Shown here in pieces: positions 1 through 64,000 of a stretch of DNA of 64,000 nucleotides; position 1 is the stretch's first letter, and each line of letters starts with the position of its first letter. The stretch is from Limnomonas spitsbergensis (lineage: Eukaryota > Chlorophyta > Chlorophyceae > Chlamydomonadales): positions 1,054,001 to 1,118,000 of the forward strand of contig JAYJMM010000079.1 in assembly GCA_037349105.1 (NCBI GenBank). Reading direction: 5' to 3'. A model generated the notes under the pieces. That model ran no database searches and was not told the origin of the DNA. It was given only the letters and a program-made list of their open reading frames with translations. Position numbers and translations under genes: made by a program.

Positions 1-130
1 CCCACCCGGTACCTCCGTACCCGCTACCTCCGCACCCGGTACCTCTGCACCCGCTACCTCTGCACCCGGTACCTCCACACCCGGTACCTCCGCACCCAGT
101 ACCTCCGCACCCGGTAGCCCCCCCTCCCCC
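1..130. repeat. 15-bp GTACC/CACCCG tandem array at window edge
   Basis: About eight units of CACCCGGTACCTCCG with single-base changes. It lies upstream of P1's first visible exon and is C-rich on the P1 sense strand. Confidence 0.7.
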
Positions 131-583
131 TAGGGCCCCCACCCCTAGGACACCCCCCCTGATTTCCCTTCACCCACCTAGCTGTCAGGAACACCACCCT
201 TGATGTCCCTGCCCCCCAGGACCCCGCTTCAAGTGTAGCTGACATGTAGCTGAGTCCCCAAAAAATAAATACTGAGTGACTCCCCCTGATGCCCCTCACC
301 CCTGTTGCCGCTGTCAGGATGCCAGTGGCTTGAGGGAGGAGGTGACTACCGCAGTGCTCCTAGCAGCGGCCAGAGTGTAGCTGACATGTAGCCGAGTCCC
401 GGAATAAGGAAGACTGAGTGACTCCCCCTGATTTCCCCTCACCCTTGCTGCTGCTGTCAGGAGCCACCCCTGATATCCACCCCCCCTCCAGGACCCCTCC
501 CCCCAGCCCCCCCACCCCCCCCTCTAGGGCCCCCCACCCCAGGACCCCCTCCCCCTGACTTCCCCTCACCCTGCTTCTGTCAG
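131..583 (+). repeat. 3' splice-site copies upstream of P1 exon 584
   Basis: CTGTCAGGA with flanking pyrimidines recurs near 181, 313, 455 and 578; the last is the functional acceptor. The copy near 313-390 includes the exon start (GGCTTGAGGGAGGAGGTGAC). Phrases like AGCTGACATGTAGCTGAGTC near 235 and 380 come from the MITE-1 family. Confidence 0.6.
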
Positions 584-3500
584 GACGCCGGTGACTTGAG
601 GGAGGAGGTGACTGCGGCGGTGCTCCTAGCAGCTGAGCGGATATGTCAGGAGTGGGATGAGGCGGTGGCGGCCGAGGCGGAAGCGGAGGCAGAGGCGGCG
701 GAGGTGGGTCGGCTGTCTAGGTCCTTGGCTTGTTTCAGGCATAGTAGCACAATCCGGCTTAACCTGTGCCGTACCTTGCCGTGTTGTGCTACCTTCGTAG
801 TACAATCCGGATAGATCTGGGCTGTATCATGCCGTTACGTGTTTGGTAGTACAATCACCCTACAATCCGGCTCCATCTGCGCCGTATCTTGCCATTTAGT
901 GCAATCTTGGTTCTACAATCCGGCTAAACCTGCGCCGTATGCAAGTGAAAAGCCAGCGACCCCCCTGGGCAAGCAGCCAACACACAGCCACAAAACAGTG
1001 GCAGGGAAATGAACCCCATACGGTAGATTTAATTTGCCTTCCCTCGGGTATGAAAATACGATTTTTGTAGTGCTGCCCTCAGGGAATATAATGGACAAAA
1101 AGTCGATAAGTTACGACTGAAACTGGCGTCGACGGTCGATAATTAGTAAATTCATGGATCACTCAACCCTAAAAACGTTAATTATGAGGGGAGGCAAATC
1201 AAATCTACAGGAGTGATGAACATAAGCCCCAATCATAAAACACGACTTGGGTGCAAAGGTGTCAAGTACAGCACCGCCTACAAAATTTAGGGAAAAGTCT
1301 GGATGTTTGGCGAACTTTTGAAATGCTTCCCCTTTTCAGCATACATCAAAGCCAAATCCTTGTCTGGCTTACGCCACTCTCCTTTCAGGCGCAACAATCG
1401 AGAACCCAGAAACGTGACATGAAAGAGGGAGCTTTCCATCCTGTGTGGACATGTGTGGACATGGTGATTCAGCCACTAGTCATGCGGGAATGGGTGGCGC
1501 CCTAGATCCGCCCCCCAGGGCCTGCCTTTAAATAAATGAATAATTAAACGATACACCCTGAGGTGTGGAATGAGGAAGCCACCCGTTCAGCCGTAGCACT
1601 AACTGAGCCTACTGACTGCATCTCTGTGCTCGAAGGAGCGCAGCGTCCTGTAATTTTTGCATCTGAGCAGCTGCTTGGTGTCTGCCCCCCCCTCTCCAGG
1701 CCTTGCTGGCCACTGGGAGCAGCAGCAGCAGCAGCAGCAGTAGGGCAACGCTCGACCCTGTCAGCAAGGTACCCGGCACTGCAAGCAGCAGCAACAGCAG
1801 CAGCGGCAAACCTCCATCCGCTGCTGTTGACACCAAAAGCGGCAAAAACAGCAAGAGCAAGAGCAAGAGCGGAAAGAGCAGGGGGCAATTGAGTGCGGCG
1901 TCGGGGAGAGGTTTCAACAAGAAGAGCTTTGTTGCGCCACCAGCAGCCATGAAACGGAGCTCAGAGAGACCGACTCTGCCTGTCGTGATCGTCGCATGCA
2001 GCGCGCAGTCGGGTAGGAGCATAGTTCCTTTTTTAATCAGGGCCCAGAGATGTTAACCCTAAACCTTAACCCTGAACCCTGAACCCGCCATGAAGCGGAG
2101 CTCAGAGAGACCGACTCTGCCTGTTATCTATCGTCGCATGCAGTGCGCAGTCAGGTAGGAACAGCTGTTCCTTTTTGAGCAGGGCCCAGAGATGTAACCC
2201 TAAACCTAAACCCTAAACCCGCCATGAAGCGGGGCTCAGAGCAAACAACTCTGCCCGTCGTGATCTTGACATGCAGTGTGCAGTCAGGTAGGAGCACTGT
2301 TCCTTTTTGAGCAGGGCCCAGAGATGTAAACGCCTAACCCTAAACCCTGAACCCTGAACCCGCCATAAAGCGGAGCTCGGAGAGACCGACTCTGCCTGTT
2401 ATCTATCGTCGCATGCAGTGCGCAGTCAGGTAGGAACAGCTGTTCCTTTTTGAGCAGGGCCCAGAGATGTAACCCTAAACCTAAACCCTAAACCCGCCAT
2501 GAAGCGGGGCTCAGAGCAAACAACTCTGCCCGTCGTGATCTTGACATGCAGTGTGCAGTCAGGTAGGAGCACTGTTCCTTTTTGAGCAGGGCCCAGAGAT
2601 GTAAACGCCTAACCCTAAACCCTTAACCCTGAACCCGCCATAAAGCGGAGCTCAGAGCGACCGACTCTGCCAGTCATGTTTTTCGCATGCAGTGTGCAGT
2701 CAGGTAGGAACAGCTGTCATGGGTCATGGGTCCAAGCTTTAACTCTCAAACCTCAAGCTGCTGTCAGCATGCACAGCATGGAGTGGCCGACTCTGCCCGT
2801 TATGATCGTAGCATGCAGTGCGCAGTCATGTAGAAGCAATGTTTTTTTCCGGCTACAAGTTTAACAGGCCGCCCAGCGGCGACCAAAAGCCCGATTAGGG
2901 CCAAACCTGGTTTGGTCCTAATTTGCTCTTGCCACCTATATCTGGTGGCAAGAGCAGCAAGGCTGGTTACAAATGGGCCCCCCGGCCAGCGGCCTGAGTG
3001 TAGCTGACATGTAGCTGAGTCCCGAAAAAAGAAGGATTGGGTAGGAGGGGCTGCTGTGTCATGGTTTAAAATAAAATCTGATCTCAAGTGGACAGCCTCG
3101 GTTCTTGAATGATGCAATCCTGAAAGCCTTGCAATCCCATTTGAAGAAGGGGGGGAAAAGGGGGGGGAAACTACGCCCCGTGGGGGCGTGAGAGTTCAGG
3201 AAACAGCGCAGCCTGGGCCGAAGCCGCGCCGTTCCTGTTGAAGAATCTCGCTGACCGCGTAGGTGTGGGCGTTCTCGATCTCCAGACTCCTGTCTTAGCT
3301 CTGCCTGGTTGCAGCAGTCAGGTTAAGTCCCTCCTACCAGTGCTTGTTTTTCGTGTCTCAGCTACATGTCAGCTACACTCCGGCCTCTGGCTGGCAGCCC
3401 CATTTGCAGCCAGCCGTGCTGCTTTGGCCACCAGCCGTAGGCCAGGCCAGGTTTGGTCCCAATGGGGCCTCTGACGGCCACGGGGCGGCCTGCTGATGGT

Positions 3501-6500
3501 GGCCTCGTGGCCGGTAAAGAAAGACTGCTTTAAAATTTGACTGCTTCTAAATTTGAAAGCAGTCTTTTGAATTCCGAGACCCTGAAAAGCTTACTGCCCC
3601 CAAGTATGGAATCATGCAAAACCCCATTGGTGTGGGCGTTCTGGATTTCCAAGCCTGACGATGGGGCAGTCAGTTGGAGGGTCTGTACTGCTGTGTGGCC
3701 ACAGGTGGGGAACACCTTCGCCTTTTTATGATTGAACTCCTGCAAAGTTTGAAGGCGAGGGAGTTCAGGATCTCCAGGCTAGAGCTCAGTGATACCTGAA
3801 AACAGCAATCGGAAGACCCACCACGTACAAGCTCTCGGACCTCTTAGAACCCTTTTAAAACCCCTTGAAACCTTTTATGACCTCTTATTTCCACTTAAAA
3901 CCTCTCAAAACCTCCAACCCCTCCAAAACCTCTTAAAATCTACTAACCCCCCTGAAACCTCTTGAAACCTGTTGACCCCCGTCTGAACCTCAGAAAAGCT
4001 CTTTAAGTCATAGAACCTCGCAAGCCCCCTGGAAACCCCTTAAAACCTCTTAAAACCTCTTAAAACCTCTTAAAACCTCGTCCATGCCCTTGTGGAATCC
4101 TGCAGATCGCATTTGTAGGTAAGGGCGTTATGGTGTGATGGACGTCCATGCTGCTCTCTATATTTCCTTAAAAAAGCAGTCGGGAAACGCACCTCTAAAA
4201 GGCATATTAAAACCTCGCCCCTTGCGTTGTGGAGCCCTGGTGGGAAACCTTTCACCGGCAGGACGAGAGGGCGTGTGCTGGATCATTGGGCTGCTCTCAG
4301 TATTTCTTTGAAAGGGCAGTTGGGAAACTTACCTCGGAAAACCTCGTTTGAAACCTGGATGCCCCTTTGTGCAAGCCCGGAAAGCTTTCACGTGTAAGAG
4401 AGAGCGTGCTGTATCTCCAGGCCTCGCTCTTTGTATCTCTTTGACAGCGGTCGGGTTATTCTATTAACCTCTTAAAATCTGGAAACTCACGAAATTTTCA
4501 TTCGTAGGAGAGGGCGTGCTGGACCTCCAGGCCTCTCTCTTTGCATTTCTTTGACAGCGGAAGGGTTATTCTATTTGCCTCTTAAAACCTGGAAACTTGC
4601 GAAATATTCACTCGTAGGAGAGGGCGTCCCATTTCCTTTTTCCTGCCCCTATTGGTTAGGCGCCCACGCGTCCGAGCATTTTTGAGCAGGGCCCAGAGGT
4701 GTAATCCCTAAACCCTAAACCCTAACCCTCTGACTTGTAGGTGAGGGCGTGCTGGACCTCCAGGCGGCTCTGAGAAAGGCTCTTGAGTTCAGGAGCAGGC
4801 CCGTAGCCCGACCTGTGGCTCCGCCAGCCATACAAGCGCGGCCGCGGCCTGTAGCCCAGGAGGAGGTAGACGATCAGGAGGTGGAGGAGGAGGCGGTGGA
4901 CGGCTTCGCCCTCGGAAGGCCACAGAAGGAGCTGGTGGGTGCAGCTTAGGGTTTAGGGTTTAGGGTTTCTCGGAAGGCCACAGAAGGTGCTGGTGGGTAT
5001 TGCGGGGTTCTACAAACTGGCCGGCGATCGGGGACTTTTACTTGGCCGAAGGAAAAAGAGGAGAGCTAGAGGGCCCTCCAGCGAGGCCGGGAAAAGGAAA
5101 AGGAAGCGTGGGTGTTCTCCCGCTGGGTCACGTTTTGGGCCGGAGGCCGGGGAATCTCCGTCCAGCTCCTATGATATCTCCTGTTGTTCCTCTTTCTAAC
5201 GCAGCTTGAGCTTCGTGGGTGTGCGACTGTGTTTGCCGATCATGTTTTGACTCGGATACAGAATTCTTCACCCTTTCACCATTGTGTCCTCTCCTTACCC
5301 TCCTCTCCTTACCCTCCTCTCCTTACCCTCCTCTCCTTACCCTCCTCTCCTTACCCTCCTCTCCTTACCCTCCTCTCCTTACCCTCCTCTCCTTACCCTC
5401 CTCTCCTTACCCTCCTCTCCTTACCCTCCTCTCCTCACCCTCCTCTCCTCACCCTCCTCTCCTTACCCTCCTCTCCTTACCCTCCTCTCCTTACCCTCCT
5501 CTCCTTACCCTCCTCTCCTTCACTTCCTTCACCCCTACACCCCCTTCACCCTTTTTCACCCCTCCACTCTCGTCCCTTTCTCTTTCTCCTCCCCTCCACC
5601 CTCCTCTTCTTCACTTCCCTCAAACCCCTTTTAGTTGTCCCCCGGTTTGCTCGGCTTGGCCCTTTCGCATAAGGCTGTGGGTGGTTGCGTTAACTTCGAC
5701 CTCCCCCCCCCCCTGGCTTCAACCTTCATTCCCTTTTTCACCCCCTCCACCCTCTTCCCCATCTCTTTCCTCGCCCCTCCGCCCTCCTCTTCTTCACTTC
5801 CCTCCCCTCACCCCCATCCCCTCACCCCCCTCTCCTGCCTTTGTCGTCCAGGTCCCTGCAACATCTTGTACAAGATGCTCTAGTGGCAGTCCAGCTCGTA
5901 CCAACGTCCCCCCCCCTTCCCTCCCCCCCCTCCCCTCACCCCCCTCCCCTCCCCTCACCCCCCCTCCCCTCACCCCCTCCCCCCCCCCTCTCCTGCCTTT
6001 GTTGTCCAGGTCCCTGCAGCAGAGATATCAGCAGAGGAGAGGTTCCTGATGGGCCTATCGGAGGAGGAGCTGATGCGGGTACGGACCAAATGCATGATCC
6101 TGATAAGGATCCGATTGGAATGAAGAAACGGACAAAGTGCATGATCCTGATGAGGATTCAATTTGAATGTAGAGACTGGCCAAATGCACGATCCTGATCA
6201 GGGTTCGATTGGGATTCAGGTATAGCCGAAATACAAAATCATGATAGGGATTCGATTGGGATGCAGTTTAAACAAAATGCATGATCCTGAAAGTGAGTGG
6301 ATAGGGGTGTCCTCAACTGCAGCTGTTTGCTTGACCCGCTTCTCCTGGCTCACCATTCAAAGCATCCAACCCTCCACTGCCCGCTCCCTGTGGACCACTC
6401 CCCATCCTCCCACTCCACGCTCTCCACTGCCCGCTCCCTGTTCACCGTTGTCCCTCCCCCTACTCCCTGCTCAACACCCATTACTCCTCCCTGATCACTA

Positions 6501-7497
6501 CCCGCTCCCTGTCTCCACTTACCACCCCACACTGGCCTGTTCATGCCTTCCCGTCCCCCACTTGCCTGGACACTGCTCACTAACCGCTCTATGTCTCCAC
6601 TGACCACCCCCCACTTATCTGTCCACGTACCGCCCCCCACTCCCCGCTCTTCACTCCCCGCTCCATGTTCACCACTCCCCATCCCCACACTCTACTGAAC
6701 ACGCATCGCCCTTCACCAACCACTCCAAGCTCTCCGCTCACTGCCCCCACTCAATGTCATTCACGTTCGCTCTCCATTCACTGCCCCCCACGCCTCTCTC
6801 ACTGCTCGTTACTTCCCGTTCTTCACTAACTTTTCTCCACCCACTGCTCTTAATTCACACCCTTCCTAGGGTTTAGGGTAAGGGATATGCGTTGGGTTAG
6901 GGTTAAGGATTGGGGTTAGGTTTTAGGGTTTGGGTTTGCTAATCACTCCCTGCACCCAGATGTGTAACGTCATGACCCAGATGTGTAACGTCATCAACTA
7001 ATCACTCCCTGCACCCTGCTACCCAGACACTTGAGGGAAACAGGGAGGACAGCGAGGCCTCAGCAGAAACCGCTGAGATTCCAGACGCTGATGAGGCGGA
7101 GCTCCCTTGGGGCAGCGTGCCACCAGGTGCGCCCCGGTGGCGAGATGGCGAGGTGTCGGCAGCGGCAGAAAGCCAAGGCGCTGAGGCACAAGATGGCGGC
7201 CTGGTCTTCCGTTCGGAAGGCCTGTCCGACGGCTCGGGCATTCCGCACTTGGTCGCATACAGCCTTGAACATGATGGCTTGATGGGGGAGGAGGAGGAGG
7301 AGGACGGGGAGTGGGAGGAGGGGGAGTGGGAGGACGAGGGGGAGGAGGGAATGGAGGGCAGCGGAAACGCTGAGCCTGGCAGCGCCGCAGAGGGTGAGGC
7401 GGATGGGGAGGCAGAGGAGGAGTGGGCAATGGCTGAGGAGGACGCGTGGTTGTTGGGGCTTAGTGATGAGGAGCTGTTGCGGATGATCAGCGATTGA
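584..7497 (+). CDS. Unrecognised protein with acidic C-terminus (gene P1, 5' partial), 5 exons
   Basis: Exons 584-703, 1700-2012, 4741-4934, 6010-6078 and 7027-7497 join in phase (0, 1, 0, 0) and give 388 residues to the TGA at 7495-7497. Each has an AG acceptor and a GT donor (GAG|GTGGGT, TCGG|GTAGGA, CTG|GTGGGT, CGG|GTACGG). The first exon begins at an acceptor (TTCTGTCAG), so the true start lies upstream or outside the window. Seen in the protein: an Ala/Glu-rich helical stretch (exon 1), poly-Ser then Lys/Ser-rich basic stretch (exon 2), Arg/Pro then Glu-rich stretch (exon 3), and a strongly acidic tail (exon 5). A short motif occurs twice: FLMGLSEEELMR in exon 4 and WLLGLSDEELLR at the end of exon 5. 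I recognise no family. The basic-then-acidic layout could suit a nuclear protein, but that is inference. A TGTAA, the usual green-algal polyadenylation signal, lies at 7702-7706. Confidence 0.7.
728..945. repeat. Copies of the GTGCCGTAT/ACAATCCGGCT repeat family
   Basis: Three or four diverged units with ACAATCCGGCT and TGCGCCGTAT. The same family forms the 2.5-kb array at 47470-49975 and single copies at 63528-63585 and 63850-63930. Confidence 0.6.
1022..1212. mobile_element. MITE-3 copy with terminal inverted repeats
   Basis: The left end GTAGATTTAATTTGCCTTCC is matched by the inverted right end (AGGCAAATCAAATCTAC), about 20 bp. No coding capacity. Sister copies are at 32602-32796 and 52972-53153. 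It sits in P1 intron 1. Confidence 0.65.
2013..2850 (+). repeat. Six copies of the P1 exon 2 donor junction
   Basis: Units of about 135-145 bp begin with the end of exon 2 (AAGCGGAGCTCAGAG ... GCAGTCAGGTAGGA) including the GT donor, at about 2090, 2222, 2364, 2495, 2638 and 2770. Most are followed by the GAGCAGGGCCCAGAGATGTAA short repeat and CCCTAAACCC telomere-like bases. Each copy is a potential alternative 5' splice site. Confidence 0.75.
2838..3037 (-). mobile_element. MITE-1 copy
   Basis: Reverse-oriented copy ending GTAGCTGACATGTAGCTGAG, with AAAAAAGAA/TTTTTTTCC ends. Family sisters are at 3342, 9252, 14907, 23704, 25199 and 36452. Confidence 0.55.
3168..3238 (-). repeat. Short repeat family 4 (GCTGCGCTGTTTCC)
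   Basis: Contains GGGGCGTGAGAGTTCAGGAA and CAGCGCAGCCTGGGCC. Related pieces occur near 14200, 16340, 30130, 41830, 43320 and 51410. Confidence 0.5.
3342..3530 (+). mobile_element. MITE-1 copy
   Basis: Contains CAGCTACATGTCAGCTACAC, CAGCCGTAGGCC and GGTTTGGTCCCAATGGGGCC, with TTTTTCG / GTAAAGAAA ends. Lies in P1 intron 2. Confidence 0.6.
4662..4735 (+). repeat. Short repeat family 2 copy followed by telomere-like bases
   Basis: GGCGCCCACGCGTCCGAGC followed by GAGCAGGGCCCAGAGGTG, then CCCTAAACCCTAAACCCT just before the P1 acceptor. Confidence 0.55.
4935..5005 (+). repeat. Donor-junction copy of P1 exon 3 with TTTAGGG tract
   Basis: After the donor, a TTAGGGTTTAGGGTTTAGGG tract is followed by a second copy of the exon end (CTCGGAAGGCCACAGAAGG) and its donor (GCTGGTGGGT) at 4971-5000. 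Confidence 0.7.
5284..6009 (+). repeat. 14-bp pyrimidine array and acceptor copy before P1 exon 6010
   Basis: About 17 units of CTTACCCTCCTCTC (5284-5530) run into C/T-rich sequence. The acceptor TCCTGCCTTTGTCGTCCAGG at about 5831-5851 is a copy of the functional one at 5990-6010 (TCCTGCCTTTGTTGTCCAGG). The pyrimidine tract of the intron has been hugely expanded. Confidence 0.75.
6085..6300 (+). repeat. Tandem copies of GATCCTGAT unit after P1 exon 4
   Basis: About five units of roughly 47 bp with ATGCATGATCCTGAT and GGATTCGATTGG, starting a few bases after the donor. Confidence 0.6.
6340..7026 (+). repeat. C/T-rich degenerate repeat, telomere-like tract and acceptor copy
   Basis: 6340-6830 is a degenerate C-rich repeat (CACTGCCCGCTCCCTG and relatives). 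6868-6935 has GGGTTTAGGG-like bases. TAATCACTCCCTGCACCC occurs twice (about 6940 and 6999), the second belonging to the functional acceptor at 7026. Confidence 0.55.
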
Positions 7498-8933
7498 GCA
7501 TGCTCGCTTTTATTCTCAGCAGTTCCTTTTCTTTTCTCACAACGGAACAGTTGGGCGCCCACGCGGCGGAGCCTTTTATAGCAGGGTCCAGAGGTGTTAT
7601 TTCATTGACTCTCAGCAGTATCAGGTCCAGGTTCAGTGATCCTCCTCATGGAAAGGTGGAAGCATTGTTTATAACAGTATCACCGGGTTTGAATCTTATG
7701 TTGTAATGTCTGTTTAAGAATAACAAATGATGAGGAGGTGGTGAGGTTGCTGGTCAGGACTGATGGGTATCCCAAACAGTTAGTATGATTGCACAGAAAC
7801 GCGCTGCTCGGTGCGACGGTGCTACTTGCTTAATGACGTTAGTACGTTACACCTCTGGGCCCTGTATAAATAATGCTCGGCCGCGCGTACGTCAGCAAGC
7901 ATGGTGGGGACGCCCGATAATTGGCGAGCTGATGTTTGACAATATCTCAACTGCATAACATGTTATTTGCCAATGACGAGTTCGAGGTCGAGGAGGATAT
8001 TTAGGGCCACAGCGCTTAGCAAGGTAAGCCCAAGGCATCTCCATGGCATGTCTCGTTTTATGTGTCCCGTACTGTTTGATCAGTTATATAAGGTGCATAA
8101 GCCCATGGGTGGCATGGAGGGCATGGCTGGACTTGTCTTGTTTGTCCCCAAGGGATTCCCGGACGAAAGTCATGCGCACTGACTGAGCGCCTAATGGACT
8201 GTAAACGGTGAAATCCGGAGCAAGAGCGCCAACACGTGCATGAGCACAGCCTAAAGATGTAACGGCATTGACATGATTTTTAGCGTTTACCCGTGTCAAC
8301 TTCTTGGGAATGTTGTGGTGTAATTGAAAAAAACTAGTGTCCAGGTGGCCTGTTTGGCAAGAAGTGTGGGGGGGGTCACACACGTCCCATTTGGGCGCCC
8401 ACGCGACCGAGCCGTCTTGTGTAGAGCCCAGAGGTGTAACGTCATTGACACTGCACTCTGCTCCCTTGATCATCCATTTTGCCACTGTGAGTGGAAGGGA
8501 GCCGACCATCGACCCCACCACACAAACAATACAAAGTGATGGGAAGATCGCTTCTGATCGGAATGCCTTTTGCCACAATCATAAAACATGATGTGGGCGC
8601 AAAGGAGTGAAGTCAAGCACATTATATAAAATTAGGAAGGAGACCGAATATTTGGGCCAGTTTATTTTGAGAGAATTCTTATTTCCCGTTTCATCATGCA
8701 CTCACAGAAAAACGATATTCTTCTCATGTAGGAGCTTAGAGCTCTACCTTAGGCACCACGCTCCGTTTATGTACTCTTTCAGGGCCACATCCTTGTCCAC
8801 TACCAATTTTGGGAAGTAAGGTTCAACTCAAAGCAAGATGTAGGTTTAACTCAAGTGCAGCCATAGGCCCATCATCATCATTCATCGAGGGAGCTTGCCA
8901 GGATAGTGTGCAGCCGTAGCCCCATCATCATCA
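7498..8933. repeat. Convergent intergenic region with three family-2 repeats
   Basis: Lies between the stop codons of P1 and A. Family-2 copies are at 7552-7605 (+), 7832-7905 (-) and 8392-8447 (+), each with GCCCAGAGGTGT-like and GCGCCCACGCGG-like cores. A partial duplicate of A's last exon end (GAGGGAGCTTGCCAGGATAG) is at 8886-8905. I see no gene here. Confidence 0.6.
7702..7706 (+). promoter_or_regulatory. Possible polyadenylation signal TGTAA of P1
   Basis: TGTAA lies about 205 bases after the P1 stop codon. TGTAA is the known polyadenylation signal in chlorophyte algae. A five-base match is weak alone; position is the support. Confidence 0.35.
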
Positions 8934-11900
8934 TCATTCTGCGAGGGAGCTTGCCAGGATAGCGTGCAGCGCGGCCAACATAGCCTCAGTCGCAGTGTTG
9001 CAGTTGGGGCTGGTGCGTGTCGACTTGTTCTTGCCCCAAGGGTCCAACACCACGGTGAAGGCGAACTGCATCGGGGCCTGCCCACAATATTCAAAGTCAG
9101 CAGGTTCACATCCTCAGCTTTGCATCCACAGGCACAACAAGGGAGCACAAGAAGGGAGCTGAGCACCCAGGTCTATCCCTCGTGACAGAAAAGGGGAGAC
9201 AAATGCTCGCAGTACAAATTCACACACAGCCAGGGGACATTGGTGCAGTCCATGTGTTCCTTTATTCCTGACTCAGCTACATATCAGCTACACTACGGGC
9301 TCCGGCCAAAGGCCCCATTTGTGGCCAGCCATGACGATTTGGCTGCCAGCCGTAGGCCAGTCCAGGTTTGGTCCCAATGGGGCCTTGCGGGTTGGGGAAG
9401 GCCCGGCAAACAGGCTCCGGAACAAGTCTCGGTGAACCTCGCCCCCCCCGGTCGGACCCCCCTTACCGTGGGGCTCCCTGCCAAAGGTGGATTTGTAGCC
9501 GTGAAAATAAACACTTTGCACTCCACAACACTTTCACATTCGAGCATGAACTTGCGTCTGCGTCTGTGTTTGCGACTGTGCTTGGCTGCTTGCGTCTGCG
9601 CTTGCGTCCGCGCTTACCTCAGGGGTGATGGAGTTCTTGATCTTCTCCAAGCCATTGCGGATCTGCACCTCGGAGTACATCTTTCCGCCAACCTTGATGA
9701 GGAGGGGCTGACCAGCCTCAGCGTCTTCGCCCTTGAGTGCACCCATCAACCACGGGTCGAACGTTGAATACATAAAGGCCTGCTGTTGCGCGGCCAGGAA
9801 CTCGTCTGAGGCCCGCTGAACAAGATTTGACTGACGCTGCTGCTCCTTCCCAGAAGGACTGACCTGGCGCCCATCCTTCGAGGAGGCACTGCCTTCCGGA
9901 GCATCCTTCCCAGTGGGACTGCCTTGGTGTGCATCCTTCAAAGAGGCAATGCCTTTGGCAGCGTCCCCTGCATAAAGGCGGACTCGGGACACATCCTCCG
10001 CAGCAGAAATCTCTTCATACGCATGCAGCTCTAGGGCGGAGCTCGAGGCTATGGAAGGCGATACAGCGACAGACCCCCCCAGCCAAAGGGAGCTCACTGC
10101 CACCGCGGCTTCTAGCCCAAGGGACCCTGCTGCCTCAACAACAACCTCAGCTTCCGGCGCCACTGCTCCCTCTGCTGCCGGCGCCACAGCCCCCTTGGCT
10201 GCCGGCACTGCTCCTCCTAATGGGGAGAACACTGGTCTTGGAAGGGGTGCGTCTCGAGGGGAACATGCACCCCCCGGCAATGTGCACTCAGCATTGCAAT
10301 GTGGTTGCTGTTGCTGCTGTTGTTGTTGTTGTTGCTGGTGTTGCTGTGGCTGCTCCTGTAATGGTGACAGGTGCATTGGCACAGTGCGTCCACTGGGTGA
10401 TGTGTAGGGCTGCTGCTGTTGCTGCTGCTGCTGCTGTTGCAGTTGCTGCTGTTGTATTTGCTGCTGTTGCAGTTGCTTACCGAAGGCCTCAAAATCATTC
10501 CGAAGGTCGCAGAAACAGGATCTGAGTTGCTCCATCACCGGTGCAGAGACAAAATCGTGTCCAGGCGTGCTAGACCCAGTCGTGGATCCTGAGACAGATC
10601 CGCTGGGGCCAGACATGATGGACAGAATTTGGTCTATCCTGCTGACCAGTTGGAAAACATGATCGCCATAGTGGCTGCCAGCAGCAAGGTCACCAGCAGC
10701 AGCACTTGTACTGACTGCTGCATTTGCACCGACAGCTGCGTTGGGGCTATCAGAGCCAAGGCGGCTGCCAGCAGCAAAGTAATTGGCTGCAGCATTTGAA
10801 CTGCCTGCAACGAAGGAAATTGCAGCAGTATTTGAACTGCCTGTGGCGCAGGGAAGGGCAACAGCATTTGAACTGCCTGTGGCATAAAAATGGCAACAGC
10901 ATTTGAACTGCCTGTCGCGCAGGGAATGGCAACAACACTTGAACTGCCCGCATCATAGGGACGTGCAGCAGCACAGTCTCGCTGCAGCATTTAAAATATC
11001 TACAAAATAGGGAATTGCAGCAGCATTTTAACTGCCTGCAGCACAGTGATTGGCAGCAGCATTGGAACTGTCTGTAATATAAGAAAATGCAGCAACATAG
11101 GGACTGGCAGCAGCATTTAAATTGCCTGCAACATAGGGACTGGCAGCAGCATTTAAATTGCCTGCAACACAGGGACTGGCAGCAGCATTTAAATTGCCTG
11201 CAACACAGGGACTGGCAGCAGCATTTAAATTGCCTGCAACACAGGGACTGGCAGCAGCATTTAAATTGCCTGCAACACAGGGACTGGCAGCAGCATTTAA
11301 ATTGCCTGCAACACAGGGACTGGCAGCAGCATTTAAATTGCCTGCAACACAGGGACTGGCAGCAGCATTTAAATTGCCTGCAACACAGGGACTGGCAGCA
11401 GCATTTAAATTGCCTGCAACACAGGGACTGGCAGCAGCATTTAAATTGCCTGCAACACAGGGACTGGCAGCAGCATTTAAATTGCCTGCAACATAGGGAA
11501 TGGAAGAAGCAATTGATCTGCCCGCAGCACAGTGACTGGCAGCAGCATTAGAAATGCCTGCAGCATAGGGACGTGCAGCAGCACAGTGACTCGCTGCAGC
11601 ATTTAAACTGTCTGCAAAATAGGGAATTGTAGCAGCATTTAAATTGCCTGCATCTCAGTGACTGGCAGCAGCATTTGAAATGCATGCAGCATAGTGACTG
11701 GCAGCAGCATTTAAACTGCCTGCAGCATAGGGAATGGCAGCAGCATTTGAATTGACAGCGCTGTGATACGAGTCCAAATACGAGGAAGACAAGGCACCCA
11801 CCGCTGCCACCTCCTCACCTCCTTGCATGCTGGGGTCGTGCCAGCCACTCCCTTCGTCCCTGCCCATTGCAGATCCCGATCCAGATCCGAGCTCCAGCGC

Positions 11901-12596
11901 AGAATTTAATGCACGCCCAATCGAGGCGCTGCGATCATGCACAGGTGATGCAAAAAGCCTGGTAGGGCCGCATGGGGCGGGCAGCTCGAAGTCAGAGTGG
12001 CCGGGCTGATCGCATGCGGCCGTGGCTCCCTCCGGGCCCACACATGTGCAGACTCCAGAGGGGGACCGGCCGGCAGCCGAGGGGGCTGTGGCAGCCACAG
12101 GGCCATAGAGGCTGGGTGAGGGGGTGCCAGCAGCCGAGGGGGCTGTGGTAGCCACAGTGCCATAGAGGCCGGGCGAGGGGGTGCCAGCAGCCGAGGGGGC
12201 TGTGGCAGCGACAGTGCCATAGAGGCCGGGCGAGGGGGTGCCAGCAGCCGAGGGGGCTGTGGCAGCCGCAGTGCCATAGAGGCCGGGCGAGGGGGTGCCG
12301 GCAGCCAAGGGGGCTGCGGCAGCCACAGTGCCATAGAGGCCGGGCGAGGGGGTGCCAGCAGCTGAGAGGGCTGTGGCAGCGACAGTGCCATAGAGGCCGG
12401 GCGAGGGGGTGCCGGCAGCCGAGGGGGCTGTGGCAGCCGCAGTGCCGTAGAGGACGGGTGAGGGGGTGCCGGCAGCCAAGGGGGCTGTGGCAGCCACATT
12501 GCCATAGAGGCCGGGCGAGGGGGTGCCAGCAGCCGAGCCTGCGCATGTATTGGTGCAGTCCAAGAATTGAGAGGTGCATCGTAGACGGACGCACAC
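8934..12596 (-). CDS. Gln/Ala-rich low-complexity protein with possible C-terminal dsRNA-binding-like domain (gene A)
   Basis: The last exon, 9077-8934, has acceptor GGGCAG and ends in TGA. It joins in phase 0 to a long exon ending at 9618 (donor GAG|GTAAGCG). That exon is open upstream past the ATG at 10616 to at least 10800, with the same frame reading [13 protein letters not shown] before the Met. It carries two poly-Gln tracts, Ala/Pro-rich and Lys/Ser-rich parts, then [12 protein letters not shown]. The last exon reads [12 protein letters not shown] and then [13 protein letters not shown]. This helix-strand-helix order with a basic turn resembles a dsRNA-binding fold, but weakly. A further open stretch, 12596-11658, holds eight copies of a 20-residue repeat (core TPSPGLYG) and a Ser/Gly-rich segment. 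Between 11655 and 10900 the frame is broken by a TGA, a TAA and a 2-base deletion inside a 36-bp array, so this part is an intron or a decayed exon. The start codon is not determined. Confidence 0.5.
9252..9515 (+). mobile_element. MITE-1 copy in intron of gene A
   Basis: Starts TTCCTTTATTCCTGACTCAG, holds CAGCCGTAGGCC and GGTTTGGTCCCAATGGGGCC, and ends GTGAAAATAAACACT. Lies between A's last two exons. Next to A's donor at 9617 is a 6-bp array (GCGTCT/GCGCTT). Confidence 0.6.
10730..11760 (-). repeat. 36-bp array derived from coding sequence of gene A
   Basis: About eleven near-identical units at 11095-11495 and decayed units on both sides. On the minus strand the 12-codon unit reads [12 protein letters not shown] with no stop. 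Individual decayed units carry TGA (11655), TAA (about 11029) and small deletions. Confidence 0.75.
12060..12535 (-). repeat. 60-bp in-frame coding array in gene A
   Basis: Eight units encoding a 20-residue repeat around GTPSPGLYG followed by AATAPSAA. The unit is a multiple of three and all copies stay in frame, so selection on protein is plausible. Confidence 0.75.
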
Positions 12597-12714
12597 GCAG
12601 TGAAAGCGTTTGTAAGCAAAATTATTTTGGAAATTACCGGTGCGCGGTACCCTTCCTGGTGGCTGAATATGTGCTTTGTCTTCTCTCAGAATTGACGATG
12701 TCTAGGGGTGAGGG

Positions 12715-13580
12715 ATATATTAAACTACTAATGATCAAGGTCCACGCCAATTTCCAGTGAGATATCAAGAGTTTTGGTCGGATTGGGCCCCCCCTGAAGG
12801 CAGCATGGAAATAAACCATCCATTCGCAATACTGGTATCCAAGGGCAGACAATTCAAATCAAACATGCACAATACAACACATTTACCAAAGGCTGGGAGT
12901 GTGGATATTTAATGCAGCATTCGATAGGCTAACCAGTGTCAAAATACAGTGCCTAATCAGAACATCTAAATATCCAAGGGAAGGCAATTCAAATCTAACA
13001 GTACGATGCCTGATACAATATAATATCCAAGGGCCAGGCAGTGTGGACATTCCATGCCTGATACAACACATTCTCAACAACCCAGGGAATTCAAAAGTGC
13101 GATGCCTGATACGAAACATCCTCAAAGGGCGGGACAGTGTGGAAATCAGGGGGAAATCCCCCTGGTGGAAATACAGTGCCTAATCAAAACATTCGCAATA
13201 CAGATTCCAAGGGAAGACAATTCAACTATACGGTGTCCAATAATTTCTTATTTCTAAAGAGTTCTCAAAGGGCCAGACTCCCTGGGCCAGACGGTGTGGA
13301 CATACGGTGCCTCATCAGAACTTTCTCGGTACGGTATCTGGGTAACGGAAACGGTTCGGTATCTTGGTAAGGGATGGCAATCTTGGTACCGTATCTTTGT
13401 ACAGTATCTTGGTAAGGGATACGGTACGGTATCCAAGGGCAGGCAATTCGAATATGCGGTGCACTGCCTAATACAAAACGTTTTCGAAGGGATAGGCAAT
13501 GCGGACGTTAGATTCCTAATACAAAATATTCTCAATATCCGAGGGGATGCAGTTCAAATCTACGATGCTTAATATGAAAT
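12715..13580. repeat. Degenerate array that resembles a MITE-3 end
   Basis: Repeated pieces ATCCAAGGGCAGGCAATTC, ATGCCTGATACAA and CATTCTCAA. They resemble the AGGGAAGGCAAATTAAATC end of MITE-3, whose inner part can be seen near 12740-12830. 13310-13440 adds a short GGTATCTTGGTAAGG array. No gene seen in 12600-13690. Confidence 0.5.
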
Positions 13581-13690
13581 ATTTCCCATGGGACAGGCTG
13601 TGTAGGGCCTCATTCCGCTGCGAGAGCAACTCTAAACCCGATCTCAGGATTTAGAGACGCAGGGGAATGAGGCCCGTAGACAAGCAGAAT

Positions 13691-16600
13691 TCAAATTTCT
13701 GACGTGTCCATCATCGTCTCACCCTGCAGTGGCGGCAGCTTCATCAGCATCTGCGCCGCCGCCTCCGTTTTTGCCCCTTTCTTGTTGCAATGGGTCCCCT
13801 CCGCGACCAGCCTTTCGCCGTTAGCGACAACCTCGCAAGTGACGGTATAGCAAGGTCCTTCAGTGGTGCCTGTGCTGACCGCGTCCAAGTACTTAGGTGG
13901 CTCGGACAGCTGCTTGGACTTGGAGAAGCGCTCTTGCAGCTGGCTGATGGAGGACTTGTCTACAGCAAAAAAAAAGCTTGAGATTGTGGCCTGAAGCAGT
14001 TGTCGGTCTAGAGGCCACTGAACGCTGCATTTCATGCAGGCAGACTCGACAGTCACATGCGCATGGGGGGGGTTAGGGTTCAGGGTGGGAATGTAGCCTG
14101 AAGCAGCAGGGTCTACCATGGAAGGCACAGCAATCCGCAGGTGCAGCAGGCAGGAGGCATCAAGTGCTGCAGGTAAAAGCACGGACGAGGCGCCGGCCCA
14201 AGCTGCGCTGTTTCCTTCACTGCGAAGCCGCATGTAAAAGCGCGGATAAGGCGCTGGTCCCCAAGCTGCGCTGTTCCTAAACTGCTGCATGTGAGGCATA
14301 TCCTCCTTTATTATTTAATTGTTAATGATTCTGAACGCAGGCAGGCAGTATAGCCTCTCCAGGTTGCTGAGAGGTGCAATCGCCAGCTCAGCAGGAGATG
14401 CGATCACTAGCTTTGAACCAGAGGGTGGGATGGCATGCACAGGACACTCCGCAATACCTTTTTCTTACGACCTGAAAGCACGCCTGCATGCTGCACGGAA
14501 GACCGCAGGCAAGGTGCACAGGAAGGTGAGCTTGCAGAGAGGAATCTAAACTTGGTCGGAGCAAACCCATGCGGGTAAGGTGAACACCTGGACCTAGTGA
14601 TCATGAGTTGCTGCTCTTGAACACGCAGTGAGAACTCCAAGCCATATGCGTACGAGCGACCGCGCTCTCTTGAGGTGAGCATACAGGCAGTAATCAGCCC
14701 CCCCCCCCCCATCCCTTCTGAACAGTTGGGCGCCCACGCGGCCGAGCCTTCTTGTGCATGACCCAGAGGTGTAGCGTCATTGACATGCAGTAAACAAGGC
14801 ATTCCAGCAGGAGCAACTGAGAAGCGTCCTTATCCACTTGTGCCATGCATGCTAGTTTGTCACTGCATATCTGCCTTGGTTTCTGGCGTCTATCGAAGCG
14901 GTCCCAGTGTTTCTGTATTCTTGACTCGGCTTCATGTCAGCTACACTCCGACCTCCGGCTGAAGGTCCCATTTGTGGTCAGCCATGCTGATTTGGCCGAC
15001 GGCCGTAGGCCGGACCAGGTTTTGTCCCAATTAGGCCCTTTGCCATCGCGGGGCACCCTACTTGAGGTGGCTTTGTGGTCGAAAAAAAAGAAACACACAC
15101 ACTGCACAGTCCACACTGACCTGAAGCCGGGGAAGTAATGCTGGCCACGCCAGCGGGACTTGGAGAATGGTATGTCCTTAGCAGGCCCCATTCCACTGGC
15201 GGCAGCATCATCAGCATCTGCGCTGCCGCCTCAGTCTTCGCCCCTTTTATGCTGCCGTGGGTCCCCTCCGCAAACAGCTTGTCTCCGTTTGCAACGACCT
15301 CGCAGTTGACCGTGAAGGTTAGCCCACTGGCGCCCCCATGGCAGATCGCCTCAGAGTAGTACGGGAGCTCAGACAGCTGGCCAGCCTTGGAGAAGCGCTC
15401 TTGCAGCTCGCTGATGGCTGACTTGCCTGCAGACAGAGCAGGCACATGCGCCTGGGATCAAGGCTGAAATAACCATGGTCGGAATGACCCGCGTAGGATG
15501 TGGCTGAGACAATTGGCTAGACTTGCTCACAGGCAGACAGAGCAGACACATGCGCCTGGGATCAAGGCTGAAACAACCATCGGCATGGTCGGCGTGACCC
15601 ACGTTGGATGTGGCGGAGACGATTGGCAGGACCTGCTCAAAGGCAGACAGAGCAGCAACATGCGCCTGGGATCAAGGCTGAAACAACCATCGGCATGGTC
15701 GGCGTGACCCACGTTGGATGTGGCGGAGACGATTGGCAGGACTTGCTCAAAGGCAGACAGAGCAGCAACATGCGCCTGGGATCAAGGCTGAAACAACCAT
15801 CGGCATGGTCGGCGTGACCCACGTTGGATGTGGCGGAGACGATTGGCAGGACTTGCTCAAAGGCAGACAGAGCAGCAACATGCGCATGGGATCCAGGCAT
15901 GAAATAATGATGAGCGGGGGGGACCCCCGATCGATGCGGCTCGGAAAATTTGCCAGACTTGCCAGCAGGCAGACAGGCAGTGCGACAACCAGCCCTTGTA
16001 AGCGAGGCTTGAAACGAGTGTGGGCCGAACGGCTGTCCAACGAGCCATTGCAGGATGCAGATGGTTGAGAGATCGGTTGTGAGGGAAGCAGGGTTGGTCT
16101 TAAGTCAACCTACTAGGCTGATATCGGTCAGCCTACTAGATTGAACTGTCAGCCTACAAGACTGATCAGTCAGCCTAGTACATTGATCAGTCGGCCAACT
16201 GAATTGATCAGTCAGCCTAGTAGATTGAACAGTCGGCCAACTGAATTGATCAGTCAGCCTAGTAGACCGATACCAGGCAATCTAATAGACTGAGACCGTC
16301 CTGGCAGCAGAAGGGCCTACCATGGTAGATCTTGCAGGAAGCAGGTAACAAAGCTCAGACATGGCCTCAGCCCCAGATGCGCTGTTTTTTCGTAGCTTCC
16401 ATTCCCGCGCCTCACACAAGGCGTAGTTTATTTTATTCCTTTCTTCCTTTTTTTCCTTCTTCCCATCTTCCCTTCTTCCTTTCTTCCCTTGTTTCTTCCT
16501 TCCTTCCCCTCTTCCCATCTCCACCTCTTTCTTTCTTTCTTTCTTTAGGCAACACAATCTGTCCTCTACGGTACTCATGGGTTTCTGAACCAGTATGATG

Positions 16601-17023
16601 GGATTTACACACGGGAAGTCACATTAGTACAATGAATATACATCCACACAAGTGCCATTCGGTGTGCATGCAATACATTATCATGCATAGAGAAGCCAAG
16701 CCATGTTGGTCGGCGCGACTGTGCCTGTGTGGGTCTGGTGGATGAACATGCAGGCAGGACAGCCGCTGGGTTGCTTTTATCATGACCACAGGAGCAACCG
16801 GGCAGCGTTTGTGTAAACCTTTGACAAGCATGCCAGGACGTGACTGCATGAAGGTCTTGGCTGCAGGCATGTACCGGTGCTGGTACGCAGAAGGCCCGCA
16901 CTGACCTGGAGACGGGGAGGAAGCTTGGGGCATACCCGTTCCCGCCGCGGTTGAAGCTGGGGAGGACACGTAACTGGTGCCTGATGACATGCTGATCAAT
17001 TGCTGCTGCATCGCGTTCATCAT
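13691..17023 (-). CDS. Double-stranded RNA-binding protein with two dsRBDs (gene B), 3 exons
   Basis: Exons 17023-16906, 15426-15121 and 13959-13691 total 693 nt, giving 230 residues plus a stop, with phase 1 at both junctions. Both donors are CAG|GTCAGTG; acceptors are TGTCTGCAG and TTTTGCTGTAG. ATG at 17023 is the likely start because the frame is closed by a TGA about 30 bases upstream; a further 5' exon is not excluded. The N-terminus is Gln/Ser/Pro-rich. Exons 2 and 3 each hold one dsRBD: a first helix (AISELQERFSK / SISQLQERFSK), strands containing CEVVANG, a basic GTHxxxKGAK loop (GTHCNKKGAKTEAA in the second), and a final helix AAAQMLM. Known dsRBDs bind A-form RNA through the first helix and the basic KK/AK loop, so RNA binding is well supported. 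The first copy has SIKGAK where the second has NKKGAK, so it may bind more weakly. It could be a cofactor in small-RNA or mRNA processing; that is inference. Confidence 0.78.
14727..14787 (+). repeat. Short repeat family 2 copy
   Basis: GGGCGCCCACGCGGCCGAGC, then CCCAGAGGTGTAGCGTCATT. Inside gene B's second intron. Confidence 0.6.
14907..15097 (+). mobile_element. MITE-1 copy in gene B
   Basis: GTGTTTCTGTATTCTTGACT at the left is matched by AAAAAAAAGAAACAC at the right. Inner CAGCTACACTCC, GGCCGTAGGCC and TTTGTCCCAATTAGGCC. It lies 24 bases past the donor of B exon 2. Confidence 0.65.
15427..15905 (-). repeat. 110-bp acceptor-region copies upstream of B exon 2
   Basis: Four units whose minus strand contains GCTCTGTCTGC and GAGCAAGTC, matching the functional acceptor GCTCTGTCTGCAG|GCAAGTC at 15427. 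Further decayed copy near 15960. Confidence 0.7.
16080..16310. repeat. About 22-bp GATCAGTCAGCCTAGTAGA array
   Basis: About nine units alternating GTCAGCCTAGTAGATTGA and GTCGGCCAACTGAATTGA in gene B's first intron. A C/T-rich microsatellite (CTTCCTTTCTTCC) follows at 16430-16550. Confidence 0.6.
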
Positions 17024-17053
17024 CAGCACCGCGGCCGATGTCCTGACACTCTG

Positions 17054-18461
17054 TCACACGTAGGAATATCTGGGTATAGTCGAGGACCGAGTGCCGTTCT
17101 GGGGCCTGGCCGTGTGGGTTGTGACAACCTTCGCGTTAAGGTGTGTGTGCCTTATCCGCGTGGACGGTGTAATGAAGCAGATCCTGCCAAGCTAGTGCAT
17201 ATCGTAGTCGGGGAAGAAGATTGGCTAAACGACCCTCACCGGCCGAAACCCTGATCTGGCCCACCGATCTGGCCGGTATTACCACGGGTGGTGCCGCATC
17301 GCCTCTTTTTATTTGTTCATTTCAAAATCTGGTATCTCATATATATGTACATGGGTATCCCTGCATACGAACACCTGCTGACGGGGGCGATCCATGTCAA
17401 TTGAAAGCATGATGCAGATGAAGCGATCCTATCGACACCTCGAGTTTCGGAAGCGCGTGTCCATCCGCTGTCGGGGCGAGCGAAGCAGGCTCGACGACCC
17501 ATCAACCCAACAAAACAGGATTCATTAGCTTGATTGGTAAGCTGAGTTCCGAACGCATCCAAGGTAAATCAGCAGGTTCCAGTCCCTAGTGTCTGACCCA
17601 TCGAAAGGACTCATGATTTGTTTTCGAATATCCAAGTTTCCACCTGTCTAGGGGGTGGATCCCCCCAGCCCCCAGCATGAGAGACAAACTTGCAATTTCC
17701 ATTGAGGAATGAGGTCGGGTGGAGACTGAGCCCCCCATAATACATACTCAAGCCAACCATATTGCAAGAAGTAGATAGGTTCGCATGAGATACTCTGCTA
17801 GTCGGCTGCCATGGCCTCAGCCACCAGAGGGCCGTCGTGCTGTGCTGCCGGTGCCACCACTGCATTGTAGAAGCGGACGATATGGATTTACGGGGTGCGG
17901 GCCTGAGTGCTGTTGTTCCTCATAGGAGTTAAGGACTGCACCTGTCCAGCATCAGGACTTCGCGATTCTTTACTAGGTCTTACATGATTAAGAGCGAAGA
18001 AATGATGAGCAATTCTCATGAGCAACCAAGTTAGTGCATCAGATGTGCATACCGATACCGCGCCAAGTCAATAACCAGTACCGTATGGAAATCAAGATTA
18101 TTCAAATATGAACTCAGTCTCTCAATTTACCTCAAACAAAGTTGCAGCTCCGGACGCAACTGCCTTAAAATACGATCCATCTCTCCACAACAAGCAGCTC
18201 TTCATTTTGCAGTCCGTTGCTGCCTCTACATAACATTGACAAGATCTGAACCCCTCATGCTTTGAAGTACAACCTTCACTACCACGCGAGGGCCTATCGT
18301 ACAACTCACACCCACCAAGAAAGATAAAATGGTCTGACAAACAACAACCAAAGTACAAATGATGAAAAATAATTTATCCACCTACACACTTGACACCTGA
18401 GCCGCCAACCAGTCCCTGACCAGGTCTAACCATGGACAACATCCCGACCCGTCTGTCCTGA
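17054..18461. other. Region between genes B and C without a supported gene
   Basis: Less GC-rich than its surroundings from about 17880. A 78-codon open frame on the minus strand (18358-18122, Cys-rich, ending before GAG|GTAAAT) and a short open piece near 17870-17790 (FYNAVVAPAAQHDGPLVAEA) are protein-like, but neither joins a neighbour convincingly. Confidence 0.3.
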
Positions 18462-21400
18462 TCACCGGCCCCACACATCCAGGCCCATATCCTGGATCAG
18501 CTGGCGGGGCAGCCACCGGGAGGCTGAAGCGGGAGCCGTTGCAGCGGAGGAGGTGGAGGAGGCGGAGGAAGCATGTGGATGCATCGCCTCTGCATCTGCG
18601 TCCATGCTGCTGCTCCCACTTGCGAAAGGTGTAAGGACATACAAATCCCCCCCAGGGGCTTCCGTGCTATATCTCCCCATCAGGTCACTTGAGCACAGCC
18701 CCAAGCCAATGCCACTCCCCTGCGCTGCGGCCACGGCAGCAGTGCCGCCCCCCCCAGCGGTGACCAACCCACCGGCGACGCTGGCCCATGATGTCGTGTG
18801 TGGTATGGACGAGAAAGTCAATGCCCGCTGCTCTGCCCCAGCCCTCGACGCCGCTTCGGGCCTATACGTGGTCTGCCCATCAACGGGGCTGTAGCTGTTG
18901 GGGGCAAAAGCTCCCGCTTGAGCGAGTGCCTGGGCCGACCACCCCGGTAGCGACATGACACTCTCTGCCAGGCCATAGGATGGAAACATGCCCAGCCTGC
19001 AGTGCAAGGCGCCGCCCTCCAGTCCGTCTCCCTGCGGTGCCTCTGGTACTGGAGCTTGTTGCTGCTGTTGCGCCGGCTCCTCTGCTGCAGCTGGTGGTTG
19101 ATGCCAAGGGCCGTCTAGGTCAGCAGGGAGACCCCATGAGGCCACCAGCTGCGGGACGGTCCGGGTCTGCTGCTGCTGCTGCTTCTGCTCGGCATGCCCG
19201 CCTCCAGCAGCTGGCACAGCATCACCTGTAGCTGAGGACGGCCCCAATGCCGTTGCAAGCCTGCCTTGGATCCCCCCCGTCAGCGTTTCCAAGCTGGAAG
19301 CCAGGCTGGCGGCCGCATGACTGTCCTCGCAGGATGACAGCCTGGAGGCGACCTGGCAGGCCCATGAGCTCAGCAAGCTGCGTGAGGGGAGCAGGCAGAC
19401 AAAGGGAGTGAAAAAATGAGAAAGAGGGGTGGGGGACACGATACAAACATGGTGGGTGCCTGGATGGTGTATCTGGGCTTGCGTTGTCCTGCGTTGTCTT
19501 AAAGCGCTAACGGTGTCAGCCGGACCCCCCCCCCAAGGCGTTTCTTCAAGATGGAAACAACATGCACAGTACGAAACCTCCTCCAACAGCGAACCTTTAG
19601 TATGAACTTAGGGCTAAGACCTAGGACTGGAACATAAAAATCATAGATGAACTGATGAAATATGTTGACACATACCCCCCTTATGTTTCATCCATGGTTG
19701 AGCAGGGACACGGGAAGGACATCACAAGACAAGGCCTGAAATCTGAGAATCCATAACAGGACAAGGCCTGTAATCTGAGAATCCATAACAAGACAAGGCC
19801 TATAATCTGAGAATCCATAACAAGACGAGGCATATAATCTGAGAATCCATAACAAGACAAGGCCTTTAATCTGAGAATCCATAACAAGACAAGGCCTATA
19901 ATCTGAGACCCCATGACAAGACAAGGCCTGTAATCTGAGAATTCATAACAAGACAAGGCCTGTAATCTGAGATTCCATAACAGGACAAGGCCTGTAATCT
20001 GAGAATCCATAACAAGACAAGGCCTATAATCTGAGAAACCATAACAAGACAAGGCCTGTAATCTGAGAATCCATAACAAGACAAGGCCTGTAATCTGAGA
20101 AATCATAACAAGACAAGGCCTCTTACTCGACTGTCTCCACTTCTTCTGGCTCTACCCAACCTTGGAGGGTACCATACATTTGTAGTTTCTTATTCACGCC
20201 CATTTATCTTCGTGTGGCCTATTCAGAATCCACTCTCGGCTCTTTTCATTTCTAGATATCACCTTCAAGTTCCCACTTTATCAAACTCACCACCTTCAAG
20301 CAACTTGAATCCAACTTTGCACATCTCACTGGCCAGTCTACAGTGCTTGTCGTTAGGATTTGTGCACCCCCAAACCAAATAATTGTTTTAAACTACCGTG
20401 CGGCGTTTTAATTCAATGCGCGGGCCGATTCCAATTTAAAAAGAATACGCACAGCGCAAAGGGGACCCGCTACTTAAGTACTAATCTGCACGAGGGCCAG
20501 CGGATTTTATTATACCAGACTGCCAAATCAGCGCGTAGCTCGGAGTTTTCGAAATTAATTGCGTGCGCAAGCAGTCCGCGCAACCCGAAATATAAATTAT
20601 GCACGAGCCGGAAAGCGTATTACGTTAATGCACAGTTTTAGGAACCGTGATAATGTAAATCGATTGCAAGGTCACAGAAGGCTGTAAAACGGGATCAAAT
20701 CCCTCATGCTCAACCTGGCCGCCGCCCCCCTCGTTGCCCACACCTCGTCCCATTCATACTTTTGCGATGCAAAGGACGAGGCCAACAGCCATATTCGTGC
20801 AACCGTGATCTTCCATACTGAAATCCCTACTGCAGTGCACACCTGTCACCCCTCCAGGTCCTATCCCCATCCCCAGCCCCGGTACCTGCTGTCCACAACC
20901 CTAAACCCTAAAACCCTTAACCCCTGGTACCTGCTGTCCACAACAGGCCCCATCGCAGCCCGAGACGCAAGTACCACCGCCAGTTGATGTGGCTGCATCC
21001 GCTCCTCCCGGGACAGGGCCTCCGTCACCATCGCGTCTAGCAGAGGGGCATCGTTGAAGCCGAGGACAGAGAAGGCCCAGGCTAGATGGGCCAGCGCCTA
21101 CAAAAGGAGGGTGAGAGAGGGCGGGGTCAAACACGCTGTGTCAACGTGCTCACAGGGCAGAGATGCCCCAGGCTAGACGAGTCAGTGCCTGTCACAAACG
21201 AAGGAGGGTGCGAGAGGGCTGGGTCAAGCGCGCAGTGTCAACATGCTCAGATGGCAGAGATGCCCCAGGCTAGATGAGTCAGCGTTGGTAACGCAGGGAG
21301 GCTCATGCATGGAGGCGGGTTCCAAGCTCAATCTCATGGAGGGGGGAAGAGAGTAGGGGGGGCAGTTATCAACAGGATACACAGCCGGTGCAGCCAGTGA

Positions 21401-24400
21401 ACAGCCAGACAAAGAGAACAGGATGCACAGCCAGACAAAGAGAACAGGATGCACAGCCAGACAAAGAGAACAGGATGCACAGCCAGACAAAGAGAACAAG
21501 ATGCACAGCCAGACAAAGAGAACAGGATGCACAGCCAGACAAAGAGAATAGGATGCACAGCCAGACAAAGAGAACAGGATGCACAGCCAGACAAAGAATA
21601 CAGGATGCACAGCCAGACAAAGAGAACAGGATGCACAGCCAGACAAAGAGAACAGGATGCACAGCCAGACAAAGAGAACAGGATGCACAGCCAGAAAAAG
21701 AGAACAGGATGCACAGCCAGACAAAGAAAACGGCGATTCCCCCTTGTCCAATATGAAGAGAAAAATCGTTTCCTATCCGTTAAAAACGATTCCTCTTCGA
21801 TTCAATATCGCATGTTTGCCTGAATCTGCTGCTACTCGCTTGCACGTTGCATGCACTGTTCTTTTTTTGTTGCGAGCCGATTGCCAGCGGGCCGCCCTGA
21901 CGCCGCCAACAGCCGGATTGGGACCAATCGGGACCAGCCTACAGCAGGCTGCCCAAGCAGCATGGCTGGCCATACCAAGGGCATACAGTGGTGGTGCAGC
22001 TAATACAAATAGCTCAGCCGCAAAAAAAAAAGCCTTGGTTGCATGCTTTGCGAGCAGACCGCCATCCCAAGCCTGCACAATAATACTTTTCTTCGCAACC
22101 ACTCGCCTGTGCGTCATACGCCGGCAAGCCGTGAGCGCTGACCGCCGCCGCCATTCCACTCATTGCCTCCCCGTCCCGGTGGCCCAGCGCGGCCATGGCC
22201 CATGCAATGTTGCTAATGCCCTGGGGCTGCAGGAGGTGCATCTTACGCTTGGCCTCACTCAACAGACGGGAGAAAACGGCGGGAGAGTAGAATTGCAACC
22301 TGTCCACCAGAGGGGGGGGGGAGGAACAGGACGCGTCAAGTTACCGGGAATTGGCAGTATCCGGTAAAAACGGGTTGTGTTAGTGGCAGCACAACCCCCT
22401 GTGCGCTGTTGAGGTGTGGTGTGCTGAGGGCGATTGGAGTATTGCAACCTGTCCACAAGAGGGAAGGGGGGCACAGAACGCATCAAGTTACCGATAATCG
22501 GCAGCATCTGGCAACAATTGGTTGTGTTTGTGGCAGCACAACCCCCTGTGCACTGTCGAGGTGTGGTGTGCTGAGGGCGATTGGAGTATTGCAACCTGTC
22601 CACAAGAGGGAAGGGGGGCACAGAACGCATCAAGTTACCGATAATCGGCAGCATCTGGCAACAATTGGTTGTGTTTGTGGCAGCACAACCCCCTGTGCAC
22701 TGTCGAGGTGTGGTGTGCTGAGGGCGATTGGAGTATTGCAACCTGTCCACAAGAGGGAAGGGGGGCACAGAACGCATCAAGTTACCGATAATCGGCAGCA
22801 TCTGGCAACAATTGGTTGTGTTTGTGGCAGCATAGTACCGTGTGCGCTGTTGAGGTGTGCTGTGCTGAGGGCGATTGGAGTATTGCAGGGACGAACGGCT
22901 GCGAACCCGTCAGAACCCGGACATCAGTCTGTTTATAACCTGAGCATTGCCACACCCACATTGATGTGAGGCAGCAAGGCTTTATCTTATAATTTGCATT
23001 CATTCTCCCGGGCTGATTTCACTTCCTGTGCATTGAAAACCAAATGCAAGAGTTCAGGGTTTTAAACCCTAAACCCTAAAATGCAACCAGGGGAACATCG
23101 TACCCAGGCCTCATCGTGGGATGCTATGACCATCAATAGGTATAACCAGGGAATTCACTGGAAATATTTGAATATTTGAAACGGGGGGGCAGAGGAATTG
23201 ACTATCAGGGCAGTTTCCGGTATTACTTGACTGCCTTTATAATCACCAAAGGTGCCCTGCCAGCCCATCATCCTGTACAGGCGCACCAATTACAAAACGT
23301 CAAGACACAAAACATGAACCCGAGTAACCAGGCCGCAGCTTTCCATCACCACCAGGGTTGCGACCGGGGTCAGCCAGATGGCCGTTTTTTGCCGGGGGGT
23401 GCCCGGGGAGGGGGGCGCAAGATGGCCGGACAAATTGGCCTTCGGTCCAATGTCCCCGGCGCCGGCCCTGGCGTCACTTCCCTGATTCACCACCCGTCCA
23501 CCCCCTTCCGGCGCACCTGCCCATGGCCCAGATGACGTTTGACAGCTCCTGCTCCTTGAATTGTGCGGCCATGAGCGCCGCCCTGCCGGTGGCCGCGTGC
23601 ACCATGGCCGAGTCCAAGAACTCGAGGCTCGCAAACGCCCAAAGCACGTTTGACAGCTCCTGGGGCTTGAACTCATCCAGCTTGATCACCACCTGCACCA
23701 TCGGTGTTTCTTTTTTCGTGACTCAGCTACATGTCAGCTACACTCCCGACCTGGAAAGCTCCATTTGTGACCAGCCCTGCTGCTTGGGCCGCCAGCCGTA
23801 GGCCGGTCCAGGTTTGGTACCAATCGGGCTTTTGGCGGCTGCGGGGCTGCCTGCCAAAGGTGGATTTGTGGCCGAGAAAACATACACTGTGCAACATCAT
23901 GTCCAGCAGGGGGATGCAAAGGGGTGGTCCACATCGGCATCGGCGGCAGGACAGGAAGGGTGAAAGTGAGGGCAGCGGCAGGGGGCAAAACGCTTCACGG
24001 CGAGAGGGACAACACTCTTTCGCAACCCTAGAGGTTGATGCTGATGCTGCTGCGGCAATTTAAATTAAATGTAATATATATATTGGTACCGGTAAAGTAA
24101 ATAGATTTATAACGTTTTTTTGAACTTCGGGCACCTGCTTGGCCATCAGCTCCAACACATGCTCGTCCCGGTACCGGTACTGGTATTGTAGATATAATTA
24201 CGGTATACCGTAACCTTTTTTATAATTTTGCGCACCTGCTTGGCCATGAGTTCCAACACATGCTCGTCCCGGTGGTGCATGTACACAAAGGCCCACGCAA
24301 GGTTGGAGATGTTCTGCACAGGGTGGAAAGACCCTCGTTAAGAAGAACAGCGGCAACAACAGCAGTAGCAACATAGACAGCAGCAACAGCAGCTGCAGCC

Positions 24401-27086
24401 GATAGTGAGTTAGCATGCAGCGGTACACCACGTAAGGTTGGACATGTCCTGTACAGCAATAAAAACAGAGTTGAGATAAAAGCGCACTAAACCACCATTA
24501 GGGGCCCCAAGCCGCCATTAGGGGTCTGCAAGGAAGCCTCCACTGGGGTCCAATGGGGACAGGGCATGTCCCGGCTTCCAGCCGGCGGCCCAGATATATA
24601 TTGCTGCACCAGGCCCCCTCGACATGTCTGGAAAAAGAAGAAGCTCCGACGCCTTGGCTGCTCATGTTCTTGGCTTCTGCGGTTGCGATAAGGCTAACAA
24701 CTAACTACCTAGTCAGCAAACCTACGCTCCCAAGGCCTCTGTTTCAGTGGCAGCAGCTGTAGAGATGAGGATATCAACCGAATAACAACAACACTGCCTG
24801 ACCAACACACCTGCGCCCCAAATGCGTCCATCTTCTTGGCGGCTGCGGTTGCTATGAGGCCAGGCAGGTTTGGGTTTGGAATGTAGCGCAGCTTGGCAAA
24901 GGCCCACGCGCTGTTGGCCAGCCCGCGGGCATCAAACTGGTGCATCCTGCAGGACAGAGCGAGTGAAAGGTTTTGAAATTGGAAAACAAAGACTGATACG
25001 GCCTTCAAGATCTAGGGTTCAGGCCTTCAAAAAAGGGGGGTTGGGGGAATGGCCCTGAACATTAGCATCAAACTGGTGCAGGACAGAGCAGTTAAATGTG
25101 GCGTTCAAGATAGGGGGTCAGGCCTTCAAAATAGACATCAGACGGCACCCCATCATAGACCATCAAGTGTGGACGCCAACCCAGCCCAGCAAAAAGCCAG
25201 TGTTTCTTATTTCGGCTGACAGTCCACCTTCGGCAGGCCAATCCACCGCAGCGATAAGCCCAGATGGGACAAAGCCTGGACCGGCCTGCGACTGGCGGCC
25301 AAAGCTGCAGGGCCATGGCGTCCAACAAATGGACCCTCCTGTCAGAGGTCAGAGTGTAGCAGATATGTGGCTGAGTTGCGGAAAAAGAAACACTGCTAAA
25401 AGATCTTTAGTAACACTCTCTGAACGCCCTGCACCGGCCCCATCACCACCCACTACTCGGACAACAAAAGTGCACCTGTCACACATCCTCCCCGCAAGGC
25501 ACACCGCCAGCTCACGCCCAACGCGCTCCAAGTGGCCTGGGCCTGTGTGCTGCTGCTGTTGTTGCTGTTGACGGGCTGGAGATGGTGAGCCCTCAGGGGG
25601 GCAGCCGGACAGCAGGGGTGGCTGCCATGCGGCCAAGAGCTTGGGAGTGCGAGAGATTGCCGACGAGACGTTGAAGAAATCAAAGTGGTGCCCCTTGCCT
25701 CGCACCTGCGCAACACAGGCATGGCACAATGGCCAGTTACAGTGCGCAAAGGGTCGCAGAGCTGGGTAAACTGGTCGTTTTGGCTGTTCTAAGGCATTCT
25801 GTGCCGTGGAGGCAATTGAAGCTTCAACGGTTAAAGTCTTGAAGACCTAACGTGTGGAACATTGAGGATGGGGTAGGACGATGACCTGAGGCGGCTGTTA
25901 AGTCCAAAACTGGTCCCTAAGTAACCAGCCATTTGAATACAATACCCCGGCAGTTTGAATATAATACACCGGCATTTCAGTCCAGCTTTCTTCTCTGGCC
26001 TACATCTACTCTTGCAGCTCTTCACATTTTTATTCGCCAAGTTCCTGGCTTTATCTTCAACAGGTGCATGATCATGTTCCATGATTATTTATTACGAACC
26101 TTACATGAGTCATGCCACCCTGGTAAAAAACTAGCAGGGCTGGCTGGGTGCGCAGGATTCAATGCAACACTGCAACAATAATTACGGAAAACACTACGGG
26201 TGGGTGGGTTTGACTGTGACAAACAAAGTGAAGCTACGGTTGCGGTGATGCGCAGGAATTGGAAGAATGCGCGGGAATAGGGGGCATGACAATTTCTCCA
26301 TAACGGGACACACACAGACATACACATCGGAGGTTGGGGTCACGCACCAGTGCCAGCAGCTCCCTCGCAGACCCAGCCGCCATGATCTCCTTGTTGAGCA
26401 TCACGGAGGAGGAGCTGGCTCGTGACGGCTTGCGAGCGGAGCCAGACCCTCGATCTGCACCCTGCAGCTGTTGCTTCTGCTGCCTGCTGACACCGGGGCG
26501 GGGATCTCCCAACAGATGATGCTGCTCCTCCTGCTGTTGCTTCAACTGCAGTCTTTTTGAGTCGATTGAGGATTCAGCGACGGAAACTTCAGGCTGATCT
26601 GCCTTATCCCGCTGCTGCTGCTGCTGCTTCCTGTTGTGGGACTCAGTGCCCAGCGGCGTTGATATTTCAGGTGTGCCAAGCAGCATGGGGGCAAAGTCAA
26701 TGCCAAAGGGTCCCACTAGCAGCTGCTTGGTGTAGGGCGGCGGCTTCATAATGGGTGCCAGGAGGAGGTGGCCATCGTCTGGGGACGACTGAGCTGCAGC
26801 TTCTTCCTGGTAGGGAGGTACTGCACCCAGTTGCTGCAGGTACTGATGAATGGGCAGCTGCTGTTGCTGTTGCTGCTGCTGTGTTTGCTGCAGCTGGAGC
26901 TGTGGCCGTCGAGGAGGAGGAGGGGGAGGAGCAGTGAAGTGAAGCGGGTATGAGTGCGCGGCAAAAGGGTGGGAGATGAGGGCGGCGGGCGGCAGAGGGG
27001 CGCGGGGCGGAGGTGTAGTCGGCCAGGGTGACCGAGCAGAGCCGCTGCTGGACAGGTGCGCTGAGATGCGGGGTGGAGCCTTGCAC
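18462..27086 (-). CDS. OPR-repeat protein, likely organelle RNA factor (gene C, 5' end unresolved), 8 exons
   Basis: Exons 27086-26348, 25705-25476, 24946-24811, 24313-24236, 23692-23517, 22299-22107, 21097-20931 and 19377-18462 join with matching phases at all seven junctions, giving about 878 codons. The N-terminal part is Pro/Gln-rich and ends ARELLAL; exon 2 continues VRGKGHHFDFFNVSSAIS, the usual lead-in of algal OPR proteins. Then come about six repeats of roughly 38 residues with cores LANSAWAFAKL, ISNLAWAFVYM, LSNVLWAFASL, LSNVIWAMG, ISNIAWAMAAL and LAHLAWAFSVL. The last exon is a 305-residue Gln/Ala/Ser-rich tail ending at TGA. OPR proteins are known in Chlamydomonas as sequence-specific RNA-binding factors for chloroplast or mitochondrial mRNA maturation, stability or translation; targeting cannot be judged without the N-terminus. 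No RAP domain is visible. One intron (22106-21098) uses a GC donor (CAG|GCGAGT). The first listed exon begins at an acceptor, so earlier exons remain to be found. Confidence 0.75.
19715..20125. repeat. 32-bp array in last intron of gene C
   Basis: About thirteen units of AAGGCCTGTAATCTGAGAAT plus CCATAACAAGAC. It lies between exons 21097-20931 and 19377-18462. Confidence 0.75.
20345..20650. other. AT-rich segment, related to 45100-45310
   Basis: GTGCACCCCCAAACCAAATA followed by TTTTAAACTACCGTGCGGCG resembles GCGCACCCCCGATTTGAATA and CGTCCGCGCAGC at about 45118. Base composition differs sharply from the flanks. Probably remnants of one old mobile element; no coding seen. Confidence 0.4.
20881..20935 (-). 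repeat. Donor-junction copy of C exon 21097-20931
   Basis: GGTACCTGCTGTCCACAAC occurs twice, at 20881 and 20926. The second spans the functional donor (CAG|GTACC on minus); CCCTAAACCCTAAAACCC lies between. Confidence 0.65.
21130..21295 (-). repeat. Two acceptor/exon-start copies upstream of C exon 21097
   Basis: On the minus strand, ACTCATCTAGCCTGGGGCAT (about 21280) and ACTCGTCTAGCCTGGGGCAT (about 21188) match the exon start GCCCATCTAGCCTGGGCC. Confidence 0.65.
21398..21735. repeat. 26-bp array in gene C intron
   Basis: About thirteen units of ACAAAGAGAACAGGATGCAC plus AGCCAG with rare changes. Open in several frames, which explains the Asp/Gln- and Leu/Cys-rich open frames here. Confidence 0.8.
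21854..22060 (+). mobile_element. Degenerate MITE-1 copy
   Basis: TTCTTTTTTTGTTGCGAGCC, then CCAGCGGGCCGCC and GATTGGGACCAATCGGGACC recall the family's inner parts. Confidence 0.35.
22300..22900 (-). repeat. 155-bp acceptor copies upstream of C exon 22299
   Basis: Three full and two partial units. Each contains, on minus, CTCTTGTGGACAG|GTTGCAA, matching the functional acceptor TGGTGGACAG|GTTGCAATTC at 22300. Units are nearly identical, so expansion is recent. Confidence 0.8.
23704..23891 (+). mobile_element. MITE-1 copy beside C acceptor
   Basis: GTGTTTCTTTTTTCGTGACT at the left and GAGAAAACATACACT at the right. Its left end begins 12 bases upstream of the exon start at 23692, so it supplies part of that acceptor region. 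Confidence 0.65.
24120..24460 (-). repeat. Donor and acceptor copies around C exon 24313-24236
   Basis: CACCTGCTTGGCCATCAGCTCC at 24131 repeats the exon end and donor region seen at 24233. GGTTGGACATGTCCTGTACAGC at 24433 repeats the exon start and acceptor at 24302. Confidence 0.65.
24625..25110 (-). repeat. Exon-end and acceptor copies around C exon 24946-24811
   Basis: TTCTTGGCTTCTGCGGTTGCGA near 24670 copies the exon end near 24835. CATCAAACTGGTGCAGGACAG near 25067 copies the acceptor at 24947. Confidence 0.55.
25199..25396 (-). mobile_element. MITE-1 copy in gene C
   Basis: GTGTTTCTTATTTCGG at the left and CGGAAAAAGAAACAC at the right form a clear inverted pair. Inner GTAGCAGATATGTGGCTGAG. 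Confidence 0.65.
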
Positions 27087-29689
27087 CTGCACGGGCGATC
27101 GAGGGAAACCGAGAAAGAGGTTTGAACATGACCCAGCATGTACAATTGTGCATGTGCTTGCTATTGTGAGGTGCAGTTTGGCACATCCCGCGCTCTCACT
27201 GGATCCTGGGGACTGGCGGCGTGGAAAGGAATGCTGTGCAAGTGCTCGGCTTATTGGAGCCTTTTTTTGAAGGGATGCATGCGCAGTTAGATGGCAGGGA
27301 TTCGTGCATGAATGCATTTTCCTTGCGACGGGGGTGACAGCAGTGAGGCATGGCGAGTGTGCATGGGGCATGCTAAAGATTAAAGGGTGCTGAAGCTACC
27401 GGAACAATTTGGCCTATGGCCGGCAGGGCAGCAAGCTCTGTTGCTTGGGCCGCCCTCGGTAGGCCGATCAAGGTTTGGTTCCCATCAACACAGAGGTGGC
27501 GGCATGGCAATCTCCATCAGTGGACAGGTGTGCAAGGAGATGAACTCTGGGGTCTGGGGCACGCACACTCACTGCATGGCTCAAGAGTGCTGTGGAATGT
27601 GCACTGATTGCATGGACCACTAGTGTTCACTTACAGGGACGAGGCATCGTGTTGAGAGGCATCGGCATGCTGAGAGCCCTGCCAAGCATCGCCGGCGGGG
27701 ATACTGGATGTCTGAGTTGCGGTCGCGGACCCAACATCTGCACGAGCGACAGAAGCTTCACTTCATCGTCAATGCTCCACGCACAATGTTCATATCATAA
27801 AAGTAGTATGCTTGAATGCTGGTGAAGCTTCCTGGATTTTGTTCTGAGTGTGCTTGGCACAGGTGAGAGGGTCGGAACTCACCTTTGGCCAAGGCGTTTG
27901 CAGTATGCCTCAGGTACTTGAAAACATTGTGTGCCTTGGCAGACATGGTGGATTTGCAGGTGATCAAGAGATGGCAACGAAATTGGTCTCAACGGTCGAG
28001 CGCTTTCAATGCAAAACCCTGGCCGACTATCATTGGCGCAGCCAAGGTGCAGTATTGCATGAATGCGGAGAGGGATGGCCCATTGTATAGATGAACGTGA
28101 TGAACCTCCTAGTTGACAGGAAGGTGGTGGAAGGTCCGGTCGCGATGAGAAAGGTGTGGAAGGTGACCTTGACGAATCCCTCAATCAGGGGGAGCCTGTC
28201 CGCTGTCCCAAGCGATATTTGTGACTGAATGTGTGACACACTGCGGCGAATTCATTATTTTCTTTCGTTACGTCAGTGCAGGTCTTGGTAGGACGCACAG
28301 CGCAACAATTACTCAGGGTCAGATTATCTCGTCAGGACCGACACTTTAGATCTTGCGCTACTTACCGGTGCGGCTCATCCGCAAATTCTCTGCCATGAAT
28401 TCTGACTTCTATGGCATGACATCAATGACGCAAGTGAACAGAAGGGCACACTACTTCTCTGCTGTCAAGGGTCCCGGGCCAGGCCAAACCAAGAGACCAG
28501 TCGTCAGTGCGTGAGATAAACGTATCCTAGACGACCTAGAGTCCTAGACAGGCTTATTACAATTACAGGGTTTTGGCTAAAGCTTAGTCCAGAGGACCAC
28601 CACCAGCCTGAACCATCACCAGACGGTTTAGGAAACAACCCCTGGAAACAATTGTTACGGTAGGTTCAAAAAGTAGGCCACCCCTGCAGTGAGGTTTATG
28701 ACGTCACACCCCGGGGCCCTTGTCCTCTTTTCCAGTTTTCCTGCCCCTATCGAGGCCCCTTTTAATTAGGCACCCACGCGGCCGAGCCTTTTTGAGCAGG
28801 GCCCAGAGGTGTAACGTCATCGACTCCTGGGCCCAGCTGCTAAAAAGGCTTTGTCTGCGCGGACGTCCGCTTGTTTGTTTTGAAGCTTGGGAGACAGATA
28901 AACAAATAGAGGGTCAAGATCAAGGCGGACACATCCCCAACTGCATTTCTTGCTTAAGTTATGAAGTCTTTGGCTGCGGTGCTTCACTGGTGACATGTTT
29001 TGGGCCATGTGGCACGTTCCTACATTTCCAGCAATGTGTGAAAGGACTGAAAGCCTCAGCCCAATGACAATATCCTCTAGCCCACTTTTGCTGCCGCCTT
29101 GACATGATGGACTGATGGGAGAGGACTCATTCTCAAGGCCCAATAGAGCGGGCCCAAATGACACTCACATATCTAACATATATCCTATATATTTTAATAA
29201 GATGTGCATGCATAAAGCAGGGTACCAAAAGGAAGGGGTATGTGAATGTGACGGCCATAAAAGAAGTTGTGAACGCTCACATCACAGACAAGAATATGCC
29301 CACACCATTGAATCTATCAGACTTAGGCAACCGCGCCAAGGGGCCTGTCACTAAAAGGGGGTCGGACGAGTCCCCCGAAAACCGCAGTCGACCCTTGGGA
29401 TGAGGTCTTTCCCCACGAAAAGTTTACTGGCGTCCAGGGCTTCAGCTTTTTAACAAGGGAGGAAGGTTCGTTTTTTCTGTCGAACTTTTTGGGTGAAAAG
29501 GCTCTGTCCCGGCCGAAACCCCGTTTTGGGGCACTCATCCGACCCCCTAAATGACCTCTAGGCCCTGTTTAAAAAGGCTCGGCCGCGTGGACGCCGAAAT
29601 AAATAGCATTTGCTCAGGGTTTTCTAGCAGTATTGGATAACTTTGATGGCTTTGCGGGTGGGGGTGCCTAGCACCTGTCAACCACTCAG
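27087..29689. other. Upstream of gene C: unresolved exons, MITE-1 and family-2 fragments
   Basis: 27395-27500 is a partial MITE-1 (GGCCTATGGCCGGCAGG, TCAAGGTTTGGTTCCCATC). 27850-28230 is open in long frames on both strands and may be an old element or an exon of C. 28755-28870 holds a head-to-head pair of family-2 copies, and 29555-29600 another on the minus strand. No exon could be assigned with confidence. Confidence 0.4.
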
Positions 29690-30440
29690 GATTCTGCCTT
29701 TCTGCAAGAGGGGAGACACCCTTGACCCCGGTAATTATCAGCCCATAGCCATCACCAGGCTCGGGTTTTGGGAAGTTCGTGACTTACATCATTGAGGGTT
29801 ACTACTTGTGGGGGCTGGGAAATTGGATTTTATTTTGTTTCTTTGTGGGGAGGATGTAGGGGTCTTTTTTGTCCCTTTCTTGCTTTCCCCTTTCTTACAA
29901 TTTCCCTTGCTCATGCCTTGTCTCTACAGGGGCAAGGAACTTATGCTGCGTCATTCCTCTGGGGGGAGAAGATGATTTGTTTTCTGCTTTGCGTTTCTCC
30001 CTTTCTTCATTTTCGCCCCCCTCATTCCTTTCCATCTCCCAACTTCATTGTTAAGCGCCCTCGTAGCCTACGGTTTCAGCATGGCCTAGAGTTTAAATTT
30101 CATTGGCCAGCTGTGTGGTACTGGCGTGGACACAGCTGCCTCGGCCCATGCCGCACTGTTTCTTCAACCCTCACGCCCCTGCGGGGCATCGTTTTCTTTC
30201 ATAATTTTTTCTGACCAGCTGTATACTGGCGTGCTCACCGCCATCACTGTTCACTGGACATGCTTGCAAAAGCACAGCCCTCACGAACAGTTCGGATTCC
30301 AGCCGCGCTACAGCACGCTCCTGCTTGCTTTCCTCCCCAGGCATGCAACTCATGCGCAACGGGCAGTTAAAGCCCGTGGCAATCTGCATATGGCATTTGT
30401 AGACTGAACCAAGCAAGGCATCCATAAGACTGTGTGCCAC
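29690..30440 (+). pseudogene. Broken non-LTR (LINE) reverse transcriptase fragment
   Basis: Two separated pieces of a LINE-type reverse transcriptase are readable. At 29690-29775 the sequence reads LPFCKRGDTLDPGNYQPIAI, matching the 'KKGDxxDPxNYRPI' start of these enzymes. At 30212-30440 it reads LYTGVLTAITVHWT, HEQFGFQPRYSTLLLAF and LHMAFVD followed by TGA, matching the 'QxGFRPxxST' and 'AFVDfxkAF' blocks; the residues after the stop (TKQGIHK) continue the family pattern. About 440 bases between the pieces do not fit and include a short interspersed repeat near 30128-30215. The catalytic YxDD block is not found. It is a dead copy. Confidence 0.65.
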
Positions 30441-31370
30441 AAGGACAACGATGGCAGCATCTGTCTGAGCACCTTCATCAGGGTAGTTTAAACAAGGTAC
30501 TTAATGTTGTTACGAAAGCCGTAGCTTGAGGAAGCCAGGTTATGCAGGGCAGGGGGGCGTCTATGGCTACAGTGCTGTAACGTGTTTACTGCCTGGCCCC
30601 CAAACTGCCTCAGAGACACTATCTGCCTTTCTACCAGGACCTCTGCTACCATTCGGATATCTACCCCTTGGTACCCCAGTCCCATAATAAAGCAAAACAG
30701 GCCATACAAGTCAGCAAAGCCTGCAGACCCACCACTAAAGGGTGTTACAAAAAAGACATCAATATGAAGCTTAGGGTTAAGGGTCGAACCCTAATCCAAT
30801 ACCCTAACTACAAGTCAATTTGAGCATGGGGAACCGCAACCTCAAGCAGAGGGCGCCCATACCTACTCCCGCCATCACCCAGCAGTACCTGCTGGATCCA
30901 ACGAGATCCAACCGGATTTAACGGGATCCAGCCAATGCAACAAGCACCCTTTGTCAGTCTCCGAGCTTCCCTCTGGGCCCTCAAAGGAGGGCCTGCAGGA
31001 CTAGCATCCTGCATACATACCGGTAACTGTAAAGGACGGTCTTGAAACAGGGGAGAACACACGTTCGTTTACTCTCAAAGAGAAAGCATACCGGTATTTC
31101 TCGTTTTCTCCTTTTCAGGAAGGATGTACTGCGGCAGACCCTAGCCCTAGCACCAAAGATCTGCAAACGCACTGAATGCGACACAATCTGCCAAGTAGAA
31201 TTAACCCGGAGCGGTCCTCATTCACATTCCAACCCTCTCAGATTTCGCAGTGAAATTTAAATCCCTGAATTCAGATCTATCGAAGAGGCAAGATCGCCTT
31301 TGGATCACGAGGTAGGATTTTGAACCCTCTACCCAGATTTGAGATTTTGCAGGTATCACCCCTCTCGGAT
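30441..31370. other. Region downstream of gene K, no supported gene
   Basis: Holds the 3' flank of K and short direct repeats such as GGATCCAACGAGATCCAACC (30890-30925). Open frames are short and without recognisable features. Confidence 0.35.
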
Positions 31371-34300
31371 CTAGAGGTGTGATTTTGAGCTGTCGGACTT
31401 GTATGAGCGCGTTGGCTCCACCCTGCCGCCCATGCGTGCCTGAAGCATGCCCTCGATCTTTTTGTGTCGGTGCTCTGTTGCCATATCCAGGGGCGAAGCA
31501 TACTCCTGCATTAAGCAGTGGAGGAGGGGGAACATGGCTTTGAAGTAAAACACATTCATCCATGCGCATTGACAGCTCAACAAGAACGCAAGGGCCGAGG
31601 CATACTCCTAAATGCAGCAGTGGAGGCCGCTTTGAAGTAAAACACATTCATCCATGCACATTGACAGCTCAACAAGAACGCAAGGGGTGAGGTGCCGAGG
31701 CATACTCCTGCATGCAGCAGTGGAGGAGCGGGGACAAGGGCCCTGTTGTCCCGTGGCACCAGGGCATATTTCGTCTGCACTTTCATGCTGGGTTACCCAG
31801 TACAGCTGGCAGGGCCAAAATCCCATACCGTTCATCGCACTGTTTAGCAATACCGTACCGTAAAAACACCATGTCCGCCATTTTCTTACCAGTCCGTCCA
31901 TTTTGTCTGTACCGTACTGGTATCGTACTTCACCCATTGACTGTACCGTACTGGTATCTGTACTTCACCCATTGACTGTACCGTACTGGTATCCGTCCTT
32001 CACCCATTAACTGAACCGTACTGGTATCCGTACTTCACCCATTGACTGTACCGTATTTCCGTACCCCTACTTTTATTCATCCTCCTTCAACCCTAGCCCC
32101 TCACCTTGTCTAGGGCCTGCAGCTGGGCGCCGCTGTCTAGCAGTACAGATGCACATTCTGTCTGCCCTTTCATGGCAGCCCAGTGCAGCGGGGTGCGGCC
32201 GTCCTGTTGTGACAGAGGCAGCAGCAGGGTGTATCAGAGATCCACCGGGCGAACAGGCCGGGCGGGCTGGGAGGGAGACAAAGTAGAGGCACTGGAGAGG
32301 GGAGGGACAGTCTACTGGTAACCTTTCAAAATTGCATAGCTGTAAATCTGCGTGATGCTTCTGGTCACACTTATCACGGTATCACATGCTGTGATCTGTC
32401 ATAAATGTTCACACACTACATGGACATACTGCATGTCCACACTTACTGTCCACACCCACCTCATCCACACAATTGACGTCCACGCCTGCCTCAATCAGCA
32501 ATAATACGCAGCTCTTGTGACCACCTCGCACAGCCCAGTTCAGCGGGCTCTGGCCCATCTGCGCAGAAGGGAGGAGGAGACCATCATAGTGCATCCAGAA
32601 GATTACCGTGTATTTGATTTGCTTTCCCTCAGGTATGAAAATACGATTTTTTGTAATGCTGCCCTCAGGACAAATTATCGATCAAAACTCTTAATTTCGG
32701 ACTGAAAACCGGGGTCAACAATCGATGAGCAGTAAATTCTTGGATCCCTGCAACCTGAACAACGTGAATTATAAAGGAAGGCGAAGCAAACCTACAGCAG
32801 AGGATCACAGAAAAGGTTCAGCCATACAGAAAAATAGGAGAAATCAAGAGCGGAGCATTGGAACAAGGAATAGAGATCTGCATTACCCAGCCCAAGAGGG
32901 GGCTACCCAGCATTACCCAGCCCAAGAGGGGGCTACCCAGCATTACCCAGCCCAAGAGGGGGCTACCCAGCATTACCCAGCCCAAGAGGGGGCTACCCAG
33001 CATAACCCAGCCCAGGAGGACCTGCGCTGCATTGAACGCAGCATTCCCACGTATTTTTTGTGATTTTGCGCTTGGACTTCGGACCATGCAGGATACCAAC
33101 AAGACAGGAATAATCGGTCAGATACCGCATATGCCGCATCAGCTGCCTGCGATGTCAACGGACCTCACGTATTCATACCTATTCACACATATTCTTGGTA
33201 GCCCACCTAGTGCTACGGCCAAACGGGTGCCTTCCTTAATCCACGCATCAGGGCGTTATGTTCATTTATTAATTTATTCCTTATTTATCGTACCGCAGAA
33301 GGGTGGGCCCTGGGCTGTCAAGGCAAAATATCAACCAAGACCTAAACCCCTCACACATCCCAATCCAATAAGTTCTCACTTCAGTACTTCACGCTCCCCC
33401 ATCCCCCCACCCACATCCGTCAACACCTTGCCGACAATGTCTATGGTCACTCAACTGTCAAGGAGCAGCCTGATGCAGTGCGGAGAGTTCACACTTCAGC
33501 ACACACATCCCTCCACCCCATCCACACCTTGTCAACTTGGTCAATAGTCGCCCTGCTGTCCAGTAGCAGCCTGACGCAGTCTGTGTGACCCCACTCTGCT
33601 GCACGATGCAGCACTGTACGGCCCTCCTGTGTGAACAGTGTGGGCAGTACAGTGTGACAATAAAGTATGGACAATTGAGCAGCAGCCTGACGCAGTCTGT
33701 GTGACCCTTTTCTGCTGCACAATGCAGCGCTGTACGGCCCTCCTGTGTGAACAGTGTAGGCAGTACAGTGTGACAGTAAAGTAAGGACAGCCAAGCAGTA
33801 GCCTGACTCAGTCTGAGTGACCCCACTCTGCTGCACGATGCAGCTCTGAAAGGCCCTCCCGTGTGGATAGTGTTGGCAGCACAGTGCGACAGTATTGTAT
33901 GGACAGTTGAGCAGCAGCCTGACACAGTATGGGCAGTACTGTATGTGTGCCAGTACAGTATGGGCAGTACTGTATGTGTGTCAGTACAGTATGGGCAGTA
34001 CTGTATGTGTGTCAGTACAGTATGGGCAGTACTGTATGTGTGTCAGTACAGTATGGGCAGTACTGTATGTGTGCCAGTACAGTATGGGCAGTACGGTATG
34101 TGTGTCAGTACAGTATGGGCAGTACTGTATGTGTGCCAGTACAGTATGGGCAGTACTGTATGTGTGCCAGTACAGTATGGGCAGTACGGTATGTGTGTCA
34201 GTACAGTATGGGCAGTACTGCATGTGTGTCAGTACAGTATGGGCAGTCGATAAGCAGCCTGACTCAGTTCGTGCAATCCCACTCGGAAGCAAGATGCAGT

Positions 34301-37300
34301 GCGATTACGGCCCTTCTGTGTGGACAGTGTGGGCAGTACAGTGTGTGGCAGTACAGTACGCAGTTTGGATTAGTTCGACCTGTCTTGGCTTGCTGCTGGT
34401 ACAGCAGCATCTCCCTCCCCACCTGGGTGATTGCATGCATCGCTGTCCCGCATTGCAGGAGTAGCATCAGCAGCATATGATGACACTTAACAGCAGGACA
34501 AAAACGTACCATCCTTATCACATGCACCGTTGTACCGTGCAACAGCAGCAACAGCAGTAGGAGTAACAGGAGTAGCAACATTAGCATGTGCAGTAGTGCG
34601 CAAGTGCGCAAGTGCTCAAGCTGTGCAGTAGTGCTCAACAGCAGTACAACAACATACCTTTGCAATCACATTCACCGCTGCACCACGTTGCAGCAGCAGA
34701 GTTACAATGCTGGCATGTCCCCTGTTGGCTGCGCAATGCAAGGCAGTCCAGCCATCCTGGGCAGGTCATGGGGTAGGTACAGGACTGAAGAAAAGAGTAG
34801 GAGGCACAACACAAGGCTGTCCAGACATACTGAGTGGGTCATAGTACAGAGGTGAGGTACAGGGGTGAGGTACAAGGGTGCGGTGCAGGGGTGGGGTGCA
34901 GGGGTGAGGTACAGGGGAGAGGTACAGAAGGTACAAGGATACAGTTTTTAGTTGTCTGCGTTACGCATGGCGGTCTGGCCATCCTGAGTGCGTCATAGTT
35001 CTTGACATATATGTAAAGGGTTTGAGGGTTGAGGTACATGGGTGAGGTACATGGGTGACGTACAGGGTATGAGGGTTGATGTACAGGGGTGAAGTACAGG
35101 GTATGAGGGTTGAGGTACAGGGGTGAGGTACAGGGGTGAAGTACAGGGTATGAGGGTTGAGGTATAGGGGTGAGGTACAGGGGTGAAGTACAGGGTATGA
35201 GGGTTGAGGTATAGGGGTGAGGTACAGGGGTGAAGTACATGGTATGAGGGTTGAGGTACAGGGTCGAAGTGCATGGTTTGAGGGTTTAGGTACAGGGTCG
35301 AAGTGCATGGTTTGAGGGTTTAGGTACAGGGGTGTGGTACAGAAGAGAGGTACAAGGGTGAATAACAGAGTGGGCTGCGTAGTGCAAGGCGTCCAGGATT
35401 GCCATCCGGAGCCGGTCATGGTGCAGGGGAGAGGTGCGGGGGAGAAGTACATAGGAGATGTACAGGGGAGAGTTACAGGGGTGAAGTACAGAGCTGGAGT
35501 ACAATGTTGGCTGTGAAGTGCCAGGCGGTCCAGCCGTTCACGGTGTGCGTCATGAGGAGTCATGAGGGTGGGAGCGGTAGGTGAGGGAGAGGGGACCCAG
35601 CAGCATCAAGACATTGTCAGTGTGGACGTTATCCACTATCAGCTGTGGTCAAACTGTAAAAAACGGGGGGGGGGGGCCAATTCCCTCTCCTCCTGTCAAG
35701 GACACTGGGTCCCAAGTTCCTGCCCCATCACATAGAATTCGAGTAGGGCTACACCTAAGATCGGGTGGCTGGGTTCCATCTTCCATAAGTCTCACACAAA
35801 AGGGTTGCACGGTTGCACCATGGTCCCAGCTGTGTACAATGGTAGCTGGAAGTGAGCTTGCTCCTCCCCGACCGGCACCACCCGTCTGAGCGATCAGCAG
35901 GACCCAGGAGGTATGCAACAAAACATACATTTTGAACATGCACTGTGCAGCATACTCCACACATTCCACACATTTAGACACTTCGTATGACAGGTCCAGC
36001 CGACATGCCCAGCTGCAGTGTCCACACTTTTAGAACTCACTGTGCTGGCTGCATCGACTGTGGCTTTATTCTTCAGCAGCATCGCCACACAGAGGCGGTG
36101 ACCGTTGGCCGCGGCGCAGTGCAGCGGTGTGGCTCCGTCCTATAGACAGAGGCGGGAAGAGGGGTAAGGGTTCAGCCCGACACACGTGATTGGGGCCGAA
36201 CCCATGGTTCCATCTACTTCAAATTCTCATGATCCTGGGTCATATTATTATGCCAGGTCCCATACCGTAATTCATCTCGCTATATATTTCTGGCACACCT
36301 GGCACACCTGGCACACCTGGCACAAAGGGCGCACCTGGTTGCCGGTGTTGATTTTCGCCGTATCGGCCTTGACCTGCGCGAGCAGCCCCTGCGCAAAGGG
36401 GGACAGGGGCGAGCAGATGCACAGGTGAATGCCTCAGCTGAATTTTATGTCTTTCAGCTACACTTCAGCTTCACTTCAGCTACACTCTAGCTGCACGTCA
36501 GCTACATCATGGCCTATGGCTCATGGGACCTGGTTGAGCAAGCCCCTCTGCTCGGGCAACCAGCCCTAGGCCATTCAAGGTTTGGTCCCACTTGGCCCAG
36601 TGGTGACTTTATATTTCCGACGTGGCCGAGCTTTATTTAAGCAGGGCCCAGAGGTGGATCGTCATTAACTTGGCCCAGTGGTGGGCGCCCAGCGGCACCC
36701 CGAAGGTGGTTTGGCACACACTGAAATAAATACTGGGTAGCAAGAGGGAGCGGATACCTGGGGTGAGGGGAGAACAATAACTGAACTGTAACCAGACACC
36801 ATGCACAAAGTCCCATTGCACTTGCGTCACACAAACAAAAGAAATGGCACATTATATTATACGGCAAATCACAAATGACTGTGCATCCTCGTCAAATAAA
36901 GGGATCAGTTGCCGTGAGGGGAGAGCAAAAGCTTGAACTACAACCGAAGTCAAAACCCGACACCATGCGCTCGCTCATGTGAGGGCAGCAAGTGTATGTA
37001 CAGCTCGAGCTTCACGCATCCAGACCGTCCAGGCCACACTTTTCATACCTTGTCGCCCTGCTCGTCCTGTCCGATGCGGGTGCGCATGCGCGCCAGCAAC
37101 AGCCCAAGGCAATCTTGGTTGCCCTGCTCGGCTGCAATGTGCAGAGGTGTAGTACGGGCCTGCGGTACATTGGCACAGGCAGTACACTCAAGATGTAAAC
37201 CCATGAATCCACGGTCAAGTCAAAGGTTACTCTGTCAAGGCTCGGCTTCAGTTTAGCTGTGTTTGCGCTACCTCCTGGCCTCCGGCAGGAGACGCCATGT

Positions 37301-38240
37301 GCAGCGGCCCATGCTGCCCGGGCTACCTGCTATAGGCTGCCCCAGGTGTTGTCGCCGTTGGGCCTGACGGCCTGATGGGCCTAAGGGTTTGGGCCTGACG
37401 GGCCTGGGCCAGGGCCAGGGCCTGATGGCCTGGGCCTGACGGCCTGGGCCTGACGAGCCTGACGGCCTGGGCCTGAGGGCCTGAAAGCCAGGGCCTGAAG
37501 GCCGGGGCCACAGGGTGGTGTGTTCAAGGTGTGACCTCTCAGCAAAAAATAGAAACACCTGGCCAGTTACCGCTATGCCGCTCAAGCAGCTCCGCAGCCA
37601 GAGACATCTCCATGACAATGGTATAAGTGTTGGCTAGTTGTTGGTTGGTGGTTGGTTAGTTGGTGGTTGGTTGTTGGTTGCTGGTCTGTTCAGAGAGGTT
37701 GCTGTTGTACTGCTCGCTGTCCTTCTAAATTTAGAGCCTGGACCGGCACCTGTCCCCAAGCATGAAGTCTGATGCTCCTCTGGATTGCGAACATTTAAAA
37801 ATAATCACGGAGCCCCTGACACCCTTACTAGTAGTGGGCTAGTGCCCACCCAATCTCCACACCTTGTCACAAGTGCCCACCCAATCTCCACACCTTGTCA
37901 TAATTGCCCACCCAATCTCCACCCCTTGTCATAAGTGCCCACCCAATCTCCACACCTTGTCATAAGTGCCCACCCAATCTCCACACCTTGTCGTAAGTGC
38001 CCACCCAATCTCCACACCTTGTCATAAGTGCCCACCTAATCTCCACACCTTGTCACAAGTGCCCACCCAATCTCCACACCTTGTCGTAAGTGCCCACCCA
38101 ATCTCCACACCTTGTCATAAGTGCCCACCCAATCCCCACACCTTGTCAACAGCATCCACTTTGGCCCCTTGCGCCATCAGGAGCGCAATACAGTCCATAT
38201 GAGAGCGTGAGACGGCCCAGTGGAGGGGCGTTTGTCCCTC
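31371..38240 (-). CDS. Ankyrin-repeat exons of gene K
   Basis: Six exons are each exactly 99 nt, 33 codons, phase 0 at both ends, and each is one ankyrin repeat starting at the (D/E/M)GxTPLH turn: 38240-38142 (EGQTPLHWAVSRSHMDC), 36139-36041 (DGATPLHCAAANGHRLC), 34756-34658 (DGWTALHCAANRGHASI), 33626-33528 (EGRTVLHRAAEWGHTDC), 32558-32460 (MGQSPLNWAVRGGHKSC) and 32203-32105 (DGRTPLHWAAMKGQTEC). Exon 37159-37049 is a 37-codon repeat with a longer tail, and 36388-36335 adds 18 charged residues (AQVKADTAKINTG). The last exon, 31505-31371, has a half repeat (ASPLDMATEHRHKKIEGML) and a basic Ser/Lys tail to TAG. Ankyrin stacks bind partner proteins, so this part probably targets the kinase to substrates or a scaffold. 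Confidence 0.82.
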
Positions 38241-41200
38241 CTGGGGAGAGCAGGTGAGAGGGGGGGGATTGGGTCAGGGGGGGTCAGGTGAGGGGGGGTC
38301 AGTGGTCGGGTAGGTGGGGTAGGTGAAGGGGGGTCTTTGGTTAGGCAGTTAAGGGGGAGGGAGGGGAGGTGATAGGTGGGGCAGGTGATGGGGTGTGTGT
38401 GTGTAGGGGGGGGTGATTATTGGGTCAGGTGGGGTAGGTGAATGGGGGTCATTGGTGGGGCAGGTGGGGTAGGTTCAGGAGGGTCATTGGTGGGGCAGGT
38501 GGGACAGGTGCAGGGGGTGATTGGTGGGACAGGTGCAGGGGGGTGATTGGTGGGACAGGTGCAGGGGGTGATTGGTGGGACAGGTGCATGGGGGTGATTG
38601 GTGGGACAGGTGCAGGGGGTGATTGGTGGGACAGGTGCAGGGGGGTGATTGGTGGGACAGGTGCAGGGGGTGATTGGTGGGACAGGTGCAGGGGGTGATT
38701 GGTGGGACAGGTGCAGGGGGGTGATTGGTGGGGCAGGTGCAGGGGGTGATTGGTGGGACAGGTGCAGGGGGGTGATTGGTGGGACAGGTGCAGGGGGTGA
38801 TTGGTGGGACAGGTGCAGGGGGGTGATTGGTGGGACAGGTGCAGGGGGGTGATTGGTGGGACAGGTGCAGGGGGTGATTGGTGGGACAGGTGCAGGGGGG
38901 TGATTGGTGGGACAGGTGCAGGGGGTGATTGGTGGGACAGGTGCAGGGGGTGATTGGTGGGACAGGTGCAGGGGGTGATTGGTGGGACAGGTGCAGGGGG
39001 TGATTGGTGGGACAGGTGCAGGGGGTGATTGGTGGGACAAGTGCAGGGGGTGATTGGTGGGACAGGTGCAGGGGGTGATTGGTGGGACAGGTGCAGGGGG
39101 TGATTGGTGGGGCAGGTGCAGGGGGGTGATTGGTGGGACAGGTGCAGGGGGGGTGATTGGTGGGACAGGTGCAGGGGGGGTGATTGGTGGGACAGGTGCA
39201 GGGGGGGTGATTGGTGGGACAGGTGCAGGTGGGTGATTGGTGGGACAGGTGCAGGGGGTGATTGGTGGGACAGGTGCAGGGGGGTGATTGGTGGGACAGG
39301 TGCAGGGGGGTGATTGGTGGGACAGGTGCAGGGGGGTGATTGGTGGGACAGGTGCAGGGGGTGATTGGTGGGACAGGTGCAGGGGGTGATTGGTGGGACA
39401 GGTGCAGGGGGTGATTGGTGGGACAGGTGCAGGGGGTGATTGGTGGGACAGGTGCAGGGGGGTGATTGGTGGGACAGGTGCAGGGGGGTGATTGGTGGGA
39501 CAGGTGCAGGGGGTGATTGGTGGGACAGGTGCAGGGGGTGATTGGTGGGACAGGTGCAGGGGGGTGATTGGTGGGACAGGTGCAGGGGGGTGATTGGTGG
39601 GACAGGTGCAGGGGGTGATTGGTGGGACAGGTGCAGGGGGTGATTGGTGGGACAGGTGCAGGGGGTGATTGGTGGGACAGGTGCAGGGGGGTGATTGGTG
39701 GGACAGGTGCAGGGGGTGATTGGTGGGGCAGGTGCAGGGGGTGATTGGTGGGACAGGTGCAGGGGGGTGATTGGTGGGACAGGTGCAGGGGGTGATTGGT
39801 GGGACAGGTGCAGGGGGGTGATTGGTGGGACAGGTGCAGGGGGTGATTGGTGGGACAGGTGCAGGGGGGTGATTGGTGGGACAGGTGCAGGGGGTGATTG
39901 GTGGGACAGGTGTAGGGGGGTGATTGGTGGGACAGGTGCAGGGGGTGATTGGTGGGACAGGTGCAGGGGGGTGATTGGTGGGACAGGTGCAGGGGGGTGA
40001 TTGGTGGGACAGGTGCAGGGGGTGATTGGTGGGACAGGTGCAGGGGGGTGATTGGTGGGACAGGTGCAGGGGGTGATTGGTGGGACAGGTGCAGGGGGTG
40101 ATTGGTGGGACAGGTGCAGGGGGTGATTGGTGGGACAGGTGCAGGGGGGTGATTGGTGGGACAGGTGGGGTAGGTTCAGGAGGGTCATTGGTGGGGCAGG
40201 TGGGACAGGTGCAGGGGGTGATTGGTGGGACAGGTGCAGGGGGGTGATTGGTGGGACAGGTGCAGGGGGGTGATTGGTGGGGCAGGTGCAGGGGGTGATT
40301 GGTGGGGCAGGTGCAGGGGTTGATTGGTGGGACAGGTGCAGGGGGGTGATTGGTGGGACAGGTGCAGGGGGTGATTGGTGGGGCAGGTGCAGGGGGGTGA
40401 TTGGTGGGACAGGTGCAGGGGGGTGATTGGTGGGACAGGTGCAGGGGGTGATTGGTGGGACAGGTGCAGGGGGTGATTGGTGGGACAGGTGCAGGGGGGT
40501 GATTGGTGGGACAGGTGCAGGGGGGTGATTGGTGGGACAGGTGCAGGGGGGTGATTGGTGGGACAGGTGCAGGGGGTGATTGGTGGGACAGGTGCAGGGG
40601 GTGATTGGTGGGACAGGTGCAGGGGGTGATTGGTGGGACAGGTGCAGGGGGGTGATTGGTGGGACAGGTGCAGGGGGTGATTGGTGGGGCAGGTGCAGGG
40701 GGTGATTGGTGGGACAGGTGCAGGGGGGTGATTGGTGGGACAGGTGCAGGGGGTGATTGGTGGGGCAGGTGCAGGGGGTGATTGGTGGGGCAGGTGCAGG
40801 GGGTGATTGGTGGGGCAGGTGCAGGGGGTGATTGGTGGGACAGGTGCAGGGGGTGATTGGTGGGACAGGTGCAGGGGGGTGATTGGTGGGACAGGTGCAG
40901 GGGGGTGATTGGTGGGACAGGTGCAGGGGGTGATTGGTGGGACAGGTGCAGGGGGTGATTGGTGGGACAGGTGCAGGGGGTGATTGGTGGGACAGGTGCA
41001 GGGGGGTGATTGGTGGGACAGGTGCAGGGGGGTGATTGGTGGGACAGGTGCAGGGGGTGATTGGTGGGACAGGTGCAGGGGGTGATTGGTGGGACAGGTG
41101 CAGGGGGTGATTGGTGGGACAGGTGCAGGGGGATGATTGGTGGGACAGGTGCAGGGGGTGATTGGTGGGGCAGGTGCAGGGGGTGATTGGTGGGACAGGT

Positions 41201-44200
41201 GCAGGGGGGTGATTGGTGGGACAGGTGCAGGGGGTGATTGGTGGGACAGGTGCAGGGGGTGATTGGTGGGACAGGTGCAGGGGGTGATTGGTGGGACAGG
41301 TGCAGGGGGGTGATTGGTGGGACAGGTGCAGGGGGGTGATTGGTGGGACAGGTGCAGGGGGTGATTGGTGGGGCAGGTGCAGGGGGGTGATTGGTGGGAC
41401 AGGTGCAGGGGGGTGATTGGTGGGACAGGTGCAGGGGGTGATTGGTGGGACAGGTGCAGGGGGGTGATTGGTGGGACAGGTGCAGGGGAGTGATTGGTGG
41501 GACAGGTGCAGGGGGTGATTGGTGGGGCAGGTGCAGGGGGTGATTGGTGGGACAGGTGCAGGGGGTGATTGGTGGGGCAGGTGGGGCAATAGATGGATAA
41601 GTGGGTCAGGGGGAGCAGGGGGTGAATGTGAGGGTGGGGGGGGGTAGAGGGAACAGGGAGAGTGGTGAGTCAGGGGGGTTAGGGGGGCGGGAAAAAAGGG
41701 GGCAGGGGGTCTGGGAGTCTCTAACTGCTGTTTGGAGGCAAGCTGGACTGAACCCTTTGCTTCCGAAGCCTTCTTTTGGCGTTGAAACTGCGGTGATGAA
41801 TAAAACTATTTGTGTCAGGATGTCGAGCTTCGGCCCAGAGCTGCGCTGCTCCCTTAGCCTGCACGCCCCTAGGGGTGAGTAGTTGCCTTTCTTTCTTTCT
41901 TTCTTTCTTTCCTTCTCAGCATGTCGAGGACTGCCTACATACACAGAATTCCATGGAGTCCAGGTTGTTTTAAAGGAAATGCAACATCTATTTTGCATCC
42001 ACTTGGTGCGGTTCAGCAAATTTGGAGGACACACCCTGATGGCCGGATCAAAACGCCCAACCCTCAACGTGTCTGCAACCTGCTGTCATGAGCCTTGATA
42101 GGGCCCCTACAATCTACTGGATAAATGTGCTAGGCTTTATGGATCTGCTGGATCTACTTGATCTGCTGGGTCTACTTGTTCTTCTGGATCTCATTTCTGC
42201 TGGATATACTCAATCTGCTGGATCTTTTGTATATGCTGGATCTACTCAATATGCTGAATCTACTGTATCTGTTGGTCTACTTACTCTGCTGGATCTACTC
42301 AATCTGCTGGATCTACTCAGCCTGCTGGATCTACTCAGTCTGCTGGATCTACTTAGTCTACTGGATCTACTTAATCTGCTGGATGGATAGTGGATTCGCT
42401 GCTGGGACTTACCGAATCCGGCTCGTCGACAGCAGATCCCGATTCCAGCAGCGCACGCACACCCTCGGTGTCGCCGCACTTGCTCGCCTCAACCAGTGGT
42501 GTGCTGACCACCTCGACGTACGGCTCAAAAGGGTCGTTGGTGGAGCCGATGGAGCGACGAGCAATGGAGCCGTTGGCGCCGGTGGTGCTTTCAGCGGGTC
42601 GATTGCGGACATTGGCGGCCCCCTAGGCATCATTAAATCAATGTGGAATGCCAAAGTGAGCGCACTTGATTAAATGGGGGTACTTCCCTTGTGATGGATC
42701 TCATGAGATGAAGATGGAAAGACTTCCCATGTGTGAGCGGTTAAAGTGGTTGGGGAGGGAAAAGGAATGAGTGTCAGTTCCTCTCAGTACCTTGGGTGCA
42801 GGCTTCCGGGTGGCTGGGTTGGGTGCAGGTGGATGTGACTAGGAAGCCGGAGTCAAGTTCGTACAGGGTTTAACAAGGTAGAACGACACAGGGGTTTAGA
42901 CAACACAGAGGCCTACCTTATAGCACAGGACAAGGCAGGTTTCCAGGTTTCCAGGTTTAGGGTTTAGGGTTTAGGGACAAGGCAGGTTTCCAGGGGTTCA
43001 GGTTTTCAGGTTTCAACTCCCCAATAGCCCACAATGCTTGCTCAGTGCGAGCCCTGCATTCCTCGACAGAGAGTGTCCTGAGCTCCGTGAGGGGCAGGCA
43101 TCCGGTTGGTGGGCTCACTTCAAAAAAATCGAACCTTCTCTCTTCATCGTTATAAATTTGTTGTTTTATAGGGGGAGAGTATGTATAACAGTATGTGTAA
43201 CAGTATGTATAACAGTATGTAGGAAGCACAAGGTCCGCGTCCGCCCAAGGCCCTCGGGTCCTCGCAACCGAGATGAAGGGTGAAGAGTTGATGCCCCCTG
43301 ACGGTAACTGCGCGGATGTGGCTTTGACACAGGCTGCGCTCATTCCATAACTCTCACGTCCCCCACAAGGCGCAGCTTTCTTTCTTTCTTTCTGACGCCC
43401 CCTTCCCCAGGTGGGTCGGCTCACCGTGGGCGCGCGGGGGACACCGCCGCCTCGTGTCGCCCGGGTCTGCGCGGGCTGGGGTAGCGGCGAGCTTTCTGTG
43501 GACAACTGGGGGGGCACCTGCAAAGGGGAGCAGAAGTGTGGTGTACTACAATAAGCAGAAGGGTGGACTACTGCATTAAGCAGGGGGGCAAATCTTTCTG
43601 TCACACAACAAGGTATGTGGAATATTGGGTAGACACCTGCAAAGGGGAGCAGCAACGCAACGTTCAAGAATAAGCTGGAGGCTGCCCCCCTCGCGCGCAC
43701 AACATGGTCCGTGGACTAAGGGGAGTAGATCAGACAGTAACGTAAAATGGGAGGAAGGGATGCATGTCTGTTTAAATACCGTAGACATGATGTGCCTTCC
43801 CTCAGGGAGAACGTTGTTTAGGGATGAGGGTTGGGGTTGAATGTTTAGGGATGAGGGTTTGGGGATACGGATTTATGGATGAGGGTTTAGGGATGAGGGT
43901 TTGGGGATACGGATTTATGGATGAGGGTTTAGGGATGAGGGTTTAGGGATGAGGGTTTATGTGTGAGGGTTTGGGGATGAGGGTTTGGGGATGAGGGTTT
44001 AGGGATGAGGGTTTAAGGATGCGGGTTTAGGGATGAGGGTTTAGGGATGAGGGTTTAGGGATGAGGGATACTGGAACATAGAAACGCTAATTATGGAGCG
44101 TCGACACATAGTCGACGCCAATTTCCAGACGGAAACCAAGAGCCTTGGTCGCGTTTTGCTTCCAGGAAGACAATATTTACGAAATTATTAAATTATACCC

Positions 44201-47200
44201 AAAGGGTGGCAATTTATACCTATGGTAGCCCAGAGCCCAGCAAATACTCTCAGAGGCTCAGGTAAAACATACAGGCTTTGCCGCTGTTTTCCAAGAGAAC
44301 AATACGACTTGACGTACCTATTTATAAGCTCTGTTACCATTGCTGCTACAAGGATATAATTATATAAACTTAAGTTTGGGTTTTCTGCACTTGGACTCGG
44401 GAGTTGCAGCCGCCCCCGTTGCTACGGGACTGCAGCTGTTTTTGAGAAACAAATACGCCTTCCCGTATCTTAAGCTCCGTTACCAGTATTTACATTTTTG
44501 TTTGGCATGCCCGCACCTGCAACGGAGAGTTGCTGCCTCCGTCATCGCTCCGAGACCGCAACCCATGGACGGTGCCGACGGAGGAGCGTTTCAAGGTCTC
44601 ACAAGAGTCTCCCACCCCACGACTGACATTCCCGCGGCCCGCATACACGTCATTTACACCTGAAGAGAGGAGCAGAGAGGTTCTGAGGGTGAGGAGCCCG
44701 AGGGGCAGGAATCTGAGGTGGAGAGGCCTCCTAAGATGAGCCATGCATGCTGGGCGCTCAGGAAGTCCAACACACAGCACACATAACATTGCGGCACTGG
44801 TGGTCGATGCTAAAGGACCAGTGCTGTTCCGATTACTGTCCTTACGGTCGCTACATTGAGTAGCTAAGTTTCAGCCACCGTAATTTTCAAGGCGAATTCA
44901 GCTGCTTTCACCCGCATGGAACCGTAACTGCTCGCACCATTTCTGAATTGTTAACTACTCGTTCTCATACACGATTGTTTGGCTTATATTTGTGAGGAAT
45001 CTGAGAGACGTGAAAAAATTAAGATTCGTTTATTGTTTTTTTCTTCTTGGTGACTTGCCAATGAATGTGGAAAAAACAATTTCCCAGTTTTTGGTTTACC
45101 GTACAACCGGATAGGGTTTGCGCACCCCCGATTTGAATATTTTAACAAATCGTCCGCGCAGCAAATTAAGCTATGTGTCCTCGCACCGCATTTTGCACAT
45201 TTACCGTGCAGCAGCCATTTTGAGCAAATAATTTTATTTCCTGAGCACGCAGCCATTAAGATCTTATTAATAAAGGTCCGCGCAGCTACAAACAAACCAA
45301 CTACGCGCAGGGTAGATACCGCCAGCTACAGGCCTTGGTCACGTGTTTTCTGGCAGAAGAAAAGGCCGGCTGCCCTGAACTGAACAGGCCTGCTAGATAG
45401 TGCTGCTAGATAGTCGACAGTGGCGCTATGCCGATATTTAGTACAGGTAATAAACGCTGTAAGCATAACACAGCGGTTACAGCCTGTGCCCCACGGCTAC
45501 AAGGCCAACTTAGACTGACCGCTCTGCGGCTGTTATAGGCCCGAATAGGACCTTACCTGAGCCGATGCATAACACAGCGCTTACAGCCTGTGCCCCCTCC
45601 CCTTAGTTGTAAACCCATCGAACCTAAAGCACGGTGACGAAAAGGGTTGCAACGCTGTGTGGCTCACTGGCATGGTGCACCGGATCCACTGGCATGGTGC
45701 ACCGGATCCACACCGGATCTACGACATATGTGCATGAGAGGTCCTGGCAGTATCGGCCACAGAGGATGTGGGTGCATTTATTAAAAATGGAATAAATAAA
45801 TAATTTACAAAATAAAAGACATGTACAGATGCTCCCTCTGCAGCCGATACTACCAGGACCTCCTCTCAGCCATCAGCAGCCGATCGGCCGTGATTCCCAT
45901 TTATAAATTATCCTGCATCACCTTGTTTCTCGCTCCCGTTGGACAGCGCGTCCGTGGCCAGCGGGGGTACCTCATTACCGCCGCCGCCGTCGGCTGTGTG
46001 CCGCCGTATGCTGTTGCGGCGGCTGCCAGGCTGGCTGCCTGGTTGGCTGCCAGGCTGGCTGCTGGGCTGGCTGTTGCCACGGCTGCCAGCACGGCTAGTC
46101 AATCTTGAGTCATGCCCATAATTCCTGAGCGACTGAGGATGAGCGGGGGGCGGGTAGGTTAAGTGAGTGAGCGGCTTGGACGGGGTACACAGAAAGTGGG
46201 GTGGGACTTGGGATGGGTTGGGTTAGGGTGGGGTGGGGTGGGGCGGTGTACAAGCAGGGTGAGATGGAATGGGGTTGGGTTAGGGTGGGGTGGGGTGGGG
46301 CGGTGTACAAGCAGGGTGGAATGGAATGGGGTTGGGTTAGGGTGGGGTACGGCGGGGTACAAGCAGGGAAGGGTGGGGCGGGGTACAAGCAGGGTAGGGT
46401 GGGGTGGGGTGGGGTGGGGTGGTGGATGGCGCAGGGAGTCAAATCCACTCCTTGGTTCTTGACCTAGGAGTGTGAACAACCAGAAATGGAATGCCTGGAA
46501 TGTGTGAACACATGCAACACATAAATCTAACTATATAAGCATTTGTGGAGACAAACATGAGGATCTGACAATGTGTGGATACAGGTATACGGATTCATGA
46601 ATGTGTGGAGGCAGGGATGAGGATCTAATAATGTGTGCACATGCAACACATGGGTATAAGCATGTGTAGAGATGGGGATGGAAATATAAGACTGTGTGGA
46701 GACAGGCATGAGGATCTGCCAATGTGTGGAGACAGGCATGAGGATCTGACAATGTGTGGAAACAGGCACGAGGATCTGCCAATGTGTGGAGACAGGCATG
46801 AGGATCTGCCAATGTGTGGGGACACACATGAGGATCTGCCAATGTGTTGGGACCAGTACGAGGACCTCTGAATGTGTGGAGACAGGGATCAGGATCTAAT
46901 AATGTGTGGAGACAGGGATGAAGATCTTTGAAGGTGTGGAGAAAGGGATGACGATCTAGGCATACATGGATCTATTTCCCCTCCGACCGTGGGCAGCCAT
47001 TGCCATGTCAGGCCTTGCTTACCTCCACCAGTTGCTTGGCAGTGGGCCTGCAGGCTGGGTCATAGCTGAGGCACCGCTGAAGCAAGGAGGCTAGGGGCAT
47101 GCGATCTGGTAGGACGGGGCCCTGCTTCTCTACGTACACCTGGTGAGAAAGGTATGAAAATAGCAATGTGTGAATGGTGTGGACATACGGGGGGGCAGGG

Positions 47201-50200
47201 GCATTTACCATCAGGGAGCCTAGGGGCATGCGATCCGGGAGAACGGGGCCCTGCTCTTCTACGTACACCTGGTGAGAAAGGTATGAACATAGCAGGTCTT
47301 GGAAAGGTATGAACATGTCAGAGTGTGAACGGTGTGGACAAACGGAGGAGGCGTGTGAACAGGCTCCCGCATACACCACTGGTTATGTGGACGACTTAAG
47401 GGGCAGGTGGCATATCGCCGCAAGGTATATGTGGGACAGGGCCTAAAGGGGCTGGGATGGAACTCCCCATGGACGCCATGGAAGCCTGTGTCATATCATG
47501 GTATATCGTGCTACCCTGGAAGCACAATCCAGCTGAATCTGTGGTATATCATGGTGTATTGTGTTACCCTGGTAGCTTAATCCGGCTCAGCCTGTGCCGT
47601 ATTGTGGTGTATCGTGCAACCTTGGTGGAACTATCAGGCTACACCTGTGCCGTATTGTGGTGTATCGTGCAACCTTGGTGGAACTATCAGGCTACACCTG
47701 TGCCGTATTGGGGTGTATCGTGCAACCTTGGTGGAACTATCAGGCTACACCTGTGCCGTATTGTGGTGTATCGTGCAACCTTGGTGGAACTATCAGGCTA
47801 CACCTGTGCCGTATTGTGGTGTATCGTGCAACCTTGGTGGAACTATCAGGCTACACCTGTGCCGTATTGGGGTGTATCGTGCAACCTTGGTGGAACTATC
47901 AGGCTACACCTGTGCCGTATTGTGGTGTATCGTGCAACCTTGGTGGAACTATCAGGCTACACCTGTGCCGTATTGTGGTGTATCGTGCAACCTTGGTGGA
48001 ACTATCAGGCTACACCTGTGCCGTATTGGGGTGTATCGTGCAACCTTGGTGGAACTATCAGGCTACACCTGTGCCGTATTGTGGTGTATCGTGCAACCTT
48101 GGTGGAACTATCAGGCTACACCTGTGCCGTATTGGGGTGTATCGTGCAACCTTGGTGGAACTATCAGGCTACACCTGTGCCGTATTGTGGTGTATAGTGC
48201 AACCTTGGTGGAACTATCAGGCTACACCTGTGCCGTATTGTGGTGTATCGTGCAACCTTGGTGGAACTATCAGGCTACACCTGTGCCGTATTGGGGTGTA
48301 TCGTGCAACCTTGGTGGAACTATCAGGCTACACCTGTGCCGTATTGGGGTGTATCGTGCAACCTTGGTGGAACTATCAGGCTACACCTGTGCCGTATTGT
48401 GGTGTATCGTGCAACCTTGGTGGAACTATCAGGCTACACCTGTGCCGTATTGTGGTGTATCGTGCAACCTTGGTGGAACTATCAGGCTACACCTGTGCCG
48501 TATTGGGGTGTATCGTGCAACCTTGGTGGAACTATCAGGCTACACCTGTGCCGTATTGGGGTGTATCGTGCAACCTTGGTGGAACTATCAGGCTACACCT
48601 GTGCCGTATCATAGTGTATCGTGCAACCTTGGTGGAACTATCAGGCTACACCTGTGCCGTATTGGGGTGTATCGTGCAACCTTGGTGGAACTATCAGGCT
48701 ACACCTGTGCCGTATTGTGGTGTATCGTGCAACCTTGGTGGAACTATCAGGCTACACCTGTGCCGTATTGGGGTGTATCGTGCAACCTTGGTGGAACTAT
48801 CAGGCTACACCTGTGCCGTATTGTGGTGTATCGTGCAACCTTGGTGGAACTATCAGGCTACACCTGTGCCGTATTGTGGTGTATCGTGCAACCTTGGTGG
48901 AACTATCAGGCTACACCTGTGCCGTATTGGGGTGTATCGTGCAACCTTGGTGGAACTATCAGGCTACACCTGTGCCGTATTGGGGTGTATCGTGCAACCT
49001 TGGTGGAACTATCAGGCTACACCTGTGCCGTATTGGGGTGTATCGTGCAACCTTGGTGGAACTATCAGGCTACACCTGTGCCGTATTGTGGTGTATAGTG
49101 CAACCTTGGTGGAACTATCAGGCTACACCTGTGCCGTATTGGGGTGTATCGTGCAACCTTGGTGGAACTATCAGGCTACACCTGTGCCGTATTGGGGTGT
49201 ATCGTGCAACCTTGGTGGAACTATCAGGCTACACCTGTGCCGTATTGTGGTGTATCGTGCAACCTTGGTGGAACTATCAGGCTACACCTGTGCCGTATTG
49301 TGGTGTATCGTGCAACCTTGGTGGAACTATCAGGCTACACCTGTGCCGTATTGTGGTGTATCGTGCAACCTTGGTGGAACTATCAGGCTACACCTGTGCC
49401 GTATTGGGGTGTATCGTGCAACCTTGGTGGAACTATCAGGCTACACCTGTGCCGTATTGTGGTGTATCGTGCAACCTTGGTGGAACTATCAGGCTACACC
49501 TGTGCCGTATCATGGTGTATCGTGCAACCTTGGTGGAACTATCAGGCTACACCTGTGCCGTATTGGGGTGTATCGTGCAACCTTGGTGGAACTATCAGGC
49601 TACACCTGTGCCGTATTGTGGTGTATCGTGCAACCTTGGTGGAACTATCAGGCTACACCTGTGCCGTATTGGGGTGTATCGTGCAACCTTGGTGGAACTA
49701 TCAGGCTACACCTGTGCCGTATCATGGTGTATCGTGCTGCCCTGGTAGCTCAATTAGGCTACACCTGTGCCGTATCATGGTGTATCGTGCTGCCCTGGTA
49801 GCTCAATTGGGCTACACCTGTGCCGTATCATGGTGTATCGTGCTGCCCTGGTAGCTCAATTGGGCTACACCTGTGCCGTATCATGGTGTATCGTGCTGCC
49901 CTGGTAGCTCAATTGGGCTACACCTGTGCCGTATCATGGTGTATCGTGCTACCTTTGGGGTATGATCCGGCATTACTTTTGCCGTGCTGAGGTGTATTGT
50001 GCAATCTGCTACCCTGCTGGATGCTAGTAACCATAAGCCATGAACATTTGAACAAATGTTGAAAACTCTGAAAACATAGAAGCAATTTGCATCTCTTTAG
50101 CATGATGGAAGGGCACATCAGGAAGAGGTGACCCTAACCACTTGACGGTTGAGGGGTGTGGGGTGTGGGGTGTGGGGTGTGGGGTGTGCTGCCTGATATT

Positions 50201-53200
50201 GTTGGGTTTTAATAAACACCCTAAAGCTCGAACCGGGACCCCCAAACCAGGCCTGCCAATGTAGTTATACCGGAAGCCCGTGTGTGAAGCAGACCGTTCA
50301 CACTTGCCTTGCCAGATGCATTACAGAAGGCACAGAATAGGATGAACGGCAATCAAGTTCCCACCTTGATCGAAAGTTGTGTGGTGCTGACGCAGCCGTT
50401 GTCGGGTACATTAATTGCCCTACCCTGAGCACCCTAATCCTTAACCCTAAAACTCTCCACCCTAAAGCTTCCATACCTTAATCATTCCATATCTCCTCCC
50501 TAAAACCCTTCACCCTAAAGCTTCCATACCTTGAGCATTCCATAATTCAACCCTTAAGCCTTCCACCCTAAACCTTCCATACCTTGGGCATTCCATACCT
50601 CCACTCTTAACCCTTTTCCATTTACCACACCTTAATAATCATTTGCATTGGGTTGAGGCCGGTCATCGTCAGGTACCATCGCCCCACCATGAGTACCCTT
50701 AACCTTCAACCCTAATCCCAAAACATAAAATCATAAACCTAGACCCCTTAACCTTGACCCCTAGAAACCCTCACCTTAAAACGCTGAAACCTAGATCCCT
50801 TTACCCCACAACCTATACCCCTACACTCTTCATCATCAAACGCTGAAACCTAGATCCCTTTACCCTACAGCCCTAGACCCTACCTTGAGCATCATTTGCA
50901 TTGGGTTGAGACCAGCCATGGGCGCCTGGTTGGACACCATGTGGATCATGGTGCATGCAAAATGCACGCAGCATGGTGCACGCAGCATGGTGCACGCAAC
51001 ATGGTGCACGCAACATGGTGCACGCAGACCCTACCTTGAGCATCATTTGCATTGGGTTGAGACCAGCCATCGGCGCCTGGCCGGACACCATGTGGATCAT
51101 CGTGCACGCAAACGCCCATATATCAGCGGCAGGCCCCACCACACCCTCCTCGCACATCTGCTCAGGAGCCCTGAATCAGGGGCACGAAATGCACCATGCG
51201 GATCAATGCACGAAATGGGCAAAATGCTCGAAATACATGAAGCACGAACTGCACGAAATGCATGCAGCAAGAAATGGACCATGTGAATCAATGCACGAAA
51301 TGCACGAAATGCATGAAGCACGAAATGCACCACGTGGATCAATGCACAAAATGGGCAAAATGTCTTTGCTTAGAGTACACAAAGTTAGACGTAGGTAACG
51401 GCACGGATGTGACTTCAGCCCAGGCTGCGCTGTTTCCTTAACTCTCACGCCTCCCATGGGGCATGGCTTTCTTCCTTCATTTAGAGGCAGGAAGGGCACA
51501 TGAGCAACAAGCACTCGCACGACCGCAAGAGGATCCTCGTGTTCGTTAAGGCAGACAGACATCCGAAGCAACAGGGCCCACCAAAGCACCAAACCCTCCT
51601 AAACTGCAGATACACTTTATTTGAATTCAAAACTGTTCTTGTGGTCTTCCCAATCGCTTATGTTGAGCTCCCTTTCATCCTCACCACCACCCACTCCCCG
51701 ATCGCTCATTTAGGACCCCACTTCTCTTACCCACCCATTTTGAAACACACACACGTTTGTGTAACGAAATCAAAATAACCATCCAAACGCACGTTCATCT
51801 GTAGGTGCCCTTGCAGCTGGTCTGTCTAGTCTCCCCAATAGCCTATTAACAAACACCCCCCTCCCCCCCTCCCCCCACTCCCCCCTGTCTACAGCTCACA
51901 AGTACTTGTTGTTGCCTTTGCAGCTGGTCTGTCGAGTCTCCCAGATTGCTTAATGAGAGCCACTTTTCCCCCTCCCCCTCCCCCCCCCCTCCCCCCCCTC
52001 CCCCCCTCCCTCCCCCTTCCCCCTCCCTCCCCCTTCCCCCTCCCTCCCTCCCTCCCTCCCCCTTTCCCCCTCCCCCCCCCCCCTTCCCCCCTTCCCCCCG
52101 TCCTGCAACACACGTGTACTTGTTGGTGCATTTGCAGCTGGTCTGTTAAGTCTCCCAGATAGCTCATTGGGAGCTTATTCCCCTTCCCCACCCCTCCCCC
52201 CCATCCAACGCTACCAGCCACCGCACATGTAGCTGTAGGTGCCCTGTCAGCTGGTCTGCAAAGTCTCCCAGATTACTCATTGAGACCTGCTCTCCTCCCC
52301 CACCCCTCCCCCCCCATCCAACGCTACCAGCCACCGCACATGTAGCTGTAGGTGCCCTGCCAGCTGGTCTGCAAAGTCTCCCAGATTACTCATTGAGACC
52401 TGCTCTCCTCCCCCACCCCTCCCCCCCCATCCAACGCTACCAGCCACCGCACATGTAGCTGTAGGTGCCCTGCCAGCTGGTCTGCAAAGTTTCCCAGATT
52501 ACTCATTGAGACCTGCTCTCCTCCCCCACCCCTCCCCCCCCATCCAACGCTACCAGCCACCGCACATGTAGCTGTAGGTGCCCTGCCAGCTGGTCTGCAA
52601 AGTCTCCCAGATTACTCATTGAGACCTGCTCTCCTCCCCCACCCCTCCCCCCCCATCCAACGCTACCAGCCACCGCACATGTAGCTGTAGGTGCCCTGCC
52701 AGCTGGTCTGCAAAGTCTCCCAGATTACTCATTGAGACCTGCTCTCCTCCCCCCCCCACACACACCCTTCCAATGCTACCAGCCACTGCACATGTAGATG
52801 TAGGTGCCCTTCCAGCTGGTCTGCAAAGTCTCCCGATCCCTCATTCTGCCCCCCTCATCTCTCTCTCCCAGCCCCTCTTCTCTCCTTCCTATACGCACAT
52901 GTAGTTGTAGGTGTCCTTGCAGCTGGTCTGCAAAGTCTCCCCAAGACCCCGAGGGCTCATCCAAAACCCGTTAACGTAGATTTAATTTGCTTTCCCTAGG
53001 GCATCAAAAACGAATTCTTTTAATGCCGCCCTCAGGGCAGACTGTCATCAAAAACTCTTAATTTTCGACCAAAACTGGCGTGGACGAACGATAATTAGAA
53101 AATTCATGAATCCCAAACAACATTAATTATGAATGTAGGCAAAGCAAATCGACAGTATCTCCATTTCTCCCTTCTCCCCCTCCCCCCCTTTCTAATACGC

Positions 53201-56200
53201 ACATGTAGTTGTACGTGCCCTTGCAGCTGGTTTGTTAAGTCTGCCAAATGGCTCATTGAAAACGAATTTTCTCCCCCTCCTCCCCCCTTCGGACAACGCA
53301 CATGTAGTTGTACGTGCCCTTGCAGCTGGTTTGTCGAGTCTTCCCGAGGGCATTGCTGACGATGCGACTGATTCCAAAGTCGGCCAGCACTGCAGAACCT
53401 TGTTTGGTGATGAGAATATTTTCCGGCTTGAGGTCGAGCACCTGAGGGACAGGGGAAAGGTACAGAGGCAAAGTTCAAGGGGGTGAAGTACAGGGGTGGG
53501 ATCAGGGAACATTCTCCGGCTTGAGGTCCAGCACCTGAGGTACATGGGGTAAAGTACAGAGGCTTAGTACAAGGGGGTGTCAAAGTACGAGGGTGGGATG
53601 GGAGGATTCCCGGCTTGAGTCGCAGCACATGAGGTACATGGCTGTACATGGCTGATGTACATGGCTGTACATGGCTGAGGCACAGTGCTCCAGGACAGCG
53701 TTGAGATAGAAGGGTGCCCTGCCTGGAAATGAGAACAAAGTACAGCTTAAGACCCAGAACCTGCGGTACAGGGGTGTAGTACACGGGGGGGAGGGTCGGG
53801 TACAGGAGTGTAGTACATGGGGGGAAGGGTCGAGTACAGGGGGTGAAGTATATGGAGGGAAGGGTCGGGTACAGGGGTGTAGTACTTGGGGGCCAGGGTC
53901 GGGTACAGGGGTGTCGTACATCGGGGGAAGGGTCGGGCACAGGGGTGTAGTACATGGGGGAAGGGTCGAGTACAGGGGTGTAGTACTTGAGGGGGGGGGT
54001 CTGGTACAGGGGTGTAGTACATGGGGGGAAGAGTCGAGTACAGGGGTGTAGTAGTTGAGGGGGAGGGTCTGGTACAGGGGTGTAGTACATGGGGGGAAGG
54101 GACGGGTACAGGGGTGTAGTACATGGGGGGTGGGGGTAAAGAGATAGGCTCAACAGGGGGGGTATATGGCGTGTAGTGCATGGGGGTGAGGCACATGTGT
54201 GTAGTACATGGGAGGTGATGTATTGAGGTGTAGTGCATGGTTAGGCGGACATCCAGTGCCGCATTTTGTGTTATGCCACCAAACTATTGCCATATCTTCA
54301 TCCGCACCCCCTAGGTTATGCAGCACTGACAACCCAGACCAGAGACTATCTGCCCCTGACCCTAAACCCTTAACCCCTGCCCCCCTTAACCCTAATCCCC
54401 TGACCCCCAAACCCCTGCCCTAACCCTAAGCTCCCTTCACAATGCCCGCATCGTAAGCCCCAGAAGTTGAACAGCTCTGAAAACCCTCTCCAGGACCATC
54501 AGGAAACATACTGCTTTAAAAATCATAACTCCCAGAAGTTGTACGGCCCTGAAAACCCTCATCCACCCCCCAGATGATGTACAGCCCTTAAAAACCCTCA
54601 CCAGGACCCCCAAGCTGTATTGGTCTGAAAACTCTCATCACCCCCCTAGAAGTTGTAATGTTCTGAAAACCCTCACCATGAACCCCAAGTTGTACAGCTC
54701 TGACAACCCTCACCAAACCCCCCAAAGTCGTACTGCCCTAAAATCCTCACCAGGACCCCCAACTTGTACTGCTCTGAAAGCCCTCATCATGACCCCCAAC
54801 TTGTACTGCACTGAAAGCCCTCATCGTGACCCCCAAGTTGTACAGCTCTGATAGCCTTCACCATGGCCCCAAGTTGTACTGCACTGAAAACCCTCCTCAC
54901 GACCCCCAAGTTGTACTGCTCTGATAGCCTTCACCATGACCCCCATGTTGCACAGCTCTGACAACCCTCACCATACCCCCCAAAGTCGTACTGCCCTAAA
55001 ACCCTCACCAGGACCCCCAACTTGTACTGCACTGAAAGCCTTCATCATGACCCCCAACTTGTACTGCTCTGATAGCCTTCACCATGACCCCCAACTTGTA
55101 CTGCTCTGATAGCCTTCATCATGACCCCCAAGTTGTACAGCTCTGAAAGCCCTCATCATGACCCCCAACTTGTACTGCTCTGAAAGCCCTCACCATGACC
55201 CCCAAGTTGTACTGCACTGGAAGCCCTCATCATGACCCCCAACTTGTACTGCTCTGAAAGCCCTCACCATGACCCCCAAGTTGTACTGCACTGATAGCCT
55301 TCATCATGACCCCCAAGTTGTACTGCTCTGATAGCCTTCATCATGACCCCCAAGTTGTACAGCTCTGAAAGCCCTCATCATGACCCCCAAGCTGTACTGC
55401 TCTGATAGCCTTCACCATGACCCCCAAGTTGTACTGCACTGGAAGCCCTCATCATGACCCCCAACTTGTACTGCTCTGATAGCCTTCACCACGACCCCCA
55501 AGTTGTACTGCACTGATAGCCTTCATCATGACCCCCAAGTTGTACTGCACTGATAGCCTTCATCATGACCCCCAAGTTGTACTGCTCTGATAGCCTTCAT
55601 CATGACCCCCAAGTTGTACTGCTCTGAAAGCCCTCATCATGACCCCCAAGCTGTACTGCTCTGATAGCCTTCACCATGACCCCCAAGTTGTACTGCACTG
55701 GAAGCCCTCACCATGACCCCCAACTTGTACTGCTCTGATAGCCTTCACCATGACCCCCAACTTGTACTGCACTGGAAGCCCTCACCATGACCCCCAAGTT
55801 GTGCAGCTCTGAAAACCCTCACCAGGACACCCAAGTCGTGCAGCTCTTGAAGGCCTATAGCCACGTCTTTAGCGATGTCCACTGCATGGCCGCGTCTCAG
55901 CTTCATCTCTGAAGGGTAGGGCCACGGCTGGGTGTTGCAGGTGTTGCAGGTGTTGCGAGTGTTGCAGGTGTGAAAGGGCCAGGACAGGTATGATAGGGGA
56001 AATAGGTGGTGTAGATGGTGTATGTTGGGCAGGGGGGGTAGGGGGGGCAGGGGGGGTAGACGGGGACAGGGGGGGTAGGCGGGGGCAAGGGGGGGCAGGG
56101 GGTAGGCGAGGCAGGGGGGGCAAGGGGGACAGGGGGGGTAGGCGGGGGCAGGGGGGGTAGGGGGGGTAGGCGGGGGCAGGGGGGGCAGGGGGTAGGCAAG

Positions 56201-59200
56201 GCAGGGGGGGCAAGGGGGACAGGGGGGGTAGGCGGGGGCAGGGGGGGCAGGGGGGGTAGGCGGGGGCAGGGGGGGCAGGGGGGGCAGGCGGGGGCTGGGT
56301 GGGCAGGGGGGGCAGGGGGGTAGACGGGGGCAGGGGGGGCAGGGGGGTAGGGGGGGCAGGGGGAGCAGGGGGGCAGGGGGGCAGGGGGGGTAGGGGGGCA
56401 GGGGGGGCAGGGGGGGCAGGGGGGTAGGTGGAGGCAGGGGGGGTAGGTGGAGGCAGGGGGGGTAGGTGGGGGCAGGGGGGGTAGGTGGGGGCAGGTGGGG
56501 GCAGGTTTTGCAGGTGTGGCAGGGCCAGGGCAGGGCCAGGGCAAGGGGGTGGTAGGTGGGGTAGGTGTTGCAAGTGTTTCAGTTGTTGCACGTGGGGCAG
56601 GTGTTGCAGGTGGGGACAGGTGGTGGCTAGGGGTACAGGGTGGGCAGGGGTGACAGGTTGGAGCAGGGGGGATGACTAAGATGGCGTATGAGGTGGATTC
56701 AAGTTGGGGGGGGGGGGATTAAAACCATGTCACAGCTTATCTCTGAAGGGTGGGGACAGGGTGGGTGGGAGACGAGAGACAGCCAATGACATGGATACGA
56801 GGGAGGGAGGATAGGAGCCACGTTTCCCACTCCCCACACCCCTTGTTTGTCCACACTTTTGCACACACACTGTTTCTGTACACACTCTTGCCCACACCCC
56901 TTGTCCGTCCACACCCTTGCACACACCCCTTGCCTGTCCACACCTTAGCCCACACCCCGTGTCTGGTCACACCCGCACCCACACCCCTTGTTTGTCCACA
57001 CCTCAACCCACACCATGTGTCCATTTACTCCCTCACCCACACCCCTTGTTTGTCCACACCTTTGCCCACACCCCTTGCCTGTCCACACCCTCACCCACAC
57101 CCCTTGCCTGTCCACACCCTCACCCACACCCCTTGCCTGTCCACACCCTCACCCACACCCCATGCCTGTTCAGATCTGTAGCCCCACTTTTCAGTCCCAC
57201 TTTTCAGTCCCACTTTCCAGCTCCACTTTTCCACACCTGGCTGTTGCAGGATGAGACCCTCTAGACTGCATGGGTACAAGTTCATGACGATGCAGAAGCG
57301 GTCTCCTTTCTGCAAGCAGCAGCAGCAACAACAGTAGGCAGGAGGGACAGCGGGATGCAATCAGAAGCAGAAGCGGTATATTTTAGCAGCGGCAACAACA
57401 GGCGGCAGCAGAGGAGGAACTGTTGGATCTACTGTGTCTGCTGTATCTTGTGGTTCTGATGGATCTGATAGATCTGCTAAAAAATCTCTGATGCTGGTTA
57501 TGTTCTGATCCATCCTGAATGATTCCTAGACCGTGCCTGGCGAGCACGACAACCACAGCCACTTCAGCCCTCCCCCATTCCTCTATGCCCACACCTGTGT
57601 TCTTCTGGGTCTACTGGGTCTACTGGATCCAGTAGACCCAGTAGATCCATCGTACTTCAGATTGAACTACTGGGTCTACTGGATCTGCTCAGGGGGCGAA
57701 ACCTCTACTCAACACCACCACCTGCGTGATTCCTACCTTTGCAGGATCTGCTGGATCTGCTGGATCTGCTGGATCTGCCAGATCTGCTGGATCTGTTATG
57801 AGGACGCAGTACCTGGTACTTGCCGTCACCTGCGTGATCCCGAGATATTGGCAAATGTGATTCCTAATTCTGCTGGATCTACTAAATCCACTGGATCTAC
57901 TGGATCCACTGGATATGCCGGATCTGCTGGATCTGTTCCTAGGACGCCACCCCTACTCGATGCCCCCACCTGCGTGATCCCAAGATATCGGCAGACGTGG
58001 TGGCACTGCCCCGTCACATGCATCAGCACCGCCAACTCGCGCTTGAGTGCCATGACCAGCGGCGCGTCCTTTCCGGAACTCGACGACGGCGACGCGGCAG
58101 CGAGCGCCGCCGGCCCCAGCGGCGGCTTGTTTTCCTTGCCACGCCGGCAGGCCGGCGCCGGGGACAGCTTGTTGCTGCAGGTGCTTCCCCTGGCGGAGCC
58201 GTCGGACGGTAGCTCTGCCAGGCTGCAGTTGAAGAGCTCCGCGGGTAGCTTGAATGTCTTGACTGCCACCTGGGGGGATGGGAAGGCGGAGAGGGGAGGC
58301 AGGCAGAGGCTGTGTCAACGATGGGTTGACCTGAAGCAAAGGCTTCCCTCCGGGGCAAAAGTTTCACTCAAGAGGAAAAGGCTTCCCTCCGGGACAAAGG
58401 CTTCCCTCCCGGGGCAAAGGCTTCCCTCCGGGGAAAAAGCTTCCCTCCCAGGGGCAAAGGCTTCCCTCCCGGGGCAAAGGCTTCCCTACGGGGAAAAAGC
58501 TTCCCTCCCAGGGGCAAAGGCTTCCCTCCCGGGGCAAAGGCTTCCCTCCCGGGGCAAAGGCTTCCCTCCAGCGGCAAAAGGCTTCACTCCCAGGGCAAAA
58601 GCGCTTTCCTCCCGGGGCAAAGGCTTCCCCACCCGGGGCAGGGCTTCCCTCCCGGGGTAAAGGTGCTTCCCCCCCGGGGCAAAGGCTTCCCTCCCGGGGC
58701 GAAGGCTTCCCTCCAGCGGCAAAGGCTTCCCTCCCGGGGCAAAGGCGCTTCCCTCCCGGGGCAAAGGCTTCCCTCCCGGAGCAAAGGCTCCCTCTCAGGG
58801 CTAAATCTCTTCCCTCCCGGGGCAAAGGTGCTTCCCTCCTGGGGCAAAGGCGCTTCCCTCCCGGGGCAAAGGCTTCCCTCCAGCGGCAAAGGCTTCACTC
58901 CCGGGGCAGAGGTGCTTCCCTCCCAGGGCAAAGGCGCTTCCCTCCTGGGGCAAAGGCTTCCTTCCCGGGGCAAAGGCTTCCCTCCCGGGGCAAAAGCTTC
59001 TCGCATATACCAGATCTCGAAGTATGAAAGGCATCACACATGATAAAAGCCTGCCTGGCACAGAGGCTTGCAGTGAACAAAGTCTCCCAAGAGCAAAGAC
59101 AACTGTTGCAACTGGTGCAACATGTCTCTGCCCACTCTAGTCACTGGTGCAACATGTCTCTGCCCACTCTAGTCACTGGTGGAACATGTCTCTGCCCACT

Positions 59201-62200
59201 CTAGTCACTGGTGGAACATGTCTCTGCCCACTCTAGTCACTGGTGGAACATGGTTCTGCCCAATCTGGAAAAATAGCTAAACAATAATTAGGCCCTATTG
59301 GCCGGCCGGCAAAAAGAGGCAGCAGCCAACACTAAATTTAGTCGACTTCGGCTGCAGCCGAAATATTTGAAAGGGTCTTCTATTTGTCTGCTCTCGTCAC
59401 CGGTGCAACATGTCTCTGGCCAATCTAGTCAATAGTGCAACATATTTCTTGCCAAGTTGGTGCAACTGGTACAGCACGTCTCTGGCCAAGAATAAAGGCC
59501 GCCAAAATCCACGCCCCCTGGAATTTGCTTGTACAAGATGTCCCAGTGGCAGTGCAGCTCGTTCCAATATTCTAACAATCACATCTTGCGTCCGTCTCTC
59601 TACATCCCCACGAATATTTTTTGTATTAATCTGTCGCCCTGTTCTGCCGCACCTCCTTCTCGTCCAGAAGCCCTCGCCAGACTTGTCCCCCGGCTCCGTC
59701 ATCTCCATTCAGAAGACTGTTGAGGACCAGACTTGAAGGCGGCAGAACCAGGCTGCTGGCACCATGCAGGTTCCACCTATCAGGTTTGGGCATGTATGTA
59801 GATAAGGGGGGGGGTCATGGAGATGGTTTAAGGGTGAAGGGTGTGGGGCTCAGGGTGCATGGTTTAGGCATGAAGGCGGCAGGGCAAGGCCGTCAGCACC
59901 AAGCAGATTCCACCTATGAGGATAGGGCATGCATGGAGATGATGGGGGGCATGGAGATGGTTCGATAACCTTGGGTTTAGGGCTCAGGGTGCATGGTTTG
60001 GGCATGTAGATGGTTCAAGGTTTCGGGGTGAAGGGCTCAGGATGCATGGTTTAGGCATGAAGGTGGTTCAAGGCTTCAGGGTGAAGGGCTCAGGATGCAT
60101 GGTTTAGGCATGAAGGTGGTTCAAGGTTTCGGGGTGAAGGGATCAGGATGCATGGTTAAGGCATGAAGGTGGTTCAAGGCTTCAGGGTGAAGGGCTCAGG
60201 ATGCATGGTTTAGGCATGAAGGTGGTTCAAGGTTTCGGGGTCAAGGGCTCAGGATGCATGGTTTAGGCATGAAGGTGGTTCAAGGTTTCGGGGTGAAGGG
60301 ATCAGGATGCATGGTTTAGGCATGAAGGTGGTTCAAGGTTTCGGGGTCAAGGGCTCAGGATGCATGGTTTAGGCATAAAGGTGATTCAAGGTTTCGGGGT
60401 CAAGGGCTCAGGATGCATGGTTTAGGCATGAAGGTGGTTCAAGGTTTCGGGGTCAAGGGCTCAGGATGTATGGTTTAGGCATGAAGGTGGTTCAAGGTTT
60501 CGGGGTGAAGGGCTCAGGATGCATGGTTGAGGCATGAAGGTGGTTCAAGGTTTCGGGGTGAAGGGCTCAGGATGCATGGTTTAGGCATGAAGGTGGTTCA
60601 AAGTTTTGGGGTGAAGGGCTCAGGATGCATGGTTTAGGCATAAAGGTGATTCAAGGTTTCGGGGTCAAGGGCTCAGGATGCATGGTTTAGGCATGAAGGT
60701 GGTTCAAGGTTTCGGGGTCAAGGGCTCAGGATGTATGGTTTAGGCATGAAGGTGGTTCAAGGTTTCGGGGTGAAGGGCTCAGGATGCATGGTTGAGGCAT
60801 GAAGGTGGTTCAAGGTTTCGGGGTGAAGGGCTCAGGATGCATGGTTTAGGCATGAAGGTGGTTCAAAGTTTTGGGGTGAAGGGCTCAGGATGCATGGTTT
60901 AGGCATGAAGGTGGTTCAAGGTTTCGGGGTGAAGGGATCAGGATGCATGGTTTAGGCATGAAGGTGGTTCAAGGTTTCGGGGTCAAGGGCTCAGGATGCA
61001 TGGTTTAGGCATAAAGGTGATTCAAGGTTTCGGGGTCAAGGGCTCAGGATGCATGGTTTAGGCATGAAGGTGGTTCAAGGCTTCAGGGTGAAGGGCTCAG
61101 GATGTATGGTTTAGGCATGAAGGTGGTTCAAGGTTTCGGGGTGAAGGGCTCAGGATGCATGGTTGAGGCATGAAGGTGGTTCAAGGTTTCGGGGTGAAGG
61201 GCTCAGGATGCATGGTTTAGGCATGAAGGTGGTTCAAAGTTTTGGGGTGAAGGGCTCAGGATGCATGGTTTAGGCATGAAGGTGGTTCAAGGTTTTGGGG
61301 TGAAGGGCTCAGGATGCATGGTTTAGGCATGAAGGTGGTTCAAGGTTTTGGGGTGAAGGGCTCAGGATGCATGGTTTAGGCATGAAGGGGGTTCCAGGTT
61401 TCGGGGTCAAGGGCTCAGGATGCATGGTTTAGGCATGAAGGTGGTTCAAGGTTTTGGGGTGAAGGGCTCAGGATGCATGGTTTAGGCATGAAGGGGGTTC
61501 AAGGTTTCGGGGTCAAGGGCTCAGGATGTATGGTTTAGGCATGAAGGTGGTTCAAGGTTTCGGGGAGAAGGGCTCAGGATGTTTGATTAGGCATGAAGGC
61601 AGCAGAGCCAGGTTGCTGGCACCATGTACAAAATCCTAAACCCTAAACCCTTAACCCTAAACCCTTGACCCTAAACTAGGATACAATATGACAATTAAAA
61701 CATGCCAAGGATGTGAAACTTGCATTGGGGTGGGTCAAGGGTTAAGGCATTTGGGTTGATAATGCATGGTTTAGGCATGACGGCAGCAGAACCAAGCTGC
61801 TGGTGCCTTGCATATTCCACTCAGCAGGATAGGGGTGGGCATGAAAACTGGATCGGGTCCAAGTGTTTGATGTATATGATTAGGGAGGGTTTGGGGTCAA
61901 GGTTGTGGTAAAACGTTTAGGGCTCGGGATTGATGTAATAGGATTGAGGGATCCAGGCTTACAGCAAATGGGCTAGGTATGAGGGGTATGTGGTTTAAGG
62001 TTAAGGGTTAGGTTGAGGGTTGAGGGTTGAGGGCTAAGGTATACAGTGAAGTGGTAACTGGTTAGGTTGAGGGTTGAGGGTTGAGGGCTAGGGTATATAG
62101 TGAAGGGCCTGGGGTTGAGGGTTAGGGTTCATGGTTTATTATCAGGCTTGAAGGCGTCAGGACCAGGCACCTGGCACCATACAGGCTCCACGTAGCAGAG

Positions 62201-62950
62201 AGTGTGATACAGGGAGATAGAAGAGTGTACACTGGCCAGGGTGCAAGCAGACGGATGGGAGGGGCGATGGAGCAGTGTTTGATTTGGTGTGCGCCAGACC
62301 GTCATTGGGGGGGGGGCAGCCGGGTGGCCACCGCAGGCCAACTTGGGTCTGAAGCTTGACCGGCCTACAGCCAGGGGTCCAGGGAGGAGGGCCATAGGGC
62401 CATCCCAGCCAAAATGGCCATCCTGGCCACAGGCCATGACACAGATGACCTTAAACGTAGGAGCCGGGCTCCTGGAGCCCTGTATTAAGCAGCTGCGTTA
62501 GGCCGGTGGCCTATACAGGACGGAAGCACCACAAGAAACTTGTAGGCTGTGGCAAGCACTACCATGCAGGGACACTTCAAAGAGGAAGAAAACAACTAAG
62601 TACCCATTTCCCACACATGCTTGCAAGCACATCTTATGAAACCATTTCTTTTCGTGCGCACATGCGCACATGCATGCCAGCAGAGCTGATCAGCCACCAC
62701 CTGAAACACAAAGTCACCCACTCATGTAGCAGTGGGGTGTTCAAGTGCTGTTCACACATATGCCTGAGGGATTCCCACGTGTAATTCACACTTGCCGGTT
62801 ACAAGAGTGTCAGTGGAATTCCCACTTGCAATTCACACTTGATGTTCACACATGTGCCTGAGAGGATATCTCGTTTCATTCAGAAAGATTCACACATTCA
62901 CACCTGCGGAGGAGCTCGATCAAGTCAGCCCCTGCAGAAGCGTCCATAGC
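31371..62950 (-). CDS. Protein kinase-ankyrin repeat protein (gene K, 5' uncertain), at least 21 exons
   Basis: Exons (5' to 3'): 62950-62904, 59776-59653, 58269-57970, 57309-57237, 55908-55823, 53441-53302, 51170-51035, 47139-47023, 46132-45922, 44659-44517, 43517-43425, 42622-42413, 38240-38142, 37159-37049, 36388-36335, 36139-36041, 34756-34658, 33626-33528, 32558-32460, 32203-32105, 31505-31371. Every junction is GT-AG and in phase; the sum is 2574 nt (857 residues and a stop). A kinase domain comes first, then a Ser/Gly-rich linker, then ankyrin repeats. The order resembles kinase-ankyrin signalling proteins such as animal RIPK4, probably by convergence. Coding takes about 8% of the span, with introns filled by splice-site-derived arrays. 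The 62950 exon contains an ATG at 62947 that could be the start, but it is preceded by a good acceptor (CTCCCGCAG), so more exons may lie upstream. Confidence 0.8.
31506..31785 (-). repeat. Two acceptor/exon-start copies upstream of K last exon
   Basis: On minus, CTGCTGCATGCAG|GAGTATGCCTCGG (about 31715) and CTGCTGCATTTAG|GAGTATGCCTCGG (about 31610) match the functional CTGCTTAATGCAG|GAGTATGCTTCGC at 31505. Each unit also carries AAAACACATTCATCCATGC. Confidence 0.75.
31840..32075. repeat. GTACCGTACTGGTATCCGT array
   Basis: Four or five units of about 33 bp with ACCGTACTGGTATC and TTCACCCATTGACT in the last intron of K. Confidence 0.65.
32602..32796. mobile_element. MITE-3 copy in gene K
   Basis: Left end TGTATTTGATTTGCTTTCCC and inverted right end GGCGAAGCAAACCTACA. 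Shares GAAAATACGATTTTTTGTAA and GCTGCCCTCAGG with 1022-1212. Confidence 0.6.
32880..33025. repeat. 30-bp perfect array in gene K intron
   Basis: Five units of CATTACCCAGCCCAAGAGGG plus GGCTACCCAG. Confidence 0.75.
33410..33527 (-). repeat. Donor-side copy of K ankyrin exon 33626-33528
   Basis: Minus strand carries the 3' half of the repeat (residues like CIRLLLDS and a donor AAG|GTGTTGACGG) with an in-frame TGA. A decayed duplicate downstream of the true donor. Confidence 0.6.
33627..34330 (-). repeat. Three acceptor-side copies of an ankyrin exon, plus 31-bp array
   Basis: The first two-thirds of exon 33626-33528 (GAGGGCCGTACAGTGCTGCA) with its acceptor is copied at about 33745-33665, 33863-33790 and 34325-34245. 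Between lies a 31-bp array (GGGCAGTACTGTATGTGTG), about ten units at 33925-34245, starting from the same acceptor region. Confidence 0.75.
34390..34657 (-). repeat. Donor-side copies of K ankyrin exon 34756-34658
   Basis: At about 34555-34500 the minus strand repeats the exon end (residues LLLLLHGTTVHVIR beside LLLQRGAAVNVIAK) and a GTACGT donor. Poly-CAG-like triplets mark the slippage zone. Confidence 0.6.
34757..35570 (-). repeat. Acceptor copies and GTACAGGGGTGA array before exon 34756
   Basis: The exon start (GATGGCTGGACTGCC, minus) recurs in decayed form at about 34830, 34975, 35400 and 35530. Between run units of GGTACAGGGGTGAAGTACAG (34850-35350), C/T-rich on the sense strand. Confidence 0.65.
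36452..36735 (+). mobile_element. MITE-1 copy with a nested family-2 insertion
   Basis: Contains CAGCTACACTCTAGCTGCAC, CAACCAGCCCTAGGCC and AAGGTTTGGTCCCACTTGGC, ending GAAATAAATACT. It is interrupted at 36606-36667 by a family-2 element. Confidence 0.65.
36606..36667 (+). mobile_element. Family-2 short element with 16-bp target-site duplication
   Basis: The 62-bp insert (core GACGTGGCCGAGC and GCAGGGCCCAGAGGTG) is flanked by perfect 16-bp direct repeats ACTTGGCCCAGTGGTG at 36590-36605 and 36668-36683. This is the signature of a transposed or retroposed copy. Confidence 0.75.
37360..37515. repeat. GGGCCTGACGGCCTG array
   Basis: About twelve units of 8-15 bp built from GGGCCTGACGG in a K intron. 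A possible 42-nt mini-exon (37334-37293, GPLHMASPAGGQE) lies just beside it. Confidence 0.65.
37855..38141 (-). repeat. 32-bp donor-derived array after ankyrin exon 38240-38142
   Basis: Nine units; each on minus reads GACAAGGTGTGGAGATTGGG, repeating the exon end GACAAG with its donor GTGTGG. The array begins exactly at the functional donor. Confidence 0.85.
38260..41590 (-). repeat. 3.3-kb array of 25/26-bp units before ankyrin exon 38240
   Basis: About 120 units of GGTGATTGGTGGGACAGGTG plus CAGGG(G), varying mainly in G-run length (25 or 26 bp) and one A/G site. It fills most of the 42412-38241 intron. On the sense strand it is C/T-rich, like an extended pyrimidine tract. It causes the false 1046-codon Pro-rich open frame. 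Confidence 0.9.
42120..42412 (-). repeat. 9-bp GGATCTACT/GGATCTGCT array after exon 42622-42413
   Basis: About 25 units of (G)CTGGATCTACT. The same 9-mer family occurs in another K intron at 57420-57940. Confidence 0.75.
42413..46132 (-). CDS. Linker exons of gene K between kinase and ankyrin parts
   Basis: Four exons join in phase between the kinase and the first clear ankyrin unit. 46132-45922 is Ser/Gln/Gly-rich with a PGSQPGSQPGS run, encoded by a short in-frame tandem repeat. 44659-44517 is Ser/Arg/Gly-rich. 43517-43425 is Pro/Thr/Arg-rich. 42622-42413 has a Ser/Asn-rich start and then a degenerate first ankyrin unit, TPLVEASKCGDTEGVRALLE, ending DEPDS before GTAAGT. No catalytic motif is visible. 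The Ser/Thr/Arg richness could make it a phosphorylated flexible linker; that is inference. An additional piece at 43150-43030 (RTLSVEECRARTEQALWA) looks protein-like but lacks a clear acceptor and is not needed for phase. Confidence 0.6.
43305..43400. repeat. Short repeat family 4 copy
   Basis: CAGGCTGCGCTCATTCC, ACTCTCACGTCCCC and GCGCAGCTTTCTTTC, as at 51395-51480. Just after K exon 43517-43425. A copy of that exon's acceptor (CACCTGCAAAGGGGAGCAG) is at 43634. Confidence 0.55.
43800..44070. repeat. Telomere-like GGGATGAGGGTTTA array
   Basis: About eighteen units of GATGAGGGTTTAGG(G), a variant of TTTAGGG. Lies in a K intron, beside a partial MITE-3 (44070-44220). Confidence 0.7.
44990..45720. 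other. AT-rich relic and short direct repeats in a K intron
   Basis: 44990-45310 is AT-rich and related to 20345-20650. ACACAGCGGTTACAGCCTGTG (45469) recurs near 45570, and CACTGGCATGGTGCACCGGA occurs twice near 45667-45710. Confidence 0.45.
46150..46435 (-). repeat. G-rich (sense C-rich) 55-bp array before K exon 46132
   Basis: Three or four units of GGGTTAGGGTGGGGTGGGG with TACAAGCAGGG. Sense strand is a long pyrimidine tract leading to the acceptor. Confidence 0.7.
46540..46960. repeat. 30-bp AATGTGTGGAGACAGGCATG array
   Basis: About thirteen units between K exons 47139-47023 and 46132-45922, on the donor side. Confidence 0.7.
47023..59776 (-). CDS. Kinase domain exons of gene K
   Basis: Subdomains appear in order. 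Exon 59776-59653: glycine loop GDDGAGGQVWRGLLDEKE, where the first Gly of GxGxxGxV is Asp. Exon 58269-57970: VAVK with the ATP-binding Lys, an insert of about 50 residues rich in Ser/Lys/Pro, then ALKRELAVLMHV with the helix-C Glu. Exon 57309-57237: hinge, CIVMNLYPCSLEGLI. Exon 55908-55823: helix E, AVDIAKDVAIGLQELH. Exon 53441-53302: VLDLKPENILI, ADFGISRI and KGTYNYM; the HRD triad is VLD here, so the catalytic Asp and Asn remain but this is a non-RD kinase. Exon 51170-51035: APEQMCEE and ADIWAFACTMIHMVSG (APE and helix F Asp; an ATG codon is split across the intron). Exon 47139-47023: LLQRCLSYDPACRPTAKQL with the conserved late Arg. All key catalytic residues are present, so it is probably active, likely Ser/Thr or dual-specificity. 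Confidence 0.85.
47140..47290 (-). repeat. Acceptor and exon-start copy of last kinase exon
   Basis: On minus, 47271-47215 repeats the acceptor TTTCTCACCAG and the exon start with two changes in the encoded residues (VYVEEQGPVLPDRMPL versus VYVEKQGPVLPDRMPL). It could serve as an alternative exon but is not needed for the frame. Confidence 0.8.
47470..49975. repeat. 2.5-kb array of 53-bp units
   Basis: About 47 units of CAGGCTACACCTGTGCCGTA plus TTGTGGTGTATCGTGCAACC and GGTGGAACTAT. 53 is not a multiple of 3 yet no frame is closed on the plus strand, so overlapping false open frames up to 735 codons arise. Lies in the K intron 51034-47140. Confidence 0.9.
50440..51034 (-). repeat. Donor-side copies of kinase exon 51170-51035
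   Basis: The exon end with donor (minus ATGCTCAAG|GTAGGG) is copied at about 50884-50950 (about 80 bp of exon), 50625-50680, and in shorter form near 50475, 50533 and 50582 (ATACCTTGAGCATTCCAT). GCATGGTGCACGCA units add a small array. Confidence 0.7.
51395..51480. repeat. Short repeat family 4 copy
   Basis: CAGGCTGCGCTGTTTCCTTA, ACTCTCACGCCTCCC and GCATGGCTTTCTTCC. Confidence 0.55.
51785..53301 (-). repeat. About eleven donor-junction copies of the DFG/activation-loop exon
   Basis: The end of exon 53441-53302 (ACCAGCTGCAAGGGCACGTA plus CAACTACAT|GTGCG, minus) is repeated near 53215, 52905, 52795, 52685, 52570, 52455, 52340, 52225, 52120, 51910 and 51805. Five or six form a 115-bp tandem array. 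In these, CTTTGCAG|ACCAGC before the exon piece also looks like an acceptor, so each unit is a potential 29-nt mini-exon. MITE-3 at 52972-53153 interrupts the series. Confidence 0.85.
52972..53153. mobile_element. MITE-3 copy inside the donor array of gene K
   Basis: GTAGATTTAATTTGCTTTCC at the left and inverted AGGCAAAGCAAATCGAC at the right. Confidence 0.65.
53460..54245 (-). repeat. Acceptor copies and 35-bp array before kinase exon 53441
   Basis: The acceptor with exon start (CTCAG|GTGCTCGACCTCAAGCC, minus) is copied at about 53537, 53628 and 53767 with growing decay. Then a 35-bp array (GGTACAGGGGTGTAGTACAT) of about thirteen units follows to 54245. Sense strand is C/T-rich. Confidence 0.75.
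54355..54435. repeat. Telomere-like CCCTAAACCCTTAACCCC tract
   Basis: Short degenerate run between the acceptor-side and donor-side arrays of the same intron. Confidence 0.55.
54460..55822 (-). repeat. 36-bp donor-derived array after kinase helix-E exon
   Basis: About 35 units. The exon end and donor on minus read GAGCTGCACGACTTGGGTGT then CCTG|GTGAGGG; the unit reads GAGCTGTACAACTTGGGGGT then CATGGTGAGGG. The array starts at the functional donor and grows more decayed with distance. Confidence 0.85.
55925..56500 (-). repeat. G-rich array (sense pyrimidine tract) before exon 55908
   Basis: GGGGGGCAGGGGGGGTAGGCG units; the sense strand is C/T-rich directly upstream of acceptor CCCTTCAG. A second copy of that acceptor (CCTTCAGAGATAAGCTGTGA, minus) is at about 56750-56725. 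Strong G-quadruplex potential on the plus strand. Confidence 0.75.
56840..57236 (-). repeat. 30-bp donor-derived array after kinase hinge exon
   Basis: About eleven units that on minus contain GGGGTGTGGGTGAGGGTGTGG and GACAGGCAAG; the functional donor is CAG|GTGTGGAAAAG at 57236. Four TTTCAGTCCCAC-type units lie next to the donor. Confidence 0.6.
57420..57969 (-). repeat. Donor copies and 9-bp array after the VAVK exon
   Basis: GATCACGCAG|GTGGGGG on minus is the true exon end; decayed copies are at about 57826-57850 and 57720-57735. Between are GGATCTGCT/GGATCTACT units like those at 42120-42412. Confidence 0.65.
58345..59000. repeat. 21- to 25-bp CTTCCCTCCCGGGGCAAAGG array
   Basis: About thirty units with several sub-variants (CGCTTCCC, CAGCGGCAAAGG). 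Fills the acceptor side of the 59652-58270 intron. Confidence 0.8.
59095..59265. repeat. 32-bp CTGCCCACTCTAGTCACTGG array
   Basis: Four or five units with AACATGTCT. Decayed units recur at 59395-59480. Confidence 0.7.
59777..62200 (-). repeat. Exon-start copies of the glycine-loop exon and 53-bp array
   Basis: The exon start (GTGGAACCTGCATGGTGCCA, minus) is copied at about 59917, 61635, 61828 and 62190. Between, 59985-61590 is a 53-bp array (GGATGCATGGTTTAGGCATG, AAGGTGGTTCAAGG) of about thirty units. A TTTAGGG-like tract is at 61633-61680. Confidence 0.75.
62285..62425. repeat. Degenerate MITE-1 fragment
   Basis: GGTGGCCACCGCAGGCCAAC and CCGGCCTACAGCC recall the family's middle part. Confidence 0.35.
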
Positions 62951-63170
62951 CTGCGGGAGAGAGGGGGTGGCAGAGGCAGGGTTCAGTGTAAATGCAGGGG
63001 ATTGGAGGGGGCAGAGGCAAGACTCAGTGTCAAACTGTCGTTACAGGGGATTGGAGGGAGCAGAGGCAAGACTCAGTGTCAACTGTAAAACTGTCGTTAC
63101 AGGGGATTGGAGGGTGCAGAGGCAAGACTCAGTGTCAAACTGTCGATACAGGGGAGTGGTGGCAGCCTGT
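62951..63170 (-). repeat. 50-bp acceptor-side array before exon 62950
   Basis: Four units of GGCAAGACTCAGTGTCAAAC and ACAGGGGATTGGAGG; the unit nearest the exon (GGCAGGGTTCAGTGTAAATG) continues into the acceptor tract. Confidence 0.65.
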
Positions 63171-63639
63171 CTGGTTAGTTCATGATGATTCAAGCATAGC
63201 CAATAGTTTAACCTTCAGAGTCACAAGTTCCCTAATGTATGCTACGATACCGTATGACCGGTCAGAAGATTATGCATCAGGGCACCAACATATGCAACAG
63301 TGGACCCGACCTCATTCGCCTGGCTCGTTAGGACCTCGGCCCAATCGTGACTTCAACCCTGTGAACTCATTGCCGCAGAGGTGCAGACTTGAAACCTCTT
63401 AATATTCCCCTGCATGCCGCCCCTCCAACTGATCACAGCCAGCACCAACACCAGCTACAGCCGCCATAATAGCCAAAATCAGCTACACGTGTGCCGTGTC
63501 CTGCCATCTGATGCTAACTTGGTAGCACAATCCCGCTTGGCCTGTGCCGTATCATGCCGTAAAGAGTTGTATCGTTCTACCCTGCCAGCCACATCGAATC
63601 ACTCGGAGGCTGAGTAAAAGGCATAACTTAAAACATGTA

Positions 63640-63990
63640 AATGGCTCCCCGACTGCTACCGCACCTGCATTTGCCTCCATGGCTGGATCTTGCACCAACT
63701 AACAAGGTACTAGGTCTATATCCCACCCCCCCTGCATGGTTCCCCGACTGCTGCCGCACCTGCATTTCATTGCATTGTTGGATCTTGCACCAACTAATGA
63801 GGTACTAGGTCTACATTGCAACAATTCAGCTCCCCTGCATGATCCCCAAGACCATGGTAGCACGATACGGCATAATACGGCGCAATACGGCACAGGTTCA
63901 GCCGGATTGCACTACCATGCCCAAGACCGGAAGACCCCAACTGCTGCCGCACCTGCAACCCCATCCATCACTGGATGCTGAACTAATCAA
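63640..63990 (-). repeat. Three likely donor-junction copies at window end
   Basis: Minus-strand GGTGCAAGATCCAGCCATGG plus AAATGCAG|GTGCGG occurs at about 63700, 63795 and in variant form at 63975. By analogy this marks an upstream K exon ending near 63957, but its frame could not be joined. Confidence 0.4.
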
Positions 63991-64000
63991 CCGAAGACCA

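Follow-up and report, generated by a model that had tools for sequence, protein, structure and literature searches.

Long introns in the snow alga Limnomonas spitsbergensis, a green alga, owe much of their extra length to locally duplicated sequence, and this sequence reaches across splice junctions. The favoured reading, to which we give a probability of about 0.7, is that tandem duplication in place, tolerated in introns and across junctions, lengthens introns with copies of their own ends. An earlier note on a 64,000-nucleotide stretch of contig JAYJMM010000079.1 (the window) had described introns built from tandem copies of their own splice junctions, and that observation, partly confirmed here, is real but overstated.

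Frequency of junction copies and intron length

The sample comprises 102 introns modelled by homology, 13 in the window and 89 in 28 kinesin loci (28 of 40 listed kinesin stretches), and their 204 junctions were searched at one fixed cut-off for a same-strand copy in the adjacent intron. Such a copy is present at 50 junctions, 22 donors and 28 acceptors, and inverted copies on the opposite strand at none of the 204 at that cut-off. With the opposite strand and unrelated introns of equal length scored as controls, 154 junctions have 36 same-strand copies in their own intron, none on the opposite strand, and 0.2 expected from the 0.13% rate in unrelated introns, which is the enrichment in adjacent introns that had been predicted. 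Recurrence across the genome is borne out too, with copies in 17 of the 30 genes sampled. The wording ‘every intron’ went too far: 40 of the 102 introns have a copy, and 62 have none at the cut-off. The window is unusually rich, with 13 of 26 junctions and 9 of 13 introns bearing a copy at the fixed cut-off (kinesin introns, 31 of 89), and at 14 of its 26 junctions a spanning copy scores above all of 20 unrelated-intron draws.

Junction copies go with intron length, being found at 1 of 82 junctions of introns below 450 bp, 7 of 36 at 450-600 bp, 13 of 36 at 600-1000 bp and 29 of 50 above 1 kb. Of total intron length, the locally redundant share is 28% in the kinesin genes and 52% in the window, and self-matching sequence occupies 3% in the 20 introns shorter than 300 bp and 80% in the four longer than 1.5 kb. 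Among the 21 introns above 900 bp, five contain little self-matching sequence (3-16%), and so some long introns grew otherwise or their arrays decayed. The nearest copy lies 48-834 bp from the junction (median 101), and units carry 7-96 nt of exon (37 measured units). That the copy nearest the exon is usually the most similar was too strong a statement, as nearest and best coincide at 17 of the 27 junctions with at least two copies (77 introns).

Several rules define these counts. The kinesin models exclude exon pairs whose profile gap exceeds 12 or whose distance is under 30 bases. Introns 3 and 4 of locus L063 were removed before counting, since copies within an array had been linked there as if they were exons, and the donor of L059 intron 3 was reassigned to a GC donor after the sequence was read; the donor search was for GT only, and further GC donors may be misplaced. 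Arrays with a period below about 30 bp are detected only via later copies, and the limit is 48 bp for the tests of nearest copy, dinucleotide retention, unit position, decoy strength and flank similarity. The splice sites taken to be in use are those indicated by reading frame and homology.

Arrays in the window

Homology-based models cover two of the five genes that the earlier note had rebuilt, an ankyrin-repeat gene and a protein-kinase gene. In both fragments a single open frame runs through all joins and each intron is GT-AG; Pfam Pkinase matches of single kinase exons are under the curated cut-off, and a PDB search with one kinase exon gave no match. The features are as follows (a slash marks the splice site; TRF marks tandem-repeat calls, scores are those of the junction test, and ‘sequence’ marks features read from the letters).

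31421..38200, minus strand: ankyrin-repeat gene fragment, nine exons and eight introns (Pfam Ank); outer ends of first and last exon arbitrary
38200-38142, 37159-37049, 36388-36335, 36139-36041, 34756-34658, minus strand: ankyrin exons 1-5
33626-33528, 32558-32460, 32203-32105, 31505-31421, minus strand: ankyrin exons 6-9
37841..38148, minus strand: 31-bp array, about 10 copies of the exon 1 donor junction (TRF, sequence)
36290..36338, minus strand: 9-bp array up to the exon 3 donor, CCAG/GTG (TRF, sequence)
34757..35570, minus strand: about four divergent copies of the exon 5 acceptor junction, minisatellites between (sequence, junction test)
34415..34657, minus strand: exon 5 donor junction copies, two more by eye and one by automatic count (score 54)
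33627..34330, minus strand: exon 6 acceptor junction copies, unit about 116 bp, plus a 31-bp array (score 108)
33393..33527, minus strand: exon 6 donor junction copy (score 45.5)
31506..31785, minus strand: two copies of the exon 9 acceptor junction (score 64, sequence)
47023..58269, minus strand: protein-kinase gene fragment, six exons and five introns (Pfam Pkinase)
58269-57970, 57309-57237, 55908-55823, 53441-53302, 51170-51035, 47139-47023, minus strand: kinase exons 1-6
57740..57969, minus strand: exon 1 donor junction copies, ACGCAG/GTG (score 59.5, sequence)
56729..56767, minus strand: one copy of the exon 3 acceptor junction (score 54, sequence)
54460..55822, minus strand: 37-bp array, about 35 units (TRF), exon 3 donor junction (score 76)
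53442..53790, minus strand: three copies of the exon 4 acceptor junction (score 84, sequence)
51785..53301, minus strand: about 10 copies of the exon 4 donor junction (score 92)
50360..51034, minus strand: exon 5 donor junction copies, about three by eye and one by automatic count (score 78)
47240..47294, minus strand: exon 6 acceptor junction copy (score 94, sequence)
3240..4740, plus strand: several copies like an acceptor and exon start at about 4741 (read by eye; TRF 4387-4627)
4920..5000, plus strand: donor-like junction, GAGCTG/GTGGGT, with one copy 3′ (read by eye)

The unit of the ankyrin exon 1 donor array carries the last 6 nt of the exon (GACAAG/GTGTGG), and the junction scores 72 against at most 36.5 in unrelated introns; the exon 3 donor, with a score of 30, is under the counting cut-off, and TRF places two arrays at the exon 6 acceptor (33565-33928 and 33924-34247). 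In the kinase gene the exon 3 donor unit is 24 nt of exon and 13 nt of intron (TRF array 54536-55855), the copy of the exon 3 acceptor lies about 840 bp upstream of the real junction, and the exon 4 donor copies have a unit of 113 bp within the TRF part 52135-52845. The exon 5 donor copies (50440-51034) consist largely of exon sequence, include about 9 nt of the intron, and did not pass the spanning rule.

Seventeen clear cases had been listed for the window. All eight that could be set against homology models copy the adjacent junction, above 20 unrelated draws: 37855-38141, 50440-51034, 51785-53301, 54460-55822, 31506-31785, 33627-34330, 34757-35570 and 53460-54245. By eye, 3240-4740 and 4935 have clear copies; the array at 15427-15905 adjoins a dsRNA-binding exon and its copies have lost the AG. 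No homology-supported gene was found at the acceptor-like and donor-like copies of 3240..5000 (plus strand). TRF arrays are also present at 1946-2717, 21104-21282, 22292-22887 and 59734-61599, and Pfam found no domain at 131-583, 2013, 20930-22900 (minus strand only) or 59777-62200. Besides the two modelled genes, Pfam scans of four stretches, covering part of the window's strands, yielded the dsRNA-binding domain, a match to TFIIA below threshold and nothing else; across the window, neither Rfam at its gathering cut-off nor a tRNA scan gave a hit.

Copies as decoy splice sites

The expectation of many decoy sites was correct, with the GT or AG kept in 85 of 106 donor copies (one donor being GC) and 96 of 182 acceptor copies. 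Among intact copies, 97 of 181 score at least as high as the real site. There is no sign of selection against decoys in the dinucleotide, whose retention is not below that of the bases around it (donor p=0.107, in the direction of higher retention; acceptor p=0.70). Splicing at an intact copy would bring a frameshift or a stop codon in 115 of 129 cases; in the other 14, 5 of 67 donor and 9 of 62 acceptor copies, the exon would be lengthened with its frame kept open. Reading frame thus points to the exon-proximal sites as those probably used, and exon definition may be what selects them.

Junctions, interiors and the origin of the arrays

In the favoured scheme, segments mostly of 50-250 bp would be duplicated repeatedly in place along genes. 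A duplication entirely within an exon would alter the protein and be purged by selection, and one in an intron or across a junction would leave the mRNA the same if the spliceosome keeps to the copy beside the intact exon. Because such duplications would leave the mRNA unchanged, introns could grow, and some of the added length would be copies of the intron ends, each carrying 7-96 nt of exon. Any junction excess would arise partly because the exon half of a copy pair stays conserved and deletion of the real copy is not an option, and perhaps also from a tendency of exon edges to break and be repaired by fill-in.

Raw duplication rates are equal at junctions and in interiors (0.245 and 0.233, Wilcoxon p=0.62), and taken at face value they call for no junction effect. 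The earlier proposal that introns expand by tandem duplication, with units that often include the junction, stands, but not its claim that they do so mainly from junction copies. The plain junction-blind reading is nevertheless weakened by the count per non-redundant site, in which 50 junctions are duplicated against 22.1 expected, a ratio of 2.27 (95% 1.77-2.74, bootstrap over 30 genes), rising to 2.94 in introns above 1 kb (29 observed, 9.8 expected). In 43 introns of at least 600 bp the junction itself has a rate of 0.47, compared with about 0.12 at a distance of 150-450 bp, and the peak is seen on both sides of the junction and at both intron ends. Pairs at about 90% identity retain the excess (17 against 7.4 expected), and it vanishes among near-identical pairs, for which observed and expected counts are 9 and 6.5 at a score of 68, 6 and 6.2 at 72, and 2 and 5.7 at 76, the maximum being 80. 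That arrays are younger inside than beside the exon, which would account for the missing near-identical excess, was not borne out.

The main rival, whose chances we put a little short of even, is junction-blind tandem duplication with survivorship, interior pairs decaying faster and the real junction being undeletable. The equal raw rates and the loss of the excess among near-identical pairs agree with it, as do three blind simulation sets with strong turnover, which yield ratios of 1.49-1.70 for all introns and 1.77-2.14 for those longer than 1 kb; survival could therefore account for much of the excess. Against this, none of 16 junction-blind sets (0.87-1.70, in a partly searched parameter space) reaches the observed 2.27, the remaining 13 giving only 0.87-1.41, and none for which it was computed matches the 2.94 of introns above 1 kb; simulations favouring the junction 3-fold and 5-fold give 1.82 and 2.42, with a distance profile resembling the data at 3-fold, and the excess at about 90% identity also tells against survivorship. 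Survival bias may account for part of the junction excess. Per site, it is likely that about twice as many duplications arise or persist at junctions as in interiors. A mutational hot spot, in which transcription- or splicing-linked breaks or nicks at exon edges are filled in and joined, is a tentative alternative. It fits the peak at the junction, and the scarcity of units with more than 60% exon (3 of 37 against 26 of 81 in blind simulation), and tandem duplication by fill-in and end-joining is reported in human and mouse cells (PMC8355091). The unit-position test is, however, marginal (Kolmogorov-Smirnov p=0.045, Mann-Whitney p=0.065), near-identical pairs bring no excess, and turnover with survivorship yields a milder form of the same excess. 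That splice junctions are true hot spots where duplication is seeded at the splice site by co-transcriptional splicing, R-loops or nicks, perhaps also in other Chlamydomonadales with long introns, is somewhat doubtful.

Other origins are far less probable than these. The introns hold tandem copies with splice sites, as would be expected of intron gain by tandem genomic duplication of an AGGT-bearing exon stretch, but the predicted similarity of donor and acceptor flanks is found in 1 of 94 introns, against 3 of 906 in the control, and this origin is disfavoured and highly improbable. Paralogues bear on it too. In L059 the intron-3 donor junction (about 50 nt of exon and 39 nt of intron) is present in eight extra copies, all CAG/GCAAGT, and in L060 it is present once, with an extra copy of the acceptor junction instead, so that the two paralogues differ in which end of the intron has been copied; length variation, seen between paralogues only, includes these nine donor copies against one, and an intron of 1126 bp in L045 against 541 bp in L058. 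Paralogues share intron positions and not arrays, and the introns are therefore older than the arrays. Introner elements, which occur in some algae and dinoflagellates, or other mobile repeats inserted at junctions deserve next to no credence, as the copies hold the gene's own exon sequence in one orientation only and similar introns were not found in unrelated genes (kinesin genes only compared): among 64 kinesin introns, seven pairs match between genes, six of them from paralogues that share the intron position and the seventh a match of 38 bp. That the arrays are coding, as longer exons with protein repeats or as alternative exon ends, is improbable. The 14 copies open in frame and the 51-bp period of the L044 array speak for it, but most intact copies disrupt the frame, and seven of the nine open acceptor copies belong to one array. 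An assembly artefact of long noisy reads can hardly be the explanation: the matching assembly is of PacBio continuous long reads (PMC11228838) and copies are about 99% identical in a few arrays (L043, L057, L059), but most arrays are more divergent, best copy-to-copy identity averaging 0.885 in 24 arrays, and the read L50 is 33 kb with short-read polishing (PMC11228838). Copy number in the most uniform arrays could be wrong.

Known systems and significance

Intron gain by tandem genomic duplication is reportedly known from potato, and Zhuo (2007) reportedly concerns human tandem arrays; intronic minisatellites in C. elegans and satellite-filled giant introns in Drosophila have reportedly been studied, and are alike in being tandem repeats in introns, but by their descriptions they are apparently not copies of the host intron's own junction. 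Contrary to the earlier statement that no named process is known, the same structure has been described in amphioxus as ‘mirages’, tandem duplications of the intron-exon boundary in the globin genes BflGb6 and BflGb9 (PMC3087553). As described there, the tandem units likewise span the boundary at the 5′ or 3′ intron end, many copies keep AG or GT and the introns are otherwise ordinary. The amphioxus units are given as 10-160 bp, against a nearest copy 48-834 bp away here, and mirages are reported there for a handful of genes; in the alga they are at 50 of 204 sampled junctions, with length dependence and junction excess measured. RT-PCR suggests normal splicing in amphioxus, whereas in the alga it would be expected from the reading frame. 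For BflGb6 the cluster edge is reported to be excluded from homogenisation, which was not seen in the alga: of 24 arrays with at least three copies, 4 have copies closer to one another than to the real junction, in a test biased because copies were picked by their similarity to the real junction, and across the 24 arrays the real junction's best match is the closer (0.913 against 0.885 copy to copy, p=0.029). Being reported for one amphioxus gene, edge-excluded homogenisation is treated as an accompanying and not a defining feature of mirages.

Intron gain has been proposed from amphioxus mirages (PMC3087553), and described as arising by tandem genomic duplication in Drosophila (PMC2891723); as reported, the duplication there includes splice signals, as here, but in the alga the introns pre-exist and lengthen, and donor and acceptor flanks are unrelated. 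The small tandem duplications attributed to fill-in by CST/Pol alpha-primase and end-joining (PMC8355091) have the right form of mutation, but are described in human and mouse cells without a tie to splice junctions and provide a possible mechanism only. What is new here is mirages in a green alga, their measured frequency, the junction excess and the link to intron length.

For volvocine intron lengths the advantage is described as unknown and the driver as likely ancient (PMC8226300). The presence of mirages in both a green alga and amphioxus suggests a general process, and annotation pipelines, which mask tandem repeats, could hide them. RNA-seq and full-length transcripts exist for Limnomonas spitsbergensis (PMC11228838), and could set exon definition against site strength or intron shortness; array-bearing introns are a natural experiment, with strong decoys most of which would yet destroy the frame. 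If junctions are true hot spots, introns would grow from their ends, and there would be thousands of natural tests of exon definition among near-identical sites. The junction copies of this alga are common enough to show both intron lengthening and splicing amid good decoys.

Junction copies and their frequency

As the earlier note had proposed from the sequence alone, introns in the window hold junction copies, that is, repeats of their own splice junction comprising part of the exon and part of the intron: at 14 of 26 junctions a junction-spanning match in the adjacent intron exceeds 20 draws from unrelated introns. The wider sample comprises one gene family, kinesin, and two window genes, with splice sites set by homology and consensus. 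With a 20+20-base probe, a score of at least 36 and at least 8 bases on each side, a rule that under-counts short-period arrays, same-strand copies are present at 50 of 204 junctions in 102 introns (22 donors and 28 acceptors; 37/178 in kinesin genes and 13/26 in the window) and opposite-strand copies at none of the 204, and the background in unrelated introns of matched length is 0.13% (first 77 introns). The expected enrichment in the adjacent intron and on the same strand is borne out; the suggestion that every intron is so built is not, as 40 of the 102 have at least one junction copy. The kinesin protein profile itself matches intronic copies of exon ends, on the donor side at loci L039 (seven), L044 (five) and L059 (eight) and on the acceptor side at L045 (five).

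The accessible part of the genome paper on this snow alga (PMC11228838) gives 260,248,090 bp in 124 contigs, 54.15% GC, a largest contig of 10.736 Mb, a mean intron length of 788 bp and on average 6.7 exons per CDS, and does not mention junction copies; the genome searched here has 260,226,709 bases in 124 contigs. A genome search with the Pfam kinesin profile supplied 20 and later 8 more loci. A second kinesin profile, seeded from at most 60 of 120 homologues listed and then rebuilt by combining 25 of them with exon fragments from the alga itself, served to model 64 and 27 introns in these loci, mostly with good splice consensus; two of the 27 were excluded as mis-chained, and one donor was reassigned to a GC donor. 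Both window genes have a single open frame through all exons and GT-AG in every intron. TRF arrays make up 37.0% of the window, whose features are:

31421-38200, minus strand: ankyrin-repeat gene fragment, 8 introns of 195-1284 bp (protein-homology model)
47023-58269, minus strand: protein-kinase gene fragment, 5 introns of 660-3895 bp (protein-homology model)
47591-49955: uniform array of a 53-bp unit, ~45 copies, within kinase intron 5
38498-41583: uniform array of a 25-bp unit, ~121 copies, outside both models
13691-15457, minus strand: two exons encoding dsRNA-binding motifs (Pfam dsrm, E=2.7e-13), probably of one gene; a 110-bp array ends at the first exon's acceptor, with AG lost in the copies
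10790-11759 and 12069-12537: 36-bp and 57-bp arrays that stay open for long distances in several frames of either strand, candidate coding or intronic sequence

Intron length

Junction copying rises with intron length, from 1/82 junctions below 450 bp through 7/36 (450-600 bp) and 13/36 (600-1000 bp) to 29/50 above 1 kb, where 22 of 25 introns have a copy. Self-matching sequence covers 3% of introns shorter than 300 bp (n=20) vs 80% of those over 1.5 kb (n=4), and redundant length follows intron length with r=0.94, a correlation that is partly built in; 5 of 21 introns over 900 bp have little such sequence. Locally redundant sequence accounts for 28% of kinesin intron length vs 52% in window introns, and collapsing 77 introns to single copies reduces their mean from 707 to 458 bp.

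Junctions and intron interiors

The proposal that introns grow by duplication at junctions fares differently with the way of counting. Raw rates are alike, with a mean per intron of 0.233 for interior positions copied in their own intron and 0.245 for junctions (Wilcoxon p=0.62), and pooled over positions the interior rate is 0.408; this comparison is tilted to the interior because each interior duplication yields at least two counting positions. Counted per first-occurrence site, 50 junction copies are observed vs 22.1 expected, a ratio of 2.27 (bootstrap interval 1.77-2.74, resampling 30 genes) that stays at 2.2-2.45 over cut-offs 32-44, its interior baseline varying with cut-off and first-occurrence rule. 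In the 43 introns of at least 600 bp the copy rate starts from 0.47 at the junction, drops to 0.35 at 25-50 bp and 0.21 at 75-100 bp, levels off at 0.11-0.13 over 150-450 bp and returns to 0.20 at 450-700 bp; on the exon side it declines from 0.45 to 0.10 over 60 bases.

Junctions likely carry an excess of duplications over intron interiors. Simulations with substitution, tandem duplication, deletion and insertion and with junction-blind breakpoints (exon-only duplications discarded, exons conserved in all sets but one) gave per-site ratios of 0.87-1.70 over 16 parameter sets (4+5+3+4), vs 2.27 observed; the highest came when intron sequence was turned over very strongly, a regime in which introns over 1 kb reached 2.14 vs 2.94 observed. 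Favouring junction-spanning duplications threefold gave 1.82, with a peaked distance profile resembling the data, and fivefold 2.42. The cause may be a duplication hot spot at the junction, but among pairs of the highest similarity the excess dwindles until it turns into a deficit (9 observed vs 6.5 expected at score 68, 6 vs 6.2 at 72 and 2 vs 5.7 at 76; small numbers); it may also be better survival of junction copies.

Paralogues and age

Kinesin paralogues L059 and L060, ~15 kb apart on contig C124, are 94% identical over 247 bases holding the exon before a shared intron. In L059 the donor junction occurs nine times in tandem with a period of 88-89 bp (~50 bases exon and 39 intron), all CAG|GCAAGT; in L060 it is single, with GT, and there is a second acceptor-junction copy that is absent from L059. 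At this shared intron position L059 has GC-AG and L060 GT-AG. In intron 3 of L045 (1126 bp) an acceptor unit of 82 bp is present about six times, and its partner, intron 4 of L058 (541 bp), has one match to that unit. The simplest reading of these alignments is that arrays would be younger than the gene duplications and arise separately at the two intron ends; alternatively, an older array may have preceded the gene duplication and been lost from the partner paralogue.

Decoy splice sites

The expectation of many decoy sites holds. With a cut-off looser than the main rule, the 102 introns have 106 donor copies of 30 junctions (dinucleotide intact in 85; score equal to or above that of the real site in 56) and 182 acceptor copies of 35 junctions (96 and 41), the matrix being built from real sites and the counts dominated by a few arrays, with 69 copies in L043 intron 2 alone. 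The splice dinucleotide is kept no less than neighbouring dinucleotides, and use of intact copies would give a frameshift or added stop for 62/67 donors and 53/62 acceptors (both first 77 introns). If the reading frame can be relied on here, splicing would stay on the exon-proximal copy, an outcome that pairing of sites across the exon, rather than across the shortest intron, would predict; both pairing modes are described in the accessible part of PMC3488318.

Two arrays merit separate mention. L043 intron 2 (4.5 kb, contig C103) has its 69 copies of a ~70-bp acceptor unit with ~48 lacking AG (30% kept), possibly through later amplification of one disarmed copy. The 51-bp-period donor copies of L044 intron 1 (contig C76) remain in frame with no stops, and could be a coding tandem repeat and not intronic.

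Relation to amphioxus mirages

The testable defining features of amphioxus mirages, tandem duplications of an intron-exon boundary (PMC3087553), are shared by the L. spitsbergensis structures, whereas an accompanying feature, homogenisation sparing the cluster edge, was not seen in these arrays. Literature searched mostly outside subscription journals gave no title or abstract opening indicating junction copies in algae or at genome scale. The structure itself is already known; new are its occurrence in this lineage, how often it occurs, the excess at junctions and the link to intron length.
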